Part shown: positions 1 to 64,000 of the stretch, piece by piece
Layout: each line of letters opens with the position of its first letter
Numbering within the stretch: position 1 is the stretch's first letter
Source of the DNA: Acidovorax sp. A79
Lineage (GTDB): Bacteria > Pseudomonadota > Gammaproteobacteria > Burkholderiales > Burkholderiaceae_C
Direction of reading: 5' to 3'
DNA: 64,000 nt
Assembly: GCF_041154505.1 (NCBI RefSeq)
Contig: NZ_AP028672.1
Coordinates: 124,001 to 188,000, forward strand
The notes under the pieces: model-generated
Seen by the model: only the letters and a program-made list of their open reading frames with translations
Database searches by the model: none
Told to the model about the DNA's origin: nothing
Program-made: the position numbers and the translations under genes

Positions 1-681
1 GGGGATCTGCTCGGCCCAGAAGTCGCCAAAGAAGGCCTCCTGCGCCAGCGTCCACAGCGGGCCCAGGCTGGCGGCGGCATCGCGGTTGCGCCATTGCAGC
101 GAGCGTGCGTCCACGGGCAACAGGCCCAGATCCCACACGAGGTCCATGGCGTCCGACTCGGCCGCCACGTCGCGCTGCATGCGCACCACGGGGCCGCCGG
201 TGTCGTACAGATCCTGCAGCGGGGCGGGGCGCGAGTTGAGGATGGACGTGGGCGCAGGCGTCTGCCAGGCGATGGCGCCTGGGAGTGTGTCGTCGGTGCG
301 GTAGGTCCAGTCGATCTGGGCCAGCGTCACGCTGTCGCCGCGCGGCCCCATCTTGCCCTGGGGCTTGAGGCCCAGCAGACCGTCGCCCCGGCCCAGGGTC
401 ATCAGCGTGATGCGCGGGCGGAAGTGCCCGGTGGCGATGCCGGGCGGTGGCGCGGTGCGCCCGGCGGGCGGCGTGGCCGTCTCCGTGCCGGTCTCGTCGC
501 CCCGCATCAGCGCCATCACGCGCGCGGCCTCGGCGTCCGTCAGCGGGGGCAGGGCCTTCAGTGCCGCTGCATCGGCCTGGCGGCGCAGGGCGGCCACCCA
601 GGCGGCGATCACCGCCTGGCGGTCGGATCGCGGCGGTGCGGGCGGCTCGGCGGGGGAAGGGAGGTCACCGGGGTGTGTCAC
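1..681 (-). CDS. N-terminal part of a large protein, possibly an SNF2-type DEAD/DEAH helicase (3' end cut by the window edge)
   Basis: From a GTG at 681 the minus strand stays open for exactly 227 codons to the window edge, so only the amino-terminal part is present. The start (VTHPGDLPSP) has no clear ribosome binding site; the frame is also open further upstream, so the start is uncertain. A Pro/Ala-rich leader is followed by a segment with several Trp and Asp residues (QIDWTYRTDD, LLPVDARSLQW, AFFGDFWAEQ). This recalls the region ahead of the helicase core in long SWI2/SNF2-type proteins of Burkholderiales. No Walker A or DEAH motif lies within the visible part, so the family is from memory and tentative. 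It lies 50 nt downstream of the EamA transporter gene on the same strand. Confidence 0.5.
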   Translation of the reverse strand, partial: MTHPGDLPSPAEPPAPPRSDRQAVIAAWVAALRRQADAAALKALPPLTDAEAARVMALMRGDETGTETATPPAGRTAPPPGIATGHFRPRITLMTLGRGDGLLGLKPQGKMGPRGDSVTLAQIDWTYRTDDTLPGAIAWQTPAPTSILNSRPAPLQDLYDTGGPVVRMQRDVAAESDAMDLVWDLGLLPVDARSLQWRNRDAAASLGPLWTLAQEAFFGDFWAEQIP

Positions 682-731
682 TGGCCGGTGATTGTGCCGT
701 GCCCATGGGCCGGGCCTGGCGGGATGCGGTG

Positions 732-1649
732 CTATTTGGCGCCTTGTGCCGCCGGTTGCGCGGCGGTCGTCGCCCGGGGGCGGCTGCCCTGCAGGTGCAT
801 GGCGGCCGCGGCGAGCAGGATGGCGGCGGCTCCCAGCCACTGGGCCGGCTGCAGGCGGTGGCCAAACGCGGCGAAGTCCACGCCAATCGCCACCACCGGA
901 TAGATGAAGGACAGCGCGCCCTGCAGGTAGGTGGGCAGCTTCTGCACGGCGCCGTACAGCAGGATGTACATGAGGCCCGTGTGCACCACGCCCACCGTGA
1001 CCAGCAGCAGCCAGGTGCGGGCATCCTGCGGTGGCGTGCCCAGGTTGGCAAACGGCGCCAGCAGGAGCACGCCCACGCAGACCTGGACCAGGGCGATGAG
1101 ATGGGGCGGCGTGCCGGTGAGGCGTTTGGCGACCACCGAGGCCACCGCCCAGAAGAAGGCGGCCCCCAGCGCCATGGCGATGCCCAGCGCATAGTGCGTG
1201 CCACCCTGGCTCGCGCCGGGCCGGGCCTGCACGATGAGCAGCATGCCGCCGAATGCCAGGGCCAGCCAGCCGAGCTTGGCCGGGGTGATGCGCTCGCCAA
1301 AGAGCAGGGCGCCAAACACCACCAGCATGAAGGGCTGGGTGTTGTAGACCGCCGTGGCGATCGAAATGGAAGCATGCGAATACGCGCCAAACAGCAGGAG
1401 CCAGTTGGTGACGATGGCCACGCCGCCCAGGGCCGCCCACGCTGCCGTGCGCCAGGTCAGCACACCGCGCAGCAGGCCCATGGCGGCGCACACGGCCGCC
1501 AGCGTGGCCGCGCCGAACACGCAGCGCCAGAACACCACGTTCAGTGCCGGCAGGCCGGATTCCACGACAAACCAGCCGATCGTGCCCGAGATCGCCATGG
1601 CGGTGCCCATCTCCAGCGTGCCTTGGGTTTTCTTGTCCATGGGTGTCAT
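732..1649 (-). CDS. EamA/DMT-superfamily membrane transporter
   Basis: A 305-residue integral membrane protein with about ten hydrophobic helices in two repeated EamA halves. The second half opens near GTHYALGIAMALGAAFFWAV. DMT proteins of this kind usually export amino acids or other small metabolites; the substrate cannot be read from the sequence. Two starts are possible, MTPMDKK at 1649 or MDKK at 1640. The gene is divergent from an Lrp/AsnC regulator at 1776, an arrangement typical of Lrp-controlled amino-acid exporters, so an exported amino acid is a reasonable inference. The C-terminal tail is Ala/Gln rich. Confidence 0.88.
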   Translation of the reverse strand: MTPMDKKTQGTLEMGTAMAISGTIGWFVVESGLPALNVVFWRCVFGAATLAAVCAAMGLLRGVLTWRTAAWAALGGVAIVTNWLLLFGAYSHASISIATAVYNTQPFMLVVFGALLFGERITPAKLGWLALAFGGMLLIVQARPGASQGGTHYALGIAMALGAAFFWAVASVVAKRLTGTPPHLIALVQVCVGVLLLAPFANLGTPPQDARTWLLLVTVGVVHTGLMYILLYGAVQKLPTYLQGALSFIYPVVAIGVDFAAFGHRLQPAQWLGAAAILLAAAAMHLQGSRPRATTAAQPAAQGAK

Positions 1650-1731
1650 TCCATCCGTGAGTTGATGGAATGACTATAGGAAAACGGGCCCGTGCGTGGA
1701 ATGGATGAAAAAAGGCATCTGCTCAATAAAT

Positions 1732-1746
1732 CCTCATAATCTGAGG
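1732..1746. promoter_or_regulatory. Candidate Lrp-type operator in the divergent promoter region
   Basis: CCTCA-TAATC-TGAGG is a 15-bp palindrome with 5-bp arms, 29 bp upstream of the Lrp-family start. Its size and symmetry suit an Lrp/AsnC half-site pair able to control both divergent genes. Binding is inferred only from position. Confidence 0.4.
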
Positions 1747-1775
1747 CAACCATTGATTCTGAGGAGCTGCTTGCC

Positions 1776-2219
1776 ATGGATTCCATCGACCAGGCCATCC
1801 TGACCGTGCTGCACCAGGACTCCCGGACTTCGCTCAAAGTGCTGGGCGAACGCGTGGGGCTGTCGTCACCCAGCGTGTCCGAGCGGCTGCGGCGGCTGGA
1901 AGAGCGCGGGGTGGTCCGCGCGTTCACGGTGGACATCGAACCGCGCGCGCTGGGCTATCAGCTGCAGGCCATCGTGCGCATCAAGCCGCTGCCGGGCCAG
2001 CTGGCGGCGGTGGAGAAGTTGATCCAGGAGACGCCGGAGTTCTGCGAGTGCGACAAGGTCACCGGCGACGACTGCTTTGTCGCCCGGGTGTATGTGCGTT
2101 CCATCGAGCAGCTCGACGGCGTGCTGGACCGCATTGCCGACAAGGCGCAGACGAGCACGGCCATCGTGAAGGCGCAGACCATCCGGCGGCGGCCACCGCC
2201 ATGGTCGCCGGGCGTCTGA
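1776..2219 (+). CDS. Lrp/AsnC-family transcriptional regulator
   Basis: A 147-residue protein of standard Lrp length. Residues 1-60 form the AsnC-type helix-turn-helix (MDSIDQAILTVLHQDSRTS, then LSSPSVSERLRRLEERG). Residues 65-140 form the RAM effector-binding domain (GYQLQAIVRIKPLPG, GDDCFVARVYVRSIEQLDGV). The start has a good GAGGAG ribosome binding site about 12 nt upstream. It is transcribed away from the EamA transporter, so it probably controls that gene and itself in response to an amino acid. The last 15 residues are Arg/Pro rich and add little to the fold. Confidence 0.93.
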   Translation: MDSIDQAILTVLHQDSRTSLKVLGERVGLSSPSVSERLRRLEERGVVRAFTVDIEPRALGYQLQAIVRIKPLPGQLAAVEKLIQETPEFCECDKVTGDDCFVARVYVRSIEQLDGVLDRIADKAQTSTAIVKAQTIRRRPPPWSPGV

Positions 2220-2245
2220 GATTGTGAGAGCGGGGGAGGCCCTTT

Positions 2246-3178
2246 CTATCCGCCCAGCACCCGCGCAAACAGCTCGTTGCGAAAGTGGATGCCCAGGCGC
2301 GCGAAGGCGCGGTTGCGGTAGGTCTTGACGGTGGGCACGCTCAGGCCCAGGTCGCTGGCGATGCCCTCGTGCGTCATGCCCTGCAGCAGCCGGGCACACA
2401 CGTCCAATTCGCGGTCGGTCAGCTCGGCCTGCAGGCGCACCAGGCGCATGCGCAGCACCGGCAGCCCATCGGCGGCCAGCGGGGCGAGTGCGGCGTCGGC
2501 TGGCAGGAGTGCGGGGGCGCCCGATGTATTCACGGTCAACGTTGCCGGGCCTGGGCGGCTGTCCTCTGTTCGCCAGGCAGCCGTGGCTGTGGGTGGAAAC
2601 GGGTGCGACAGAACAATGTGTTTGCGCGTGAGGGCCAGCAGCACGGGCGCCACGGACTCGAAGGCGCCGATCTGCCGGTCGCTGAACGCCCGCTGGTGCT
2701 GGTGGCGGTAGAAGTTGACGGCGAACACCGAGCCATCGCTTTCGTATTCGACCACCGACACGCGCTCGGCCACGCCGTGGGCCTCATACACCCGGGCACG
2801 GTGCTCGCCCTCCACCTCGGTGGCCGTGACGTGGCACAGCCGCGTCTCGGGCTGGGCAAACGGTGCTTCATCAAAAGCCCGGCCCCAGGTGCTATCGCTG
2901 CGGTAGGGGCCCGAGAGGTACGCCCACCAGCAATCCTGCGTGGTGTCGGGCACGCCCCGGCTGGCCGACATGAACAGCGTGGGCTTGCAGCGGTGGCCCG
3001 TCCGGTACACCGACCACGAGGCTGCAGGCAGCACGGGCTCCAGGTCCTGCAGAAGCCCTTTGGCAAAGCCGTTGCCGCCCAGGCGGTGGACCATGCTCGC
3101 CAGGGTCTCGCTGGCGGGGTTTTGCAGCACCTGCCGGCCGGGTGCTTTCTGCAGGGAAGGGGGGAGCCACTGCCGCAT
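2246..3178 (-). CDS. LuxR-family transcriptional regulator
   Basis: A 310-residue protein with a C-terminal LuxR/FixJ helix-turn-helix at about 252-308 (LTDRELDVCARLLQGMTHEG, LGLSVPTVKTYRNRAFARLG). The first 200 residues show no receiver motif and no clear autoinducer-binding signature. They may form a GAF/PAS-like sensor (AVNFYRHQHQRAFSDRQIGA). The start at 3178 lacks a good Shine-Dalgarno sequence; Met29 is an alternative. The gene is divergent from the DUF3237/Bug/tannase genes, which makes it their candidate regulator, and the shared intergenic region carries repeated operator-like sequences. Confidence 0.85.
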   Translation of the reverse strand: MRQWLPPSLQKAPGRQVLQNPASETLASMVHRLGGNGFAKGLLQDLEPVLPAASWSVYRTGHRCKPTLFMSASRGVPDTTQDCWWAYLSGPYRSDSTWGRAFDEAPFAQPETRLCHVTATEVEGEHRARVYEAHGVAERVSVVEYESDGSVFAVNFYRHQHQRAFSDRQIGAFESVAPVLLALTRKHIVLSHPFPPTATAAWRTEDSRPGPATLTVNTSGAPALLPADAALAPLAADGLPVLRMRLVRLQAELTDRELDVCARLLQGMTHEGIASDLGLSVPTVKTYRNRAFARLGIHFRNELFARVLGG

Positions 3179-3203
3179 GGGAAAAGTCGGAAATTGGAGT
3201 GTT

Positions 3204-3307
3204 CGTTGCCGAAAGCGTGGAGTGTGCGCTGAAAACGCCCCCGATTCCGTTGCCGAAAGCCCGGGTTATCCCGTCATCCTCTGGGATGACAGGCTTGGGT
3301 GGCAACG
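3204..3307. promoter_or_regulatory. Operator-like repeats between the LuxR gene and the DUF3237 gene
   Basis: The 13-mer CGTTGCCGAAAGC occurs twice in direct orientation (3204-3216 and 3248-3260), 44 bp apart or about four helical turns. The inverse core GGCAACG follows at 3301-3307. A separate inverted repeat, GTCATCC-N4-GGATGAC, lies at 3273-3290. Nothing else explains this density of repeats in a 150-bp gap, so they are good candidates for binding by the divergent LuxR protein. Confidence 0.45.
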
Positions 3308-3325
3308 GGACTTACGCTAGGTCCC

Positions 3326-3802
3326 ATGCCTGACCTCATCCCCTTGCCCGACCCGCAATTCCGATTTTTTGCCGACCTGCGCGTGGAGGTCGGCACCCCC
3401 CAGGAGGTGGGCCACACCGTGCACGGGCTGCGCCGGCTGATTCCCATCCTGGGCGGCAGCGCCTCTGGCGACGGCTGGCGCGCACGGGTGCTGCCCGGCG
3501 GTGCGGACTTCCAGCTCATCGTGAACGACCGGCTGTCGGAGCTGGACGCCCGCTACGTGCTCGAAACCGATGGTGGCGATCTCATCTACGTACAAAACCG
3601 GGCCGTGCGCTCCGGCCCGGCCGAGCTGATCGCCCGCCTGGTGCGCGGCGAGGCGGTGGACCCGGCGCAAGTCTATTTCCGCTGCAGCCCGAGCTTCGAG
3701 ACCGCGTCCCCGGCGCTGGCCTGGATCGCCGAGCGCATGTTCGTCGGCACCGGCGCGCGCTACCCGGATGCGGTGGCCATGCGCTTTTTTGAGCTGCGCT
3801 AG
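3326..3802 (+). CDS. DUF3237 domain protein
   Basis: A 158-residue cytoplasmic protein matching the DUF3237 pattern over nearly its whole length: FFADLRVEVG, GLRRLIPILGGSASGDGWRA, VLPGGADFQL, ELDARYVLETDGGDLIYV. I chose the ATG at 3326 because homology begins there; an upstream alternative start in the same frame adds nine residues without a better binding site. DUF3237 proteins form small beta-barrels, often found near aromatic-degradation genes, but no reaction is established. It opens a three-gene set with a Bug receptor and a tannase-family esterase. Confidence 0.85.
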   Translation: MPDLIPLPDPQFRFFADLRVEVGTPQEVGHTVHGLRRLIPILGGSASGDGWRARVLPGGADFQLIVNDRLSELDARYVLETDGGDLIYVQNRAVRSGPAELIARLVRGEAVDPAQVYFRCSPSFETASPALAWIAERMFVGTGARYPDAVAMRFFELR

Positions 3803-3803
3803 C

Positions 3804-3819
3804 GCCCGGCACACCGGGC
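3804..3819 (+). terminator. Possible weak rho-independent terminator
   Basis: GCCCGG-CACA-CCGGGC forms a perfect 6-bp stem just after the DUF3237 stop, followed by AATTTCTGAATTTTT. The T run is interrupted, so it may only attenuate transcription into the downstream Bug gene. Confidence 0.4.
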
Positions 3820-3870
3820 AATTTCTGAATTTTTGAATCTTCCCAACGTACAAGAACCCTGGAGACATCC

Positions 3871-4890
3871 ATGAAGACCACCGCCAAGCCCACCTCTTTC
3901 ATCGCCACGCCACGCCGCGCCCTTCTGGCCGCCGCCATGCTCGCAGGGCTGATGCCCTGGGCCGGCGCCCAGGCGCAGGGGGCAGCCACGTACCCCAGCA
4001 AGCCCGTGCGCATCATCGTGGGCTTTCCGGCGGGCACGGGGCCGGACATCGTGGCGCGCCTGCTGGCGCAAAAGTTGTCCGAAGGCTGGGGCAACGCGGG
4101 CGTGATCGTGGACAACAAGCCCGGCGCGGGCGGGCTGATCGCGGCGGGCGAAGCGGCGCGTGCCGCGCCCGACGGCTACACGCTGATGCTGGGTGAAACG
4201 GGCCAGCTCAGCATTGCGCCCAGCAGCTACAACAAGCTGCCCTACGACCCGGCCAAGGACTTCACGGCCGTGAGCCAGGTGGTCACCTCCGACTTCGTGC
4301 TGCTGGTCAATCCACAGAAGGTGCCGGCGCGCAACGTGAAGGAATTCGTGGACTGGACCAAGCAGCAAAAGGGCCTGTTCCTGGCCACCTTCGGCGCGGG
4401 CACGCCCGGGCACTTCGGCGCCTTCATGTTTGGCGATGCGGTCAAGCTCAGGCCCGAGCCCGTGCACTACAAGAACACGGCCGATGCGCTGGGCGGGCTG
4501 TTCAGCGGCGACGTGCAGGGCGTGTTCGCCAGCGTGGGCCTGGCCGCCCCCAACGTCAAGGCCGGCAAGCTGGCCGCGCTGGGCACCACGGGCGCCACCC
4601 GCACCAACACGCTGCCGGACGTGCCCACCATCAAGGAGCAGGGCTACGCCAACCTGGAGTTCTCCTCGTGGTTCGGCATCGTGGCACCCGCCAAGACGCC
4701 GCCGGAGATCATCGCCAGGCTCAATGCCGACATCGTCAAGGCCGTGCAGTCGCCCGAGGGCCGGGCCAAGATGGAGGAGGCGGGTTTCCGCGTGACGGGC
4801 ACGAGCCAGCAGGACTTTGCCCGCACCATCGCCGCCGACACGGTCACCTGGGGCAAGGCCGTGGCCGCCACAGGCTTCAAGGCGGATTGA
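3871..4890 (+). CDS. Bug-family tripartite tricarboxylate transporter substrate-binding protein
   Basis: A 339-residue periplasmic solute receptor. It has an N-terminal signal peptide ending near AGAQAQG (about residue 36), then the Bug hallmark YPSKPVRIIVGFPAG and GPDIVARLLAQKLS. Later motifs (NKPGAGG, AAPDGYTLMLG, YDPAKDFTAVS, LPDVPTIKEQG) are typical of the family. Such receptors bind carboxylates or aromatic acids and are expanded in Burkholderiales, often without a membrane partner nearby, as here. Placement before a tannase/feruloyl esterase suggests it binds the aromatic acid that the enzyme releases. That substrate is inferred. Confidence 0.92.
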   Translation: MKTTAKPTSFIATPRRALLAAAMLAGLMPWAGAQAQGAATYPSKPVRIIVGFPAGTGPDIVARLLAQKLSEGWGNAGVIVDNKPGAGGLIAAGEAARAAPDGYTLMLGETGQLSIAPSSYNKLPYDPAKDFTAVSQVVTSDFVLLVNPQKVPARNVKEFVDWTKQQKGLFLATFGAGTPGHFGAFMFGDAVKLRPEPVHYKNTADALGGLFSGDVQGVFASVGLAAPNVKAGKLAALGTTGATRTNTLPDVPTIKEQGYANLEFSSWFGIVAPAKTPPEIIARLNADIVKAVQSPEGRAKMEEAGFRVTGTSQQDFARTIAADTVTWGKAVAATGFKAD

Positions 4891-5077
4891 TGGGCTGACA
4901 GCGCGGCAGAGCGGTTGACGCCGCTCAGGCCCCACCCAGGCCACCTCCAGCACTCCTGCACCTGCGCACGCGGGCGGCCGGCGCCACGGCGCACCCGCGC
5001 CCTGTCAGCGCTGCGCCCTGCATCCCCGGCGCCACACAGCACAAACACCCCACCCACCACCTCAGGAGACATACACC

Positions 5078-6787
5078 ATGCCTTTTGCCCATGCCTCGCG
5101 GGCCCTGCCACCCGCCTCCACGGCCGCGCGCCCATCCCGGCTGCGCCGCCAGGTCGTCCCCGCCGCGCTTGCCATGCCCTTGTTGATGGCGGCCTGCGGC
5201 GGCGGCAATGGCGATGCCTCGGCCCAGCCCGCCACCCCGGCGGCGGCCTGCGCTGCGCTGCCCAGCCAGGCGAGCCTCGCGGCCACCACGCTCACGGCGA
5301 GCTACGTGGCGGCGGACACCAGGCGGCCGGGCGGCGCGAGCACCGGCGCCTTCCTGCCCGGCCACTGCGTGGTCACGGGCAGCATCAACCCCCGCGTGGG
5401 CGTCGATGGCAAGAACTACGCCATCGGCTTCCAGCTGAGCCTGCCGGACCAATGGAACGGGCGTTTCCTGTTCATCGGTGGCGGCGGCAATGACGGCATC
5501 CTGCGCGACACCTCCCTCAGCTCCAGCATCTCGGGCGGCACGCCGTCGCCGCTGGGGCAGGGCTTCGCGGTGGTCTCCACCGACGCGGGGCACAGCGGCA
5601 CCTCGGCCAGCTTCGGGGCGGACCCGCAGGCGCGCATCGACCATGCCTACAACTCCTACGACAAGACGGCCGTGGCCGCCAAGTCGCTGATCTCGACCCT
5701 GTATGGCCGCAGGCCCGACCATTCGTACTTCTCGGGCTGCTCGGGCGGCGGGCGCCAGGGCATGATGTTCTCGCAGCGGTTCCCGGACTACTTCGACGCC
5801 ATCACCGCCGGCGCGCCCGCCATGCGCGTGTCGAGCGGCGCTACGGTGGCGGCGATGTGGAACACCATTCAGTTCAACGCCATCACCCCGCAGGACGCGG
5901 CGGGCAAGCGCATCCTGTCGCAGGCCTTCAGCAATGCCGACCTCCAGCTGGTGGCCAACGGCGTGAAGGCGTCGTGCGATGCCGCCGATGGCGTGGCCGA
6001 CGGCATGGTGAACAACGTCAAGGCCTGCCAGTTCGACCCCGCCGTGCTCCAGTGCCGCGGCGGCAAGCAGGCCGACTGCCTGAGCAGCGCCCAGGTCGGG
6101 GCGCTCAAGAGCGTGTTCGCGGGCCCGCGCAACTCGGCCGGCCAGGCGCTGTATGCGGGCCAGCCGTGGGACCCGGGCCTGGCCGCCCCGGGCTGGCGCA
6201 GCTGGACGCTGGGCAGCTCCACCACCGCCACGCCGGATGCGCGCTACATCACGCTGATGGTGGACGCTCTGGTCAACGAATTCCTCACCCCGCCGGACCT
6301 CACGTTCAACCCGCTGACGTTCAACTTCGACACCGACCCCGCGCGCATGGAGGCCTACTCGGCCATCTACGACACGTACCGCGACGACAAGCTCGCCGCG
6401 TTCAAGCAGCGCGGCGGCAAGATGCTGTTCATCCATGGCATGTCCGACCCGATCTTCTCGGCGCTGGACACCCTGGACTACTACGAGCGCCTGGCGTCCC
6501 ACCACGGAGGTATCGCGGCCACGCAGGGTTTCGCGCGCACCTTCCTGGTGCCCGGCATGAACCACTGCTCGGGCGGCCCGGCCACGGACAATTTCGATTC
6601 GATCCAGGCCATGGTGGACTGGGTGGAGAAGGGCGTGGCACCCGAGACCCTTGCCGCCAAGGCACTGCCTGCCAGCACCGACATGCCCAATCGCACACGG
6701 CCCTTGTGTGCCTACCCGAAGTTCGCCAAATACAAGGGCTCGGGCAGCGTGGAGGATGCCAGCAGCTTCGTCTGCGCGGCGGAGTAA
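5078..6787 (+). CDS. Tannase/feruloyl esterase family lipoprotein
   Basis: A 569-residue secreted esterase. A lipobox (LMAAC, Cys40) predicts a lipid-anchored protein. The tannase-family CS-D-HC catalytic motif is visible: nucleophile in SGCSGGGRQG (Cys221-Ser222), Asp457 in GMSDPIF, and His496-Cys497 in GMNHCSGG. A disulfide-rich loop with a calcium-type site (CDAADGVADG) starts at about residue 300. The family hydrolyses esters of gallic, ferulic or related phenolic acids, and also plastic-derived MHET. GGAG-type ribosome binding sequence (TCAGGAGA) precedes the ATG. It follows the Bug receptor gene by 187 nt and ends 17 nt before a convergent gene. Confidence 0.9.
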   Translation: MPFAHASRALPPASTAARPSRLRRQVVPAALAMPLLMAACGGGNGDASAQPATPAAACAALPSQASLAATTLTASYVAADTRRPGGASTGAFLPGHCVVTGSINPRVGVDGKNYAIGFQLSLPDQWNGRFLFIGGGGNDGILRDTSLSSSISGGTPSPLGQGFAVVSTDAGHSGTSASFGADPQARIDHAYNSYDKTAVAAKSLISTLYGRRPDHSYFSGCSGGGRQGMMFSQRFPDYFDAITAGAPAMRVSSGATVAAMWNTIQFNAITPQDAAGKRILSQAFSNADLQLVANGVKASCDAADGVADGMVNNVKACQFDPAVLQCRGGKQADCLSSAQVGALKSVFAGPRNSAGQALYAGQPWDPGLAAPGWRSWTLGSSTTATPDARYITLMVDALVNEFLTPPDLTFNPLTFNFDTDPARMEAYSAIYDTYRDDKLAAFKQRGGKMLFIHGMSDPIFSALDTLDYYERLASHHGGIAATQGFARTFLVPGMNHCSGGPATDNFDSIQAMVDWVEKGVAPETLAAKALPASTDMPNRTRPLCAYPKFAKYKGSGSVEDASSFVCAAE

Positions 6788-6803
6788 GCGAGGTCAGGCC
6801 ACG

Positions 6804-7304
6804 CTAGGTGCGGGCGGGGGCGGGCAGCTGCAGGCCGACCTCCCGCACCACGCGCACGCAGTCGCGCAGGTGCTGCTCGCCCAGGTAGCGCAGCGTGGCA
6901 TAGCCGATGCCCGCGGCCACCGCCTGGCCCGCCAGCGGCACGTACTTCGCCGCCTGCTTGGCGGTCAGGCGCACGCCCACGGTCTGAGTGGCCCGGATGA
7001 CCAGCTCGCGCGTCACCAGCTTGCCGATCAGCACGGAGCCCACGAGGGCCACGGCCTTCTGCACCTGCTCGCGCTTGTGCGGATCGAGCTGGTCGATCTG
7101 CTGCGCGGACAGGCCGAACTCGGCGTTGATCTGCGGAAGCAGGCGGGACAGCAGCGCCGCGTCCACGGCCCAGTCGAGCCCTGGCACGGGCAGGGAACTG
7201 GCGGCCGCCGCGACCAATGCGCGCCGATGCAGCAATTTGCGGCTGCGCTGCACGGCAGCGGTGAGGGCCGCGTTGCCGGCCGCCATTTGCAAGGAAGTGG
7301 GCAT
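6804..7304 (-). CDS. Uncharacterised membrane-associated protein
   Basis: A 166-residue protein that I do not recognise with confidence. It has hydrophobic segments around residues 29-55 (ALVAAAASSLPVPGLDWAVD), 84-100 and 120-140 (YVPLAGQAVAAGIGYATLRY), separated by polar helices. It is broadly reminiscent of EcsC or DUF697-like membrane-associated proteins. The start MPTSLQMAAG was chosen because the longer frame upstream overlaps the next gene. It is convergent with the tannase gene and lies downstream of a GlsB/YeaQ-type gene on the same strand. Confidence 0.7.
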   Translation of the reverse strand: MPTSLQMAAGNAALTAAVQRSRKLLHRRALVAAAASSLPVPGLDWAVDAALLSRLLPQINAEFGLSAQQIDQLDPHKREQVQKAVALVGSVLIGKLVTRELVIRATQTVGVRLTAKQAAKYVPLAGQAVAAGIGYATLRYLGEQHLRDCVRVVREVGLQLPAPART

Positions 7305-7384
7305 GGGCGGGTTGTACCTGATGCGGTGGTGGTTGGCAAAGGGCAACGCCCGAGGCCGCGCAAGGAGATTCTTCAGCGGCCGTT

Positions 7385-7636
7385 TCAGGTTTTTCCCTTG
7401 ACGAGGGTGAACGCGGCCAGAAGCAGCATGGCCCCCACGACAGACGCGATCCAGCCAGCGGCTTCCCCTTGTGCATACCAGCCCATCGCCAAACCCAGAT
7501 AGGTGGCGAGAAACGAGCCCGCCACCCCAAGCAGCGCGGTCAGTATCCATCCGAGTTTGTCCTCCCCGGGTTTCAGGGCACGGGCCAGAAGCCCGACCAT
7601 CAAACCCACCAGCAATGTTCCTAACAATGTTCCCAT
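7385..7636 (-). CDS. GlsB/YeaQ/YmgE-family stress-response membrane protein
   Basis: An 83-residue protein with three hydrophobic helices: GTLLVGLMVGLLARAL at the start, ILTALLGVAGSFLATYLG in the middle and WIASVVGAMLLLAAFTLV at the end. The GLLARALKPG and glycine-rich second helix are typical of the transglycosylase-associated YeaQ/GlsB family, small inner-membrane proteins linked to general and envelope stress; their biochemical role is unknown. It lies 80 nt upstream of the unknown 166-residue protein gene and could be cotranscribed with it. Confidence 0.85.
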   Translation of the reverse strand: MGTLLGTLLVGLMVGLLARALKPGEDKLGWILTALLGVAGSFLATYLGLAMGWYAQGEAAGWIASVVGAMLLLAAFTLVKGKT

Positions 7637-7893
7637 GATGTTTCCCCTGCATGCTGCGACGCGATCTGCCCACTCTAAGGAGCGCGCGCGCGGCCAGCTT
7701 GTCGGACAACGCGCACTGTGCGCGTCCCATTGCGGGGCGCGGGTTCCCGACACGGGTGGGTGTGGAAAGCGAGGTCCGGCGTCATGAAGGGGTCGGCTGT
7801 GGGTCCCGTCCGACACCACGGCGCGGCGGGTACTTGCCGCCTGCGGGACCGGCGGCGCCGTACAGTGAAGCGTCTCCACTGAAAGGAAGACCG

Positions 7894-8280
7894 ATGACAA
7901 CAAATTTCAAGACCCGTTCCTTCCCCCTGGTGTTTGTGGCGGTGCTCGCGCTGGGGGCGGCATTGGCGGGGCCCACGACCGCCGCGGCCCAAAGTGGCGA
8001 CGAGGCCTCACTGTCCCGCGGCGCGGTACCGGACACCACGCCCCAGCAGCGCTACCAGACCGCCATCCGCGAAGCCGGCGGTGGGTTGAAGGTGAGCCTG
8101 GAGGAATGCCGGGCCATGCCCTCGGCGGACCGCCGCAGCTGCGAATCCCAGGCACGCGCCACGTACCAGGCCGATATGGCCAAGGCCAAGGCCATGCTGC
8201 GCGACCCGTCGATAGGCCCGGTGAATGTGGTGGGGGAACCGATCCGCAGCACCGAGACGGTGTACGAGATCAAACGCTAG
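7894..8280 (+). CDS. Secreted hypothetical protein
   Basis: A 128-residue protein with a clear Sec signal peptide (LVFVAVLALGAALAGPTTAAAQS, cleavage near residue 33) and a short polar mature part. A Cys pair (EECRAMPSADRRSCES) suggests a disulfide. The ATG at 7894 follows an AAGGAAGA ribosome binding site. The mature part has an Ala/Arg-rich helix (RATYQADMAKAKAM). I know no function for it; similar short periplasmic proteins occur in Comamonadaceae. Confidence 0.75.
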   Translation: MTTNFKTRSFPLVFVAVLALGAALAGPTTAAAQSGDEASLSRGAVPDTTPQQRYQTAIREAGGGLKVSLEECRAMPSADRRSCESQARATYQADMAKAKAMLRDPSIGPVNVVGEPIRSTETVYEIKR

Positions 8281-8334
8281 CCGCAGGCAGGGCGCCTGCG
8301 AGGGGACATCCTGGCCGGGCGAGCGGCGTGGTTG

Positions 8335-8910
8335 CTATTTGGCTTGCGCGAGGTCGTCGCTGCCCGAGCCCGCGACGCGGCGGGCGCCGTTGAAGCGGCG
8401 TGCCCAGTAAGCCACGCCCATGTCTTCCACGCGGATTTCGGCGCCGCTGCGGGGAGCGTGGATGAACTTGTTGTCCCCCACGTAGATGCCCACATGGCTG
8501 AAGTTGCGGCGCATGGTGTTGAAGAACACCAGATCCCCGGGCTGAAGCTCCTTCTTGTCAATGACCTGGGTGGCGGCAGCCTGCTGGTCGGCCCGGCGGG
8601 GTAGCAGCAGGCCCACGGTCTGCTCGTACATGGCCCGCACGAAGCCGCTGCAGTCGAAGCCGGTTTCCGCGCTGTTTCCGCCCCGCTTGTACGGTACGCC
8701 CAGGAATCCCATGGCGTTCACGACGAGCCCGGACGCGCGGTCCGCCACCGTATGGGCCTTGTCGGCTACCCGGTGGCTCACATCCTCCAGCCGCGTGAGC
8801 AGGCCTTTGTCGGTGATGAACCGGTCCATATCGTCGGGGTTTGCCGCTTGCGGCGCAGCCTGGGCAGAGGTTGCGCAGACCAGGAGGAGGGTGCAAAGCC
8901 ATCGGGACAT
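8335..8910 (-). CDS. C40-family (NlpC/P60) cell-wall peptidase
   Basis: A 191-residue exported peptidase of the Spr/NlpC type, cleaving peptidoglycan stem peptides in the periplasm. A signal peptide covers residues 1-18 (LLLVCATSAQA). The catalytic domain carries Cys87 in FDCSGFVRAMY, His139 in NFSHVGIYVG and a third polar residue at His151 (FIHAPRSG), the usual triad order. The LQPGDLVFF motif is present. I chose MSRWLC as the start because it gives a normal signal peptide; a start 12 codons upstream would bury it. Confidence 0.92.
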   Translation of the reverse strand: MSRWLCTLLLVCATSAQAAPQAANPDDMDRFITDKGLLTRLEDVSHRVADKAHTVADRASGLVVNAMGFLGVPYKRGGNSAETGFDCSGFVRAMYEQTVGLLLPRRADQQAAATQVIDKKELQPGDLVFFNTMRRNFSHVGIYVGDNKFIHAPRSGAEIRVEDMGVAYWARRFNGARRVAGSGSDDLAQAK

Positions 8911-8984
8911 GGGGGCGAAGGGTACCACGGTATGCTTACTTATCAAAAATAATCACCTGTGCAAGCTGTTGATTTCGTTCAAGT

Positions 8985-9032
8985 AAATCCCGAACAGGGA
9001 TTTGCCGGAGGGAATCCGCGGCTGCGCCGCGG
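8985..9032 (+). promoter_or_regulatory. Two adjacent perfect hairpins upstream of the sugar dehydrogenase gene
   Basis: AAATCCC-N5-GGGATTT (8985-9003) and CCGCGGC-TGC-GCCGCGG (9016-9032) lie in the 200-bp gap between the divergent peptidase and dehydrogenase genes. They could be operators or 5'-leader structure; neither has a T tract that would make it a terminator. Confidence 0.35.
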
Positions 9033-9110
9033 TGGAGGGCCGCCATGTCAGGCCTGGCCGGGCGGCGGCTCTGGGGGTATGGTGTTCAACTTTTTCAGGA
9101 GCGCCACGAG

Positions 9111-10268
9111 ATGGAATGGACACGGAAAATGCCCCTTTCGCGGGCCGCGCGGGCCTGCCTGGCGGCGCTTTGGGCCGTGGCGGGCGCCCACCATGGCGGT
9201 GTTTCCGCCCAGGGCACGCCGCCGGGCGTGTCCGTGGCAACCGTGGCACGGGGGCTGGAACACCCCTGGGCCGTGGCCTTCCTGCCCGAAGGGCAGTTTC
9301 TCGTCACCGAGCGGCGGGGCCGGATGCGGGTGGTCAGCGCGGGCGGGCAGGTGGGACCCGCGCTGGCGGGCGTGCCGGCCGTCGCCGCGGGCGGGCAGGG
9401 CGGCTTGCTGGACGTGGTGACCGATGCCGACTTCGCCCGCAACCGCCGCATCTTCTTCTGCTTTTCGGAGCCCGCCCCGGGTGGCGCGTCCGGCAACAGC
9501 ACGGCGCTGGCACGGGCCATGCTGTCCGCGGATGCGCGCAGCCTGCAGGAGGTCAAGGTCCTCTTCAGCCAGCAACCCAAGGTGGACAGCGCCCAGCATT
9601 TCGGCTGCCGCATCGTGCAGGCGGCGGACGGCAACCTGTTCCTGGCGCTGGGCGAGCGCTACCAGCGCAAGGACGATGCGCAAAGGCTCGACAACCACCA
9701 CGGCAAGATCGTGCGCATCACCCCGGACGGCGCGGTGCCGGCCGACAACCCGTTTCGCCAGCGCGCGGGCGCCTTGCCGGAGATCTGGAGCTACGGCCAC
9801 CGCAATCCCCAGGGCGCCGCCCTGGGCCCTGACGGCCAGCTGTGGATGCACGAGCACGGCCCCCAGGGGGGCGATGAGATCAACCTGCCCCGACCCGGCC
9901 GCAACTACGGCTGGCCCGTGATCACCTACGGCGAGAACTACGGGGGCGGCAAGATGGGTGAAGGCACGGCCAAGGCGGGCATGGAGCAGCAGCTGCACTA
10001 CTGGGTGCCGTCGATTGCACCCTCGGGCATGGCGTTCCTCACCAGCGCGCGCTACGGCGCGGCGTGGCAGGGCAGCCTGTTCGTGGGGTCTCTCAAGTTC
10101 GGCACCCTGCACCGGCTGGAAGTCGCCCCGGGCAAGGTCTTGCGCGAGGAAAAGCTGCTGCAGGGCCAGGGCGAACGCATCCGCGACGTGCGCCAGGGGC
10201 CTGACGGCCTGATCTACCTGCTGACCGACAGCCCGCAGGGCCAGCTGCTGCGCCTGCAGCCCTCCTGA
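9111..10268 (+). CDS. PQQ-dependent aldose-sugar dehydrogenase (soluble Asd/YliI type)
   Basis: A 385-residue periplasmic beta-propeller enzyme. The signal peptide ends near HHGGVSAQG. Family motifs follow in order: LEHPWAVAFLPEGQFLVTER, GGQGGLLDVV, DNHHGKIVRI, IWSYGHRNPQG, EHGPQGGDEI and RPGRNYGWPV. The conserved His in SYGHRNPQG region and the later Arg/Asp residues are where PQQ and Ca bind in this family. It oxidises sugar aldehydes and passes electrons to the respiratory chain. The ATG at 9111 follows an AGGAG sequence 11 nt upstream. No PQQ synthesis genes lie in the window. Confidence 0.9.
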   Translation: MEWTRKMPLSRAARACLAALWAVAGAHHGGVSAQGTPPGVSVATVARGLEHPWAVAFLPEGQFLVTERRGRMRVVSAGGQVGPALAGVPAVAAGGQGGLLDVVTDADFARNRRIFFCFSEPAPGGASGNSTALARAMLSADARSLQEVKVLFSQQPKVDSAQHFGCRIVQAADGNLFLALGERYQRKDDAQRLDNHHGKIVRITPDGAVPADNPFRQRAGALPEIWSYGHRNPQGAALGPDGQLWMHEHGPQGGDEINLPRPGRNYGWPVITYGENYGGGKMGEGTAKAGMEQQLHYWVPSIAPSGMAFLTSARYGAAWQGSLFVGSLKFGTLHRLEVAPGKVLREEKLLQGQGERIRDVRQGPDGLIYLLTDSPQGQLLRLQPS

Positions 10269-10342
10269 TCGGCGGGCACGCCGGCGGGGCTGCGACAATG
10301 CCCCATTTCCAGAGAATCCGGCCGCCCGGAGCGGTCCACACC

Positions 10343-10948
10343 ATGCTGCTTGACGCCACTGAATCCCAACTCGTCCTGGTCGACTACCAGGAGCGCCTGA
10401 TGCCCGCGATCTTCGAGGGCCCTGCCGTGCTGGCCAATGCCCGCCGCCTGGCCGAGGTCGCGCGCATGCTGGAGGTGCCCGTGTGGGGCACGGAGCAGAA
10501 TCCCTCGCGCCTGGGCGCCAATGATGCCGCGCTGCGCGCCCTGTGCCAGAAAACCCTGGCCAAGATGCATTTCAGCGCGGCCGAGGAAGGCCTGGGCGAA
10601 TGGCTGCGCCCGCCCGCGAAGCCCCAGGGCGGCAACGCGCGCAGCCTGCCCAAGCACCTGCAGAAACCCGCCACCGCACAAGGCGCCGAGCGCGGCACCA
10701 TCGTCATCGCCGGGTGCGAGGCGCACGTCTGCCTGCTGCAGACCGCGCTGGACCTGATCGACGACGAATTCGAGGTCTGGGTCGTGACCGATGCCTGCGG
10801 CTCGCGCACGGAGCGCAACCGCGACGCGGCCTTCGACCGCCTGGCCGGCGCGGGGGCGGAACTGGTGACGACCGAGATGGTGGCGTTTGAATGGCTGGGC
10901 AGCTGCGAGCACCCGGCCTTCAAGGATGTGCTCGGTCTGATCAAGTAG
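10343..10948 (+). CDS. Isochorismatase-family cysteine hydrolase
   Basis: A 201-residue cytoplasmic hydrolase. The amino-terminal LVLVDYQERLM carries the catalytic Asp14. The nucleophile Cys is in IAGCEAHVCLLQTALDL, preceded by the aromatic/cis-peptide segment, and VVTDACGSRTERNRDAA follows as usual. Members hydrolyse isochorismate, nicotinamide or other amides and ureas; the substrate is not predictable here. I preferred the ATG at 10343 over one 15 codons upstream because homology starts there. It is convergent with the chromate transporter gene, with a dispersed repeat in the gap. Confidence 0.88.
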   Translation: MLLDATESQLVLVDYQERLMPAIFEGPAVLANARRLAEVARMLEVPVWGTEQNPSRLGANDAALRALCQKTLAKMHFSAAEEGLGEWLRPPAKPQGGNARSLPKHLQKPATAQGAERGTIVIAGCEAHVCLLQTALDLIDDEFEVWVVTDACGSRTERNRDAAFDRLAGAGAELVTTEMVAFEWLGSCEHPAFKDVLGLIK

Positions 10949-10954
10949 CCCGGC

Positions 10955-11022
10955 ATCAGGTCTTTTGGGGCGCTGGCGCTTTCCCTTCATGCGCCGGAAG
11001 CTATAAAAAACATAGCAAATCA
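10955..11022 (+). repeat. Dispersed palindromic element, copy 1
   Basis: Starts with CAGGT, contains GGCGC (10975-10979) paired with GCGCC (10991-10995), then AGCTAT and the closing ATAGC (GCTAT-N7-ATAGC at 11000-11016). It lies seven bases after the isochorismatase stop. It shares the CAGG / GCGC stem / AGCTAT / ATAGC order with the eight other copies listed here. Confidence 0.7.
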
Positions 11023-11066
11023 GCGGCGCCGAAGCCGGGGGCGCGCCAGCCTCCCATGGGCTCAGG

Positions 11067-12443
11067 TCACAGCCACGGCTTGAGAAGTGTCACCGCGAGC
11101 CCGACCGCCGCGCAGCCGCCGAGCAATGGCAGCACGCCGGCCTTGAAGCGGAACAACGCCACCCCCGCTCCCAGGGCAATCACGGCGGAGATCGCATCGA
11201 ACGCGCCGCCAAAGCCCTGGGGCCACAGCAGGTGGTAGGCAAAGAACAGCGCCAGGTTCAGGATCACGCCCACCACGGCGGCGGTGATGGCGGACAGCGG
11301 CGCGGTGAAGCCCAGCCTGCCATGGGTGGCCTCCACCATGGGGCCGCCGGCCAGGATGAAGATGAACGATGGCAGGAAGGTGACGAAGGTCACCACCACG
11401 GCCGCAGCCGCCGCGCCCGCGAACAGCGCATCGGGCCCCCACACCTGCTGCAGCCAGCCTCCCACGAAACCGACGAAGGCCACCACCATGATGAGCGGAC
11501 CCGGAGTGGTCTCGCCCAGCGCCAGGCCATCGATCATCTGCGGGCCATTGAGCCACTGGTAGTGCTCGACCGCGCCCTGGTACACATAGGGCAGCACGGC
11601 GTAGGCGCCGCCAAACGTCAGCAGCGCGGCCTTGGTGAAGAACCAGCCCATCTGGGTGAGCGTGCCTTCCCAGCCCTGCGTGGCCACCAGCACCGCCATG
11701 GCCGCCAGCCACAGGGCCAGGCCCGCCCCCAGCACCCTGGCCAGGTGGCCGCGCGAGAAGCGGGCGTGCGCCGGTGTCGGGGTGTCGTCGTCGATCAGGG
11801 CCGGGCCGTAGCCCCTGGCCGCGCCCGCATGCCCGCCCCCCAGGGCGAACACCGCCGGCCAGCGCCGGGCACCGAAGTGGCCGATGAGGCCCGCCGCCAG
11901 GACGATGGCGGGGAAGGGGGCGTGGAACGCAAAAATCGCCACGAAGGACGCAGCCGCGATGCCCCACATCCACCGGTTCCTGAGCGCGCGGGTGCCGATG
12001 CGGTGCGCGGCATGCAGCACCAGCGCCGTCACGGCGGGCTTGATGCCAAAGAACACGCCCGCCACCGCCGGCACATCGCCAAAACGCAGGTACACCCACG
12101 ACAGCGCCACCAGAATGAACAGCGAGGGCAGCACGAACAGCGCACCCGCCACGATGCCGCCCCAGGTGCGGTGCATGAGCCAGCCGATGTAGGTCGCCAG
12201 CTGCTGGGCCTCGGGGCCGGGCAGCAGCATGCAGTAGTTGAGCGCGTGCAGAAAGCGCTGTTCGCTGATCCAGCGCCGCCGCTCCACCAGTTCGGTGTGC
12301 ATGATCGCGATCTGTCCGGCGGGCCCGCCAAAGCTGATGAAGCCCAGCTTGAGCCAGAAGCGGAAAGCCTCGGCGAAAGGAACCGGGGCAGGGCTGGTGG
12401 CGGCCGTCTCGTCCGGCGGCGGGGCAGGGTGCGCGGAGGTCAT
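11067..12443 (-). CDS. chrA: Chromate transporter ChrA (two-domain, long-chain)
   Basis: A 458-residue membrane protein with two homologous CHR domains. The first begins FWLKLGFISFGGPAGQIAIM and contains LLPGPEAQQLATYIGW. The second contains FFTKAALLTFGGAYAVLPYV, then LGETTPGPLIMVVAFVGFVG. Duplicated domains are the normal architecture of long ChrA proteins, which export chromate and sometimes take up sulfate analogues. The start MTSAHPA at 12443 is chosen over longer options. No ChrB regulator is adjacent. A long perfect inverted repeat lies 39 bp upstream of the start. Confidence 0.92.
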   Translation of the reverse strand: MTSAHPAPPPDETAATSPAPVPFAEAFRFWLKLGFISFGGPAGQIAIMHTELVERRRWISEQRFLHALNYCMLLPGPEAQQLATYIGWLMHRTWGGIVAGALFVLPSLFILVALSWVYLRFGDVPAVAGVFFGIKPAVTALVLHAAHRIGTRALRNRWMWGIAAASFVAIFAFHAPFPAIVLAAGLIGHFGARRWPAVFALGGGHAGAARGYGPALIDDDTPTPAHARFSRGHLARVLGAGLALWLAAMAVLVATQGWEGTLTQMGWFFTKAALLTFGGAYAVLPYVYQGAVEHYQWLNGPQMIDGLALGETTPGPLIMVVAFVGFVGGWLQQVWGPDALFAGAAAAAVVVTFVTFLPSFIFILAGGPMVEATHGRLGFTAPLSAITAAVVGVILNLALFFAYHLLWPQGFGGAFDAISAVIALGAGVALFRFKAGVLPLLGGCAAVGLAVTLLKPWL

Positions 12444-12481
12444 GGCATGAAAGTTCTGGGCGGGACGTCTCGATGGGGGTT

Positions 12482-12513
12482 GCGCGCTGCATGCGCGAAT
12501 GCATGCAGCGCGC
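12482..12513. promoter_or_regulatory. 13-bp perfect inverted repeat upstream of chrA
   Basis: GCGCGCTGCATGC - GCGAAT - GCATGCAGCGCGC: two perfect 13-bp arms with a 6-bp spacer, ending 39 bp before the chrA start. It has no T tract. Its symmetry suggests a regulator binding site or a structured leader for chrA. Confidence 0.5.
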
Positions 12514-12782
12514 GAGTATCCGCCCAACCCGTGACGGTCCGGGGCCCACCGTTGTTTCCGCGCCGCCATCCGGTGGCGCGCCGTCCCTGCCGCCGAGGGG
12601 TTCTTCCTGCGCCCTGACCCCTGCGCACAGCGGATGGGAGGGGCCTGGATGGGAGGGTGCACAGGGCGTGGCGCGGTGTTCCCTGCCGGTTGCGTCAGTT
12701 TGCCGCAAGCCCGTCATGAATAATTATGAATTCAAAACCTGCCATCCAGGCGGGCCGGAAGAGATGCCGAGGAGACACCACG
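12514..12782. other. Gene-free gap upstream of prpE
   Basis: With the chrA leader this makes a 339-bp gap between divergent chrA and prpE. An AT-rich patch (around CATGAATAATTATGAATTC, 12716-12734) lies in the prpE leader, and GAGGAGA precedes the prpE ATG. I found no convincing sigma-54 or sigma-70 pair. Confidence 0.4.
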
Positions 12783-14678
12783 ATGAGCCGCTACGCCGAT
12801 TTCTACCGCCAGTCCATTGATCACCGCGACGCCTTCTGGGCCGAGCAGGCCCGGCTGATCGACTGGCAGACCCCGCCCCTGCAGGTGTGCGACTACAGCA
12901 ACCCGCCGTTTGCCCGGTGGTTCGTGGGCGGCACCACCAACCTGTGCCACAACGCGGTCGACCGCCACCTCGCCACGCGCGCCAGCCAGCCCGCGCTGGT
13001 GGCCATCTCCACCGAAACCGGCACAGAGCGCAGCTACAGCTTTGCCGAGCTGCACGCCGAGGTGCAGCGCATGGCGGCCGTGCTGCTGTCGCTGGGCGTG
13101 AAGAAGGGCGACCGCGTGCTCATTTACATGCCCATGATCGCCGAGGCGGCGTTCGCCATGCTGGCCTGCGTGCGCATTGGCGCACTGCATTCGGTGGTGT
13201 TTGGCGGTTTTGCCTCGGGCTCGCTGGCCTCGCGCATCGAGGACGCCGAACCCGTGGCCGTGGTCAGCGCCGATGCGGGCTCGCGCGGCGGCAAGGTCGT
13301 GCCCTACAAGCCGCTGCTGGACGAGGCCATCGCGCTCTCCAGGCACAAGCCCGCCGCCGTGCTCATGGTCAACCGGGGCCTGGCGCCGATGCACCTGCAG
13401 CCCGGCCGCGACCACGACTGGGCGCCGCTGCGCGAAAAACACCTGGCCACCGTGGTCCCCTGCGAATGGGTCGAGTCCACGCACCCCAGCTACACGCTCT
13501 ACACCAGCGGCACCACGGGCAAGCCGAAGGGCGTGCAGCGCGACACCGGTGGCTACACGGTGGCGCTGGCGGCCAGCATGAAGCACATCTTTGACGCGAA
13601 GGCGGGGGAGGTGTATTTCGCGACCAGCGACATCGGCTGGGTGGTGGGGCACAGCTACATCATCTACGGCCCGCTCATCGCGGGCATGACCACCATCATG
13701 TATGAGGGCCTGCCCACGCGCCCCGACGCGGGCGTGTGGTGGAGCATTGTCGAGAAGTACCAGGTCACCCACATGTTCTCGGCGCCCACGGCGGTGCGGG
13801 TGCTCAAGAAGCAGGACCCTGCCTACCTGGCCAGATACAGCGTGAAAAGCCTCAAGGCCCTGTGGCTGGCCGGCGAGCCGCTCGATGAGCCCACGGCCCA
13901 GTGGATCAGCGACGCGCTCTCGGTGCCCATCATCGACAACTACTGGCAGACCGAAACCGGCTGGCCCATCCTGACGCTGGCCAATGGCGTGGAACCCCAA
14001 ACCACGCGCTTCGGCAGCCCGGGCAAGGCGATGTACGGCTATGACGTGAAGCTCATCGACGAAGCCACGGGCCAGGAGCTGGCGGGCGAGAACCAGAAGG
14101 GCGTGGTAGCCATCGAGGGCCCGCTGCCCCCCGGCTGCATGCAGACCGTGTGGCGCGACGACGCGCGATTCGTCAACACCTACTGGAAGAGCATCCCTGG
14201 CCGACTGATCTACAGCACCTTCGACTGGGGCATCCGCGATGCCGATGGCTACCACTTCATCCTGGGCCGTACCGACGACGTGATCAACGTCGCGGGCCAC
14301 CGCCTGGGCACGCGCGAGATCGAGGAGAGCATTGCCGCGCACCCCAACATCGCCGAAGTGGCCGTGGTGGGCGTGGCGGATGCGCTCAAGGGCCAGGTGG
14401 CCATGGCCTTTGCCGTGGCCCGCGATGCGAGCGGACTCGACACCGATGCCGCGCGCCTGAAGCTCGAGGGCGAGGTCATGAAGCAGGTGGACAGCCAGCT
14501 GGGTGCCGTGGCGAGGCCCTCGCGCGTGTACTTCGTGAGCGTGCTGCCCAAGACGCGCAGCGGCAAGCTGTTGCGGCGGGCATTGCAGGCGGTGGCCGAG
14601 CGCAGGGATCCGGGAGACCTGACGACGATGGAGGATCCGGCGGCGCTGCAGCAGGTGCGGGAACTGGTGGGGGAGTGA
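12783..14678 (+). CDS. prpE: Propionyl-CoA synthetase PrpE
   Basis: A 631-residue AMP-forming acyl-CoA ligase. It has the ANL motifs YTSGTTGKPKG (phosphate loop), YWQTETGWP (A5), YSTFDWGI and GRTDDVINVAGHRLGTREIE (A8), and the acetylatable Lys in KTRSGKLLRR. The N-terminal RYADFYRQSIDHRDAFWAEQ and length match PrpE rather than acetyl-CoA synthetase. It activates propionate to propionyl-CoA for the methylcitrate cycle, but no prpBCD genes are adjacent. The ATG at 12783 has a GAGGAG site, so I rejected a start 19 codons upstream. Confidence 0.93.
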   Translation: MSRYADFYRQSIDHRDAFWAEQARLIDWQTPPLQVCDYSNPPFARWFVGGTTNLCHNAVDRHLATRASQPALVAISTETGTERSYSFAELHAEVQRMAAVLLSLGVKKGDRVLIYMPMIAEAAFAMLACVRIGALHSVVFGGFASGSLASRIEDAEPVAVVSADAGSRGGKVVPYKPLLDEAIALSRHKPAAVLMVNRGLAPMHLQPGRDHDWAPLREKHLATVVPCEWVESTHPSYTLYTSGTTGKPKGVQRDTGGYTVALAASMKHIFDAKAGEVYFATSDIGWVVGHSYIIYGPLIAGMTTIMYEGLPTRPDAGVWWSIVEKYQVTHMFSAPTAVRVLKKQDPAYLARYSVKSLKALWLAGEPLDEPTAQWISDALSVPIIDNYWQTETGWPILTLANGVEPQTTRFGSPGKAMYGYDVKLIDEATGQELAGENQKGVVAIEGPLPPGCMQTVWRDDARFVNTYWKSIPGRLIYSTFDWGIRDADGYHFILGRTDDVINVAGHRLGTREIEESIAAHPNIAEVAVVGVADALKGQVAMAFAVARDASGLDTDAARLKLEGEVMKQVDSQLGAVARPSRVYFVSVLPKTRSGKLLRRALQAVAERRDPGDLTTMEDPAALQQVRELVGE

Positions 14679-14897
14679 ACGGGCTCGAGGGTTCTTCTGG
14701 GTTGTTTGGGCTGAGCTTGTCGGAGCCTGCTGGGTTTGTGTGCTGATCTGATCGCGTGCCTGATTTGAAGGCGGAGGCCGGGGCGACATCCCGGCTTCCG
14801 CCCCTGCACCCGAGCCGCCTCCCATCAAGGCGCCGCCCCGCTCCAGCTGGCGCTATGCTCGACCATCGCCACTCCTGCGCTTTCCAAGGACCACCCC

Positions 14898-16064
14898 ATG
14901 CGCCTCGCCGTAGAAAACCTCGAAGCCTCCAAGATCCGTGAAGTCGCCAACGCCGGCATGGGCCGGGCCGACGTCCTGGCCTTCTGGTTCGGCGAAAGCG
15001 ACGAGGTCACGCCCGAGCCCGTGCGCCAGGCGGCCATCGAGTCCCTGCAGCGGGGCGAGACCTTCTACTCCCACAACCTCGGCCTGCCCGAGCTGCGCCA
15101 GGCGATAGCCGCCTACGCCAGCGCGCTGCATGGCCCCATCGGTGCGGAACGGATCGCCGTGACCTCGGGGGGCGTGAGCGCGCTGATGGTGGCCATGCAG
15201 GCGCTGCTCGATGCGGGGGACGAGGTCGTGGCCGTCACGCCCGTGTGGCCCAACCTCACGGCCCAGCCCGCCGTGCTGGGTGCCCGTGTGCGGTGCGTGC
15301 CGCTGCGCGCCGAGGGCGGTGCCTGGACTCTGGACCTGCAGGTGCTGCTCGACGCCATCACGCCGGCCACACGACTGCTCATCGTCAACGCACCCAACAA
15401 CCCCACGGGCTGGACGCTCACGCGCGCGGAGCAGCAGGCCATCCTGGACCATTGCCGGCGCACCGGCACCTGGGTGCTGGCGGACGAAGTGTACGAACGC
15501 CTGTATTACGAGGCGACCCCCCACGGCTGCGCGCCGAGTTTCCTGGACATCGCCGCGCCCGAGGACCGGCTCATCGTGGTGCAGAGCTTTTCCAAGAGCT
15601 TCCTGATGACCGGCTGGCGCCTGGGCTGGCTCGTGCTGCCGCCCGCGCTGGTGGACGCCGTGGGCAAGCTGATCGAATTCAACACCTCCTGCGCCAGCGT
15701 GTTCACCCAGCGCGCGGGCCTGGCGGCGCTGGAGCATGCGGGCGAGATCACGCCGCCCCTGGTGGCGCGCATGCGCCGCTGCCGCGACACGCTGCTGCCC
15801 CGCCTGGCCGCGCTGCCGCAGGTGGAGGTGGCCAGCCCGCTCGGCGGCATGTACGCCTTCTTCCGCCTGCACGGCTTTGACGATTCGCTGGCGGTCGCCC
15901 AGCGGCTGGTGAGCGAGGCCGGCCTGGGCCTGGCGCCGGGCAATGCGTTCGCGCCCGAGGCCCAGGGCTGGCTGCGCTGGTGTTTTGCCTCCAGGGACCC
16001 CGCGCGGCTGGAGGCGGGCGTGGAGCGCCTGCAGGCCTGGCTGGCGCGGTCCAGCCGGGGTTGA
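14898..16064 (+). CDS. PLP-dependent class I/II aminotransferase
   Basis: A 388-residue fold-type I enzyme. Visible motifs: VTSGGVSALMVAMQALLDAG (phosphate-binding), APNNPTGW (Asn167 region), LADEVYERLYY (Asp197, Tyr) and the Schiff-base Lys233 in SFSKSFLMTGWRLGW. These place it among aspartate/aromatic-type aminotransferases; the amino-acid specificity is not evident. It is preceded by a 219-bp gap and stands alone in its transcription unit, convergent with the large PAS/GGDEF/EAL gene. Confidence 0.9.
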   Translation: MRLAVENLEASKIREVANAGMGRADVLAFWFGESDEVTPEPVRQAAIESLQRGETFYSHNLGLPELRQAIAAYASALHGPIGAERIAVTSGGVSALMVAMQALLDAGDEVVAVTPVWPNLTAQPAVLGARVRCVPLRAEGGAWTLDLQVLLDAITPATRLLIVNAPNNPTGWTLTRAEQQAILDHCRRTGTWVLADEVYERLYYEATPHGCAPSFLDIAAPEDRLIVVQSFSKSFLMTGWRLGWLVLPPALVDAVGKLIEFNTSCASVFTQRAGLAALEHAGEITPPLVARMRRCRDTLLPRLAALPQVEVASPLGGMYAFFRLHGFDDSLAVAQRLVSEAGLGLAPGNAFAPEAQGWLRWCFASRDPARLEAGVERLQAWLARSSRG

Positions 16065-16103
16065 TGGGGGGCAGAGTGCACGTGGCAGCAGCATGCCCGG
16101 TGC

Positions 16104-16168
16104 AGTTTGCTATATTTTTAATAGCTTCATGCGCTTGCCTGGAAAGCGCATGCGCGGTTTTTACCTGA
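16104..16168 (-). repeat. Dispersed palindromic element, copy 2 (supplies a stop codon)
   Basis: Read on the minus strand: TTTCAGGTAAAAAC, then a perfect 8-bp stem ATGCGCTT/AAGCGCAT (16129-16151), then AGCTAT and ATAGC (16109-16125). The TAA in CAGGTAA is the stop codon of the PAS/GGDEF/EAL gene, whose last residues SFR lie in the element. Confidence 0.75.
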
Positions 16169-19100
16169 AACTTCCCTGGGCCTGCCGCTGCCAGCCCGAT
16201 GGCAGCTGCCACTGGGCCGCCCAGCCGGTGAAGTCCGCCAGCGGCATGGGCCGCGCGATGCAATAGCCCTGCGCCTGGGTGCAGCCCAGCTGCAGCAGCA
16301 TCTGTCCCTGCTCGATGGTTTCCACGCCTTCGGCGATCACGCGGTAGCCAAACGAGCGCGCCAGGCCGATCACGCCCTGCACGATGGCCAGATCGCCCGG
16401 ATCGCCCATCATGCCGTGCACGAAGCTCTGGTCGATCTTGAGCGTGTCCATGGGCAGACGGCGCAGGTAGGTCAGCGACGAGTAGCCGGTGCCGAAGTCG
16501 TCCAGCGACACCACCACCCCCAGCCCACGCAGCGAGGTCAGGGTGTGCGCCACGGCCGCCAGGTCGTACAGCGCGGCGCTTTCGGTGATCTCGATTTCCA
16601 CCAGGTGCCCGGGCACGCCGGGGTGGCGCGCGATGCACCGGGCCATCCAGTCGGCGAAGTCGGGGCGCTGCAGGTGCTGGGCGGCGATGTTGACGCTCAG
16701 CGGCAGGGCCATGCCGCGCGCCTGCAGCTCCTCCAGGATGGAGAGCGCGGCCTCGACCACCCATTCGCCGAACCCGATCTCCAGCTCGGTCCCCTCCAGC
16801 AGCGGCAGGAATTCGCCGGGCGGCACCAGGCCGCGCTGCGGGTGCTGCCAGCGCGCGAGGGCTTCGGCGCCCACCACGGCGCCGCTTTTCATGTCCACCT
16901 TGGGCTGCAGGTACAGGGTGAACTGGGCATCGGCCAGCGCGTCGCGCAGGTGGCGCCCCTGCGCGCGCAGCAGCTGCAGGGCGCGCTCCTGGGCGGCATC
17001 GAACTGGTGGAAGCGGTTGCGCCCGGCCTGCTTGGCGGCGTACATGGCCTGGTCGGCATGGCGCAGCAGGGCATCGGCATCGGCGTCGTCCTGCGGGAAC
17101 ACCGTGTAGCCGATGCTGGCCGTGACCACCACGCGCTCGGCGTCGAGCGTGTAGGGGGCCGAGATGCTTTCCATCACGCGGTGGAGCATGGCTTCGCAGC
17201 CGTTGGCCGAGTCCAGCCCGGGCATGAGGATCACGAACTCGTCGCCCCCCAGGCGGGCCACGCAGTCGAGCGGGCGCAGCGCGCGCGTAAGCCGGCCGGC
17301 CACCACCACCAGGAGGCGGTCGCCCGCGCCGTGGCCCAGCCGGTCGTTCACGGGCTTGAAGCCGTCCAGGTCCAGGTAGGCCACGCCCAGCTGCGTGCCG
17401 TTTGCACGCGCCTGGTCCATGCATTCCTGCAGCTTGCGCGCCAGCAGCACGCGGTTGGGCAGGCCGGTGAGGGCATCGAACAGCGCCAGCCGCTGCAGCA
17501 GCACTTCCTGTTCGCGCTGGGGCGTCACGTCGATCGCCACGCCCAGCATGCGTTCGGGGCGGCCCATGGCGTCAAGGCCGACGATCTTGCCCAGGTTGCG
17601 CACCCAGCGGACGGCATCGTCGCCGGCCTCGCTCTGGTTGACGCGCCAGGTGGCGTCAAACGGCGTGCCGGGGTGGGCGGTGTGGCGGGCGACCTCGGTG
17701 GTGATGCGGTCGATGTCGTCGGGGGCGATGCCGCTGGTCCACTGCGTGGCGCCGAAGGGGCCCTGCGATGCGGGCAGGCCGCGCATCGCGCGCCAGCGGC
17801 TGTCCCCCGTGACGGTGCCGGTCTGCAGGTTCCAGTCCCACAGGCCCAGCGACGCGGCCGAGATGGTGAGCGAGAGCAGCGCCTCGCGTTCGCGCACCTG
17901 CTCTTCCTCGCGCTTGCGGTCGGTGATGTCGTGCACCGAGAACAGCCAGCAGGGTTCGCCGTCGAATTCGGTCGCCCGCATGGACTGCAGCACGGTGCGC
18001 GGCGGGCCGCCGCGCACGTTCAGCTTCACCTCGTAGCTGTTGAGCTGGCCGGAGCGCGCCACCGCATCCATGAGGCGCTGGCGGTCGTCGGCGGTGAAGA
18101 TGCCCAGCTCGATGGCGGTGCGGCCGATGGCCTCCTCGCGCGGGATGCCCAGCATCTCCACCCAGGCGGGGTTGATGTCCACGTAGCGCCCGTCCATGCG
18201 GCGCGACAGGCCCATGGGGTAGGGCATGAGGTGAAAGATGCGCGAGAAGCGCTCCTCGGACTGGCGCAGGCGCTGCTCGGCGCGCTTGGCCTCGTCGATG
18301 TCCTGCATCACGCCGCGCACGCGGGTGACCCGGCCGTTCTCGATGACGGGCTCGCCCCGCGCGCGCACCCAGACCAACCGCCCGTCAGTGTGCAGCACCT
18401 CCATCTCCATGCTCCACTCGGCGCGCTCGAGGATGCTCTGGCGGAAACGGTCGCGCAGGGGTTCCCGGTAGGCGGGGGCCACGTGGCGGTCGATGTAGTC
18501 GTGCGGCAGCGGGGAGCCAGGCGCCAGGCCATGGATGTCGAAGCACACGTCCGACCAGTAGACCAGGCCCTTGCCGCGCTCGTCCTCCCAGGCGCCCAGA
18601 CGGGCCAGGCGGCCCGCTTGCTGCAGCAGGCTGTTGAGGGCGCGCAGTTCGTCGCTGGCGCGGTGGGCTTCGGTCATGTCGTGGAAAACGAAGACAAAAC
18701 AGTTTTCGCCATCCACAAGCACGGAGCGTGCCGACATCAGCCCCGGTATGCGGATTCCGTCGCGCTGGGCCACCAGGGGCAGGCGGTCGACCTTGCCCTC
18801 GCGGCGGAAGGTGTCCACCAGCCGTGCGCGCTCCTGCTCGGAGGCCCAGATCTTCAGCTCGGAGGACGTGCGCCCGATCACCTCGTCGCGCGGGCGGCCC
18901 AGCACCTCGCAAAAGGCAGGGTTCACGTCGATGTAGCGCCCATCGGAGATGCGCGAGATGCCCGCGGGATCGGGGAGCGTCTGGTAGAAGGTGGTGTACT
19001 TGGCCTCCGAGGAGCGCAGAGCGTCCTCCACCTCGCGGTGGGCCGTGATGTCCACGTCCATGCCGATCAGGCTGAGCGGGCGCCCGCCCGCATCGCGGCG

Positions 19101-20015
19101 GGCCACGGCGCCGCGCGACATCAGCCAGCGCCACTGGCCGCGCGTGTCCATCACGCGGAATTCCGCTTCGTACGTCTCGTCCAGCCCGTCCATGGCCCGC
19201 GCCAGCCGGGCGGCGTTGCGCTGGGCGTCGGCGGGGTGGCGCAGCGCATACCAGCGCTCCCACAGGCCCTGGGCGTCCGCGTCGTCGCAGCTGATGCCAA
19301 ACGCCTCGTAGAACCGGCCGTGGCAGCGGAACTGGCGCTGGACCACGTCCCATTCCCACCGGCCTCCGCCCAGGGAGTCCATGGCCAGCTGCAGCTGCTG
19401 TTCGCGCTGCACCAGGGCTTGCTGGGTGCTGGTGCGCGCCAGCTCCGCGCGGGCCTTGCTGGCCAGAAGCAGGCGGCCCACGCCCAGCATCAGAACGCCC
19501 GCGCCATGGTGCCAGGGAAGGCTCGTCGGCCACGGGGCCCCGGCCGGCGGCGCGAGGTTCGCGAGCCAGAGGCAGGCCGATACCACCAGGGGCAGGGTGA
19601 TGGCCAGGCCCACCAGCGCGATCCATGCCGCCGGGCGCAGGGGCAGGCGCCGGGCCATGCGCCGCCACAGCCATGCCAGCAGCCACGTGGCGCCCAGCAC
19701 CAGCACGGCGGGCGGGGTGGCGGAGGGGGCCGTCGCGACCACGGCCAGCAGCGCCACCAGGGCGGTGATGGCGGCCGGCAGGCCGCCGAAATAAAGTCCC
19801 ATGAAGGCGGCCACGGTGGGATAGGCCACCAGCCTCAGCTCGGGCGCATTCCAGTGCAGCGCGGTGAACGACACCGCCGACACCGCGCCGCCCGCCACGC
19901 CCAGCAGCCAGAGCGTGCGCCGCGATGGCCGCAGCGCCTCCTGGGGAGGGAGCCACTCCAGCACCAGGAGCAGCGTCATCAGTACCGTGCCGGCCAGGAG
20001 CGTGTTGTTACCCAT
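16161..20015 (-). CDS. Membrane-anchored multi-PAS GGDEF/EAL cyclic-di-GMP protein
   Basis: A 1284-residue protein. Residues 1-175 contain several hydrophobic helices, probably a membrane sensor. Four to five PAS/PAC repeats follow (for example GRYIDVNPAFCEVLGRPRDE and GRYVDINPAWVEMLGIPREE). The GGDEF domain has an intact active site (RLGGDEF, from residue 923) and, five residues earlier, an RPLD inhibitory I-site. The EAL domain is also complete (GAEALARWQHP at about 1050, EITES, LDDFGTGYSS, AEGVET). Both synthesis and breakdown of c-di-GMP are therefore possible. I chose the MGNNTLL start because it directly precedes the first membrane helix. Its stop codon lies inside a dispersed repeat. 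Confidence 0.93.
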   Translation of the reverse strand: MGNNTLLAGTVLMTLLLVLEWLPPQEALRPSRRTLWLLGVAGGAVSAVSFTALHWNAPELRLVAYPTVAAFMGLYFGGLPAAITALVALLAVVATAPSATPPAVLVLGATWLLAWLWRRMARRLPLRPAAWIALVGLAITLPLVVSACLWLANLAPPAGAPWPTSLPWHHGAGVLMLGVGRLLLASKARAELARTSTQQALVQREQQLQLAMDSLGGGRWEWDVVQRQFRCHGRFYEAFGISCDDADAQGLWERWYALRHPADAQRNAARLARAMDGLDETYEAEFRVMDTRGQWRWLMSRGAVARRDAGGRPLSLIGMDVDITAHREVEDALRSSEAKYTTFYQTLPDPAGISRISDGRYIDVNPAFCEVLGRPRDEVIGRTSSELKIWASEQERARLVDTFRREGKVDRLPLVAQRDGIRIPGLMSARSVLVDGENCFVFVFHDMTEAHRASDELRALNSLLQQAGRLARLGAWEDERGKGLVYWSDVCFDIHGLAPGSPLPHDYIDRHVAPAYREPLRDRFRQSILERAEWSMEMEVLHTDGRLVWVRARGEPVIENGRVTRVRGVMQDIDEAKRAEQRLRQSEERFSRIFHLMPYPMGLSRRMDGRYVDINPAWVEMLGIPREEAIGRTAIELGIFTADDRQRLMDAVARSGQLNSYEVKLNVRGGPPRTVLQSMRATEFDGEPCWLFSVHDITDRKREEEQVREREALLSLTISAASLGLWDWNLQTGTVTGDSRWRAMRGLPASQGPFGATQWTSGIAPDDIDRITTEVARHTAHPGTPFDATWRVNQSEAGDDAVRWVRNLGKIVGLDAMGRPERMLGVAIDVTPQREQEVLLQRLALFDALTGLPNRVLLARKLQECMDQARANGTQLGVAYLDLDGFKPVNDRLGHGAGDRLLVVVAGRLTRALRPLDCVARLGGDEFVILMPGLDSANGCEAMLHRVMESISAPYTLDAERVVVTASIGYTVFPQDDADADALLRHADQAMYAAKQAGRNRFHQFDAAQERALQLLRAQGRHLRDALADAQFTLYLQPKVDMKSGAVVGAEALARWQHPQRGLVPPGEFLPLLEGTELEIGFGEWVVEAALSILEELQARGMALPLSVNIAAQHLQRPDFADWMARCIARHPGVPGHLVEIEITESAALYDLAAVAHTLTSLRGLGVVVSLDDFGTGYSSLTYLRRLPMDTLKIDQSFVHGMMGDPGDLAIVQGVIGLARSFGYRVIAEGVETIEQGQMLLQLGCTQAQGYCIARPMPLADFTGWAAQWQLPSGWQRQAQGSFR

Positions 20016-20178
20016 GGCGGAGCGCGCTGCAAAGGCAGGGCCAGGGGGCCGGGACGGCTTCAGCGCAAACCGCTGCCCGCGCCGACCGGCCCGGGTGGTG
20101 TGCGGCGGCGCGGTGCCCCGCGCCGTCCAACGCAAGACTCAGATCGCAGCGGCCCGGGGAAAAAACCATTCCCCGAGT

Positions 20179-21114
20179 TTATGGCTGTTCCGGCGCCGTC
20201 CGGCCCGGCCGCAGTGTCCTGATAAGCCCCGTTGACAGCATCGTGCCGCACACGATGACGAGCGCGCAGCCCAGCATCCACGGCGTGATGCGCTCGCCCA
20301 GGAAGATCGCGCCATACAGCACCGCGAACACGGGCGCGATGAAGGTCACGGCCAGTGCCCGGCTGGGCCCCGCGCTGGCGATGAGGCGAAAGTACAGGAT
20401 GTAGGCGATGCCCGTGCACAGCACCGCGATGGCGACGATGCAGCCCCAGGCGCGGGGGCCCGGCATCTGCGCCGGCCACAGCCACAGGGTGGGCACGGCC
20501 AGGCCCAGCGCCGCGCCCAGCTGGCTGCCCGTGGCGGTGGCCAGGGGCGGTATGCCCGTGAGGAAACGGCGCGCAAAGCTGGCCGACAGGCCGTAGAAGG
20601 CTGATGCCAGCAGGCACGCCGCGATCGCCCATTCGGCGCTGTCGCTCTTGAAACCCGTGCCGGCCGGCGCGCGCCACGCGAGCAGCGCCACGCCCACGAA
20701 GCCCAGGGCCAGGCCCGTCCAGCGCAGGCGGTTGATGCGGTCGCCCAGCCAGAGCCAAGCCACCAGCGCGCCGAACAGGGGCACGGTGGCATTCAGGATC
20801 GAGGTCAGGCCCGTGGCGAGGTGCAGCACCGCCCAGGAAAACAGCGCGAACGGAATCGCCGAATTGATGACCCCGGCGAACATGATGGGCCGCCAGTGCC
20901 TGCGCAGCGCGGGCCCATGGCCCTGGCGCAGCATGATGGGCCACAGGAACACCGTGGCCAGCGCCACGCGCAGCCCGGCGGTGGGCAGCGGGCCGAACTC
21001 GGACGCCCCCAGCCGCATGAAAAGAAACGAGGCGCCCCAGAGCGCCGCCAGCAGGATGAATTCGCCGATCCAGGTGGTGACGGGTTGGGTTCCCGGGCTG
21101 TTCGGGCTGTTCAT
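20179..21114 (-). CDS. EamA/DMT-superfamily membrane transporter
   Basis: A 311-residue protein of about ten membrane helices in two EamA repeats (ILLAALWGASFLFMRLGASE; AIAACLLASAFYGLSASFAR). The C-terminal PVFAVLYGAIFLGERITPWM is the family's classical motif before the last helices. Its start codon overlaps the stop of the ogt gene by 4 nt (ATGA), so it is translationally coupled to DNA-alkylation repair genes. The substrate is unknown. It could simply be carried in the operon, or export a toxic metabolite. Confidence 0.88.
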   Translation of the reverse strand: MNSPNSPGTQPVTTWIGEFILLAALWGASFLFMRLGASEFGPLPTAGLRVALATVFLWPIMLRQGHGPALRRHWRPIMFAGVINSAIPFALFSWAVLHLATGLTSILNATVPLFGALVAWLWLGDRINRLRWTGLALGFVGVALLAWRAPAGTGFKSDSAEWAIAACLLASAFYGLSASFARRFLTGIPPLATATGSQLGAALGLAVPTLWLWPAQMPGPRAWGCIVAIAVLCTGIAYILYFRLIASAGPSRALAVTFIAPVFAVLYGAIFLGERITPWMLGCALVIVCGTMLSTGLIRTLRPGRTAPEQP

Positions 21115-21680
21115 TCATGGCCTTTCTCTGGGGGCAGGGCGCCCGCCGGCACGGGCGGCCGCGGGGGCGCGAAGAGCGCATTCTCCATGGTCAGCAGGGC
21201 CGTCTTGCGGTCCAGCCCGCCCGCGTAGCCTGTCAGGCTGCCGTCCGCGCCCAGCACGCGGTGGCAGGGCACCACCACGCTCAGCGGGTTGCGCCCCACG
21301 GCCGCGCCCACGGCGCGCACGGCCAGCGGCCGGCCCAGTTGCTGGCTCAGGCGCCCATAGCTGGTGGTGCCGCCGCGGCCGATGGCCAGCAGGGCGCGCC
21401 ACACCGCCTGCTGGAACGGCGTGCCGCCCGAGAGATCCAGCGGCAGATCGAAGGCCTGTCGCTCGCCCCGCAGGTACTGCTGCAGCTGGCTGGCGGCGGC
21501 CTGCAGCACGGGATGGCCGGCCGCCTCGGCCCAGGCGTGCCCGCCGTGGAGAAAGCTGGCGGGTTCGTGGCGCTGGCCTTCGAACCAGACGCCGCAGAGG
21601 CCGGCGGGCGATGCGGCCAGGCGCACCGGCCCAAGGGCGGTGCTGGCCCGCGCCTGCACGGTGTGGGGGTGGTATTGCAT
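21111..21680 (-). CDS. ogt: Methylated-DNA--protein-cysteine methyltransferase (Ogt)
   Basis: A 189-residue suicide repair protein that removes alkyl groups from O6-alkylguanine. The acceptor Cys139 lies in the invariant VPCHRV motif; GTPFQQAVWRAL and the RAVGAAVGRNP arginine-finger helix are present. Length and the intact N-terminal domain match Ogt. It sits between the Ada/AlkA fusion gene (62 nt upstream) and the EamA transporter (4-nt overlap), a clear alkylation-repair operon. A dispersed repeat fills the gap to the upstream gene. Confidence 0.93.
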   Translation of the reverse strand: MQYHPHTVQARASTALGPVRLAASPAGLCGVWFEGQRHEPASFLHGGHAWAEAAGHPVLQAAASQLQQYLRGERQAFDLPLDLSGGTPFQQAVWRALLAIGRGGTTSYGRLSQQLGRPLAVRAVGAAVGRNPLSVVVPCHRVLGADGSLTGYAGGLDRKTALLTMENALFAPPRPPVPAGALPPEKGHE

Positions 21681-21697
21681 GGGGAATCTCGGTGATT

Positions 21698-21762
21698 TTG
21701 AATAAAACAGGCCGCCAGCGCTTGCTGGATCAGCGCGAAAAGCTATTGTTTTGATAGTGTTT
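21698..21762 (+). repeat. Dispersed palindromic element, copy 3 (supplies a stop codon)
   Basis: AAAACAGGC, CCAGCGCTTGCTGG, CAGCGC, AGCTAT, GATAG order as in the other copies. On the opposite strand the CTA of AGCTAT (21743-21745) is the TAG stop of the Ada/AlkA gene, and the last seven codons (PETLSKQ) come from the element. Confidence 0.72.
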
Positions 21763-23332
21763 CAGGCGCCGGGATGGCGGGCTCCGCCGTGCCCGCCGCC
21801 CAGGCGCGCAGCACCGCATAGCTGCGCCACGGGCGCCACGCCTCGGACGCCGCGCTGGCGGCGCGCGCCGGGTTTTTCTGGCCCTGGACACCCAGCGCCT
21901 TGTGCAGCGCCACGTCGGCGGCAGGGAAGGCATCGGGCCAGCGCAGCACGCGCATGGCGATGTACTGCGCCGTCCAGTCGCCAATGCCGGGCAGGGCGCA
22001 CAGGGCGGCCGTGGTGGCGGCCACATCGGCGCCGGCATGCAGGGCCAGGCCCCCGCTGTCCACGGCGCGGGCCAGCGCCACGATGGCGGCCTGGCGCTGG
22101 CGCACGATGCCCAGCTGGCCCAGGGTGTCGCCGTCGGCCACGGCGAGCGTGGCGGCCGTGGGAAACAGCCGGTTCAGCCCGGGCCAGGGCGTGGCGATGG
22201 GCTCGCCCAGCCGCTCCACCAGCCGCTGCCCCAGCGTGCGCGCGGCCGCCACGGTGATCTGCTGGCCCAGCACGGCGCGCACGGCCAGCTCGAAGCCGTC
22301 GAACGCACCGGGCACGCGCAGGCCGTCGCCGCCCGGGAAGTGCGGGTGCAGCACGGCGTTGATGGCCGCCGGGTCGGCGTCCAGGTCCAGCATGGCGCGC
22401 ACGCGGCGGATCACGAGCGGCAGCACCGGGTACAGGCTGTCGCTGGTCTGCAGCAGCACCTGGTGGCGGGCCACGTCGAAGCGCGCGCTGAACCAGCCGG
22501 TGGTCTCCTGCGCCATGCCGGTGCAGGCGGGCGGCAGGCGCACGGTGCGGCGCAGCGTGGCCTCTTGGGGCAGCACCCATTCGACGCCGTGGAACTGCCG
22601 CCGCTCGAAGAACGCGAGCAGCGCCGCCACGTCGAAGGGCGGGCGCCAGGCCAGGCGCAAGGTGCTGCCGGTGCCGGACGCGTCCGCCTTGAGGGGGCCC
22701 GCGCCGCTGCGCCGCAGCTGGGTGGGATTGAGCCCGTAGTGCCCCGCGAACGCCGCATTGAAGCGCCGCACGCTCGCGAAGCCGCTGGCCAGCGCCACCT
22801 GCGTGACCGGCATCGGGGTGTCGGTGAGCAGCTGCTTGGCCGTGAGCAGCCGCCGGGTCTGCAGGTACTGCAGGGGCGACACGCCCAGCGCGGCCTCGAA
22901 GATGCGGCGAAGGTGGCGGTCGCTCACGCCCAGGCGTTCGGCCAGCCGGGCGACGGTGGCGCCGCTGTCGCCCCGCGTGGGCCGGGCCGGCCAGAGGTCG
23001 GGCGCATCCAGCAGCCGCACGGCCTGCTGCACCAGGATGCCGCTGGCATCCTGCACCGACCACACCAGCGCCTGCGGCGCCAGCTCCGGCCGGCAGCGCA
23101 GGCAGGGCCTGAAGCCCGCGCTCTCGGCCTGGGCGGCAAGGCTGAAGAAGCGGCAGTTCTCGCGGCGCGGCGTGCGCACGGCGCACACCGGGCGGCAGTA
23201 GATGCCGGTGGAGGTCACGCCGGTGAAGAAGCGTCCGTCAAAGCGCGCGTCCCGGGCCAGCACGGCGAGATAGCGGCCCTCGTCCGAGGCCATGTCGGTG
23301 TCCGTGGAGGAGGGCAGGTGGGGCGAGGTCAT
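21743..23332 (-). CDS. alkA: Ada-type zinc domain / AraC / AlkA glycosylase fusion
   Basis: A 529-residue three-part protein. Residues 20-85 are the Ada metal domain with Cys46, Cys50, Cys77 and Cys80 (IYCRPVC and RPCLRC), where Cys46 is the expected methyl-phosphotriester acceptor. Residues 110-215 are an AraC helix-turn-helix (RLAERLGVSDRHLRRIFEAA, GFASVRRFNAAF). The rest is an AlkA N-domain plus a helix-hairpin-helix glycosylase (LPGIGDWTAQYIAMR from about 447; catalytic Asp473 in FPAADVAL). It probably senses methylated DNA, activates its own operon and excises 3-methyladenine. Ogt and an EamA transporter follow. The C-terminal tail derives from a dispersed repeat. Confidence 0.93.
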   Translation of the reverse strand: MTSPHLPSSTDTDMASDEGRYLAVLARDARFDGRFFTGVTSTGIYCRPVCAVRTPRRENCRFFSLAAQAESAGFRPCLRCRPELAPQALVWSVQDASGILVQQAVRLLDAPDLWPARPTRGDSGATVARLAERLGVSDRHLRRIFEAALGVSPLQYLQTRRLLTAKQLLTDTPMPVTQVALASGFASVRRFNAAFAGHYGLNPTQLRRSGAGPLKADASGTGSTLRLAWRPPFDVAALLAFFERRQFHGVEWVLPQEATLRRTVRLPPACTGMAQETTGWFSARFDVARHQVLLQTSDSLYPVLPLVIRRVRAMLDLDADPAAINAVLHPHFPGGDGLRVPGAFDGFELAVRAVLGQQITVAAARTLGQRLVERLGEPIATPWPGLNRLFPTAATLAVADGDTLGQLGIVRQRQAAIVALARAVDSGGLALHAGADVAATTAALCALPGIGDWTAQYIAMRVLRWPDAFPAADVALHKALGVQGQKNPARAASAASEAWRPWRSYAVLRAWAAGTAEPAIPAPETLSKQ

Positions 23333-23476
23333 GGGGGAATGATAGGCCCCGGCGGCGCGCGCACTGGCCGTTTTCGGACATGTGCCTCGGCGCCCCCGGG
23401 CGGCGTGCGCAAGGAGGCGGAAGGGGCCGCCTACAATGCTGCGGACGTTTCAACCCTCTTCGTGAAAGGCCCCTAC

Positions 23477-24865
23477 GTGCAGCCCACGCCCGCCATTTTC
23501 AAAGCCTACGACATCCGCGGCATCGTGCCGTCCACCCTGAATGAAGAAGTGGCCCTGGGCCTGGGCCGGGCCTTTGGCACCGCCGCCCGCGCCGAAGGGC
23601 AGACCACGGTGGCCGTGGGGCGCGACGGGCGCCTGTCGGGCCCGGCCATGTCGGCCGCGCTGATCCAGGGGCTGGTCGAGGCGGGCATCGAGGTGATCGA
23701 CGTGGGCCTGGTGACCACGCCGCTGCTGTACTTCGCGGCCAGCACGCTGTGCCAAAGCGGCATCCAGGTCACGGGCAGCCACAACCCCAAGGACTACAAC
23801 GGCTTCAAGATGGTGCTCAATGGCCGCGCCATCTACGGCGAAGAGATCCAGGGCCTGCGCCGCACCATGGAGCAGGAAAGCTGGCAGCTGCTGCCCGGCG
23901 GTTCGGTGCGGCACGTGGACGTGCTGCCGGCCTACACCGCGCGCATCGTGGGCGACATCAGGCTGGCCCGCCCGCTCAAGGTCGTGGTGGACTGCGGCAA
24001 CGGCATCGCCGGTGCGTCGGCGCCGGCCATCTTCCGCGCGCTGGGCTGCGAGGTGATCGAGCTCTTTTCCGAGGTGGACGGCAACTTCCCCAACCACCAC
24101 CCCGACCCGAGCAAGCCGGAGAACCTGCGCGACCTGATCGAGGCCCTGAAGACCAGCGACGCCGAGCTGGGCCTGGCCTTCGACGGCGATGGCGACCGCT
24201 TAGGGATAGTCACCAGGGACGGCACCAACATCTTCCCCGACCGCCAGATGATGCTGTTCGCGCAGGACGTGCTCTCGCGCGTGCCCGGCGGCGAGATCAT
24301 CTTCGACGTGAAGTGCACCCAGCGCCTGGCGCCCGCCATTGCGGCCGCCGGCGGCGTGCCGGTGATGTTCAAGACCGGTCATTCGCTCATCAAGGCCCGC
24401 ATGAAGGAGACCAACTCCCCGCTGGGCGGCGAGATGAGCGGCCACATCTTCTTCAAGGAGCGCTGGTACGGCTTCGACGACGGCACCTATGCGGGCTGCC
24501 GTCTGCTGGAGATCCTGAGCAGGAGCAGCGACCCGAGCGCCGTGCTCAACGCACTGCCCACGAGTTTCTCCACCCCCGAGCTGAACGTGGCCTGCGCCGA
24601 GGGTGAGCCGCACCGCCTGACGGCCGAATTGCAGGCCCTGGCCGCCGGCACCTTCGCGGCGCCCGCCACGGTGAGCACCATCGACGGGCTGCGCGTGGAC
24701 TGGCCGGACGGCTTTGGCCTGATCCGTGCCAGCAACACCACGCCCGTGCTGGTGCTGCGCTTCGAAGGCCACACGAGCGAGGCGCTGGCGCGCATCGAAT
24801 CGGCCATGCTGGCCCTGCTGCACCGCGTGAAGCCTGGTGCGCACGTGGGGGCCGCGAGCCACTGA
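23477..24865 (+). CDS. algC: Phosphomannomutase/phosphoglucomutase
   Basis: A 462-residue alpha-D-phosphohexomutase interconverting hexose 6- and 1-phosphates for LPS and exopolysaccharide precursors. The phosphoserine is Ser101 in VTGSHNPKDYNGFK, the Mg loop is AFDGDGDRLG (Asp236, 238, 240), the sugar loop is GGEMSGHIFF and the phosphate loop RASNTTPVLVLRFEG. I chose the GTG at 23477, preceded by AAAGG at good spacing; a GTG five codons earlier is possible. It lies upstream of an amidase and waaA on the same strand, consistent with an envelope function. Confidence 0.92.
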   Translation: MQPTPAIFKAYDIRGIVPSTLNEEVALGLGRAFGTAARAEGQTTVAVGRDGRLSGPAMSAALIQGLVEAGIEVIDVGLVTTPLLYFAASTLCQSGIQVTGSHNPKDYNGFKMVLNGRAIYGEEIQGLRRTMEQESWQLLPGGSVRHVDVLPAYTARIVGDIRLARPLKVVVDCGNGIAGASAPAIFRALGCEVIELFSEVDGNFPNHHPDPSKPENLRDLIEALKTSDAELGLAFDGDGDRLGIVTRDGTNIFPDRQMMLFAQDVLSRVPGGEIIFDVKCTQRLAPAIAAAGGVPVMFKTGHSLIKARMKETNSPLGGEMSGHIFFKERWYGFDDGTYAGCRLLEILSRSSDPSAVLNALPTSFSTPELNVACAEGEPHRLTAELQALAAGTFAAPATVSTIDGLRVDWPDGFGLIRASNTTPVLVLRFEGHTSEALARIESAMLALLHRVKPGAHVGAASH

Positions 24866-24940
24866 GCCGGGCGCGATGATGCCCGCACGGCGCATTCGCC
24901 CCGCCGAACTTTCCCTGACCCTTTCGCCCATCCGCCGACC

Positions 24941-25726
24941 GTGAATTCGCACCTGTCCACCCCCCTGCGCATCGCTGCCGCGCAGTCGCCGTCCGTGCCC
25001 GGGGACGTGGCGCGCAACGTGCAGACGCACCTGGCCTTCGCGCGGGTGGCGGCGCACCACGGGGTGCAGGTGCTGGTGTTTCCGGAGCTGTCGCTCACGG
25101 GCTACGAGCCGGCGGTGCTGGCCGCCCAGGTGCTGGATGCCGACCATGGCGTGCTGGCGCCGCTGCGGCAGGCGGCGCGCGACCACGGCATGGCGCTGGT
25201 GGTGGGCGCGCCCGCGGCCCCCGTGGCGCCGGGCGCGCTGCTGCCCGCCATCGGCGCATGGGTGCTGGGCGCCGATGGCAGCGCGGCGCTGTACCGCAAG
25301 CGCCATCTGCATGCCAGCGAAGCGTCATTCGCCAGCGCGGGAATGGACGACGCGCAGGTGCACCTGCTCGCCGGCGAACCCACGGGGCTGGCCATCTGCG
25401 CCGACATCACCCACCCCGAGCATGCGCGCGCCGCGCACGGGGCGGGCGCGGTGCTCTATGCCGCCAGCGCGCTGATTTCCGAAAAAGGCTACGGGCCCGA
25501 GTCGGACCTGCTGCGCGGCTATGCGCGGGACCACGGCATGGCCGTTCTCCTGGCCAACTACAGCGGGGCCTCGGGCGGCTACGCCAGCGCCGGCCGCAGC
25601 GCGGTCTGGGAGCCCGGGGGCGGGTGCGTGGCCGCGGCCACGCACGACCGGCCTTGCCTGGTCTGGGCCGCGCGCGGTGACAGCGGCTGGAGCGGCGGCG
25701 TGCTGGACCTGCCCCTTCCGGTATGA
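24941..25726 (+). CDS. Nitrilase-superfamily carbon-nitrogen hydrolase
   Basis: A 261-residue amidase-type enzyme with the full Glu-Lys-Cys triad: Glu49 in LVFPELSLTGYE, Lys120 in YRKRHLHASE and Cys153 in AICADITHPEH. The fold usually cleaves amides of small carboxylic acids; the substrate is unknown. It begins with GTG. The stop overlaps the waaA start by 4 nt (ATGA), so the two genes are translationally coupled, although no functional link to LPS synthesis is obvious. Confidence 0.88.
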   Translation: MNSHLSTPLRIAAAQSPSVPGDVARNVQTHLAFARVAAHHGVQVLVFPELSLTGYEPAVLAAQVLDADHGVLAPLRQAARDHGMALVVGAPAAPVAPGALLPAIGAWVLGADGSAALYRKRHLHASEASFASAGMDDAQVHLLAGEPTGLAICADITHPEHARAAHGAGAVLYAASALISEKGYGPESDLLRGYARDHGMAVLLANYSGASGGYASAGRSAVWEPGGGCVAAATHDRPCLVWAARGDSGWSGGVLDLPLPV

Positions 25727-27084
25727 ACGCCGCGCGGGCCCTGTATTCGCTGGTGACCTGGTGCGCGCAGCCGCTGCTGCGCCGCAAGCTGCGCCGCCGC
25801 GCGGTGGCCGAGCCCGGCTATGGGCATGCGGTGGGCGAGCGGTTTGGCCGCTACCCGGCGCCCATGGACAGCCTCATGCCGCACAGCAGCTCCGACCCGC
25901 TCGGCCGCTTTGTCTGGATCCATGCCGTATCCCTGGGCGAAACCCGCGCCGCCGGCATCCTGCTCGGGCAGCTGCGCGAACAGCTGCCGGGCATGCGCCT
26001 GCTGCTCACCCACGGCACGGCCACGGGGCGGGCCGAGGGCGAACGGCTGCTGCACCCCGGTGACGTGCAGGTGTGGCAACCGTGGGATACGCCGGGCGCG
26101 GTCGCACGTTTCCTGCGCAAGTTCCGCCCGGCCATCGGCATCCTCATGGAGACGGAGGTCTGGCCCAACCTGGTGGCCGGCTGCCAGCGGCGCGGCGTGC
26201 CCCTGGTGCTGGCCAATGCGCGCTTCAACGCCACGTCGCTGCGCAAGGCCCAGCGGCTGGCGCCGCTGGCGCGCCCGGCCTATGGCGGCCTGGCCGCCGT
26301 CTGGGCCCAGACCGAGGACGACGCGGCCCGCCTGCGGGCCATCGGCGCCCCGGTGCGCGGCGTGTTTGGCAACCTCAAGTTCGATGTGGTGCCCGACGCC
26401 GCCCAGACCGCCCAGGGCCGCGCCTGGCGCGCGCGCGCGGGACGCCCCGTGGTCCTGCTGGCCAGCAGCCGTGAGGGCGAGGAGGCGATGTGGCTGGAAA
26501 ATTTCAGGCAAAAACAGGCTCCAGCGCTTGCTGACAAAGCGCCAGCAGCTATCAATAGCGAAGCAGGTAACGTGCAGTGGCTCATCGTGCCGCGCCACCC
26601 GCAGCGTTTTGACGAGGTGCACCAGCTGCTCCAGCGCGCCGGGCTCGGCGTGTCGCGCCGCAGCACCTGGGCGGCCGGGCCCGAGGCGGCCGATGTGTGG
26701 CTGGGCGATTCGCTGGGCGAGATGGCGCTGTACTACGGCCTGGCCGACGTGGCCTTGCTGGGGGGCAGCTTTGCGCCGCTGGGCGGCCAGAACCTCATCG
26801 AGGCCGCCGCTGGCGGGTGCCCGGTGGTGCTGGGGCCGCACACCTTCAATTTTGCGGAGGCGGCCGAGCTGGCCTGCGCGGCGGGCGCCGCGCAGCGCGT
26901 GCCCGACATGGCCGCCGGCATCGCGTGCGCTGCGGCGCTGGCACTGGACGCCAGCCGCCAGCGGGCCGCCAGCGAACGTGCGGGCCGTTTCGCCAGCGAC
27001 CACCGCGGGGCCGCGCTGGCAACGGCCCGGGCGGTGCGCGCGATCGTGCAGCCCGCCGGGGCTTCCCTGTCTCCCTCTACTTGA
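25723..27084 (+). CDS. waaA: 3-deoxy-D-manno-octulosonic acid (Kdo) transferase WaaA, with a repeat-encoded insert
   Basis: A 453-residue GT30 transferase that adds Kdo to lipid A on the inner face of the inner membrane. The N-terminal GERFGRYPAP and WIHAVSLGETRAAGILL, and the C-terminal GGSFAPLGGQNLIEAAA with GPHTFNF, are family hallmarks. Residues of about 258-281 (NFRQKQAPALADKAPAAINS) are not typical. They come from a dispersed palindromic element inserted in frame in the loop before VPRHPQRFDEV. It starts inside the stop of the amidase gene and overlaps the end of the convergent tolC-type gene by 8 bp. Confidence 0.92.
   Translation: MNAARALYSLVTWCAQPLLRRKLRRRAVAEPGYGHAVGERFGRYPAPMDSLMPHSSSDPLGRFVWIHAVSLGETRAAGILLGQLREQLPGMRLLLTHGTATGRAEGERLLHPGDVQVWQPWDTPGAVARFLRKFRPAIGILMETEVWPNLVAGCQRRGVPLVLANARFNATSLRKAQRLAPLARPAYGGLAAVWAQTEDDAARLRAIGAPVRGVFGNLKFDVVPDAAQTAQGRAWRARAGRPVVLLASSREGEEAMWLENFRQKQAPALADKAPAAINSEAGNVQWLIVPRHPQRFDEVHQLLQRAGLGVSRRSTWAAGPEAADVWLGDSLGEMALYYGLADVALLGGSFAPLGGQNLIEAAAGGCPVVLGPHTFNFAEAAELACAAGAAQRVPDMAAGIACAAALALDASRQRAASERAGRFASDHRGAALATARAVRAIVQPAGASLSPST
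26501..26567 (+). repeat. Dispersed palindromic element, copy 4 (inside waaA)
   Basis: TTTCAGGCAAAAACAGGC, CCAGCGCTT, AAAGCGCCAGCAGCTAT and ATAGC in the standard order. It is translated as part of WaaA. The triplet that is a TAA stop in copy 2 (CAGGTAA) is CAA here, so the reading frame passes through. Confidence 0.78.
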
Positions 27085-28411
27085 CGAGCAGCGCGTTGAT
27101 CGCCTCGACGTCCTGCTGCGTCAGCGTGCCCGCCGCCTGGCGCAGCTTGAGCGTGCCCAGCAGCACGTTGTAGCGGGCCTGGGCCAGGTCGCGCTTGGTC
27201 TGGAAGAGCTGGCTCTGGGCGTTCAGCACGTCGATGTTGATGCGCACCCCCACCTGGTAGCCCAGCTTGTTCGCGTCCAGCGCGCTCTGGCTGGAGGCCT
27301 CGGCCGCTTCCAGGGCCTGCACCTGGCCCTGGCCGGACTGCACGCCAAAGAAGGCAGCACGCGTGGCCTGGGCCACGTTGCGGCGGGTGGTTTCCAGGTC
27401 GGCCGTGGCCTTTTCTTCCAGGGCCAGGGTTTCCCTGATGCGGTTTTGCACCGAGAAGCCGGCGAACAGCGGCAGGTTGAACGCCACGCCCACGCTGGCG
27501 CTGTTGGTGCGGTTGTTCACGCCGGGCGACGTGATGGTGCCGTTCGGGTTGCGCGTGATGTTGTATCCCGCCTGCAGGTCCACCGTGGGCAGATGGCCGG
27601 TTTCGGCCTTCCTGGTTTCCAGGCGGGCGATGTCCAGCGCGATCGCGGCCTGGCGCACGCCGGGCTGCTGGTCGCGCGCGGTATCCACCCAGGTGGTCAC
27701 GTTGTCGGGCTGCACGGAGGGCAGCGGCACGGGCAGCGCCAGGGGCTTGGGGGTGGTGCCGGTGATGCCCACGAGCTGGTCCAGCGCCAGGCGCTTCACC
27801 CGCAGGTCGTTTTCGGCGGCGATTTCCTGCGCCACCACCAGGTCGTAGCGGGCCTGGGCTTCGCGCGAGTCGGTGACGGTGGTGGTGCCCACCTCGAAGT
27901 TGCGCTTGGCGGAGGCAAGCTGTTCCGACACTGCAGCCTTTTGCGCCTGCACGAAGGCCAGGGTGTCCTGCGCCGCGAGCACGTCAAAGTAAGCCTGGCT
28001 CACACGCACCAGCAGGTCCTGCGTGGCCGCATCCAGCTGCGCCTGGGCGACATCCACGCCACGCTGGCCCTGTTCGAGGGTGATGCGGTTGGCGGGGCGG
28101 TACAGCGGCTGCGAGGCCTGCACGCCCAGCGTCTGCGTGGTGCCGGTGTTTTCCACCGGCGGGCGGCTCAGCTCCACATTGGCGCGGCTGAGCCCGGCCG
28201 TGAGCCCGGCGCTGGGCAGCAGGCCCGCGCGGGCCTGGTCGGCGCGGCGGGCCGCCGCATCGAGCTGGGCGCGGGCCGATTGCCACGCCGTGTCATAGGT
28301 GCGGGCCGATTCCACCAGTTCCAGCAGGCTCTGGGCTTGCGCCGGGGCACACAGTGCCGCGCCGAGCGCCAGGGACAGAAGGGACAGGGAGAGGGGCCGT
28401 AGCGGTGTCAT
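27077..28411 (-). CDS. TolC-family outer-membrane efflux channel
   Basis: A 444-residue exported protein. The signal peptide ends at ALCAPAQAQ. The typical duplicated TolC pattern is present: SLLELVESARTYDTAWQSAR at the start of the first repeat, LGVQASQPLYRPANRITLEQ, then GVAFNLPLFAGFSVQNRI in the second. Long coiled-coil stretches rich in Ala, Gln and Asp form the periplasmic tunnel. It is the outer-membrane exit for a tripartite pump, and the cognate RND and adaptor genes lie upstream in the same orientation, separated only by pcm and a rhodanese gene. Confidence 0.92.
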   Translation of the reverse strand: MTPLRPLSLSLLSLALGAALCAPAQAQSLLELVESARTYDTAWQSARAQLDAAARRADQARAGLLPSAGLTAGLSRANVELSRPPVENTGTTQTLGVQASQPLYRPANRITLEQGQRGVDVAQAQLDAATQDLLVRVSQAYFDVLAAQDTLAFVQAQKAAVSEQLASAKRNFEVGTTTVTDSREAQARYDLVVAQEIAAENDLRVKRLALDQLVGITGTTPKPLALPVPLPSVQPDNVTTWVDTARDQQPGVRQAAIALDIARLETRKAETGHLPTVDLQAGYNITRNPNGTITSPGVNNRTNSASVGVAFNLPLFAGFSVQNRIRETLALEEKATADLETTRRNVAQATRAAFFGVQSGQGQVQALEAAEASSQSALDANKLGYQVGVRINIDVLNAQSQLFQTKRDLAQARYNVLLGTLKLRQAAGTLTQQDVEAINALLVK

Positions 28412-28495
28412 GGAGGTCCTTCGGAAAAGAGTCTGCGTGTCGAAAATGGGGCAAAACAGGCGCGGTGGCTGCGGGCGGTCCGGCCGCCGCCGTCG

Positions 28496-28837
28496 TCAAT
28501 AGCGGGGCACGGCGGGGTCGCTTTCCTGCGACCAGGCGTCGATGCCGCCGGTGATGTTGGCCACCTGCTCAAAACCGTGGTGCTGCAGGAAGGCCGCCAC
28601 GCGCAGGCTGCGGGCGCCGTGGTGGCACAGGCAGGCGATGGGGCGGGCGGGGTTCAGCTCGGCCAGACGCCCGGACAACTCGCCCATGGGGATGGCGGCC
28701 AGCTCGAAGCCGTCCGCACGCACGCTGGCGGTCTGCAGCTCCCAGGGCTCGCGCACGTCCAGCACCAGGGGCTGGCCGCCTTCGGGGGCGGCGGCGAACC
28801 AAGCGGACAGCTGGGCGGGACGGACGTGATCGATCAT
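28496..28837 (-). CDS. Single-domain rhodanese-like sulfurtransferase
   Basis: A 113-residue cytoplasmic protein that is one rhodanese domain: VLDVREPWELQTA near the start and an active-site loop CLCHHGARSL with the catalytic Cys, then GGIDAWSQESDP. It may carry a persulfide or act in sulfur transfer. The start MIDHVRP has a GGAG site 8 nt upstream, and homology starts there. It lies between pcm and the TolC gene in the efflux operon, an order seen in related genomes, though the role in efflux is unknown. Confidence 0.9.
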   Translation of the reverse strand: MIDHVRPAQLSAWFAAAPEGGQPLVLDVREPWELQTASVRADGFELAAIPMGELSGRLAELNPARPIACLCHHGARSLRVAAFLQHHGFEQVANITGGIDAWSQESDPAVPRY

Positions 28838-28884
28838 GCAGGACTCCGAAGGGGACTCAGGATGCAAGGCTCGGGGAGCCGGGG

Positions 28885-29598
28885 TCAGAACGTGAAGCCG
28901 GACGGCTCGGGGAAGTTCACGAGGCGCGGCGCGATGGTGTCCCAGGGCGACACCGTCTCGAAACGGTCGCCGGCGCGGCGGGTCACGGTGAAGCGCATGA
29001 CGGGTTCGCCGCCGACGATGGCGCCCAGGCGGCCGCCATCGCGCAGGTGCGACAGCAGGGCCGTGGGGACTTCGGCGACCGAGCCGCTGAGCACGATCAC
29101 GTCGAACGGGCCATCGGGGATGGCATCGCGGGCGCCGTCGCCCTGGCGCACGTCGGCATTCTGGATGCCCGCGTCGCGCAGGTTCTCGCGGGCCATCTCG
29201 GCCAGCTCGGGGTTGATCTCGAGGGACACCACGCGCTCGGCGCGGTGGGCGAGCAGGGCGGCCATGTAGCCGGAGCCCGCGCCGATCTCCAGCACGCGGT
29301 CGGTGGGCTTGATTTGCAGGTCCTGCAGGATGCGCGCCTCGACGCGCGGCTGCAGCATGCTGTGGCCTAGGCGCACGGCCTCTTCGGCGTCGTTGCCGAG
29401 CAGGGGCACTTCAATGTCCATGAACGCCATGTTGCGGTAGGCCGGAGGCACGAAATCTTCGCGGCGAACGATCGCCAGCAGGTCCAGCACGTCGGCGTCC
29501 AGCACGTTCCAGGGGCGGATCTGCTGCTCGATCATGTTGTAGCGGGCCTGGGCGACGGGGTCGCTGGTATTGGCGGACGTGTTCAGAGGCATGTTCAT
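28885..29598 (-). CDS. pcm: Protein-L-isoaspartate O-methyltransferase family protein
   Basis: A 237-residue SAM-dependent methyltransferase of the PCMT family, repairing damaged Asp/Asn residues. The PCMT signature ARYNMIEQQIRPWNVLDADV is at the N-terminus, and motif I is VLEIGAGSGYMAALLAHRA. The pre-motif Ser of PCMTs is less clear: the family SxP loop reads LLGNDAEE here, so activity as a true isoaspartyl repair enzyme is not certain. It begins 25 nt downstream of the RND pump gene, likely in the same operon. Confidence 0.88.
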   Translation of the reverse strand: MNMPLNTSANTSDPVAQARYNMIEQQIRPWNVLDADVLDLLAIVRREDFVPPAYRNMAFMDIEVPLLGNDAEEAVRLGHSMLQPRVEARILQDLQIKPTDRVLEIGAGSGYMAALLAHRAERVVSLEINPELAEMARENLRDAGIQNADVRQGDGARDAIPDGPFDVIVLSGSVAEVPTALLSHLRDGGRLGAIVGGEPVMRFTVTRRAGDRFETVSPWDTIAPRLVNFPEPSGFTF

Positions 29599-29623
29599 GG
29601 GATTTCTCCAGGGGAGGCGTGGG

Positions 29624-32600
29624 TCAGGACAAACCCTCGATTTTAGAGGCCCCGGCCAGGGGGCGGCCGCGGCCCATGCGGCGAAGGGCCCATTGCGCCA
29701 GATCGTCCATGTAGCAATACACCACCGGCACCACCACCAGCGTGAGCAGCGAGGAGGTGATCACCCCCCCGATCACCGCCTGGCCCATGGGCGCGCGCTG
29801 CTCGGAACCCTCGGACAGCGCGAACGCGAGCGGCACCATGCCGAAGATCATGGCCAGCGTGGTCATGAGGATGGGGCGCAGCCGCACGCGCGCGGCCAGC
29901 AGCAGGGCGTCGGCGCGGGGCAGGCCGGGCACGGTGCGGCCTTCGTCGTTCACGTGTTCCTCGCGGGCGCGGATCGCGAAGTCCACCAGCAGGATGGCGT
30001 TCTTGGTCACGAGGCCCATCAGCATCACCACGCCGATGATGGAGAACATCGACAGCGTGGAGCGGAACATCAGGAGCGCCAGCACCACGCCGATGAGCGT
30101 GAGCGGCAGCGAGGTCATGAGCGCCAGCGGCTGCAAAAAGCTCTTGAACTGGCTCGCCAGGATCATGTAGATGAAGATGATGGCCATGGCCAGGGCCGAG
30201 ATGGCATAGCCGAAGGACTCGGCCATGTTCTTGGTGGAGCCGCCGAACTGGTAGCGGTAGCCGGGCGGGAAGCTCACGCTCTCGAGCGCCTTCTTGATGT
30301 CGTTGGACACCTCGCCGGCCGAGCGCTGGGCCACGTTGGCGTTCACGGCCACCTCGCGGGTCAGGTCGCGCCGGTTGATCTGGTTGGCGCCGGTGGATTC
30401 GGTCACGCGGGCCACCTGGTTCAGGCGCACGATGCGCGTGGTTCCGTCGGCGGCCGTCAGAGCGAAGGGCAGGCGCTCCAGGTCGGCCGGGGCGGTGCGG
30501 GCCTCGGGGGCCAGGCGCACATTCACGTCATAGGTCTGGTCGTCCGGAGCACGCCAGTTGCCCACCGTGGTGCCTGCCACCAAGGTGCGCAGCGATGCGG
30601 CCATGGGGGCCACGGCCAGGCCGAGGTCGGAGGCGGCCTCGCGGCGCACATCGAGGGCGATCACCGGCTTGTCGGGCTTGGCGCTGGTGTCCAGGTCCAC
30701 CAGGCCCGGGATGTCGCGGATCTTGTCCGTGACGATCCTGGTCAGGCGCTCCAGCTCCTGCAGGTCGGGGCCCTGCAGCGAGAACTCCACCTGCTTCTGG
30801 CCGCCCACGGCATCGAGCAGGCCCACGTGGGTCACCGTGATGCCGGGCACCTGCTTCAGGCGCTCGCGCAGCACGTCCGACATCTGGTCCACGCTGCGGC
30901 TGCGGTCCTTGCGGTCCACCAGGCGCACGTACAGATTGGCGTACATCTTGCCTTGCGCGCTGCCGGTGTTGATGGTGGCCAGGGTGTAGCGCACTTCCGG
31001 CATCTCGCGCAGGATGCCTTCCACCTGCCGGGCCTTGGCCTCGGTCGCTTCCAGCGAGGAGCCCACCGGCGTGTAGAAATTGACGGTGGTTTCGGAGAAG
31101 TCGGCCTTGGGCACGAACTCGGTGCCCAGCAGCGGCACCATGAAGATGCTCAGCACGAAGATGGCCAGCGCAATGCCCATGGTGGCCAGCTTGTGCACCA
31201 GCGACCAGCGCAGGATGCGCTGGTAGCCTTCGGCCAGCGCATCGGTGGCCCGGTCGAACCAGCCCGTGACGCGGCCGATGGTCTTGTCGTAGAACGTGAC
31301 CGGCTCGGTGCGCTGCCCGTGGGCGTGGATGCTCGGGTCGTGCCAGATGCTCGACAGCATGGGGTCGAGCGTGAAGCTCACGAACATCGAGATCATCACC
31401 GCCGCGACGATGGTGATGCCGAACTCGTGAAAGAACTTGCCGATGATGCCGCCCATGAAGCCGATGGGCATGAACACCGCCACGATGGACAGCGTGGTGG
31501 CCAGCACCGCCAGGCCGATCTCCTGAGTGCCGTCCATCGCCGCGTCGTAAGCGCCCTTGCCCATCTGCACGTGGCGCACGATGTTCTCGCGCACCACGAT
31601 GGCATCGTCGATCAGCAGGCCCACGCACAGGCTCAGCGCCATCAGCGTGATCATGTTGATGGTGAAGCCGAACATGTTCATGAACAGGAACGTGCCGATC
31701 AGCGCGATGGGCAAGGTGAGGCCCGTGATCACCGTGGAGCGCCAGGAGTTCAGGAACAGGAAGACGATGAGCACCGTGAGGATGGCGCCCTCGATCAGCG
31801 TCTGGCGCACGTTGTTCACCGCCACGCGGATGGGGCGGGCGCTGTCGCCGATGGTCTCCAGCCGCACGCCGGGCGGCAACTGGCTCTTGAGTTCGGCCAC
31901 GGCGGCGGTCAGGCCGTCCACTACCTCGATGGTGTTCTCGCCCTGCGACTTCTGCACCGACAGCAGCAGCGTGCGCTGGCCGTTGTACAGGGCCAGACTT
32001 TCGACTTCCTGCGCGCCGTCGTTCACGCGGGCCACCTGGTCCAGGCGGACGGGCGCACCGTTCTTGCGGGCGACGATGATCCTGCCGAAGTCCTCGGGGC
32101 GCTGCATGCGTGCGTCGATCTGCACCACGCGCTCCTGCGCGAGGGACCGGATGGAGCCCACGGGCAGGTCCTGGTTCTCGTTGCGCACGGCGCTGGCCAC
32201 CTGGTCGGGCGTCACGCCGAAGGCTTCGAGCGCCTGCGGGTTCAGGTAGATGTTGATCTCGCGCTTGGTGGCGCCCACCAGGTTCACGGCGCCCACGCCG
32301 CGCACGTTCTCCAGGCGCTTCTTCAGCGTCTGCTCGGCCCAGGTGGTCAGCTCCACGGCACTGCGGGCCGTGGCGCCCGCCGTGTCGTCCGGCAGCACGG
32401 CCAGCGACCACACGGCCCGGCTGGCGGGGTCGAAGCGCAGCACGCGCGGCTCCTTGACCTCGGTGCGCAGCAGGGGGCGCACGGTGGCCACCTTCTCGCG
32501 CACGTCCTCGGCGGCCTTGCGGCCGTCGATGTGCAGCTGGAACTCGATGATGACGACGGCCGTGCCCTCATAGCTGCGCGAGGTGAGGGCGTTGATGCCG

Positions 32601-32824
32601 GCGATCGAGTTGACGCCTTCCTCGATCTTCTTGGTGACTTCGCTTTCGACGATTTCCGGCGACGCACCGGGATAGTCCACGGTGACCACCACCACCGGGA
32701 AGTCGATGTTGGGGAATTGATCGACCTTCAGGCGCTGGTACGAGAACAGGCCCAGCACCACGATGGCGAGCATCACCATGGTGGCGAACACGGGGTTCTT
32801 GAGGCTGACTTTGGTGAACCACAT
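29624..32824 (-). CDS. RND-family multidrug efflux permease
   Basis: A 1066-residue inner-membrane proton antiporter of the AcrB/MdtB class with twelve membrane helices and two large periplasmic loops. The N-terminus ([40 protein letters not shown]) and helix 4 with the proton-relay acidic pair ([13 protein letters not shown]) are typical. The later [11 protein letters not shown] motif is also present. It works with the adaptor encoded 15 nt upstream and the TolC-type channel downstream. Substrates cannot be predicted. Confidence 0.95.
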
Positions 32825-32839
32825 GGCGGTGCGGCGCGG

Positions 32840-34006
32840 TCAGGGGGCGGTGCGGGGCACGGAGGCCGGGGCGGCGGGCGCGGCAGCCGCCACGGCGGTG
32901 CCCTCGCGCAGCTGTCCGATGCGGCCGGCGATCACGGGCGTGCCCTCGGCCACGCCCTCGATGGCGACCCAGGTCTGGCCGCTCAGCACCGACCGCGCAC
33001 CGGTCTTGACCTCCACGTAGGCCACGCGGCCGTCCTTGAGCGTCTGCAGGTAGGGCGCTGGCTTGTCGGTGCGCACGGCATCCAGCGGCACGGCCAGCAC
33101 CTCGGCGCGGCCGGTGTCGAGCGTGCCCTGCACGAACAGGCCCTGGCGCAGCGGCGTTTCGCCCCGGGCCTGCTCCACCCGCAGGTAGACGGGCACCGTG
33201 CGGCTGCCGGCCTGTGCGCTGGGGTTGATGCGCGCCACGGTGGCGGGCACGGGCACGGCCGAGCCTTCCATGGTGAGCAGGGCCTTCTGGCCCACGCGCA
33301 CGGCCAGCGAATCGGCGGGGCTCAGCAGCGCCTCCAGCTCCAGGCGGGAGAGGTCCACCACCTCGATGATGCGGGCGTCCACGGCCACGCGCTCGCCGGG
33401 CTGGGCCAGGCGCTGGGCCACCAGCCCGGTGATCGGGCTCTTGAGCACGGTGTCGTCGAGCGCCTTGCGCGCCACGTCGGCGGCCGAGACGGCGGCCTGG
33501 TGGCTCGACTGCGCCGCCTCCAGGCTGGCCTGCGAGGTGACCAGCGCCGTGGGCGAAATGAAACCCTGGTCCACCAGCGCGCGGTTGTTGGCGTATTGCC
33601 GCTGGTTGATGTCCACCTGGGACTTGGCGGCATCGGCCTGCTGCTGCGCCTGGCGCAGCCGTGCGCGGGCTTCGGTGGGGTCGATGCGGGCGATTTCCTG
33701 GCCGGCCCTGACGCTGTCGCCCTCGCGCAGGATGAGGCCCTGCAGTTCCCCGCCCACGCGGGCCTTGACCATGGCCGACTCGACCGCCCGCAGCGAACCC
33801 GACACCGGCACTTCCAGCGTGAGGCTCTGGCGCCGCACGGTGACGATCTCGTCCGCGGCCAGCTGCAGCGGCGCCTGCGCCTTCTGGGCGCTGGCCTCGC
33901 TCAGCGCCTTCTGCTGCGCCTGGCGGGCCGCCATGGCGCGCCACGCGCCGCCGCCCAGCAACACAACGACGATGGCTGCCGCCACCCAGGGAATCCAGCG
34001 TTTCAT
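32840..34006 (-). CDS. RND periplasmic adaptor (membrane fusion protein)
   Basis: A 388-residue HlyD/AcrA-type adaptor anchored by one N-terminal helix (WIPWVAAAIVVVLLGGGAW). The lipoyl half-motifs VKARVGGELQGLILREGDSV and LKSPITGLVAQRLAQPGE flank a coiled-coil hairpin rich in Gln/Ala (LRQAQQQADAAKSQ). The C-terminal half forms the beta-barrel and membrane-proximal domains. The start MKRWIP lies 2 nt after the stop of the TetR gene, indicating a single transcript with the regulator. Confidence 0.93.
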   Translation of the reverse strand: MKRWIPWVAAAIVVVLLGGGAWRAMAARQAQQKALSEASAQKAQAPLQLAADEIVTVRRQSLTLEVPVSGSLRAVESAMVKARVGGELQGLILREGDSVRAGQEIARIDPTEARARLRQAQQQADAAKSQVDINQRQYANNRALVDQGFISPTALVTSQASLEAAQSSHQAAVSAADVARKALDDTVLKSPITGLVAQRLAQPGERVAVDARIIEVVDLSRLELEALLSPADSLAVRVGQKALLTMEGSAVPVPATVARINPSAQAGSRTVPVYLRVEQARGETPLRQGLFVQGTLDTGRAEVLAVPLDAVRTDKPAPYLQTLKDGRVAYVEVKTGARSVLSGQTWVAIEGVAEGTPVIAGRIGQLREGTAVAAAAPAAPASVPRTAP

Positions 34007-34008
34007 GG

Positions 34009-34734
34009 TCAGGCGCCGCGCACGGGCGGAGAAGAAGAAGAAGGGGAGGAGGAGGGAGGGGCGCACGGGGGGGCATCGGGCCGCACGAGCAGCCCATGCA
34101 GCACGTTGTCGATCTGCGCCTGGATGAACAGCTCGGGCTGCAGGCCCAGGCCGTCGGGGATGCAGACCGCCAGCGAGTGTTTCCACATCATCAGGAAGAT
34201 CATGGGGGCCAGCACCACGTGCACGATGTAGTCGAGCGCCACCGGCCGGAACTCGCCGCGCTCGATGCCGCGCTGGATGATGCGGCGGATCAGCCCCTGG
34301 CCCGGCTGGATCACTTCCTGCTGGTAGAACTGCATGATCTCGGGGAAGTTCTGGGCTTCGCTGAACATCAGCTTGGTGATGCCCGACGCCTTGGTGGAGC
34401 CGATGCGCTCCCACCACACCTCGTAGCAATAGCGCAGCAGCTCGGCGGTGGTGCCTTCGAAGGTCTCCAGCTCCTGCGTCCACTCCTCGAAGCGGCCGGC
34501 GATGTTGTGCCGCACCACGGCCTTGAAGAGTTCTTCCTTGCTGGGGAAATACAGGAACAGCGTGCCCTTGGAAACCCCGGCACGCGCCGCCACCTCATCC
34601 ACACGGGTCGCGGCGAAGCCCTTCTCGACAAAAAGGTCCAGCGCCGCTTCCAGCAGCTCGCCAGGACGGGCTTCCTTGCGGCGCTCGCGCTTGGTGCCCG
34701 GGGGGGCGGAAGAGGGGTTGGGCGTGGGGGACAA
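34009..34734 (-). CDS. TetR/AcrR-family regulator of the RND efflux operon
   Basis: A TetR repressor of about 241 residues. The DNA-binding domain is GELLEAALDLFVEKGFAATR, then VDEVAARAGVSKGTLFLYFPSKEELF. The C-terminal ligand domain is typical in length, with an odd Pro/Ser tail (PPSSSPSSSS). There is no ATG before the HTH; I chose a TTG at 34734 because a strong palindrome lies just upstream. The true start could differ. It is the first gene of the efflux operon, so autorepression is likely. Confidence 0.85.
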   Translation of the reverse strand: MSPTPNPSSAPPGTKRERRKEARPGELLEAALDLFVEKGFAATRVDEVAARAGVSKGTLFLYFPSKEELFKAVVRHNIAGRFEEWTQELETFEGTTAELLRYCYEVWWERIGSTKASGITKLMFSEAQNFPEIMQFYQQEVIQPGQGLIRRIIQRGIERGEFRPVALDYIVHVVLAPMIFLMMWKHSLAVCIPDGLGLQPELFIQAQIDNVLHGLLVRPDAPPCAPPSSSPSSSSPPVRGA

Positions 34735-34749
34735 GGGAAATTCTGTTAA

Positions 34750-34767
34750 TGACTGACCGGTTAGTAA
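34750..34767. promoter_or_regulatory. TetR/AcrR-type operator
   Basis: TGACTGACCGGTTAGTAA is an 18-bp near-perfect palindrome of the form TNACTNACCGGTNAGTNA, a well-known layout of AcrR/TetR efflux operators. It lies 16 bp upstream of the proposed regulator start and about 60 bp upstream of msrA, so it could affect both. Confidence 0.72.
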
Positions 34768-34827
34768 TGTAGCAAGCACCTGCCGGAGCGTCAATTCATA
34801 ATCGCAAAGCACAACCAAAGGACCACC

Positions 34828-35367
34828 ATGACCTTGCAAACCATCACTCTGGGCGGCGGCTGCTTCTGGTGCACCGAGGCCGTGTTCGACCGCGTGCGGG
34901 GCATCACCGACGTGGAGAGCGGCTATACCAACGGCCACACGCTGAACCCCAGCTACGAGCAGATCTGCCGGGGCGACACCGGGCATGCCGAGGTGGTGCG
35001 CCTGACGTTCGACGCCGACGAGATCAGCCTGGAGGAGATCCTGGAGATCTTCTTCCATACCCACGACCCGACCACCCTCAACCGCCAGGGCAACGACGTG
35101 GGCACGCAGTACCGCAGCGGCATCTACTACGACAACCCCGCGCACGGCGACATCGCCGACGGCATGATCCGCCAGATGTCGCAGGACAAGCTGTTCGGCG
35201 CGCCCATCACCACCGAGGTGAAGCCGCTGGCCAACTACAGCGCGGCCGAGGCCTACCACCAGGACTACTTCGCGAACAACCCGAACCAGGGCTACTGCGC
35301 CTTCGTGGTGGGCCCCAAGGTGGACAAGTTCCGCAAGACCTTCGCCCGCTATCTCAAGCCGGCGTGA
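34828..35367 (+). CDS. msrA: Peptide-methionine (S)-S-oxide reductase MsrA
   Basis: A 179-residue enzyme repairing oxidised methionine. The catalytic Cys12 lies in GGGCFWCTEAVFDRVRG. YTNGHTLNPSYEQICRGDTGHAE and FHTHDPTTLNRQGNDVGTQYR are invariant MsrA segments. The usual resolving Cys appears in NPNQGYCAFVVGPKV. The ATG follows AAAGGA. It is divergent from the TetR/RND operon and shares its short promoter region, which includes the TetR-type palindrome. Confidence 0.95.
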   Translation: MTLQTITLGGGCFWCTEAVFDRVRGITDVESGYTNGHTLNPSYEQICRGDTGHAEVVRLTFDADEISLEEILEIFFHTHDPTTLNRQGNDVGTQYRSGIYYDNPAHGDIADGMIRQMSQDKLFGAPITTEVKPLANYSAAEAYHQDYFANNPNQGYCAFVVGPKVDKFRKTFARYLKPA

Positions 35368-35399
35368 CGGCGCGGCCGTGACGCAGGCCGCGGCGGTGG

Positions 35400-36374
35400 T
35401 CACCGGGCCGCCGCCGGGGCCCGCGCACCCACACGCACCCGCACGACGCCACCCAGCAGCCCGCCCAGTACCCGCTGGCGCGGCGTGCTGGGCCGGTGGG
35501 CCAGCAGCGTGCTGCGGATCATGGCGGGCGTGATGAACTCGGCGTGCTCGAAGCCATGGCCCGCCAGCAGGGCCCGCAGCTCGGCATCGCGCAGGAAACA
35601 CCGCCAGGGTTCGCCCATGCGGCCGAAACGCCGCGCCATCAGGCCCAGCGCCAGCTTGCGGCCCCATTGCAGCGCCCCCGGGCGGCGCACGTAGTCAAAC
35701 ACCAGCACGCTCCCCGGCGCCGCCCCGGCACCGATGCGCGCGAGCGTGGCCTGCACGGCCGAGGGGGCGAGGTACATCGTCACGCCCAGCCAGGAGAACA
35801 CCGTGCGCTGGCCCGCGTCCAGGCCCTGGGCCGCCAGCTGCTCCATGAAATCCTGGCGCTCGAAGTCCACCGGCACATAGGCAGCCCCCGGGGGCATGCA
35901 CAAGCCCGCCGAAGCGGCCAGGCCCCGCTTCCATGCCTGGGTGGACGGGTGGTCCACCTCGAACACGCGCGCCAGGCCGCGCGGCCATTCACCGCGCAAG
36001 GCAAAGGTGTCCAGGCCCGCGCCCAGCACCACGTACTGGGTGGCCCCGGCGGCCACGGCCTCGCGCAGCGTGTCTTCGGCAATGCGGCTGCGCACCGCCA
36101 GCGCGCCGCGCATGGCCTGCGAAAAGCTCCCCGCGTCCCTCGCAAGGCCTTGCGGGCCATCGCCCTCAAGCGCCTGCCGCACCTGCGCGGCCCCGGCGGG
36201 GCCCAGGATGTCCAGCGCCAGCGGGTCGGCGAAGATCTCGCCGCCCTCGATCAACTGGTGCCGGGCGCGCGCGATGCCGCACAGCAGGGCGGTATGGCTG
36301 GGCCGGGCCGATGCCAGCAGCGGCTGCTGCGGGGTGGAGGGGGCAGGTGCGGCGGAGCGGGGTGTGGGTGTCAT
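35400..36374 (-). CDS. SAM-dependent methyltransferase, leucine carboxyl methyltransferase type
   Basis: A 324-residue class I methyltransferase of the LCM/TIGR00027 group. Hallmarks: SRIAEDTLREAVAAGATQYV, then LGAGLDTFALRGEW as the SAM-binding motif and VFEVDHPSTQAWK. FSWLGVTMYLAPSAVQATL is also characteristic. Such enzymes methylate small acids or secondary metabolites; no substrate is known. The start MTPTPRS was chosen at 36374. It is divergent from an AraC-type regulator, which may control it. Confidence 0.88.
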   Translation of the reverse strand: MTPTPRSAAPAPSTPQQPLLASARPSHTALLCGIARARHQLIEGGEIFADPLALDILGPAGAAQVRQALEGDGPQGLARDAGSFSQAMRGALAVRSRIAEDTLREAVAAGATQYVVLGAGLDTFALRGEWPRGLARVFEVDHPSTQAWKRGLAASAGLCMPPGAAYVPVDFERQDFMEQLAAQGLDAGQRTVFSWLGVTMYLAPSAVQATLARIGAGAAPGSVLVFDYVRRPGALQWGRKLALGLMARRFGRMGEPWRCFLRDAELRALLAGHGFEHAEFITPAMIRSTLLAHRPSTPRQRVLGGLLGGVVRVRVGARAPAAAR

Positions 36375-36504
36375 GGTGCGGGTGATTCTGGCGCGCACCG
36401 GCGGTGCCGTCTTGAACGTTTTCGCCAGGCGCGGCGTGCCGCAGGCCTGGCGCCTGGTGGTCCAGCGTTGGGATCCGGGGCGGACCTGTTTACGATGCGG
36501 GCCT

Positions 36505-37374
36505 GTGCGAATCCGGTTCCAGCTCCCTTTTGCCACCGTGGTCCTGCCGCCTGCGTCGCTGGCGGGGTGCATCCGCGCGTACATCACCAAGGACACCACG
36601 CGCCGGGCGCACGGCACGGCGCAAGGCCCGCAGCTCAACCGCTATCCGGCCTCGGTGTACTGCGGCATCGCCTGGTACCTGGAGGGCAGCTCCGAGCAGC
36701 TCGGCCCCGGCCAGCAGGCGGTGCGGGCGCTGCCGGCCACGCTGCTGCTGGGGCCCCAGACCCGGCCGCTGGTGACCCGCAACCCCGGCCCGGTGCGCAC
36801 CTTTGGCGTGGTCTTCCATCCGCAGGCATTCCACCGGCTCACGGGCCTGGACATCAGCACCCTGGTGGACGGACTGCTGCCCGTGCAGGACGTTCTGTCG
36901 CCCGCCTGGCTCGCGCTGTGCGACGGCGTGCGCGCGGCCGCCAGCGATGCGCAGCGGATGGCGCTGCTGGAGGACTTCGTGGCCAGCCAGGAACCTGCGC
37001 ATGCCGAGGCCCCTGCGGCGGGCGCCGCCGCGGCCGTGCGGTGGATGCGCGAATTGCAGGCCCACGCTGCCGCCCGGGGCCTGGGGGGCAGCCTGCGCAG
37101 CCTGGAGCGCCACGTGCGGACCTGGGCCGGCCAGTCGCTGCGGCGCCTTGGCTGGCTGTCGCGGGCGGAAACCACGCTCACGCGGGCCCGGCTGGAGAGC
37201 GAACAGTCGGGGCACGCGCCACGCTGGCACGACGTGGCGCTGGGCGCGGGCTACGCCGACCAGGCCCACCTGTGCCGCGAGACGCAGCGCGTCACGGGCC
37301 AAAGCCCCTCCGAGCTGGCCCGGCGCGTTCAGGCCGAGGACGAAAGCTACTGGCTTTACCGCCTCTGGTCCTGA
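36505..37374 (+). CDS. AraC-family transcriptional regulator
   Basis: A 289-residue protein with an N-terminal domain of about 170 residues and a C-terminal AraC helix-turn-helix (LGGSLRSLERHVRTWAGQSL, GAGYADQAHLCRETQRVTGQ). The domain before it resembles the DUF6597/AraC_N-type region seen in small-molecule-sensing regulators. There is no good ATG, and I chose the GTG at 36505. It is transcribed away from the LCM-type methyltransferase gene, suggesting regulation of that gene. Confidence 0.82.
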   Translation: MRIRFQLPFATVVLPPASLAGCIRAYITKDTTRRAHGTAQGPQLNRYPASVYCGIAWYLEGSSEQLGPGQQAVRALPATLLLGPQTRPLVTRNPGPVRTFGVVFHPQAFHRLTGLDISTLVDGLLPVQDVLSPAWLALCDGVRAAASDAQRMALLEDFVASQEPAHAEAPAAGAAAAVRWMRELQAHAAARGLGGSLRSLERHVRTWAGQSLRRLGWLSRAETTLTRARLESEQSGHAPRWHDVALGAGYADQAHLCRETQRVTGQSPSELARRVQAEDESYWLYRLWS

Positions 37375-37484
37375 GGCCTCGCGCCCCGGGACGGTGCTGG
37401 CGCGGCGGCCAGAAGGCACTGAAGGGGCGGGATGGCCCGTGCCCACGGGCGGTGATTGCCGCCGCGGGGTGCCGGCTGCCTGCA

Positions 37485-37505
37485 TAATGCAAGCTGATTG
37501 CGTTA
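37485..37505. promoter_or_regulatory. Zur/Fur-box-like inverted repeat
   Basis: TAATGCAA-N5-TTGCGTTA: two 8-bp arms with one mismatch, 25 bp before the Fur-family gene start. Symmetry and position suggest an operator for that regulator, which would make the zinc cluster autoregulated. The sequence differs from the usual Zur consensus. Confidence 0.45.
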
Positions 37506-37530
37506 CAGGCGCCGCCGCCCCGCACCCGCC

Positions 37531-38019
37531 ATGCCCACACCCCGCCGCTCCCCCGCCACAGTGCCCGCCGCCACCTGGACCTTGCCCGCCGGCATGCGCG
37601 CCACCCGTGCCACGCGGGCACTGGCGGCGCTGTACGCGGCGCGCCCTGAGGCTGCGTTGTCCGAGGCAGAGGTGGAAGCCGCGCTGGCTGGCGCTGGCGC
37701 CCCCGTCAACAAGGTCACCGTCTACCGCATGCTCGACCGGTTTGCCGCCGCGGGCCTGCTGCACAAGCAGGTGGATGCCGCCCGCGTCACGCGCTACGCG
37801 CTCGCGCCGCAGGGCGACGACGGCGCGGCGCCGCGCTTTGAATGCGATGACTGCCACCGCCAGTTCCGCCTGTCGCAGGGCTCGGCCAAGGTGCGGACCG
37901 CGCTCAGGCAGGTGCTGCAGGCACTGGCCACGGCGGGGCATGAGAGCCTGGCGGTGGACATCGCGGTGCGCGGCCGCTGCGCGGGCTGCGCGCACCCTGC
38001 CGAGGGCGCCGCCGCATGA
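37531..38019 (+). CDS. Fur-family metalloregulator, probably Zur
   Basis: A 162-residue Fur-fold protein. Residues 55-75 include the winged-helix recognition region (PVNKVTVYRMLDRFAAAGLL). The structural zinc site has two Cys pairs, FECDDCHRQF and GRCAGCAHP, as in Fur and Zur. The regulatory His residues typical of Fur are poorly represented, and the neighbouring genes point to zinc rather than iron. I chose the ATG at 37531. It overlaps the ABC ATPase start by 4 nt, so it is translationally coupled to the transporter. Confidence 0.85.
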   Translation: MPTPRRSPATVPAATWTLPAGMRATRATRALAALYAARPEAALSEAEVEAALAGAGAPVNKVTVYRMLDRFAAAGLLHKQVDAARVTRYALAPQGDDGAAPRFECDDCHRQFRLSQGSAKVRTALRQVLQALATAGHESLAVDIAVRGRCAGCAHPAEGAAA

Positions 38020-38696
38020 TCCGCACCCGGGGCCTTTCCTATGCCTACCCCGGCGGCGACGCGCCGCTGCGCTTCCCCGATGTGGATCTGCGCCAGGGCG
38101 GCACGCTGCTGCTGCGGGGGCGCTCGGGCACCGGCAAGTCCACCTGGCTGTCGCTCATCGCCGGCCTGCGGGGTGCCAGCGGCGGCGATCTGTTCGTGGC
38201 GGGCACCCAGCTGGGCACGCAGCGGGGCGCCGAGATTGACGCCTGGCGCGCGCGCAGCATCGGCTTTTTGCCGCAGAAGCTGTACCTCTCCAGCGCGCTC
38301 ACGGTGGCCGACAATCTGGCGCTGGTCTACTTTGCCGCCGGGCTGCCGCGCGACGATGCCGCCATCACCCGTGCCTTGGCGCAGGTGGGCGTGGCCGAAC
38401 TCGCCACGCGCCGGCCGCACCAGCTCTCGGGCGGGCAGGCGCAGCGCGTCGCGCTGGCGCGGGCCGTGCTGCTGTCGCCCGAGCTGCTGCTGGCCGACGA
38501 GCCCACGGCCAGCCTGGACGACGAGGCCGCCGCCGATGCGCTGGACTTGCTGCGGCAAAGCGCCGCCGCCTGCGATGCCAGCCTGGTGATTGCCACGCAC
38601 GACCAGCGCGTGGTGCAGGCCCTGGCCAGCGCGCAGATGCTGGATTTGAACGAAATTGGCCCCGGGCGCTTGCAGGACAAGCGCGAAAAGCTATGA
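38016..38696 (+). CDS. ABC transporter ATPase (LolD/MacB type) of the zinc cluster
   Basis: A 226-residue ATPase with Walker A LRGRSGTGKST (residues 33-43), signature LSGGQAQRVALARA, Walker B LLLADEPTASLDDE and the H-loop ATHDQR. The family (LolD/MacB) works with FtsX-like permeases, and one is encoded next. The C-terminal residues LQDKREKL come from a dispersed palindromic element. Its start overlaps the Fur-family gene (ATGA), and its stop overlaps the permease start (ATGA), so all three are coupled. Confidence 0.9.
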   Translation: MIRTRGLSYAYPGGDAPLRFPDVDLRQGGTLLLRGRSGTGKSTWLSLIAGLRGASGGDLFVAGTQLGTQRGAEIDAWRARSIGFLPQKLYLSSALTVADNLALVYFAAGLPRDDAAITRALAQVGVAELATRRPHQLSGGQAQRVALARAVLLSPELLLADEPTASLDDEAAADALDLLRQSAAACDASLVIATHDQRVVQALASAQMLDLNEIGPGRLQDKREKL

Positions 38697-38710
38697 ATTC
38701 AGTAGCAATC
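38654..38710 (+). repeat. Dispersed palindromic element, copy 5 (forms an ATPase/permease junction)
   Basis: GGGCGCTTGCAGGACAAGCGC, then AGCTATGAATTCAGTAGCA. The sequence AGCTATGAATTC holds both the ATPase stop (TGA, 38694-38696) and the permease start (ATG, 38693-38695), so the translational coupling lies inside the repeat. Confidence 0.68.
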
Positions 38711-39931
38711 AAGCTGGCCCGCCTGTCCTGGCGCTACCTGTGGTCGCGCCCCCTGGCGGCCGTGCTCAACCTGCTGGTGCTCACGCTGGGCCTGGCGGCC
38801 ATCACGCTGGTGCTGCTGGTGGCCACGCAGCTGGACAAGGCGTTCGAGCGCGACCTCGCGGGCATCGACCTCGTGGTGGGCGCCAAGGGCAGCCCGCTGC
38901 AGCTCATCCTGGCGGGGGTGTTCCACATCGACGTGCCCACGGGCAACATTCCGCTGCAGGAGGTGCAGGCGCTGCAGAAGAACCCGCTGGTGGCGCAGGT
39001 CATCCCGCTCAGCCTGGGCGACAGCTACCAGGGTTTTCGCATTGTGGGCACCACGCCCGACTACGTGGCGCACTACGAGGCCGCGCTGGCCGAAGGCGCG
39101 CTGTGGCGCCAGCCCATGGATGCGGTGCTGGGCGCCACCGTGGCGCGCGGCATTGTCAGGGCCGGCCATGGCGGTGCGCCGCTGGTGGGCGCCACCTTTG
39201 TGGGCAGCCACGGGCTGGGCGGGGGAGGGCACGCGCACGGTGACCACCCCTACCGCGTGAGCGGCGTGCTGGCGCCTTGCGGCTGCGTGCTCGACCGGCT
39301 CATCCTCACCAGCACCGAATCCGTCTGGATGGTGCACGAGAGCGCCATGGCCACCGATGACGAGGACCTGGAACTGCTGAAGGACGACCGCGAGGTCACC
39401 GTGGCCCTGGTGCGCTACCGCACGCCGCTCGCCGCCGTCACGCTGCCACGCCGGATCAATGCCGACACGGGCATGCAGGCGGCCGCGCCCGCCATCGAGG
39501 TCACGCGCCTGCTGCGCCTGCTGGGCGTGGGCGCCGATGTGCTGCGCGCCTTTGGCGGCGTGCTGCTGGCCGTGGCGGCCCTCAGCGTGTTCATCGCGCT
39601 GTGGAACGCGGTGCGCGAACGCCGCGCCGACCTGGCCATGCTGCGCATGCTGGGCGCGCCGCCGGGCCGCGTGGCCGGGCTGGTGCTGTGGGAGGCCCTG
39701 TGGCTGGCCGCCATGGCCTGCGCCCTGGGCCTGCTGCTGGGCCACGGCCTGGCCCACGCGCTGGGCTGGGCACTGCAGGCACAGGGCCTGCTGCCCGTCA
39801 GCGGCCTGGTGTGGCTGCCCGCGGAGGCCGGCGTGCCGCTGCTGGCCGCCGGCGTGGCGGCCCTGGCGGCGTTGCTGCCAGCGATGCAGGCCTACCGCAC
39901 CGAGGTCGCGGACCTGCTGAGCCAACCCTGA
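38693..39931 (+). CDS. FtsX-like permease with a His-rich periplasmic loop
   Basis: A 412-residue membrane protein. One N-terminal helix (AAVLNLLVLTLGLAAITLVL) is followed by a long periplasmic domain and three C-terminal helices (FGGVLLAVAALSVFIALW, MLRMLGAPPGRVAGLVLWEA, GVPLLAAGVAALAALLPA). This is the FtsX/MacB layout. A loop at residues 173-185 carries four His (GSHGLGGGGHAHGDH), followed by CGC at 196-198, suggesting metal binding. Similar ABC permeases occur beside zinc-regulated genes, for example in Vibrio zrg-type loci. Its first codons MNSVAIK come from a dispersed repeat. Confidence 0.87.
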   Translation: MNSVAIKLARLSWRYLWSRPLAAVLNLLVLTLGLAAITLVLLVATQLDKAFERDLAGIDLVVGAKGSPLQLILAGVFHIDVPTGNIPLQEVQALQKNPLVAQVIPLSLGDSYQGFRIVGTTPDYVAHYEAALAEGALWRQPMDAVLGATVARGIVRAGHGGAPLVGATFVGSHGLGGGGHAHGDHPYRVSGVLAPCGCVLDRLILTSTESVWMVHESAMATDDEDLELLKDDREVTVALVRYRTPLAAVTLPRRINADTGMQAAAPAIEVTRLLRLLGVGADVLRAFGGVLLAVAALSVFIALWNAVRERRADLAMLRMLGAPPGRVAGLVLWEALWLAAMACALGLLLGHGLAHALGWALQAQGLLPVSGLVWLPAEAGVPLLAAGVAALAALLPAMQAYRTEVADLLSQP

Positions 39932-39968
39932 ATTTCCATTTCCGACCCACCGATTCGAAAGGTTCACC

Positions 39969-40223
39969 ATGAAGAAGCTCTTCACCGCCCTGGCCCTGGC
40001 GCCCCTGCTGCTGGCGGGCGCGCTGGCGCATGCCCAGGGCGCGCATTCCGACAAGGAAACCAAGGCCGATGCCGAGCGCCACCGCTCCATGGCCGCCGCG
40101 CACGAGGCCGCCGCCAAGTGCCTGGAGGCCGGCAAGGGCCACGACACCTGCCAGAAGGAACTCCAGGCCGCGTGCAAGGGTCTGGGCATTGGCAAATACT
40201 GCGGCATGCGCCACATGCACTAA
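39969..40223 (+). CDS. Small secreted Cys/His-rich protein of the zinc cluster
   Basis: An 84-residue protein with a signal peptide (LFTALALAPLLLAGALAHAQ, cleavage near residue 23). The mature 61 residues contain four Cys (51, 61, 69, 78) and six His, ending CGMRHMH. The spacing C-x9-C-x7-C-x8-C suggests two helices joined by disulfides or a metal site. I do not recognise a named family. Its place between the FtsX permease and a DUF3299 gene suggests a periplasmic metal carrier. The ATG has GAAAGG about 8 nt upstream. Confidence 0.8.
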   Translation: MKKLFTALALAPLLLAGALAHAQGAHSDKETKADAERHRSMAAAHEAAAKCLEAGKGHDTCQKELQAACKGLGIGKYCGMRHMH

Positions 40224-40306
40224 AGCTCCCCCCTGAGGCGCTGCGCGCCTTCCCCCCTGAGGGGGGGACGCCCCCGGTGGCCCGGCGGAGCCGGTTCCAC
40301 GGGGGC
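40224..40306 (+). repeat. GC-rich hairpin repeat unit
   Basis: Two hairpins directly follow the small Cys/His gene: GGCGC-TGC-GCGCC (40237-40249) and CCCCCC-TGA-GGGGGG (40252-40266), then ACGCCCCCGGTGGCCCGGCG. Sequences of this kind are, to my recollection, common intergenic repeats in Acidovorax-type genomes, but only one copy lies in this window. It could act as a terminator or mRNA 3'-end stabiliser. Confidence 0.5.
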
Positions 40307-40446
40307 ACTGGCATGGGGGCGCGCCGGTTTTGTCGGGCGCAGCCGCAAATAAGGTCGGGTGGAGTCAAGTGGTTTCTCGACGGCGTTGATGCGGTCATGG
40401 AACAGTTGGCCCTGTGCGCACGGGGCGTTCACGGAAGGGGATTTTT

Positions 40447-41043
40447 ATGCACCATCGTTTGTTGCCTCGGTTTGTGCCCGGGTGCTCTGTCGCTCTGCCT
40501 TTGGCGCTGGCGTTGGGTGTCGGCATCTCCGGCACCGCCCTGGCACAGGGCCAGCCTTCCGCGGCGCCTGCGCTCAGTTCGCCCTTGCCGGCGGGGGCTG
40601 GGGGTGCGCCGGTGGCGGGTGTGCCGTCGGGCTCCGGTGCGGGCTACCACAGCCCGAACAGTCCCATCGCGCCGCTGCCGCAGCGCAATGACGTGGTCCC
40701 CTGGTCGGTGCTGACCGACCTGACCAAGAAAACGACCAAGGACGGCATCCTGCCCGTGTTCAACGACGCGCAAAAGGGCATGGACAAGACCACGCAGCGC
40801 ATCCAGGGCTTCATGATGCCGCTGGACGCCAAGGCCACGCAGACGCACTTCCTGCTCACCTCGGTGCCGCTGACCTGCTCGTTCTGCCTGCCCGGCGGGC
40901 CCGAGAGCATGGTCGAGGTCAAGGCCAAGACGCCCGTGCGCTATTCGCTGGAGCCCGTGGTGGTCGAAGGCAGGTTCACCGTGCTCCACAACGACCAGTA
41001 CGGCCTGTACTACCGCGTGGTCGAGGCCGTGCCGGTGAAATAA
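40447..41043 (+). CDS. DUF3299 periplasmic protein of the zinc cluster
   Basis: A 198-residue exported protein. The signal peptide ends near GTALAQGQ; a low-complexity Ala/Gly/Pro linker follows to about residue 75. The DUF3299 domain then shows VPWSVLTDLTKKT, RIQGFMMPLDAKATQTHFLL and the conserved Cys pair VPLTCSFCLPGGPESMVEV. DUF3299 proteins are often encoded with FtsX-like ABC transporters in zinc-regulated loci. The ATG at 40447 has an AAGGGG site; the frame upstream lacks a signal peptide. Confidence 0.87.
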   Translation: MHHRLLPRFVPGCSVALPLALALGVGISGTALAQGQPSAAPALSSPLPAGAGGAPVAGVPSGSGAGYHSPNSPIAPLPQRNDVVPWSVLTDLTKKTTKDGILPVFNDAQKGMDKTTQRIQGFMMPLDAKATQTHFLLTSVPLTCSFCLPGGPESMVEVKAKTPVRYSLEPVVVEGRFTVLHNDQYGLYYRVVEAVPVK

Positions 41044-41100
41044 TCGCAGGTTGCCGGCGCTTTGCCTGTCCGCGCCGCCCCCGCCCCCTATTTTTTTACC

Positions 41101-41598
41101 GTGACCTCCGCCTTCCGCCCCCGACCAGCCACGCGGCCGCATGCCCTGCGCGGCGCGGGGCAGGGTGCGCGCGGGCAAAAGCGGGGGAGTCGCCGCCTGC
41201 CGTCGCAGGTGGTGCGGCTGGCGCTGGCCTGGCTGCTGCTGGCCCTGGTGGCCGTGCCCACGCTCGGGCGCCTGCACCAGGTGGTGCACGGCGGCGCGCT
41301 GGACCGGGTGCATGCGGGGCAGGCGCTGTCTTCCGCCGCATCCGCGGCGTCCATTGCACCAGGGGCCGCCCCTTCGGCGAGCGGCCACGGCCTGCTGCTG
41401 CCGCTGCTCCTGGGCCACCACGCTCCCGTCGATTGCCTCGTGCTCGACCAGCTCGCGCTGGGCGATGCCCTGCACAGCGCTCCCCTGGCGCTGCCCCATG
41501 CGGTGCCCGCGCAAGCACCGTCCACCGACCCCGCGGGGCGCGTCGCCGTCGCGCATGTCGCGCTGTTCCAGGCGCGCGGCCCGCCCGGCCGGGCCTGA
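41101..41598 (+). CDS. Small membrane protein upstream of znuD (DUF2946-like?)
   Basis: About 165 residues, with an Arg-rich N-terminus, one strong helix (LALAWLLLALVAVPTLG) and a periplasmic tail with LHQVVHGG and HHAPVDCLVLDQLALGDALH. The last pattern, a His pair then D-C-x3-D-Q, recalls short membrane proteins I have seen upstream of metal receptors in Comamonadaceae and the DUF2946 group. The match is from memory. The start is uncertain (GTG at 41101 or TTG at 41062). It may be a metal-handling accessory protein. Confidence 0.6.
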   Translation: MTSAFRPRPATRPHALRGAGQGARGQKRGSRRLPSQVVRLALAWLLLALVAVPTLGRLHQVVHGGALDRVHAGQALSSAASAASIAPGAAPSASGHGLLLPLLLGHHAPVDCLVLDQLALGDALHSAPLALPHAVPAQAPSTDPAGRVAVAHVALFQARGPPGRA

Positions 41599-41705
41599 AG
41601 CACCACGCCCCGGGCCTTTTCCACGCGCCGGCCGCCCCCGCCTCTGCCGCAGGGCCGCGAACGCCGCCGGAGCAGGTTCCCCCACGGCGCACCCCGTGCT
41701 TCGTT

Positions 41706-41773
41706 TACATCAAAACTCCTGATTTCATAGCTGCCAGCGCTTGACCATCAAGCGCTGGAGGCATTTTTTATTC
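41706..41773 (-). repeat. Dispersed palindromic element, copy 6 (hairpin upstream of znuD)
   Basis: On the plus strand CCAGCGCTTGA (41734-41744) pairs perfectly with TCAAGCGCTGG (41748-41758) around a 3-base loop, the best stem of the family. ATAGC is at 41728-41732 and AGGCATTTTTTATT follows. The stem plus T-run could terminate or attenuate transcription before znuD. Confidence 0.78.
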
Positions 41774-41857
41774 ATGGCTTCCCGCCCCGTGGCGTGAAGC
41801 CGCGCGCTGCACGCCTGGCCTGGCCGGCGCGGCGCGCCCCCTGTTGCAAGCATCACC

Positions 41858-43987
41858 ATGATCCACACCTCCTTTGCCCCTTGCGCGCCAGCGCGGCGCG
41901 CCCGTCCAGCCCTCCACCCCGTGGCCCTGGCCGCCATGCTGGCGCTGTCGAGCGCGGGCAGCGCCCACGCGCAGGCCGCGCCCGCCGCCGCCGGCCCCGC
42001 CACCGAGGCAGCGCCCAGCCTGCCGTCCGTCACCGTGTCGGCCAGCGGCCTGCAACTGGGCGCCAGCGACATGACCACGCCCGTCACCGTGCTGGAGGGC
42101 GACGAGCTCGTGCGCCGCCGCGAGGCCACGCTGGGCGAGACGCTCAACAGCGAACCCGGCATCACCAGCAGCCACTTCGGCGCCGGTGCCAGCCGCCCCA
42201 TCATCCGCGGCATGGACGGCCCGCGCGTCAAGGTGCTGAGCGACGGCGCCGAGCTGCACGACGCCTCCACCATCAGCCCCGACCACGCCGTGGTCTCCGA
42301 GCCCTTGCTCGCCACGCAGATCGAGGTGCTGCGCGGCCCCTCGGCCCTGGTCTACGGCAACGGCGCCGTGGGCGGCGTGGTCAACGTGCTGGACGGCAAG
42401 ATCCCCACCGCCATCCCGCCAAAGGGCTACGAAGGCAGCGCCGAGCTGCGCGCCAACACCGGCGCGGGCGAAGGGGCGGGGGCCTTCTCGCTGACCGGCG
42501 GCGCGGGCAACCTGGCCGTGCACGTGGAAGGCGTGGCGCGCGACGCGGGCGACTACCGCGTGGGCAAGGGCTGGGCCCCCGAGGGCGAGCCCGCCCGCAA
42601 GGTGCTGGGCAGCTTCAACCGCACGAACACCGGCAGCGTCGGCCTGTCGTGGGTGGGTGAGCAGGGCTACCTGGGCGCCGCCTACACGCGCCAGAGCGCC
42701 AAGTACGGCCTGCCGGGCCACAACCACAGCTTCGAGGGCTGCCACACCCATGGCGACCACCTGCACTGCGGCGCCCACGCGGGTGAAGGGGAAGACGGCC
42801 ACGACCACGGCGCCGAAGAGCATGGCGACGTGCCCGTGGTGGACCTGCGCAGCGAGCGCTTCGACATCCGGGGCGAGCTGCGCAACCCCTTCGCCGGCTT
42901 CTCGGCCCTGCGCCTGCGCGCCGGCGTCACCGACTATGTGCACGACGAGGTCGAGGACGGCGCCATCAGCACCACCTTCAAGAACAAGGCCTACGACACC
43001 CGCATCGAGCTGCAGCACGAGCCCATCGCCGGCTTCAAAGGTTTGATCGGCCTGCAGACCTCGCAGCGCAAGTTCAGCGCCGAGGGCGAAGAGGCCTATG
43101 TGCAGCCCACGGTCACCCGCAAGCTGGGTTTCTTCGCGCTGGAGGAATACCGCGTGGGCGACTGGCGCTTCGAAGCCGCCCTGCGCCACGACCGCCAGAC
43201 CGCCGAGGCCCAGGCCAGCGGCATCGAGCGCAGCCACAACGGCACGTCGGCATCGCTGGGCGCGGTGTGGAAATTCACGCCCGGCTACCAGGTAGGCACC
43301 TCGTTCACCCGCGCCAGCCGCGCGCCGTCGGCCGAAGAGCTGTACGCCCAGGGCCTGCACATGGCCACCAGCACCTATGAGCGCGGCAACGCCGACCTGC
43401 GCTCCGAGATCTCGCAGAACATCGATGTGAGCCTGAGGAAGACCAGCGGCGACACCACTTTTGGCGTGAGCATCTTCCGCAACCGCATCAACAACTACAT
43501 CTACGGCCGCACGCTCGATGCGGTGGACGGGCTGCAACTGCTGCAGTACAGCCAGGCCGACGCCACCTTCACCGGCATCGAAGGCCAGGTGCGCCAGCGC
43601 CTGAACCGCAACCTGGGTATCACCCTGTTCGGCGACACCGTGCGCGCCCGGCTCAACGACGGCGGCGGCCTGCTGCCCCGCATCCCCGCCACGCGCGCGG
43701 GCATCCGCCTGGACGGCAACTGGCAAGCCTGGGAAGGTCAGGTCGAATGGGTGCAGGTGGCCCGCCAGAACCGCGTGGCGGAGTTCGAAACCGCGACGCC
43801 GGGCTACGGCATGCTGAACCTCGGGGTGAGCTACAACGGCCAGTTCAGCAGCGGCACGCCGTGGCAGGTGTATCTGAAGGCGAACAACCTGACGGACCGC
43901 CTGGCGTATGCACACACCAGCTTCATCAAAAACGCAGCGCCGCTGATGGGGCGCAACGTGACGGTAGGGGTGAAGGTGGCTTTCTAA
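41858..43987 (+). CDS. znuD: ZnuD-like TonB-dependent zinc receptor
   Basis: A 709-residue outer-membrane receptor: signal peptide (to about residue 38, SAHAQ), plug (TLGETLNSEPGITSS, RPIIRGMDGPRVKVLSDG, LRGPSALVYGNGAVGGVVNV) and a 22-strand barrel ending in GVKVAF. An extracellular loop at residues 284-322 has about ten His, two Cys and acidic residues (GLPGHNHSFEGCHTHGDHLH). This is a signature of ZnuD receptors, which import free or calprotectin-bound zinc with TonB energy. It lies downstream of the Zur-like regulator and ABC transporter, fitting a zinc-acquisition cluster. Confidence 0.92.
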   Translation: MIHTSFAPCAPARRARPALHPVALAAMLALSSAGSAHAQAAPAAAGPATEAAPSLPSVTVSASGLQLGASDMTTPVTVLEGDELVRRREATLGETLNSEPGITSSHFGAGASRPIIRGMDGPRVKVLSDGAELHDASTISPDHAVVSEPLLATQIEVLRGPSALVYGNGAVGGVVNVLDGKIPTAIPPKGYEGSAELRANTGAGEGAGAFSLTGGAGNLAVHVEGVARDAGDYRVGKGWAPEGEPARKVLGSFNRTNTGSVGLSWVGEQGYLGAAYTRQSAKYGLPGHNHSFEGCHTHGDHLHCGAHAGEGEDGHDHGAEEHGDVPVVDLRSERFDIRGELRNPFAGFSALRLRAGVTDYVHDEVEDGAISTTFKNKAYDTRIELQHEPIAGFKGLIGLQTSQRKFSAEGEEAYVQPTVTRKLGFFALEEYRVGDWRFEAALRHDRQTAEAQASGIERSHNGTSASLGAVWKFTPGYQVGTSFTRASRAPSAEELYAQGLHMATSTYERGNADLRSEISQNIDVSLRKTSGDTTFGVSIFRNRINNYIYGRTLDAVDGLQLLQYSQADATFTGIEGQVRQRLNRNLGITLFGDTVRARLNDGGGLLPRIPATRAGIRLDGNWQAWEGQVEWVQVARQNRVAEFETATPGYGMLNLGVSYNGQFSSGTPWQVYLKANNLTDRLAYAHTSFIKNAAPLMGRNVTVGVKVAF

Positions 43988-43992
43988 AAGCT

Positions 43993-44009
43993 GGCCGCAT
44001 TGAGCGGCC
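43993..44009 (+). terminator. Short hairpin after znuD
   Basis: GGCCGC-ATTGA-GCGGCC, six bases after the znuD stop. It lacks a T tract, so it is weak as a terminator but may protect the mRNA end. Confidence 0.3.
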
Positions 44010-44147
44010 TGCCCAGCCCCATTCACTCACTCGCTCACGTACTTCCAAGCGCACTCTGACTGCCGCCGATCCCTCAGCGGTTGGGCAGCGCGTGCGCGCG
44101 CTCGTACTCGTGCCCGTACCCCAAATCGTCCGTTGACGAAACCCGCC

Positions 44148-46331
44148 ATGAACCCAACCCGTTTTTCCCCTTCTCCATCGCGCAGCCGTGCTGCGCTCAA
44201 CCGCAAGCCCGTTGCCAAGCTCACTGCTGCCGCACTGGCGGCGGCACTGGTGCCGTGGGCCCATGCACAGACATCACAGGAACCTGCCGCAGCTTCCGCA
44301 TCAGAAGCAATCACCCAGCCCGCACGCGCTCTTGCGGCAGTGGACGTGCTGGGCACGACCGCCCCCGCCACGCGCACGCCCGGCGAACGCGCTGCCGTCA
44401 CGCTCCAGCCAGGCGCACTCCCCGCAACGGTGCAGCAACTCAACCAGGACGACATTGCCAACACCAATGTTGGCCGCGATATTTCCAACATCTTTCGCCG
44501 CGTGCCCGGCGTGCTGGCCAACAACATCGACCAGGGCGAAACCGGCAACGGATTTCGCATGCGCGGGTTTGCCACCCAGGGCACGCACGGCGCCGATACC
44601 GCCGTGTATGTTGACGGTGTGCCGCAGAACATTCCGTCCAGCCAGGGTGGGGCAGGGCACGGCCCGGTGTTTCTGGAATGGCTCCACGCCGACCTGATCG
44701 ACGGCGTGGACCTCATCAAAGGTCCTATCTCTGCCTTGTATGGCGACCAGAACCGCGCAGGCGCTGTTGACATCCGTACCCGCAACGGCGGCAGTGCCAC
44801 GCCGTCTAGCGTCAGTATCAGCGCCGAGCGCCATGGCCTGCGCCGCAGTACCCTGGTGCTGTCCAGCACCATTCCCACCAGCTTTTCCACCATCGACTCG
44901 CTGTGGATGGCCGATGTGTACCACAACGATGGCTACCGCTATGCGTCCCGCACCGGCCGCGACACGTTGTTCTGGAAGCTGTCTACCCAGCACCAAGGCG
45001 CCCGCTACAGCCTGCGCGTGATGCGCTACGTGGCCGACTTTGATGCGCCTGGGTATCTGCTGCTGCCCGCGCTGGAAGCTGGGCTGGACCCACGCTCCAC
45101 CCAATCGAACAACGCCGGCTTCGGGAATGCGCGGCGCACCAGCCTGGTGTTCAACCGCGCCCCGGCCGAAGGTGAGGCGGGATGGTATGCCACGGCCTAT
45201 GCGGAAAGCCTTAATCGCAAACGCGGCATCACGGCCAACGCCACCAACCATACGGTGGGCGTGGACGACCGGGACATCTTTGGCGCGCGCGTGCTGCACA
45301 ACACCACGTTTGGCAATGCCGCCATTGCCTTCGGCGCCGAGCTGCGCAAGGACCGTGGCGACGCCTACCGCCAGATCTACGTCAACCGCGCACCATCGGC
45401 CAACTACGTCAATGCGCAAGACCTGGACCTGCTGACCTACGGGCTGTTTGCGCAGGGCCAGTGGCGCGTGACCGATACCCTCAAACTGAGCGCCGGTGCG
45501 CGCTACGACCGGTTTGACTACGACATCGCCAACCTCAAGCTGCCCGCGGCCAGCACCGGCTACGACAAGGGCGTGTTCACGCCCAAGCTGGGCGCGTCGT
45601 GGTCGCTCACACCGCAGGTGGAGTTGTTTGCCAACGTGGCCGAAGGCATGCGGTCACCTTCGGCCGAGCAGATCAGCAGCAGCGGCGCCACCGGCCCGCT
45701 GGGTGCGACAGGCGGTGTCATCAGCCAGATCGCGCTTAGCAAGGTGCGTTCGTTCGACTTGGGCTTTACCGCATCGCCTGCCAGCGGCTGGACAGTGTCG
45801 GGCGTGGGGTACGCCATTCAGAATTCCGACGAAATCGTGGGTCAGGCCGATGGCTCTTTCAAATCGGTGGGCGAGACCACGCGCAAAGGGCTGGAGCTGG
45901 AAGCCCGCTGGCGCGCCAGCAGCGCCACCAGCGTGTACGCCAGCATCGGCAAGATCCTGGAGGCCAAGGTGGACAACCCGGCACCCAATACCGGTGCCAA
46001 GCTCACGGTGCCTGCCACGCAACTCAAGGCCGGGGCCCAGCACAAGCTGCGGCTGGGCGAAGGCCAGCTCACACTCAATGCAGATGCCTACCTGATCGCG
46101 GACATGCCGTACTACGTGGGCACGCCCGCCACGCAAGAGCGCACCATGCCTCTGTACACGCGCTATGACCTGCGCGCCACGTACGACTGGAAGCAGACGC
46201 AGCTGTCGCTGTACGCCACTTTCCAGCCCCACCGCTACGGCACCGAAATCGCCTACGGCAGTGCCGCAGGGCTGATGATGTCGCCCCTTCCCCGCAGCAC
46301 GTTTGGCGCCACACTGCGCTACTTCTTCTGA
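44148..46331 (+). CDS. TonB-dependent siderophore-type receptor
   Basis: A 727-residue outer-membrane receptor. Signal peptide to about residue 41 (VPWAHAQ), plug with RDISNIFRRVPGVLANNIDQ, RMRGFATQG, DTAVYVDGVPQNIPSSQGG and LIKGPISALYGDQNRAGAVD, then a barrel ending FGATLRYFF. It resembles siderophore or metallophore receptors, not the zinc receptor before it; the ligand is unknown. I chose the ATG at 44148 over a TTG five codons upstream. Its stop overlaps the ATPase start (TGATG), so the receptor is coupled to an ABC-2 system. Codon use looks less GC-extreme than in neighbouring genes, a hint of acquisition. Confidence 0.92.
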   Translation: MNPTRFSPSPSRSRAALNRKPVAKLTAAALAAALVPWAHAQTSQEPAAASASEAITQPARALAAVDVLGTTAPATRTPGERAAVTLQPGALPATVQQLNQDDIANTNVGRDISNIFRRVPGVLANNIDQGETGNGFRMRGFATQGTHGADTAVYVDGVPQNIPSSQGGAGHGPVFLEWLHADLIDGVDLIKGPISALYGDQNRAGAVDIRTRNGGSATPSSVSISAERHGLRRSTLVLSSTIPTSFSTIDSLWMADVYHNDGYRYASRTGRDTLFWKLSTQHQGARYSLRVMRYVADFDAPGYLLLPALEAGLDPRSTQSNNAGFGNARRTSLVFNRAPAEGEAGWYATAYAESLNRKRGITANATNHTVGVDDRDIFGARVLHNTTFGNAAIAFGAELRKDRGDAYRQIYVNRAPSANYVNAQDLDLLTYGLFAQGQWRVTDTLKLSAGARYDRFDYDIANLKLPAASTGYDKGVFTPKLGASWSLTPQVELFANVAEGMRSPSAEQISSSGATGPLGATGGVISQIALSKVRSFDLGFTASPASGWTVSGVGYAIQNSDEIVGQADGSFKSVGETTRKGLELEARWRASSATSVYASIGKILEAKVDNPAPNTGAKLTVPATQLKAGAQHKLRLGEGQLTLNADAYLIADMPYYVGTPATQERTMPLYTRYDLRATYDWKQTQLSLYATFQPHRYGTEIAYGSAAGLMMSPLPRSTFGATLRYFF

Positions 46332-47068
46332 TGGAAGCGGCGGCCATTCTTGAGACCCGCGCCCTCACCATCCGACGGGGCGACCAGGTCTCGCTGCAGG
46401 CGCTCAACCTAGCGGTCACGGCGGGCAGCGTGTATGCGCTGCTGGGCGGCAACGGCGCGGGCAAAACCACCACGCTGAACGCGCTGCTGGGTTTTGTTCC
46501 CGCCGCGTCGGGCCAGGCACTGGTCAACGGGGTGGACGCCTCGCTGCAGCCGCAGCAGGCACGCGCTCACCTGGCGTATCTGCCCGAGAACGTGGCGCTG
46601 TACCCCTACCTGTCGGGGGTGGAGAACCTGCGCTACTTCTGCAAGCTGTCAGACATTGCACTCGACAGCGCGCAAGCGCACGACCTGCTCACAGCGTCGG
46701 GCCTGGCACCCGATGCACAGGGCCGCCGGGTTGGCGGGTATTCCAAGGGCATGCGGCAAAAGGTAGGCCTGGCGATTGCCAAAGCGCGCCGTGCCCGTGC
46801 CATGCTGCTGGACGAGCCCACCTCCGGGCTGGACCCTGCTGCTGCCAACGAGTTTGCGCAAAGCGTGCTCCAGGCCAAACAGGGCGGTATGGCCGTGCTG
46901 ATGGCCACACACGACCTGTTCAATGCCATTCAGGTGGCTGACCGCATCGGCATCCTTCGCGAAGGGCGCCTGGTGGCGGAGTTTGCCGCGCACGACATCG
47001 CCCACAACGAGCTGGAGCGCATCTACCTGCAGCATGCGCGCGGCGTGGTGGAGGACACCGCACCATGA
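46331..47068 (+). CDS. ABC-2-type transporter ATPase
   Basis: A 245-residue ATPase with Walker A LLGGNGAGKTTTL (residues 38-50), Q-loop region LAYLPENVALYPYLSGVENL, signature GYSKGMRQK and Walker B AMLLDEPTSGLDP. These match ABC-2 exporters and NosF/CcmA-like ATPases rather than vitamin or siderophore importers (BtuD/FhuC). Its start overlaps the receptor stop by one base and its end overlaps the first permease by 4 nt. Confidence 0.93.
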   Translation: MEAAAILETRALTIRRGDQVSLQALNLAVTAGSVYALLGGNGAGKTTTLNALLGFVPAASGQALVNGVDASLQPQQARAHLAYLPENVALYPYLSGVENLRYFCKLSDIALDSAQAHDLLTASGLAPDAQGRRVGGYSKGMRQKVGLAIAKARRARAMLLDEPTSGLDPAAANEFAQSVLQAKQGGMAVLMATHDLFNAIQVADRIGILREGRLVAEFAAHDIAHNELERIYLQHARGVVEDTAP

Positions 47069-48468
47069 TCGCATCCATCGCCGCCAAGGAGATGCGCGCG
47101 TTGCTGCGCGACGGGCGCTTGTCGGGACTCGGGCTGGTGCTGGTACTGCTGTTGGCGGCCGTGCTGGTGTCGGCCGTGCACCAGCGCCAGGTGGCAGAAC
47201 AGGAGCGCCATCAGGTCGAGGCCGCCGCGCGTGCGCAGTGGGATCACCAGGGCGACCGCAACCCCCACCGTGCAGCGCACTTCGGGCTGTATGCGTTCAA
47301 GCCTCAACTGCCACTGGCCAGCGTAGACCCTGGCATCCATGCGCGCACCGGTCAGGCGCTGTGGCTGGAGCCGCACAAGCGCAACATGGCGCTGCACGCA
47401 CCCGCCGCTGACGCCGCCCCGTCCATGGGCCTGGGCGACTTCACCCCGGCGTTTGTGCTGCTGGCGCTGGTGCCATTGCTGCTCGCCGTGCTGGGCCATG
47501 GCTCTGTCACGCAAGAACGGGAGCAGGGCACCCTGCGCATGCTGCATGCGTGTGGAATGCGCGGCGTGCCGCTGGTACTGGGCAAGTGGCTGGGGCTGTG
47601 TGCCAGCGTGGCCCTGGTGCTGGCACCCGCTGCGCTGGTTGCAGGCTGGCTGCTGGCTGCACGGCAGGGTGCGGCTGAGGCCGCAATGCTGCTGGCGGCG
47701 CTCGGTGCGTACTACGCCACCTGGGCGGCCGTCACGGTCGGGGTGTCGTCCAGGTGTCGCACTTCGCGCGGCGCGCTGCTGGTGTTGCTGGCGCTGTGGG
47801 TGGGCTGGGTGTTCATCGTGCCGCGCCTGGCGGCGTCCACGGTCGAGGCGCTGGCGCCACTGCCCACGGGCGAGGCGTTCTGGGCCGGTATCCAGCGCGA
47901 CATTGACCAGGGCCTGCCGGGGGAGGGCAGCGCCGCCCAGCGCATGAAGGCGTTTGACGCACAACTGCTGGCCGACAACGGCGTGGCGCGCCTGGAAGAC
48001 CTGCCCTTTGGCGCCAATGCCAAGCGCCGCCTGTTCAGGGATGCGTATGCCACCAAGGTGTACGCACTCCATTTCGGCCAGTTGTGGGACACGCAGGCAC
48101 AGCAGCAATACCTGCTGCGATGGCTGACCGCCGTATCGCCCTACGCCCCGATGCGGGCCGCGACCAGCGCACTGGCGGGCACCGACCTGGCCCACCAGCA
48201 GCACTTTGAAGAAGCCGCCGAGCAATACCGCGAGCGCTTCACCACCCTGGTGGACGAATGGGACCTGCAAGCTACCCAGGGGGTCACTTCGTTCGAGAGC
48301 CGCTACGCAGGCAACGCGCTGTGGCAGGCGATTCCGGAATGGACTTACACACCACCCGGCATCGGCTTTGCGCTGCGCCACAGCGCCGCTGACTGGGCTG
48401 CCCTGGCGGCCTGGCTGCTGGCGGCCCTGACGGCACTCTGCCTGGGCGCCAGGAGGCTGAACCCTTGA
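47065..48468 (+). CDS. ABC-2-type permease, DUF3526 family (first)
   Basis: A 467-residue membrane protein. An N-terminal helix (GLGLVLVLLLAAVLVSAVHQ) precedes a long polar periplasmic loop with several His/Arg. Helices then cluster (FVLLALVPLLLAVLGHG, LGLCASVALVLAPAALVAGW, LLVLLALWVGWVFIVPRLAA) with another polar segment before the last helix. The EREQGTLRMLHACGM motif between helices is typical of ABC-2 permeases. DUF3526 proteins are poorly characterised. It overlaps both neighbours by 4 nt. Confidence 0.85.
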   Translation: MIASIAAKEMRALLRDGRLSGLGLVLVLLLAAVLVSAVHQRQVAEQERHQVEAAARAQWDHQGDRNPHRAAHFGLYAFKPQLPLASVDPGIHARTGQALWLEPHKRNMALHAPAADAAPSMGLGDFTPAFVLLALVPLLLAVLGHGSVTQEREQGTLRMLHACGMRGVPLVLGKWLGLCASVALVLAPAALVAGWLLAARQGAAEAAMLLAALGAYYATWAAVTVGVSSRCRTSRGALLVLLALWVGWVFIVPRLAASTVEALAPLPTGEAFWAGIQRDIDQGLPGEGSAAQRMKAFDAQLLADNGVARLEDLPFGANAKRRLFRDAYATKVYALHFGQLWDTQAQQQYLLRWLTAVSPYAPMRAATSALAGTDLAHQQHFEEAAEQYRERFTTLVDEWDLQATQGVTSFESRYAGNALWQAIPEWTYTPPGIGFALRHSAADWAALAAWLLAALTALCLGARRLNP

Positions 48469-49808
48469 CGGCCCTTGTCACCACTACAACCACAACCCGT
48501 CGCATGCCATATCCACGCCTCATCCATTGGCAGGCCGAGGGCCTGCGCTTGTACCGCCAACCCGTGGCGTGGTGGGCGCTGGCTGCGCTTTTGCTGGTGC
48601 TGTTGGCCTCTGCCACCGTGGCGGGCCTGGACGCCCGAGCCTGGCGCCAAGCCGCAGCGCAGGACGAAACCGCATTCGCCGACAAACTGCACGCCCAGCA
48701 ACTGCGCCTGCAGGCCAGCCCCGCACCCAGCGCGGCCAGTGCCACCGCCACCTACCAGCTGGGCCGCAGCGATCTGGGCGTCACCCGCATGCCGGTAGAG
48801 GCAGGCCTGGCGCTGGGCGTGCAGCGGCTGCAGGTCTTGCCGTCGCGCACCAAGGCGTCGCTGGACACCCGGCATGTCGATTCGCGCGACCCGGGTCCGC
48901 TGCGCAACCCTTTGCTCACGGACACCGGTTTGCCCGGCCTGCCAGCCATGGTGGCGCTGCTGCTGCCGCTGGTGGCCCTGGTGCTGTGCGCCGGGCTGCT
49001 GCAGGAAGAGCGTGAGCAGGGCCGGCTGGGCCTGCTGCGGGTGCAGTCGCACTACGGCATCGGCCCCATCCTGCTCGCCGCTCTGGGCTGGAGGCTGCTG
49101 GCGCTGTGGATGGTTGCGGTGGCAGCCACCATGCCGGCGCTGCTGCTGGACCCTGGCGCCACCGCTGCGGTCGCCTTGCAGTGGGCTGCCGCGCTGGGCG
49201 CGTTCTGCGCGTTGTGGGTGGCACTGGGCGGCATCTTGTCGTGCCTGCCCATCAGCGGCGCCACCAGCATACTGGCTGCGCTGGGGCTGTGGCTGGCGTT
49301 GACGTTTGCCGTGCCCGCGGGTCTGGTGTTGCTGGCGCAAAAAGCCGCGCCCCTGCCATCGCGCCTGTCAGCCGTGGTGGCCCTGCGCGACGCACAGCAC
49401 CAGGCCGAGGACAACGAGCAGGCGCTGGCCGAAGCCTGGTACGACGAACACCCGCACATCCCCGCGCAACAGCCCGCTGCATGGCCCGCCAGCTTTGTAG
49501 TGCGCGTGCTGGACCAGGACGAAACGCTGCAGCCCTTGGTGGAACAGTTCCGCCAAAGCCGTGTACGGCAAGCCCAACAGGTGTCGGCATGGTCATGGCT
49601 GTCACCCGGCCTGGCGCTGGCGCTATATGGCGAACGGCTCGCCGGCACAGATGTGGACAGCCACACGCGCTACCAGCAGCAGGTGGACGCATTTGAGCAG
49701 CGGTGGAGAGCGTTCTTGGTGCCGCGCGTGATGAGCAAACAGGGAATGCGGGTCGAAGAACTGCGGCAGCTGCCTCGGTTTGAAGAACCACATGGCCGCC
49801 CTGGCTAG
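48465..49808 (+). CDS. ABC-2-type permease, DUF3526 family (second)
   Basis: A 447-residue homologue of the preceding permease with the same layout: N-terminal helix (WWALAALLLVLLASATVAGL), polar periplasmic loop, then helices near LPAMVALLLPLVALVLCAGL, containing EEREQGRLGLLRVQSHYG. The TTG start at 48465 is supported by a perfect AGGAGG 8 nt upstream and a 4-nt overlap with the first permease. The two could form a heterodimer with the ATPase. A relic of an insertion sequence begins directly after its stop codon. Confidence 0.85.
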   Translation: MTALVTTTTTTRRMPYPRLIHWQAEGLRLYRQPVAWWALAALLLVLLASATVAGLDARAWRQAAAQDETAFADKLHAQQLRLQASPAPSAASATATYQLGRSDLGVTRMPVEAGLALGVQRLQVLPSRTKASLDTRHVDSRDPGPLRNPLLTDTGLPGLPAMVALLLPLVALVLCAGLLQEEREQGRLGLLRVQSHYGIGPILLAALGWRLLALWMVAVAATMPALLLDPGATAAVALQWAAALGAFCALWVALGGILSCLPISGATSILAALGLWLALTFAVPAGLVLLAQKAAPLPSRLSAVVALRDAQHQAEDNEQALAEAWYDEHPHIPAQQPAAWPASFVVRVLDQDETLQPLVEQFRQSRVRQAQQVSAWSWLSPGLALALYGERLAGTDVDSHTRYQQQVDAFEQRWRAFLVPRVMSKQGMRVEELRQLPRFEEPHGRPG

Positions 49809-49809
49809 A

Positions 49810-50029
49810 TGTGAGGATTCAATAGGTTGTATCCGGTGTTCATCCGGATTGGGTTTGAGAGACTGGAAGTCGCCAAACACCCAATCGACTCAGGACACCC
49901 AACCGAATGAACACCCATAAGCGCGCCCGACCTACGTTTGCCCGTCGCCTGGAGATGGTCCAGCAGATGACGCTGCAGGGCCTGAGCGCTGCACAAGCCG
50001 CTGCTGTACAAGGTGTCCGACCGCCCACA
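49810..50029 (+). mobile_element. Truncated IS481-family insertion sequence (left end and transposase start)
   Basis: From a candidate terminus TGTGAGGATTC at 49811, one base after the permease stop region, about 100 bp lead to an ATG at 49907. The following 37 codons read MNTHKRARPTFARRLEMVQQ then MTLQGLSAAQAAAVQGV, which I recognise as the start of IS481-family transposases. The frame then runs into unrelated sequence at about 50029, so the rest of the transposase (normally over 300 residues, with the DDE core) is missing. No right end is visible. Confidence 0.78.
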
Positions 50030-50030
50030 G

Positions 50031-50179
50031 CCAGTTCAGCAGCGGTGCGCCGTGGCAGTCGCACCCTCAAGGCCGACAACCGGACGGGTTGGCTGGCCTA
50101 CGCACCTACATCCTTTGTCAAGACTGCCGTGCCGTTGGTAAGGCGCAATCTGACGGTGGGCGTGAACGTGGCGTTCTGA
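50031..50179 (+). pseudogene. 3' remnant of a second ZnuD-like TonB receptor
   Basis: This segment resembles the last 147 bp of znuD (43841-43987) at DNA and protein level. After one extra base, the frame encodes LKADNRTGWLAYAPTSFVKT and ends LTVGVNVAF; 25 of the final 37 residues match ZnuD. The start of the homology (QFSSGAPWQ) is in a different frame, so there is a +1 frameshift. It is fused behind the IS481 fragment. A 90-codon open frame from 49907 to 50179 spans both relics, but it is a chimera of two broken genes and not a real protein gene. Confidence 0.8.
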
Positions 50180-50369
50180 CGGGCGATGCCGTCGTGATGT
50201 GCACGAGCGCCCGCAGGGGGAGGGCGTTGCTGGCTTGCACCCTATCGCTGCACCAAACCACCGAAACAACGGGGCCGCAAGTGCCATAAACCCGTGCCAT
50301 ACTTGATCTTACGTGGTTGATTTTGCTATCCGTTGGATGTATTTGCCCCCCTTTTTGCAACAGCCCTGC

Positions 50370-51992
50370 ATGCCCACCACTCCCACGCCGTCCGCAAAGC
50401 TGCTGCAACTGTTACCCGAGGCGGTGGTGCAAACCGATGCGCTGTGGGAGATCACTTATCTGAATCCGGCGTGGCACAAGCTCACCGGCCATTCGGTGGC
50501 GGTGGCGCTTGGCAGGTCTTTGCTTGAATTCGTGCATCCCGACGACATCGGCACCATGCGCTCGGGCATGCCGGTGTTCCGCTTGCGCTTTGCCGACGCG
50601 GACTATCGCTGGGTGCGTCTGCAGCTCCACCCGGAGACGGATGCGGCGGATCGGGTGATCAGCCGCCAGGGTGTCCTGATCGAGATCACCGAGGTCACCG
50701 AGCAGGTGCTGGTGGAAATTCGCCAGCGCTTTCTGCGCTTGCTGGAAACCATTGATGGCGTGGTTTGGGAAGCTGAAATCGGCGTGGGCAATACCTTTCT
50801 GAGCCCGCAGGTCGAACGGTTGTTCGGCTACTCCGTGGAGGAGTGGCGGGCCGACCCCGGCTTCTGGCGGGCGCATGTGCATCCCGATGATCTGGAGGCG
50901 GCCTTGGTGATCGACGATGCCGCCTACAACGCCACGCACAGCCATGCCTACGAGATGAGCTACCGGCTGATTGCCAAGTCTGGCAAGGTGGTATGGGTGC
51001 GCGATCTGTGCCGTGCAGTGGTCGAGCCGGGGCGGCCGAACCGCATGATCGGCCTGATGATCGACGTCACCCAGCAGAAGAACACCGAACTCGAGTTGTT
51101 GCGCTCCGAAAACCGCTATTCGCTGGCGACGCGCGGATCCAATGACGGCATCTGGTATTGGGACTTGCGAACGGATGCCCTGCATGTGTCCGGGCGTTTT
51201 CTCCAGATCGTCGGGCTGGGTAGCGCCGATATTGTGCATAGCGGAGGCTGGCGCTTTCTTGAGCAGCTCATCGATCCCGAGGATCGCGGGCGCGTGCAGG
51301 AGGCCTACCGCAGGCACCTATCGGGGAACAGCCCGAACTTTTCGGTGGATTTCCGCGCGTTCCACGGGGCGGGGCGGCTGGTGTGGGTCAATTGGCGCGG
51401 GCTCGCCGAGTTCGAAGACGGCGTTGCGGTGCGCATGGCGGGCTCCTTGAGCGATCTGGCCGAACGTGGCAGTTCCTACGATGCGCTGACCAACTTGCCC
51501 GGCCGGCCATTGTTCCGCGATCGCCTCGCTCATCTCATCGCGCTGCACCAAAACGAGGTGGCGAACGGTGGTGGCATGCCGACACGCGATGGAGCCACGA
51601 TGTTCGCCGTGCTGCTGCTGGATCTCAACAGTTTCAAGGCCGTCAATGACAGCTACGGGCACCACGTGGGCGACCAGCTATTGCAACAGGTGGCACGGCG
51701 GCTCGAATCCTGCGTGCGGACGGGGGATCTGGTCGCCCGCATGGGTGGCGACGAGTTCAATGTGCTGCTGGAGTCCATTGATCCCGCTGAAGCCAGCCAA
51801 CGCGCGGAGCAGATTGCCGCCGCCCTGGAAGTGCCTTACGTGATTGGCAGGCACACCGTGATCAGTGGTGCGAGTATCGGATTGGCCAGCAGCGCATCCA
51901 CGCTGGCGACGGTCGACGACTACCTGCGCGCTGCAGACACCGCCATGTACCGGGCCAAAAGTCAGTCATTGGGCGTGTGCGTGTTTCCATAA
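50370..51992 (+). CDS. Multi-PAS diguanylate cyclase (GGDEF)
   Basis: A cytoplasmic protein of about 540 residues with no membrane segment. Three PAS domains (LLPEAVVQTDALWEITYLNP; FLSPQVERLFGYSVEEWRAD; SLATRGSNDGIWYWDLRTDA) precede a GGDEF domain. The active site ARMGGDEFNVLL is intact, and an RTGD inhibitory I-site lies five residues before it. There is no EAL domain, so it should only make c-di-GMP. The start is uncertain: ATG 50370, ATG 50337 or GTG 50313, none with a good ribosome site. It lies next to the IS481/receptor relic. Confidence 0.9.
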   Translation: MPTTPTPSAKLLQLLPEAVVQTDALWEITYLNPAWHKLTGHSVAVALGRSLLEFVHPDDIGTMRSGMPVFRLRFADADYRWVRLQLHPETDAADRVISRQGVLIEITEVTEQVLVEIRQRFLRLLETIDGVVWEAEIGVGNTFLSPQVERLFGYSVEEWRADPGFWRAHVHPDDLEAALVIDDAAYNATHSHAYEMSYRLIAKSGKVVWVRDLCRAVVEPGRPNRMIGLMIDVTQQKNTELELLRSENRYSLATRGSNDGIWYWDLRTDALHVSGRFLQIVGLGSADIVHSGGWRFLEQLIDPEDRGRVQEAYRRHLSGNSPNFSVDFRAFHGAGRLVWVNWRGLAEFEDGVAVRMAGSLSDLAERGSSYDALTNLPGRPLFRDRLAHLIALHQNEVANGGGMPTRDGATMFAVLLLDLNSFKAVNDSYGHHVGDQLLQQVARRLESCVRTGDLVARMGGDEFNVLLESIDPAEASQRAEQIAAALEVPYVIGRHTVISGASIGLASSASTLATVDDYLRAADTAMYRAKSQSLGVCVFP

Positions 51993-52578
51993 AGCGTGTC
52001 GGGGACAATTGCCTGCGAGGCTGTCGCATGGCTTGCCTTCCTCATCCCCTTCTGGTTTTCGGTGGTTTCGCTGGGGTGCTTCCAGCGTGGAACCAGGGGG
52101 GGTTACTGCTGGTCGATGTGCTGCCTCCGATGGAGGCCGGCAATCGAACATGTTTTTGGACTTCTGCGCCTGTTCATCAAGCGCTGGCAGCTATCGTAAA
52201 TATAGCAATCGATGACATCCCGGCCTCGCGTTGACCGTGGCAGGCCTTGACGGATGGGGCACGCTTGGCGCCAGCCAACCCAAGGGGCCTTGCCTTGATC
52301 AGGACGAAAAACGGGCTCTCCAGAGCTTGGCGCGCTGGCACCTGAACACCAGCACGTCAGCGACGAATTCAAAGATGCCGGTTAGAAGACCGGTCACGGT
52401 GCCTGGAGCAAAGGCGGGTCAAGCGGGATACGCCGGGCCCGGATCCAGGGCGCAACCGCGCGGCCCGCACGGGTAACATGCTGAGGCGCCGAGGCTGGCA
52501 TGGGCGGCGCTTGGCGCAGTCAAGGGGGGACCCAGTGCCCGGGACGGCGCAACGTGCTCACCAACCGTGGAAACCAAA
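51993..52578. other. Gene-poor gap with a dispersed repeat
   Basis: A 586-bp stretch with no convincing gene. It holds dispersed element copy 7 (52152-52212). On the minus strand at about 52303-52410 a short frame reads VTGLLTGIFEFVADVLVF, which looks membrane-like but has no ribosome site and too little length to call. The rest shows nothing recognisable. Confidence 0.5.
52152..52212 (+). repeat. Dispersed palindromic element, copy 7
   Basis: CTGCGCCTGTTCATCAAGCGC, then GGCAGCTAT-cgtaaat-ATAGC (GCTAT at 52190-52194, ATAGC at 52202-52206). Located in the gap downstream of the GGDEF gene. Confidence 0.68.
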
Positions 52579-53280
52579 ATGTTCAAAAAGATCGTCTGGA
52601 AGTGGCTGGGATCGCTTGCTTGTTTGCTGGGCGCTGCGGGGGCGGCTCAAGCGCAGTCCACCACCTACGTGGCCACCGCGGCGGGCAACTACACGGGTTT
52701 CACAAACTTCACGGTGTGCGGCACGCCACCGTGCCAGAACTTCACCACGGCGATGAACACGTCTGGCTCGTTCACGACCACCGCGCCGCTGGCCGCCAAC
52801 CTGGCGTCTGCACAGTTGGGCGCCTTGGTCTCGGCCTTCAGTTTTTCAGATGGCCTCACCACGTACACCCATGCAGACCCTAACGTCCGGGTCTGGAACT
52901 TCCGCGTCACGACCGATGCGAGCGGCGCGATCACGGGTGTGAACATTCTGATCCAGCGCTGGATTTCTGGCACGGCTCCCCACGGCATCGGTGACCGGTT
53001 TTCCTTCTTTGAGACCAGCACCACATCAGCAAGGCACAACATGTTCTGCAGCGGGATCGCCGTTTCCACCGCAGGCGTGGCAGATTCATGCGGCTTCGCC
53101 GGCAGCGATACCAGCACCTCTTCTGCAATCCCTGTTTCGCTGGTGTGGTCTGCCGCGGTGGCGGCTTCTTCCATACCAACCCTTTCCGAGTGGGCGTTGA
53201 TGGCCATGGCGGTGTGGATGGCCATGGTGGCCTTGCAGCGGCTGCAGCGCCGTGACGGCAAGCGCCACGGGCAGCGCTGA
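52579..53280 (+). CDS. IPTL-CTERM sorted surface or exported protein
   Basis: A 233-residue exported protein. It has a signal peptide (WLGSLACLLGAAGAAQAQS), a Ser/Thr-rich beta-type body with two Cys pairs (CGTPPC; CSG...CGF), and a C-terminal IPTLSEWALMAMAVWMAM helix followed by an Arg/Lys tail. The IPTLSEW-helix-Arg tail is the IPTL-CTERM sorting signal of Burkholderiales and related bacteria. These proteins are thought to be sorted to the envelope like exosortase or sortase substrates, but the processing enzyme is not established. I saw no sorting enzyme here. Confidence 0.88.
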   Translation: MFKKIVWKWLGSLACLLGAAGAAQAQSTTYVATAAGNYTGFTNFTVCGTPPCQNFTTAMNTSGSFTTTAPLAANLASAQLGALVSAFSFSDGLTTYTHADPNVRVWNFRVTTDASGAITGVNILIQRWISGTAPHGIGDRFSFFETSTTSARHNMFCSGIAVSTAGVADSCGFAGSDTSTSSAIPVSLVWSAAVAASSIPTLSEWALMAMAVWMAMVALQRLQRRDGKRHGQR

Positions 53281-53462
53281 CGTCACCGGCCTGCCAGCTC
53301 AAGCTGCCGCCGGCGCACGCCGCACCATCCCGCCAACCCCTTGCGCGCGGTGCCCGGTTGCTGGATTTCATCTTCGTGCTGCCCACGTTCGTCCGGGCCT
53401 GCGGGCCGATCCAGGCCACTGCCGAAGGTGCCCGGCAGGCCTTCTTTTCTTTCGGAACGCAG

Positions 53463-53756
53463 ATGAACCGCGAAGCACTTCATGGGCTGCTGGTGAACAC
53501 GCTGGGGCTGGTGCCCCAGCCGTTGGCGAACGCCGTGTCGTGCACCTACTTTCACCAGAAGGTGGAATGGCATCCGGCGCGCAGCACCCGGGTGTTCCGC
53601 GTCCTCTTCGATGCCGGCGGGGAGCCCGACCGCATCCAGCTGTGCGCGTCCTCCGACAGCAATAACACGGTGCTGATCGGCCGCCCGTTCAGCGCCCGGG
53701 CTTTGACGGAACTGGCGGTTCAGGAGATAAGGCGGATCGAGGCGCGGATGGCCTAG
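53463..53756 (+). CDS. Hypothetical protein
   Basis: A 97-residue soluble protein of unknown function. It begins MNREALHGLLVNTLGLVPQP and contains VSCTYFHQKVEWHPARSTRV, a beta-rich middle and a C-terminal helix (LTELAVQEIRRIEARMA). The frame can extend upstream to a TTG at 53358, but the extra sequence looks non-coding. It lies 172 bp ahead of a two-component regulator. Confidence 0.62.
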   Translation: MNREALHGLLVNTLGLVPQPLANAVSCTYFHQKVEWHPARSTRVFRVLFDAGGEPDRIQLCASSDSNNTVLIGRPFSARALTELAVQEIRRIEARMA

Positions 53757-53928
53757 AGAAGGGACAGGGCGCGGCGGGCAGCACAGGCCCTTGTGCGGGC
53801 TGGCGGGGTTTCACCCACCGTGGGCCGCGCCCGCCCGCGCCGCGCTCCGCACGCTTTCGACTTGCTTTCACCCGGCCTCCGTAGAAGCACAGTGGCCGGC
53901 CCCCCCGGCGGGAGGGCATGATCGCGGG

Positions 53929-54645
53929 ATGAAACTGCTGTTGGTGGAGGACGATTTTGACCTGGCCGGCGCCCTGAGCCGCAGCCTGGTGGCGCGCGGC
54001 TTCGAGGTGCTGTGCTGCGCGGATGGCAAGGAGGCCCTGGCCGCGGCGCGGCGCACGGCCTTCGACGTGATCACGCTCGACCTGTCGCTGCCGGGCCTGG
54101 ACGGCCTGGAGGTGCTGCGGCGCCTGCGCGACGGCGGCAGCACCACGCCCGTGCTGGCGCTGACGGCCCGCGCCGCGGTGACCGACCGCGTGGCCGGGCT
54201 GGAGGCCGGGGCCGACGACTACCTGGCCAAGCCCTTCGACCTGGACGAGCTGGTGGCGCGCCTGCGGGCCCTGACGCGGCGGGTGGGGCGCGACGGGCAG
54301 CTGCGCTGCGGCGCGCTCTACCGCGACCCGGCCAGCGGCGTGTTCTACAACGAGGCGCTGCCGCTGGACCTGTCGCAGCGCGAAGCCGAGCTGCTGCGGC
54401 TCCTGATGTCGCGCATCGACCGCGTGGTGAGCAAGGAAGAGCTGCGCACGCAGGTGTTCGCCGACACGGGCGAGCAGGTGCAGGCCGACGCGGTGGAGGT
54501 GGTGGTGCACCGCCTGCGCAAGAAACTGGTGGGCACCAATGCCGAGATCGTGACCCTGCGCGGCGTGGGCTACCTGCTGTGCGACGCCGACAGCATGGCC
54601 GCGCAAAAGGGCGACAAATCGGACAAGGGCGGGGTACCCCGGTGA
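53929..54645 (+). CDS. OmpR/TctD-family response regulator
   Basis: A 238-residue two-domain regulator. The receiver has Asp10, the phosphoacceptor Asp51 (VITLDLSLPGLDG) and Lys101 (YLAKPFDLDEL). The C-terminal winged helix has LDLSQREAELLRLLMSR and VEVVVHRLRKKLVG. It pairs with the kinase encoded next, overlapping it by 4 nt (GTGA). TctD-type systems sense tricarboxylates or other carboxylates. The ATG at 53929 was chosen because the receiver begins there. Confidence 0.93.
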   Translation: MKLLLVEDDFDLAGALSRSLVARGFEVLCCADGKEALAAARRTAFDVITLDLSLPGLDGLEVLRRLRDGGSTTPVLALTARAAVTDRVAGLEAGADDYLAKPFDLDELVARLRALTRRVGRDGQLRCGALYRDPASGVFYNEALPLDLSQREAELLRLLMSRIDRVVSKEELRTQVFADTGEQVQADAVEVVVHRLRKKLVGTNAEIVTLRGVGYLLCDADSMAAQKGDKSDKGGVPR

Positions 54646-56012
54646 GTGTGCGCACGTGGTGGCGGCCGTGGCGCCCCCGGGGCGGTTCGCTGCACCGGCT
54701 GCTGCTGGTGTGGCTGCTGGTTCCACTGTGGGCGCTGGTGGCGCTGATCACCCTGGTGCAGGTGGCACAGCAGGTGCGGCACGATGCCGCCGCGCAGGAC
54801 GAGGCACTGCGCGCGGCGCTGGCGGACTGGCCCGTGGCGCCGCCCGACACACTGCCCACGGCGCATGGCTCCACGCCGGTCTGGTATCGCGAAAGCAACC
54901 TGGATGGCGAGCGCCTGGCCGGCAGCGCCGCCCTGCCGCGCGTGCCCCCCGCCGAAGCCGCGCGGGGCCCGGGCAATGTGCATTTCTACCTGGCGCAGGC
55001 GGGGGACCAGCTGGTGCGGGTGGCGGTCACGCTGCATCCGCCCCCGGCGGCGCAAGGAGGGCAGGGCGCCGCCCCCGTGGTGGTGCGCCAGGTGGCCCGT
55101 CCCTGGAGCGAACGCGCGCCCCGGCTGCCCAGCCTGGCCGTCGGCGGGGCGGGCGTGGGCGGGATGTACCTGCTGGCGCTGGCCATGACGGCCATGGTGG
55201 TGGTGGTGGCGCGCGTGGCATCGGGCTGGCTGCTCCATGCCGATGTGTCGCTCACCCGGCCGGGCGCCGGGAACCCGGGCCACGGTGACGAAGGCCCCTC
55301 GGAGCTGGCGCCCGCCGTGCGGCACTTTGGCGAGCTGCAGCAAAGCCAGAGCCGCTGGATCGACGAGCAGCGGCGCTTTCTGGCCGATGCCACGCACCAG
55401 CTGCGCACCCCCATGGCGGTGCTGCGAACGCAGCTGCAGTCGGCCATTTCCGGCGACGTGCTGGTCGCCGATGCGCTGCACCAGATGTTGCACACGGTGG
55501 ACCGGGCCTCCGGCCTGGCCAACCAGCTGCTGAGCCTGAGCAAGGTGGAGCAGCTCAAGCGTGTGGGCGAGCTGCCCAGCGTGGACCTGAACGCCATCGC
55601 GCGCGAGGCCGTCATGGAGCTGGCGCCGCTGATCGCCGCCAAGCGCCTGGATTTCGCGCTCGAGGGCCCCGAGGCGCTGTGGGCCCCCGGCGACGCCGCC
55701 CTGCTGGGCGAGCTCATGCGCAACCTGCTGGCCAACGCCATCCACCACACGCCCGCGCACGGGCGGCTGGGCGTGCTGCTGCGCGACAGCACTGGCCACA
55801 AGGAGGTGCTGGTGTGGGACGAAGGCCCGGGCATCGACGACGCCGTGCGCCAGCGGCTGTTCCAGCCGTTTTCCGCCGGCAAGGGCGGCGTGGGCCTGGG
55901 GCTGTCGATCTGCCGCCAGATCGCCGAGGCCATGGGCGCCGAGGTCACGCTGTTCAACCGCCTCGACCAGGGCCAGGTCATCGGCGTGGACGCCCTGCTG
56001 GCCTGGGGCTGA
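54642..56012 (+). CDS. TctE-like sensor histidine kinase
   Basis: A 456-residue membrane kinase. Helix one covers about residues 20-42 and helix two about 172-194, with a 130-residue periplasmic sensor between them (2CSK_N/TctE type). The dimerisation domain has His252 in FLADATHQLRTPMAVLRTQL. The ATPase N-box is MRNLLANAIHHTP and the G-box DEGPGID; VGLGLSICRQIAEAM follows. No clear HAMP domain is visible. The GTG start at 54642 overlaps the regulator stop. The encoded stimulus is unknown. Confidence 0.92.
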   Translation: MSVRTWWRPWRPRGGSLHRLLLVWLLVPLWALVALITLVQVAQQVRHDAAAQDEALRAALADWPVAPPDTLPTAHGSTPVWYRESNLDGERLAGSAALPRVPPAEAARGPGNVHFYLAQAGDQLVRVAVTLHPPPAAQGGQGAAPVVVRQVARPWSERAPRLPSLAVGGAGVGGMYLLALAMTAMVVVVARVASGWLLHADVSLTRPGAGNPGHGDEGPSELAPAVRHFGELQQSQSRWIDEQRRFLADATHQLRTPMAVLRTQLQSAISGDVLVADALHQMLHTVDRASGLANQLLSLSKVEQLKRVGELPSVDLNAIAREAVMELAPLIAAKRLDFALEGPEALWAPGDAALLGELMRNLLANAIHHTPAHGRLGVLLRDSTGHKEVLVWDEGPGIDDAVRQRLFQPFSAGKGGVGLGLSICRQIAEAMGAEVTLFNRLDQGQVIGVDALLAWG

Positions 56013-56143
56013 GCGCATGCCGTCCCACCCATGCCGGCTTTCGGTTTTTTTCACCCACCAGTCCCGGACCTGGCATCGCATCCCGGCAAAGTGCTCGCGC
56101 GGCTCCAGCAGGACTTTGAACAGGCTTTCGGACACCTTCACGC

Positions 56144-57226
56144 ATGCCCACCATGACGAACCCCGATTCCCACGGCATTGAATTCCAGGGCGTGAGCAAG
56201 CGCTATGGCCCCGGCAGCCATGACCCGCTGGCCGTGGACCACATCAGCTTCACCGTGCCGCGCGGCACGCTCACCACCATCCTGGGCCCTTCGGGCTGCG
56301 GCAAGACGACCACGCTGCGCATGATCGCCGGGCTCGAGTCCCCGACCTCGGGGCGCATCCTCATCGAAGGCCAGGATGTGACCGCCCTCGGCCCCGCGCA
56401 GCGCAATGTGAGCCTGGTGTTCCAGAGCTATGCGCTGTTTCCGCACATGAACGTCATCGACAACGTGTGCTATGGCCTCGCCATGTCGGACATGAAGAAG
56501 GGGCCGGCCCGCGAGAAGGCGCGCGCCATGCTGGACACCGTGGGCCTGCACGGCCTGGACCTGCGCAGGCCCCACGAGCTCTCGGGCGGGCAGCAGCAGC
56601 GCGTGGCGCTGGCCCGGGCGCTGGCGCTGGAGCCGGCGGTGCTGCTGTTCGACGAGCCCCTGTCCAACCTGGACGCACGCCTGCGGCGCTCCATGCGCGA
56701 GGAAATCCGCACGCTGCAGCAGCGCCTGCGGCTGACGGTGGCCTACGTCACCCACGACCAGAGCGAGGCCCTGGCGGTCAGCGACCAGATCGTGGTGATG
56801 AACAAGGGCGCCATCGCCCAGCGCGGCGCGCCCAGCGAGCTGTACGAGCAGCCCGCGTCCGAGTTCGTGGCGGGCTTCATGGGCGAGGCCATGCTGTTCG
56901 AGGGCCGCAACCACGCCGGCGGCCCGGCGGGCGCCAGCCATGCCGAGTTCGGCCCGCTGCGCGTGCCGTCTCCCGCCTCGCTGGCCTCCGGCCCGGTGAA
57001 GATCGCGGTGCGGCCCGAGGCCTGGGTCATCGGGCCCGCCACCGCCACCGGCGTGGCCGCGCGGCTGACCAAGCGCACCTACCTGGGCAGCATCATGGAA
57101 TACACCTTCGCCAGCGCGCTGGGCGAGATTTTCGTGGTCTCGCCCCTGGTGAAGTCGCCCTTGGACGTGGGCGCCCCCGTGAGCCTGACGCTGGCGGACC
57201 ACGGGGTGTCCGTGGTGGCGGGGTGA
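56144..57226 (+). CDS. FbpC/PotA-type ABC importer ATPase with TOBE domain
   Basis: A 360-residue ATPase. Walker A is ILGPSGCGKTTTL (residues 47-59), the signature ELSGGQQQRVALARALA, Walker B LLFDEPLSNLDARLR, and the H-loop VTHDQSEALAVSD. A C-terminal TOBE domain (KIAVRPEAWVIGP, RTYLGSIMEYTF) is typical of iron(III), polyamine or phosphonate importers. No binding-protein or permease gene is adjacent, so it is an orphan here. It lies 131 bp after the TctDE-like system, which may regulate it. Confidence 0.9.
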   Translation: MPTMTNPDSHGIEFQGVSKRYGPGSHDPLAVDHISFTVPRGTLTTILGPSGCGKTTTLRMIAGLESPTSGRILIEGQDVTALGPAQRNVSLVFQSYALFPHMNVIDNVCYGLAMSDMKKGPAREKARAMLDTVGLHGLDLRRPHELSGGQQQRVALARALALEPAVLLFDEPLSNLDARLRRSMREEIRTLQQRLRLTVAYVTHDQSEALAVSDQIVVMNKGAIAQRGAPSELYEQPASEFVAGFMGEAMLFEGRNHAGGPAGASHAEFGPLRVPSPASLASGPVKIAVRPEAWVIGPATATGVAARLTKRTYLGSIMEYTFASALGEIFVVSPLVKSPLDVGAPVSLTLADHGVSVVAG

Positions 57227-57233
57227 GCGCACG

Positions 57234-57926
57234 ATGGAGCACTGCGCCGTAGCGATTTTCGATCTGGACAACTGCCTGCTCGACGCACGGGCCGTGGGGC
57301 CGCTGTTCGAGCCCGCGTTCGAGGCCATCCGGCAGGCCAACCAGGGGGCGCTGGCCCCCGCCATGCTGGAGCAGGCCCTGTACCAATGCTGGTTCACGGC
57401 GTTTGACCTGGTGGCCGAGCGCTACCGCTTCACCCCGGCCATGCGCGCGGCGGGCTGGCGGCAGTTCAGCCAATTGCAGGTGCGCGCCCCGCTGCACGGC
57501 TACCCCGACATCGGCCTGCTGCCGCGCATTCCCCTGCGGCGCTACCTGGTCACCAGCGGCTTTCGGCGCTTGCAGGACAGCAAGATCGACGCCCTGGGCA
57601 TCCGGCCCTGGTTTGAACAGGTGTTCATCGACGCGGTGGACGACCGCCCGGCGAGCGATGGCGCACCGCACGGCAAGCAGCCGATTTTCGAGCAGATCCT
57701 GGCGCGCGAAGGCTGCGCACCCCGGCACGCGCTGGTGATCGGCGACAACCCCTTATCCGAACTCGCGGCCGGGCGCGCGCTGGGGGCCACCACCGTGCAG
57801 ACCGTGCGGCCCGGCGTGCGGCCCTGGGAGCTGGCCGACCACCAGGTGCAGGGGCTGGAGGGCGTGCTGCAGCTGCTGTCGCCGCCCGGCCCGCCGCACA
57901 CGGGCGAAGGGCCGGCAAGGGCCTGA
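57234..57926 (+). CDS. HAD-superfamily phosphatase (pyrimidine 5'-nucleotidase-like)
   Basis: A 230-residue haloacid-dehalogenase hydrolase. Motif I is IFDLDNCLLDA (nucleophile Asp), motif II LVTSGFRRLQ and motif IV VIGDNPLSELAAGRALG. The DLDNCLLD variant is shared with pyrimidine 5'-nucleotidases of the SDT1 type. The true substrate is not certain. It starts 7 nt after the ABC ATPase stop, suggesting cotranscription. Confidence 0.88.
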   Translation: MEHCAVAIFDLDNCLLDARAVGPLFEPAFEAIRQANQGALAPAMLEQALYQCWFTAFDLVAERYRFTPAMRAAGWRQFSQLQVRAPLHGYPDIGLLPRIPLRRYLVTSGFRRLQDSKIDALGIRPWFEQVFIDAVDDRPASDGAPHGKQPIFEQILAREGCAPRHALVIGDNPLSELAAGRALGATTVQTVRPGVRPWELADHQVQGLEGVLQLLSPPGPPHTGEGPARA

Positions 57927-57951
57927 GCGCGGGCGCGGGCCCCTGGCCTTG

Positions 57952-58494
57952 TCAGCCGTGCTTGCGCACCAGCCGGGCCACCGTGCCCCAGGTGCGCGTG
58001 GTGGCCGGCAGGCCGAGTTGCTGCTCGGCAAAGACGTTCGGGTTTCCCATGGTCTTGCCGACAAGGTGGTTGTACGACAGGGCCTCGGAGCCGGTGTAGA
58101 GCAGCACGCGCACGTCCTCGCGGGCATTGCGGGTGGGCAGCGGGGGCAGCAGCTTCGCGCCGTCGTGCAGGAAGGTCACGTAGAAGTCGTAGATGGGCGG
58201 CGCCTTGGCCATGCCCTCGAACGGATCGCGCGCCAGCAGCGTGTGCAGATAGGCCATGCTGCGCAGAAACACGGGTTCATCGAATCCATGCCCGGCGCGC
58301 AGCGACCGCTGCACCGTGCGGACAATCCCCTGCGCGGGCCGCACGCCGCGCGCGCTGAAGGCGACCGTGCCATTGGTCTGGAACGAGGCGGCCTCATCGG
58401 CGCCAGCTTGCAAGAACGCGCTTTCCAGCGCCATGCGCGACGGTGCATGGCCATGGCCGAGGTTCAGGTTGCGGAAGAAGGCGGCGAACTTCAT
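57952..58494 (-). CDS. DUF1697 family protein
   Basis: A 180-residue protein with the DUF1697 pattern: FAAFFRNLNLGHGHAPSRMA at the start (family AFLRGINVGG) and SFQTNGTVAFSA (family TYIQSGNVVF), then a C-terminal LPATTRTWGTVARLV. The function of DUF1697 is unknown. The start MKFAAFF at 58494 fits homology. It is convergent with the HAD gene and divergent from the AEC transporter, with a dispersed repeat in the gap. Confidence 0.85.
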   Translation of the reverse strand: MKFAAFFRNLNLGHGHAPSRMALESAFLQAGADEAASFQTNGTVAFSARGVRPAQGIVRTVQRSLRAGHGFDEPVFLRSMAYLHTLLARDPFEGMAKAPPIYDFYVTFLHDGAKLLPPLPTRNAREDVRVLLYTGSEALSYNHLVGKTMGNPNVFAEQQLGLPATTRTWGTVARLVRKHG

Positions 58495-58595
58495 GGACGC
58501 AGGGGGCAGGGCGGTGTTCCAGAATACAGGAGGGCGCCAGGCCCGGCGGGCGGGTCCGCGCAGACGGACGCTGCCTTGCACGCGCATTGAATCAG

Positions 58596-58653
58596 TCCAA
58601 AATGCCATCTGGCGCCATATCCGCCTGCGCCGCCAGCTATCGAAAATATAGCA
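58596..58653 (+). repeat. Dispersed palindromic element, copy 8
   Basis: CAAAATGCC, CTGGCGCC, CTGCGCC, CCAGCTAT-cgaaaat-ATAGCA in the standard order (GCTAT at 58635-58639, ATAGC at 58647-58651). It lies between the DUF1697 and AEC-transporter genes. Confidence 0.72.
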
Positions 58654-58722
58654 CCCCGGAGCCAGGGCCCCGCCGGCCAGGCGCACAATACGCGCCCACC
58701 TGTCCGCCGTTGGTTTCTGATC

Positions 58723-59694
58723 TTGAACTCCGCCGTCTTCACCTCGCTGATCCCCGTCATCCTGTTCATCGCCCTCGGCTTCTACGTGGGGCAGCGCGGC
58801 TGGATACGGGCGGCCGCGGTGAAGGACCTGGCCAACCTGGTGTTCATGGTGCTCACGCCCGCGCTGCTGTTCCGCACCATGAGCACGGTGCGCATCCAGG
58901 ACCTCGACTTCGGCCCCGTGGGCATCTACTTCGTGGCGTTTGGCATCGTGTATGCGGCCACGCTGGCGCTGCAGGGCTTCAACACCCTGGCGGCGGCGCG
59001 GGCCCTGGCCAACACCTTCAGCAACACGCTCATGATCGGCGTGCCGCTGGTGGGCCTGGTGTTTGGCGACGCGGGCCTGGTCACGCTGTTCACGCTGATC
59101 TCGGTGCACTCGCTGATCCTGCTGACCGCCGCCACCGTGGTGTTCGAACTCGCGGCGGCGCGCGAGCATGCGGCCGCGGACGGCGGCGGTGGCGGGGCGC
59201 ACCAGCCCCTGTGGCGCACGGTGCTGCAGGCCATGCGCAACGGCATCGTGCACCCCGTGCCGCTGCCCATCATCGCGGGACTGCTGTTCGCGCAGACCGG
59301 GCTGGTGGTGCCGCAGGTGGTGGACAAGCCCCTGCTGCTGCTGGGCCAGGCCCTGGGGCCCATCGCGCTGCTGCTGGTGGGCGTGACGCTCGCCTTCACC
59401 AGGGTGGGACGCCATTTCAGGGCCGCGATGCGCATCGCCCTGGTCAAGTGCGTGGCGCACCCCCTCGTGCTGGCCGCGCTGGGCTGGGCGCTGGGCCTGT
59501 CGGGCCTGCCGCTGGCCGTGATGATCGTGGCGGCCTCGCTGCCCGTGGGCGCCAACGTGTTTCTGTTCGCGCAGCGCTATGGCGTGGCCGAGGACGAGGT
59601 GACGGCGAGCGTGGCGGTGTCCACCGCGCTGGGCCTGGTGACGATGCCGGTGGTGATCCTGGCGGTGACGCGCTGGGTGGTGGCAGCGCCGTAA
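58723..59694 (+). CDS. AEC-family (auxin efflux carrier type) transporter
   Basis: A 323-residue membrane protein of ten helices in the AEC layout (LIPVILFIALGFYVGQRGWI, LANLVFMVLTPALLFRTMST, FSNTLMIGVPLVGLVFGDAG, LPIIAGLLFAQTGLVVPQ). AEC proteins export carboxylates such as malate, and also amino acids. A TTG at 58723 is the likely start. The gene stands alone after the repeat at 58596. Confidence 0.88.
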   Translation: MNSAVFTSLIPVILFIALGFYVGQRGWIRAAAVKDLANLVFMVLTPALLFRTMSTVRIQDLDFGPVGIYFVAFGIVYAATLALQGFNTLAAARALANTFSNTLMIGVPLVGLVFGDAGLVTLFTLISVHSLILLTAATVVFELAAAREHAAADGGGGGAHQPLWRTVLQAMRNGIVHPVPLPIIAGLLFAQTGLVVPQVVDKPLLLLGQALGPIALLLVGVTLAFTRVGRHFRAAMRIALVKCVAHPLVLAALGWALGLSGLPLAVMIVAASLPVGANVFLFAQRYGVAEDEVTASVAVSTALGLVTMPVVILAVTRWVVAAP

Positions 59695-59727
59695 ACGCGG
59701 CCTGCGAAGGCGATCGGGCGCGGTGGC

Positions 59728-60123
59728 TCAGGCGTCCCCGGGGACGTGGCAGGCCACGCAGAGCTTGTTGCCGTCGGGATCCCGGAAATACGCGCCGTAG
59801 TAGTGGGCGTGGTACTGCGGGCGCAGGCCCGGCGGGCCGTCGCAATGGCCGCCGTGGGCCAAGGCCGCGGCGTGCACGGCATCCACCTGCGCGCGGCTGC
59901 GGGCGGCAAAAGCCGTCATCTGGCCATTGCCCGGCGCGTGCGCGCCTTCAAAGGGGATGCCGATGAGAAAGAGGGGGCGGGGGTCGGGCCTGCTCTGCCA
60001 GCCGGCCCAGGGGCGGGATGGGTCTACAAAGCGCTGCGCGACGCCCAGGGCGGCCATCAGCGGCTGATAGAAGGCCAGGGCGCGGTCGAAATCCGTCACG
60101 CCCACGAAGATGTGCGAAAACAT
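59728..60123 (-). CDS. VOC-superfamily protein (glyoxalase/bleomycin-resistance fold)
   Basis: A 131-residue single-domain VOC protein: FSHIFVGVTDFDRALAFYQP at the start and YGAYFRDPDGNKLCVACH at the end, the typical two-module beta-alpha-beta pattern. Metal-ligand positions include His4, His106 and Glu/Asp in the modules, but the activity (glyoxalase, dioxygenase or drug binding) cannot be decided. The MFSHIF start was preferred. It is followed by pdxH upstream on the same strand. Confidence 0.87.
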   Translation of the reverse strand: MFSHIFVGVTDFDRALAFYQPLMAALGVAQRFVDPSRPWAGWQSRPDPRPLFLIGIPFEGAHAPGNGQMTAFAARSRAQVDAVHAAALAHGGHCDGPPGLRPQYHAHYYGAYFRDPDGNKLCVACHVPGDA

Positions 60124-60164
60124 GCTGCTCCTTGTCGGTGCTGGTGCCGCCGGGCAGGAAACGT

Positions 60165-60803
60165 TCAGGGCGCCAGGCGCTCCCGCACCCACTCCCCCGC
60201 ATCCATCCGATACCGCAGCCGGTCATGCAGGCGGCTCTTGCGCCCCTGCCAGAACTCCCACTGGTCCGGCTTCAGGCGGTACCCGCCCCAGTGCGGCGGG
60301 CGGGGTGGTTTCAGCAAGAACTGCGCGCCGTACCTGGCGGCATTGGCCACCAGCACGCCCCGGCCGGAGATCACCTGGCTTTGCGGGCTGGCCCAGGCGC
60401 CGATGCGCGAGTCGAGCGGACGGCTGTTGAAATACGCGTCGCTTTCTTCGTCGCTGACTTTCTCCACAATGCCTTCGATGCGCACCACGCGTTCCAGCTC
60501 CACCCAGTGGAACTGCACGGCCGCATAGGGATTGCCCGCGATCTGGCGGCCCTTGCGGCTGTCATAGTTGGTGAACCAGACGATGCCGCGCTCGTCGTAG
60601 CCCTTGATGAGCACGATGCGGGTGCTGGGGCGCATGTCGCTGCCCACGGTGGCCAGGGTCATGGCGTTGGGCTCGGGCACTTCGGCGCTGATGGCTTCCT
60701 GGAGCCACTGGTCAAACTGCTGCAGGGGGGCGGCGTGCGAGGCGTCTTCGTTGAGTTCGGCGCGCTCGTAGCTCTTGCGAAGGTCGGCGATGGAGGTGGT
60801 CAT
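60165..60803 (-). CDS. pdxH: Pyridoxamine 5'-phosphate oxidase PdxH
   Basis: A 212-residue FMN enzyme that makes pyridoxal 5'-phosphate. Hallmarks: [60 protein letters not shown], and the C-terminal [20 protein letters not shown]. The FMN and substrate residues are intact. The ATG at 60803 lies at the edge of the divergent region shared with the TetR gene at 60897. Confidence 0.95.
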
Positions 60804-60858
60804 GGGCACGATTGTGCACGCCGGTTTTGTGGCGTCGCGGGGCCTTCCGTGGCCCCGG

Positions 60859-60887
60859 TTGTTGCCGAATGAATATTCGCTTATATT
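60859..60887 (+). promoter_or_regulatory. Promoter and operator of the TetR gene
   Basis: A -35 TTGTTG (60859-60864), 17-bp spacer and -10 TATATT (60882-60887) sit just before the TetR start. The spacer contains GAATGAATATTC (60867-60878), whose core GAATATTC is palindromic, a standard TetR operator position. Confidence 0.6.
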
Positions 60888-60896
60888 GGCACACCG

Positions 60897-61469
60897 ATGA
60901 AACCCAAAGACGACGAAAAACAGCGCGCCATTGCCCAGGCCACCTTCGAGCTGGTGGCCCAGACGGGCCTGAGCGGCCTGACCCTGGCCGACATCGCCCG
61001 CGCGGCGGGCATTGCCACCAGCACGCTGTATGTGTATTACCCGTCCAAGGATGAACTCATCAGCCAGCTCTACCAGGATGCCAAGACGGTCACGGCCGCG
61101 CGCATCATGGAAGGCATCGCGCCCGGCATGCCCTACCGAGCCCGCGTGCGGCGTGCTTGGGGCAACCTGCTGCGGCACCGGCTGGACCAGTATGCCGAAG
61201 TGGTGTTCCAGGAGCAGTACTACAACTCGCCCTGGTTCACCGATGGGAACCGCGAATTCTCGACCCGCCTGATGGCCGGTTTTTTTGCGTTGATGGAAGA
61301 GGGCCAGCAGCAAGAAATATTGAAGGCCGTGCCGATCCCGCTGCTCACGGCCAGCCTGGTGGGGTCGGTGCGCGAGACGGGCAACCTGATCCGCACCAAG
61401 GTGCTGCCCGACGAAGACGCCGTGCACCAGATGGCTTTTGGCCTGTGCTGGGACGCCTTAAAGGCCTGA
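60897..61469 (+). CDS. TetR/AcrR-family regulator of the molybdoenzyme operon
   Basis: A 190-residue repressor: DNA-binding domain [20 protein letters not shown] then [20 protein letters not shown], and a C-terminal ligand domain with Tyr/Trp-rich [17 protein letters not shown]. It is divergent from pdxH and faces the iorAB-like genes 182 bp downstream. Its promoter carries a 12-mer almost identical to one in the molybdoenzyme promoter, so it probably controls both. Confidence 0.92.
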
Positions 61470-61517
61470 GCGGGAGACAGCGATGCTTTTTTGCCGCCCG
61501 GGGTTGATCTTTTAATC

Positions 61518-61529
61518 GAATTTATATTC
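61518..61529. promoter_or_regulatory. Second copy of the TetR operator-like 12-mer
   Basis: GAATTTATATTC, upstream of the iorA-like gene, matches GAATGAATATTC of the TetR promoter at 10 of 12 positions. Its halves GAAT and ATTC are perfectly inverted. The region is AT rich, as expected for a promoter. Confidence 0.5.
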
Positions 61530-61651
61530 TCTTAAAAATGCCACGCACCACGCTCCAACCCCTTCATGGCCGATGGCGTCGCTGACGCCGCCCCCTGTCT
61601 CCTTGACCGCGCCCGCAACACAACAACACCTTCCCCACGGAGAACCCCGCG

Positions 61652-62113
61652 ATGCCCACCCTCAACATCAATGGCAAAGACACGGCTGTGGATGCCGATG
61701 AATCCACCCCCATCCTCTGGGCCCTGCGCGACACGCTGGGCATGACCGGCACCAAGTTCGGCTGCGGCCAGGCCTTGTGCGGGGCCTGCACGGTGCACCT
61801 GAACGGCGCGCCGGTGCGCTCGTGCATCACGCCGATCTCGGCCGCTGCGGGGCAGAAGATCACCACCATCGAGGCCGTCACGGCCAGCGACAAGGTGGGT
61901 AAGGCCGTGCACGCCGCCTGGGTGAAGCACGACGTGGCGCAATGCGGCTACTGCCAGAGCGGCCAGATCATGAGCGCCACCGCCTTGCTCAAGGGCAAGA
62001 AGAAGCCGAGCGACGCCGACATCGACGCCGCCATGTCGGGCAATGTGTGCCGCTGCGGCACCTATGTGCGCATTCGCGCGGCCATCCATGACGCTGCCAA
62101 GACCCTGGCTTGA
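61652..62113 (+). CDS. (2Fe-2S)-binding small subunit of an isoquinoline 1-oxidoreductase-type enzyme
   Basis: A 153-residue iron-sulfur subunit. The plant-ferredoxin-type cluster is held by Cys38, 43, 46 and 58 ([18 protein letters not shown]), and the second cluster by Cys98, 101, 133 and 135 ([17 protein letters not shown]). It passes electrons from the molybdenum site of the large subunit encoded next. The family oxidises aldehydes or N-heterocycles. GGAG lies 11 nt before the ATG. Confidence 0.94.
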
Positions 62114-62128
62114 TTGAAGGAGAACACC

Positions 62129-64000
62129 ATGCACTTCGACGCACAGGCCCTGCAGGGCCAGGCCCATGTTTTCATGCCAAAACACCTTCTGGCGCTTATG
62201 GATAAAGCGCAAGCAGCTACCAATTCAGGAGTAAACGATGCAATGGAAGGCATCGGAGGTCTCGCACGGCGCACCTTCCTCAAGGTGTCGGCGGCTTCGG
62301 GCTTTGCCCTGGGCGCGTTTCCGCTGGTGGCCACAGCGCAGGGCGCCGGGGCCGCCGCCGCACCCGCAGGCCTCAAGCCGTTCGAGCAGCCTTCAGCCTT
62401 TGTCCGCATCGACGCCGATGGCACGGTCACCGTCACCATCAACCGCCTGGACTTTGGCCAGGGCGTGCAGACAGGCCTGCCCATGATCCTGGCCGAGGAG
62501 CTGGACGCCGACTGGAGCAAGGTGCGCAGCGTGCACGGCGATGCCAACCAGGCCTATGCCGACCCGATGATGGGCATGCACCTCACGGGCGGCTCCAACT
62601 CCATCAAGAACTCGTACACCCAGTACCGCGAGCTGGGCGCCCGCACCCGCGCCATGCTGGTCTCGGCCGCCGCGGCGCAGTGGGGCGTGGATGCCTCGGC
62701 ACTGCGCGCCAGCAATGGCTTCGTCGTCGGCCCTGGCGGCAAGAAGCTGGGCTACGGCGCGCTGGCCGAAGCGGCCATGAAGCAGCCCGTGCCCGAAAAG
62801 GTCACCCTGAAGGACCCCAAGCAGTTCCGCCTCATCGGCAAGCCCACCGGGCGGCTCGATGCCAAGGCCAAGTCGAGCGGCCAGCAGGACTACGGCATCG
62901 ACGTGCGCCTGCCCGGCATGCTGACGGCCGTGGTGGCCCGCCCGCCCGTGTTTGGCGCCAAGCTGAAGTCGCTGGACGACAGCGCCGCCAAGGCCATCAA
63001 GGGCGTGAAGGCCGTGCTGCGCGTGCCCACCGACCGGGGCGGCGAGGGCGTGGCCATCGTGGCCGATGGTTACTGGCCCGCCAAGCAAGGGCGCGATGCG
63101 CTGAAGGTGGAATGGGACACCAGCGCGGTGGGCAAGCCCGACACCACGGCACTGCTGGCGCAGTACCGCGAGCTGGCCGCCAAGCCCGGCAACGTGGCCA
63201 TGCAGGCCAACATGGCGCCGCTGGCGGGTGCACCCCACAAGATCAGCGCCGAGTTCGTCTTCCCGTATCTGGCGCACGCGCCCATGGAACCGCTCAACTG
63301 CACGGTGAAGCTCGATGGCGATAAGGCCGAGCTATGGATGGGCACGCAGATGCCCGGCCTGGACGCCATGGCCGCCGCCAAAACCCTGGGCCTGCAGCCG
63401 CAGAACATCAAGGTGAACACGCAGATGGCCGGTGGCGGCTTTGGCCGCCGCGCCATCCCCACCAGCGACTACGTGGTGGAGGCCTGCGGCGTGGCCAAGG
63501 CCGCGCGCACGGCGGGCATCACCGCACCGTTGCGCACCCTGTGGAGCCGCGAGGACGACATCAAGGGCGGCTACTACCGCCCCATGCACGTACACCGCGC
63601 CGAAATCGGGTTCGACGCACAGGGCAAGATCCTGGCGTGGGACCACACCATCGTCGGTCAGTCCATCACCAAGGGTTCGCCGTTCGAGGCCTTCATGGTC
63701 AAGAACGGCATCGACGCCACGACCACCGAAGGCATGGGCGAGCCCTACAACGTGCCCATGAAGCTGTCGGTGCACCACCCCGACGTGAACGTGCCCGTGC
63801 TGTGGTGGCGCAGCGTGGGCTCCACCCACACGGCCTACGCCATGGAAACCCTCATCGACGAAGTGGCGCGCACCACGAAGCAAGACCCCGTGGCCTACCG
63901 CATGGCCCTGATGGGCGACAAGCACCCGCGCCACAAGGCCGCGCTGCAGCTGGCCGTGGCCCAGTCGGGCTACGGCAGGAAGAAGCTGGCGGCCGGCCGC
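62129..64000 (+). CDS. Molybdopterin-binding large subunit (isoquinoline 1-oxidoreductase beta type), partial
   Basis: The frame from ATG 62129 (AAGGAG six bases upstream) is open for 624 codons to the window edge; about 110 more would be expected. A Tat signal, GLARRTFLKVSAASGFALGA, begins at about residue 44, so the enzyme is probably exported folded. Later motifs include FVRIDADGTVTVTINRLDFG, QTGLPMILAEELDADW, VFPYLAHAPMEPLNCTV, QMAGGGFGRRAIPTSDYVVE and VLWWRSVGSTHTAYAMET. Residues of about 16-37 come from a dispersed repeat. An alternative ATG at 62243, with AGGAG upstream, would give a normal 20-residue Tat leader, so the true start is uncertain. Confidence 0.9.
   Translation, partial: MHFDAQALQGQAHVFMPKHLLALMDKAQAATNSGVNDAMEGIGGLARRTFLKVSAASGFALGAFPLVATAQGAGAAAAPAGLKPFEQPSAFVRIDADGTVTVTINRLDFGQGVQTGLPMILAEELDADWSKVRSVHGDANQAYADPMMGMHLTGGSNSIKNSYTQYRELGARTRAMLVSAAAAQWGVDASALRASNGFVVGPGGKKLGYGALAEAAMKQPVPEKVTLKDPKQFRLIGKPTGRLDAKAKSSGQQDYGIDVRLPGMLTAVVARPPVFGAKLKSLDDSAAKAIKGVKAVLRVPTDRGGEGVAIVADGYWPAKQGRDALKVEWDTSAVGKPDTTALLAQYRELAAKPGNVAMQANMAPLAGAPHKISAEFVFPYLAHAPMEPLNCTVKLDGDKAELWMGTQMPGLDAMAAAKTLGLQPQNIKVNTQMAGGGFGRRAIPTSDYVVEACGVAKAARTAGITAPLRTLWSREDDIKGGYYRPMHVHRAEIGFDAQGKILAWDHTIVGQSITKGSPFEAFMVKNGIDATTTEGMGEPYNVPMKLSVHHPDVNVPVLWWRSVGSTHTAYAMETLIDEVARTTKQDPVAYRMALMGDKHPRHKAALQLAVAQSGYGRKKLAAGR
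62174..62236 (+). repeat. Dispersed palindromic element, copy 9 (in the leader of the molybdoenzyme gene)
   Basis: TGCCAAAACACC, CTGGCGCTTATGGATAAAGCGC, AAGCAGCTACCAATTCAGGAG. It resembles copy 6 read on the minus strand (TGCCTCCAGCGCTTG, CAGCTATGAAATCAGGAG). The AGGAG at its end (62227-62231) lies at a Shine-Dalgarno distance (11 nt) from the ATG at 62243, so the element may supply a ribosome binding site. Confidence 0.72.

Follow-up and report, generated by a model that had tools for sequence, protein, structure and literature searches.

Nine copies of a repeat in the window

We analysed a stretch of 64,000 nucleotides from the Acidovorax sp. A79 genome (hereafter, the window), in which nine copies of a palindromic repeat lie between and within genes that include waaA, an ABC-transporter ATPase gene and a molybdenum oxidoreductase gene. 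All nine segments named in the original prediction were present at the positions claimed, in both orientations: seven copies are on the + strand and two (16104 and 41706) are on the - strand. The copies, labeled c1 to c9, are as follows.

c1, 10951..11023, + strand: starts directly behind the + strand gene 10343-10948, whose stop codon is at 10946-10948
c2, 16102..16174, - strand: contains the end (16161) of a - strand GGDEF/EAL gene
c3, 21693..21765, + strand: its AGCTAT provides the TAG stop of a - strand AlkA-like glycosylase gene, 21743-23332
c4, 26499..26571, + strand: inside waaA (25723-27084), in frame, where it reads ENFRQKQAPALADKAPAAINSEAG
c5, 38641..38713, + strand: an ABC-transporter ATPase gene (38016-38696) stops within it, and the next gene, which is permease-like, starts within it (38693)
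c6, 41708..41780, - strand: intergenic according to the gene calls; AGGAGT ends its 3' arm
c7, 52141..52213, + strand: intergenic, behind gene 50337-51992
c8, 58587..58659, + strand: intergenic, upstream of an auxin-efflux-carrier-like gene, 58723-59694
c9, 62167..62239, + strand: in an open frame from an ATG at 62129

The claim that no gene explains these segments is wrong in part: it does not hold for c4, which is in frame in waaA, for c9, or for c2, c3 and c5, which carry stop or start codons. The frame containing c9 runs in phase into the molybdenum oxidoreductase gene, with the copy preceding an RRTFLK motif; the gene caller places the start of that gene at 62243, after c9.

The motif GCGC-N4-AGCTAT, with at most one mismatch, occurred 14 times in the window versus 4.9 times in shuffled sequence, and none of 100 shuffles reached 14. 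All nine copies were among these 14 matches. We trained a covariance model on 37 copies, the nine among them; it scored the nine at 49-70 bits and the next match in the window, on the opposite strand of one copy, at 19.7 bits. This gap overstates the separation from background, because the nine copies were in the model; in an evenly spaced genome sample, full-length matches extended down to about 22 bits. An Rfam scan of the 64-kb window gave no match at the gathering threshold. As predicted, the window contains no RAYT gene.

Layout, abundance and placement in the genome

Column information for the family spans about 65 bp, with a fixed consensus layout of TTTnnGAATnAAAA-nGGCnnCCA-GCGCTTG-n5-CAAGCGC-n4-AGCTAT-n7-RTAGC. 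The predicted order of motifs was borne out, and their spacing is fixed: GCGC-N4-AGCTAT-N7-ATAGC had 115 matches in the genome and none in the reversed control, and widening the spacer before AGCTAT from 4 to 6 left a single match. At offsets 36-39, ATAG is present in 88 of the 173 copies collected from this genome and GTAG in 29, with GGAG, GAAG and AGAG also occurring. The RTAG motif is able to pair with GCTAT. The GC content of copies is mostly 0.33-0.60. These results confirm that the nine window segments belong to one real family of dispersed, oriented, REP-like repeats of Comamonadaceae.

We estimate by extrapolation that the Acidovorax genome holds about 600 copies (reversed control, 0). 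An evenly spaced sample of 380 kb, on which the profile was partly trained, contained 40 copies scoring at least 8 bits, 39 of which scored at least 30 bits, again with none in the reversed control. The set of 173 copies came from 1.244 Mb, including some stretches picked partly for holding known copies, and was reduced to 171 for placement counts by dropping two copies at stretch edges. One overlapping pair (502562/502608) may be a single element. Among the 142 intergenic copies, 117 lie at gene 3' ends, no more than 50 bp from a stop codon. Density per kb of intergenic DNA was 1.4 in convergent, 0.87 in tandem and 0.21 in divergent gaps, and in tandem gaps 46 copies were on the same strand as the genes and 45 on the opposite strand, i.e., there is no transcription bias. 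The other 29 of the 171 copies are inside genes; 14 of 16 on the gene's strand are in codon phase 0, and on the opposite strand phase 1 accounts for 8 of 13 and phase 0 for the other 5. Orientation by replication strand, with origin and terminus placed by GC skew, was not supported, the two directions being balanced over the whole set (85 versus 86); among 150 model matches listed, of which 149 were used, the split was 78 versus 71.

The stem had been predicted to vary while pairing is kept. We did not find this: pairing was 81.9% versus 80.7% (sd 0.9) in shuffles, 49 of 500 of which were as high. Lesser measures were reached more rarely (further pair types by 9 of 500 shuffles, the covariation score by 16 of 500), and compensatory changes were not apparent, no stem pair exceeding z = 2 across the 173 copies. 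Only two of the nine window copies folded better than shuffles at z < -3. A covarying RNA or single-stranded DNA hairpin was thus not supported by pairing, covariation or folding. The left A/T tract was AAA in 103 copies, TTT in 21 and mixed in 10 (63 mixed expected); the right tract was AAA in 53, TTT in 29 and mixed in 74 (120 expected). The loop occurs in both orientations (TCCAT in 14 copies, ATGGA in 9), with a reverse-complement score of 386 versus 102 (sd 15) in shuffles. A tendency to all-A or all-T tracts, together with a loop present in either direction, is what one would expect of a site recognised in double-stranded form.

Shared sites and lineage spellings across the genus

Stretches of 24 relatives contained 139 copies, from which we dropped 29 without a mapped flank and 17 with one-flank or inconsistent mapping. 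The remaining 93 have both flanks mapped, and for 90 of them the corresponding site is filled in our genome; 9 of these 90 come from the same-species genome G399, and one copy is counted twice. The three sites that are empty in our genome are too diverged to define a base-exact empty site or a target duplication. None of the loci examined gave a base-exact empty site, from which the target-site duplication of a MITE could be read. No recent mobility was seen among the 93 mappable copies. The c1 site is also occupied in G402, G405 and G414, the c2 site (both flanks mapped) in G414, and the c8 site in G402, G406, G421 and G422, each in addition to G399; for c7, both flanks could be mapped only in G399. 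From other species we aligned 18 orthologues of c3 and 19 of c4, with no profile match for c4 in G400 and G403. We further aligned 14 orthologues each of c5 and c6, and for c9, which is present in seven other species, six (G406, at 18.9 bits, was left out).

At three of the five loci tested, orthologues diverge least in the columns that the family conserves, with Spearman correlations between family information and orthologue divergence of -0.65 (c3), -0.54 (c4) and -0.56 (c6), although some of this constraint may be at the protein level, because c3, c4, c5 and c9 are partly coding. Taken singly, c5 and c9 fell below significance (p 0.08 and 0.09). Columns 24, 25, 38 and 39 (GC and AG) were invariant in all 82 aligned sequences.

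Lineages differ in how the left half is spelled, and these dialects hold genome-wide and also at some shared loci, where the locus-specific right half is largely kept while the left half changes. The left half TGCGCGC, for example, has 63-108 copies in five genomes and 0-3 in the other 35; ACCGCTT and AGCGCTT are the spellings of further strains. Dialects match a one-gene tree (support of 0.99 for G408/G411/G412/G418 and 1.0 for G406/G422). Within the TGCGCGC dialect, sets of copies have a common spacer and right arm, which hints at copying between sites. The number of strict copies per genome ranges from 0 to 213, and the known spellings are practically absent from four of 40 genus genomes (G400, G403, G429 and G430). 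In G400, a few weak matches contain GCCAT...ATGGC, which could be a divergent dialect rather than decay; the iterated motif has a match in the control, and a reversed control is blind to palindromes.

A putative recognition site and its alternatives

The usual account of REP-like repeats is one of selfish DNA served by a transposase. In this family, persistence in the same place together with a change of spelling in step across a whole lineage suggests that a protein reads the sign. Our best explanation, to which we give a little less than even chances, is that the host maintains a family of dispersed DNA recognition sites, each of about 65 bp, which are placed like REP elements and served by a putative shifting reader. 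Such a reader would be a sequence-specific protein, acting as a dimer or complex, that recognises the duplex by an indirect read-out of two A-tracts, which flank the dyad GCGCTTG-n5-CAAGCGC and lie about 43 bp from each other, and by an unchanging right-hand contact with GCTAT...AG. When its left-half specificity shifts in a lineage, hundreds of sites would follow through mutation and selection; when the reader, or the need for it, is lost, copies would erode. The role is likely to be architectural, or to lie in termination, repair or supercoiling behind genes, and the original spread was probably that of an ancient mobile element. The more specific proposal, that hundreds of sites change one recognition half in concert, in place and lineage by lineage under a shifting DNA-binding protein, is tentative, and we would sooner bet against it than for it. 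If true, it would be a bacterial case in which sites across the genome co-evolve with their reader and erode where it has been lost naturally. The shared positions, the column-wise constraint at several loci and the switch of spelling by lineage make two questions testable in ordinary laboratory strains: which factor recognises repeats of this kind, and by what route so many sites can track a change in specificity. The four genomes nearly lacking the known spellings offer natural losses in which to look for a reader gene. Several observations count against our best explanation: uniformity is weak in the right A/T tract, the exact-match subset has a fork bias (69 versus 31 among the first 100 of 115), and the lineage spelling is missing from c5 and c9 in the TGCGCGC genomes and from c6 in G406/G422.

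The chief rival is a long-resident, REP/REPIN-like non-autonomous mobile family served by a RAYT-like Y1 transposase, in which slow transposition, or cutting and conversion at existing copies, keeps copies near a master sequence and dialects are successive masters. We consider this rather unlikely, if a serious contender. REPs, as described in parts of PMC3733652, are units of 20-40 bp in which GTAG or CGTC is left unpaired at one end, located downstream of genes, in tandem and convergent gaps, and also inside genes. The Acidovorax repeat resembles them in its hundreds of dispersed imperfect palindromes and its placement behind and within genes, has an RTAG end reminiscent of their GTAG tag, and differs in being about 65 bp long, with a fixed composite layout and two A/T tracts. 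The spacer-sharing subfamilies of the TGCGCGC dialect and the widely varying copy number also favor this rival, as does the long persistence of REPIN populations (described in part of PMC8049555). A candidate transposase exists: the genome's only PF01797 match (C1:4327940, outside the window) resembles NF047646, a REP-associated tyrosine transposase, at 66 bits, below the cut-off of 80, and 37 of 40 genus genomes have a PF01797 match, mostly a single one of 33-50 bits. We examined 11 PF01797 loci of about 3.3 kb each. The association suggested originally was not seen, as seven RAYT-like loci (L177, L242-L247) held no copy where density predicts about two, and neither did four further loci (L238-L241) with short, high-scoring matches of another type. 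This missing adjacency is not decisive, because the inverted repeats that flank a RAYT gene may be unrelated ones (PMC3733652, in part). The PF01797 gene nevertheless persists in G400, G403, G429 and G430, despite their missing known spellings, and positions common to several species, a dialect shift at shared sites that largely spares right halves, and the lack of a covarying hairpin all set the repeat apart from REP/REPIN families.

An element acting in RNA, either a transcription terminator or a hairpin of 3' untranslated regions that serves in mRNA stabilisation or processing, is improbable. Copies do lie behind stop codons and between convergent genes. Scans for terminator-like sites found 18 in 10001-30000 (7.4 in shuffles), with c2 and c4 resembling terminators on the strand opposite to that of the copy, and 14 in 44001-64000 (11.2 in shuffles), where the site 58668-58653 (-) takes the edge of c8 as its T-tail. 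Against this, T-runs begin about 5-9 bases off the main stem, good folding is confined to two of nine copies, there is neither orientation preference nor covariation, and a share of copies is inside genes. An uptake-type sign, maintained through a bias in DNA uptake followed by recombination, is in our view very improbable. Its attraction is the likeness to the DUS of Neisseriaceae, which in parts of PMC3630211 are described as 10-12 bp signs in thousands of copies, with ComP as reader and lineage dialects around a fixed core. The present repeat is 65 bp long, occurs about once per 10 kb, sits at gene ends and has a composite structure with fixed spacing.

Rickettsia palindromic elements (RPE) are palindromic repeats in frame within protein genes; the Acidovorax repeat differs in taxa, sequence and length, and mostly lies outside genes. 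In open PMC literature, at the level of titles and abstract openings, we found no description of the ~65-bp repeat, and word searches in PMC3733652, PMC12306157 and PMC2817692 gave no Acidovorax, Delftia or Comamonas. BRE, the Beta-proteobacterial repeat element, is likewise dispersed in Betaproteobacteria including Acidovorax, and is intergenic and partly overlapping or inside genes. As described in parts of Hot et al. 2011 (PMC3110155), BRE is 75-91 bp at full length, averages 69% GC in Bordetella, is sometimes in tandem and has at most 29 copies per genome; judged by that description, identity with BRE was rejected on length, GC content and copy number.

A dispersed repeat of about 65 bp

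The repeat family is real. All nine segments of the original prediction carry the proposed motifs in the window, and the predicted occurrence in both orientations was borne out, with seven copies (c1-c9 in window order) on the plus strand and two on the minus strand. A covariance model trained on 37 copies, the nine window copies among them, scored those nine at 49-70 bits, and the next-best match in the window reached 19.7 bits. The expected excess over chance was confirmed by a model-free pattern count: GCGC-N4-AGCTAT-N7-ATAGC matched 115 times in the 5.87-Mb genome and 0 times in the reversed control. The shorter AGCTAT-N7-ATAGC gave 142 matches versus 1 in the control, and the core pattern with a 6-base spacer gave one match in the genome. 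No Rfam family matched within the window.

In a core-aligned set of 119 copies from other public genomes, information spans about -23 to +42 from the first GCGC, and we therefore describe the unit as ~65 bp. All but five of the 150 covariance-model matches listed were exactly 73 bases long. An ungapped profile, partly trained on the stretches sampled, was run on 380 kb taken as evenly spaced 20-kb stretches (19 in all, leaving out the stretch inside the window); it detected 40 copies at >=8 bits (39 at >=30 bits; reversed control 0), which extrapolates to ~600 copies in this genome. In 1.244 Mb of the same genome we identified 173 copies at >=14 bits, and none in the control.

Copies of the strict pattern were present in 8 of 399 sampled genomes of the order. 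Six of these are among the 12 genomes sampled from the host's own family (1-130 copies); the other two, outside it, have a single match each. Among the matches listed were Acidovorax, Paracidovorax, Simplicispira, Ottowia, Giesbergeria, Comamonas, Ramlibacter and vaguely named metagenome assemblies. Within the genus, the strict pattern turned up in 39 of 40 genomes (range 0 to 213 copies). The core is also present on 74 stretches of IMG/VR viral contigs (L308-L381), which may be proviruses or host carry-over.

Shared sites and lineage spellings

Stretches of 24 genus relatives contained 139 copies. Dropping 29 copies without a mapped flank and 17 with inconsistent flanks left 93 that could be anchored in the window on either side; 90 of these, including nine from the same-species genome G399 and one copy counted twice, correspond to filled sites in our genome. 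The other three correspond to empty sites, too diverged for exact borders, and no recent mobility was seen among the 93 mapped copies. Orthologue divergence was anticorrelated with family information at c3 (-0.65, 19 sequences), c4 (-0.54, 20 sequences) and c6 (-0.56, 15 sequences), and more weakly at c5 (-0.21, 15 sequences; p 0.08) and c9 (-0.21, 7 sequences; p 0.09). By gene calls c6 is intergenic; at c3, c4, c5 and c9, constraint may be partly protein-coding:

c3, plus strand: provides the stop codon of an AlkA-like glycosylase gene
c4, plus strand: in frame within waaA, whose closest protein match (98%) is labelled unclassified Acidovorax
c5, plus strand: holds the stop and start codons of two consecutive ABC-transporter genes
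c9, plus strand: within an open frame that begins at ATG 62129 and continues into a molybdenum oxidoreductase; the gene caller's start is later

An ABC permease-like gene apparently has its start within a repeat copy at window position 38693, where the ATG overlaps the preceding gene's stop (AGCTATGA). In two relatives, G422 (C22, around 193806) and G414 (site corresponding to window 8989-9262), a weak copy (39 and 19 bits) also lies in a gene's first codons, with none there in our genome.

Orthologue alignments revealed that the left half differs by lineage at shared loci. In G408, G411, G412 and G418 it reads TGCGCGC at c3 (3 of 4 covered genomes), c4 (3 of 4) and c6 (3 of 3), and this spelling is absent from c5 and c9 in these four. 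ACCGC occurs in G406 and G422 at c3, c4 and c5, not c6, and AAGCGCTAGTG-like left halves occur in G402 and G416 at most of c3-c6. Right halves are locus-specific and largely retained (c4, GCTATCAATAGTGAAGC; c6, GCTATGAAATCAGGAG). We counted each spelling followed by N17-AGCTAT across the same 40 genus genomes, with 0-1 matches per genome and strand in reversed controls. TGCGCGC was found 108, 77, 95, 67 and 63 times in G408, G411, G412, G418 and G437, and 0-3 times in each of the other 35. ACCGCTT was found 154, 140, 41 and 22 times in G406, G422, G414 and G415 (elsewhere 0-15). AGCGCTT was found 156 times in our genome and up to 397 times elsewhere, and is low in the five TGCGCGC genomes (13-22) and in G406 and G422 (21-22). 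A one-gene tree, which lacks G437, recovered G408/G411/G412/G418 (0.99) and G406/G422 (1.0) as clades. Judging from the few loci aligned, most dialect copies genome-wide are probably at shared sites. Some TGCGCGC-dialect matches in G411 and G408 form groups with a common spacer and right arm (e.g. TGCCTTTTAAGCTAT), which hints at subfamilies or between-site copying.

Four genomes (G400, G403, G429 and G430) nearly lack the known spellings of the element, with 0-1 AGCGCTT copies and 0-2 strict copies. In 260 kb of G400 there was no match at >=30 bits and eight at 4 to 27 bits, and 160 kb of G430 gave two, at 28 and 9 bits. The c4 site has no profile match in G400 (best score -19) or G403 (-56). 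On visual inspection, G400 retains element-like edges there with the core shortened by about 5 bp, and G403 shows 51 bases lacking the element. The c3 site has no trace of the element in either genome. The one-gene tree places G400, with weak support, among element-bearing lineages.

Placement and orientation

Using gene calls from a codon-usage script rather than curated annotation, we placed 171 copies: 91 in tandem-gene gaps (46 with transcription, 45 against), 43 in convergent gaps, 8 in divergent gaps and 29 inside genes. Densities per intergenic kb are 1.4 copies in convergent, 0.87 in tandem and 0.21 in divergent gaps, and 117 of 142 intergenic copies have a stop codon <=50 bp away. Among in-gene copies on the gene's own strand, 14 of 16 are in a common codon phase, and translations often resemble QKQxxALxxQAxAAIxxxA; opposite-strand copies use two phases (8 and 5). 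GC skew puts the origin near 3.03 Mb and the terminus near 0.25 Mb, and orientation relative to the fork is balanced over the whole set (85 to 86). Among the first 100 of the 115 exact-pattern copies, 69 run against the fork versus 31, compared with 86 to 85 in the whole set.

Hairpin, duplex site or REP

A compensated stem, as originally predicted, was not supported. GCGC/GCGC is conserved; the stem flanks showed no covariation and no excess pairing (81.9% of cells paired versus 80.7% in shuffles), no stem pair exceeded z = 2 across 173 copies, and only two of nine window copies folded better than shuffles at z < -3. The flanking tracts are mixed A/T less often than expected: at -13 to -11 we counted AAA 103, TTT 21 and mixed A/T 10 versus 63 expected, and at +31 to +33 AAA 53, TTT 29 and mixed 74 versus 120 expected. 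The loop occurs in two reverse-complementary forms (TCCAT 14, ATGGA 9), with a reverse-complement score of 386 versus 102 (sd 15) in column shuffles. To a protein reading the duplex, A-runs on either strand and a palindromic core in either orientation would all be equivalent. Near-symmetric copies, matching on both strands with AGCTAT on each side, lie at G421:C12:80704/80713, G421:C22:190245/190254 and G422:C1:268543/268552.

A REP/RAYT-type family is a serious alternative, because one element end (among 173 copies, 88 with ATAG and 29 with GTAG) is close to the GTAG tag of REPs, and because PMC3733652 describes REPs as likewise located downstream of genes and at times inside them, and some RAYT genes as having unrelated repeats at their flanks. 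PF01797 matches occur in 37 of 40 genus genomes, including those without known spellings. Our genome has one (C1:4327940); its relation to NF047646 scores 66 bits, short of the cut-off of 80. The RAYT association raised in the original prediction did not appear: no copy was found in 11 PF01797 loci of about 3.3 kb each (seven RAYT-like, plus four short high-scoring matches of another type). The RAYT-like gene of our own genome (L177:1444-2160, at about 4.328 Mb), which has relatives in nearly all genus genomes, likewise has no copy beside it. Of the readings considered, the best fit is a family of putative duplex recognition sites, placed like REPs and presumably maintained by the host, whose left half shifts by lineage. 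No description of this element family was found in the open literature searched; the nearest betaproteobacterial repeat in it, BRE, differs from the element in length, GC and copy number (PMC3110155).
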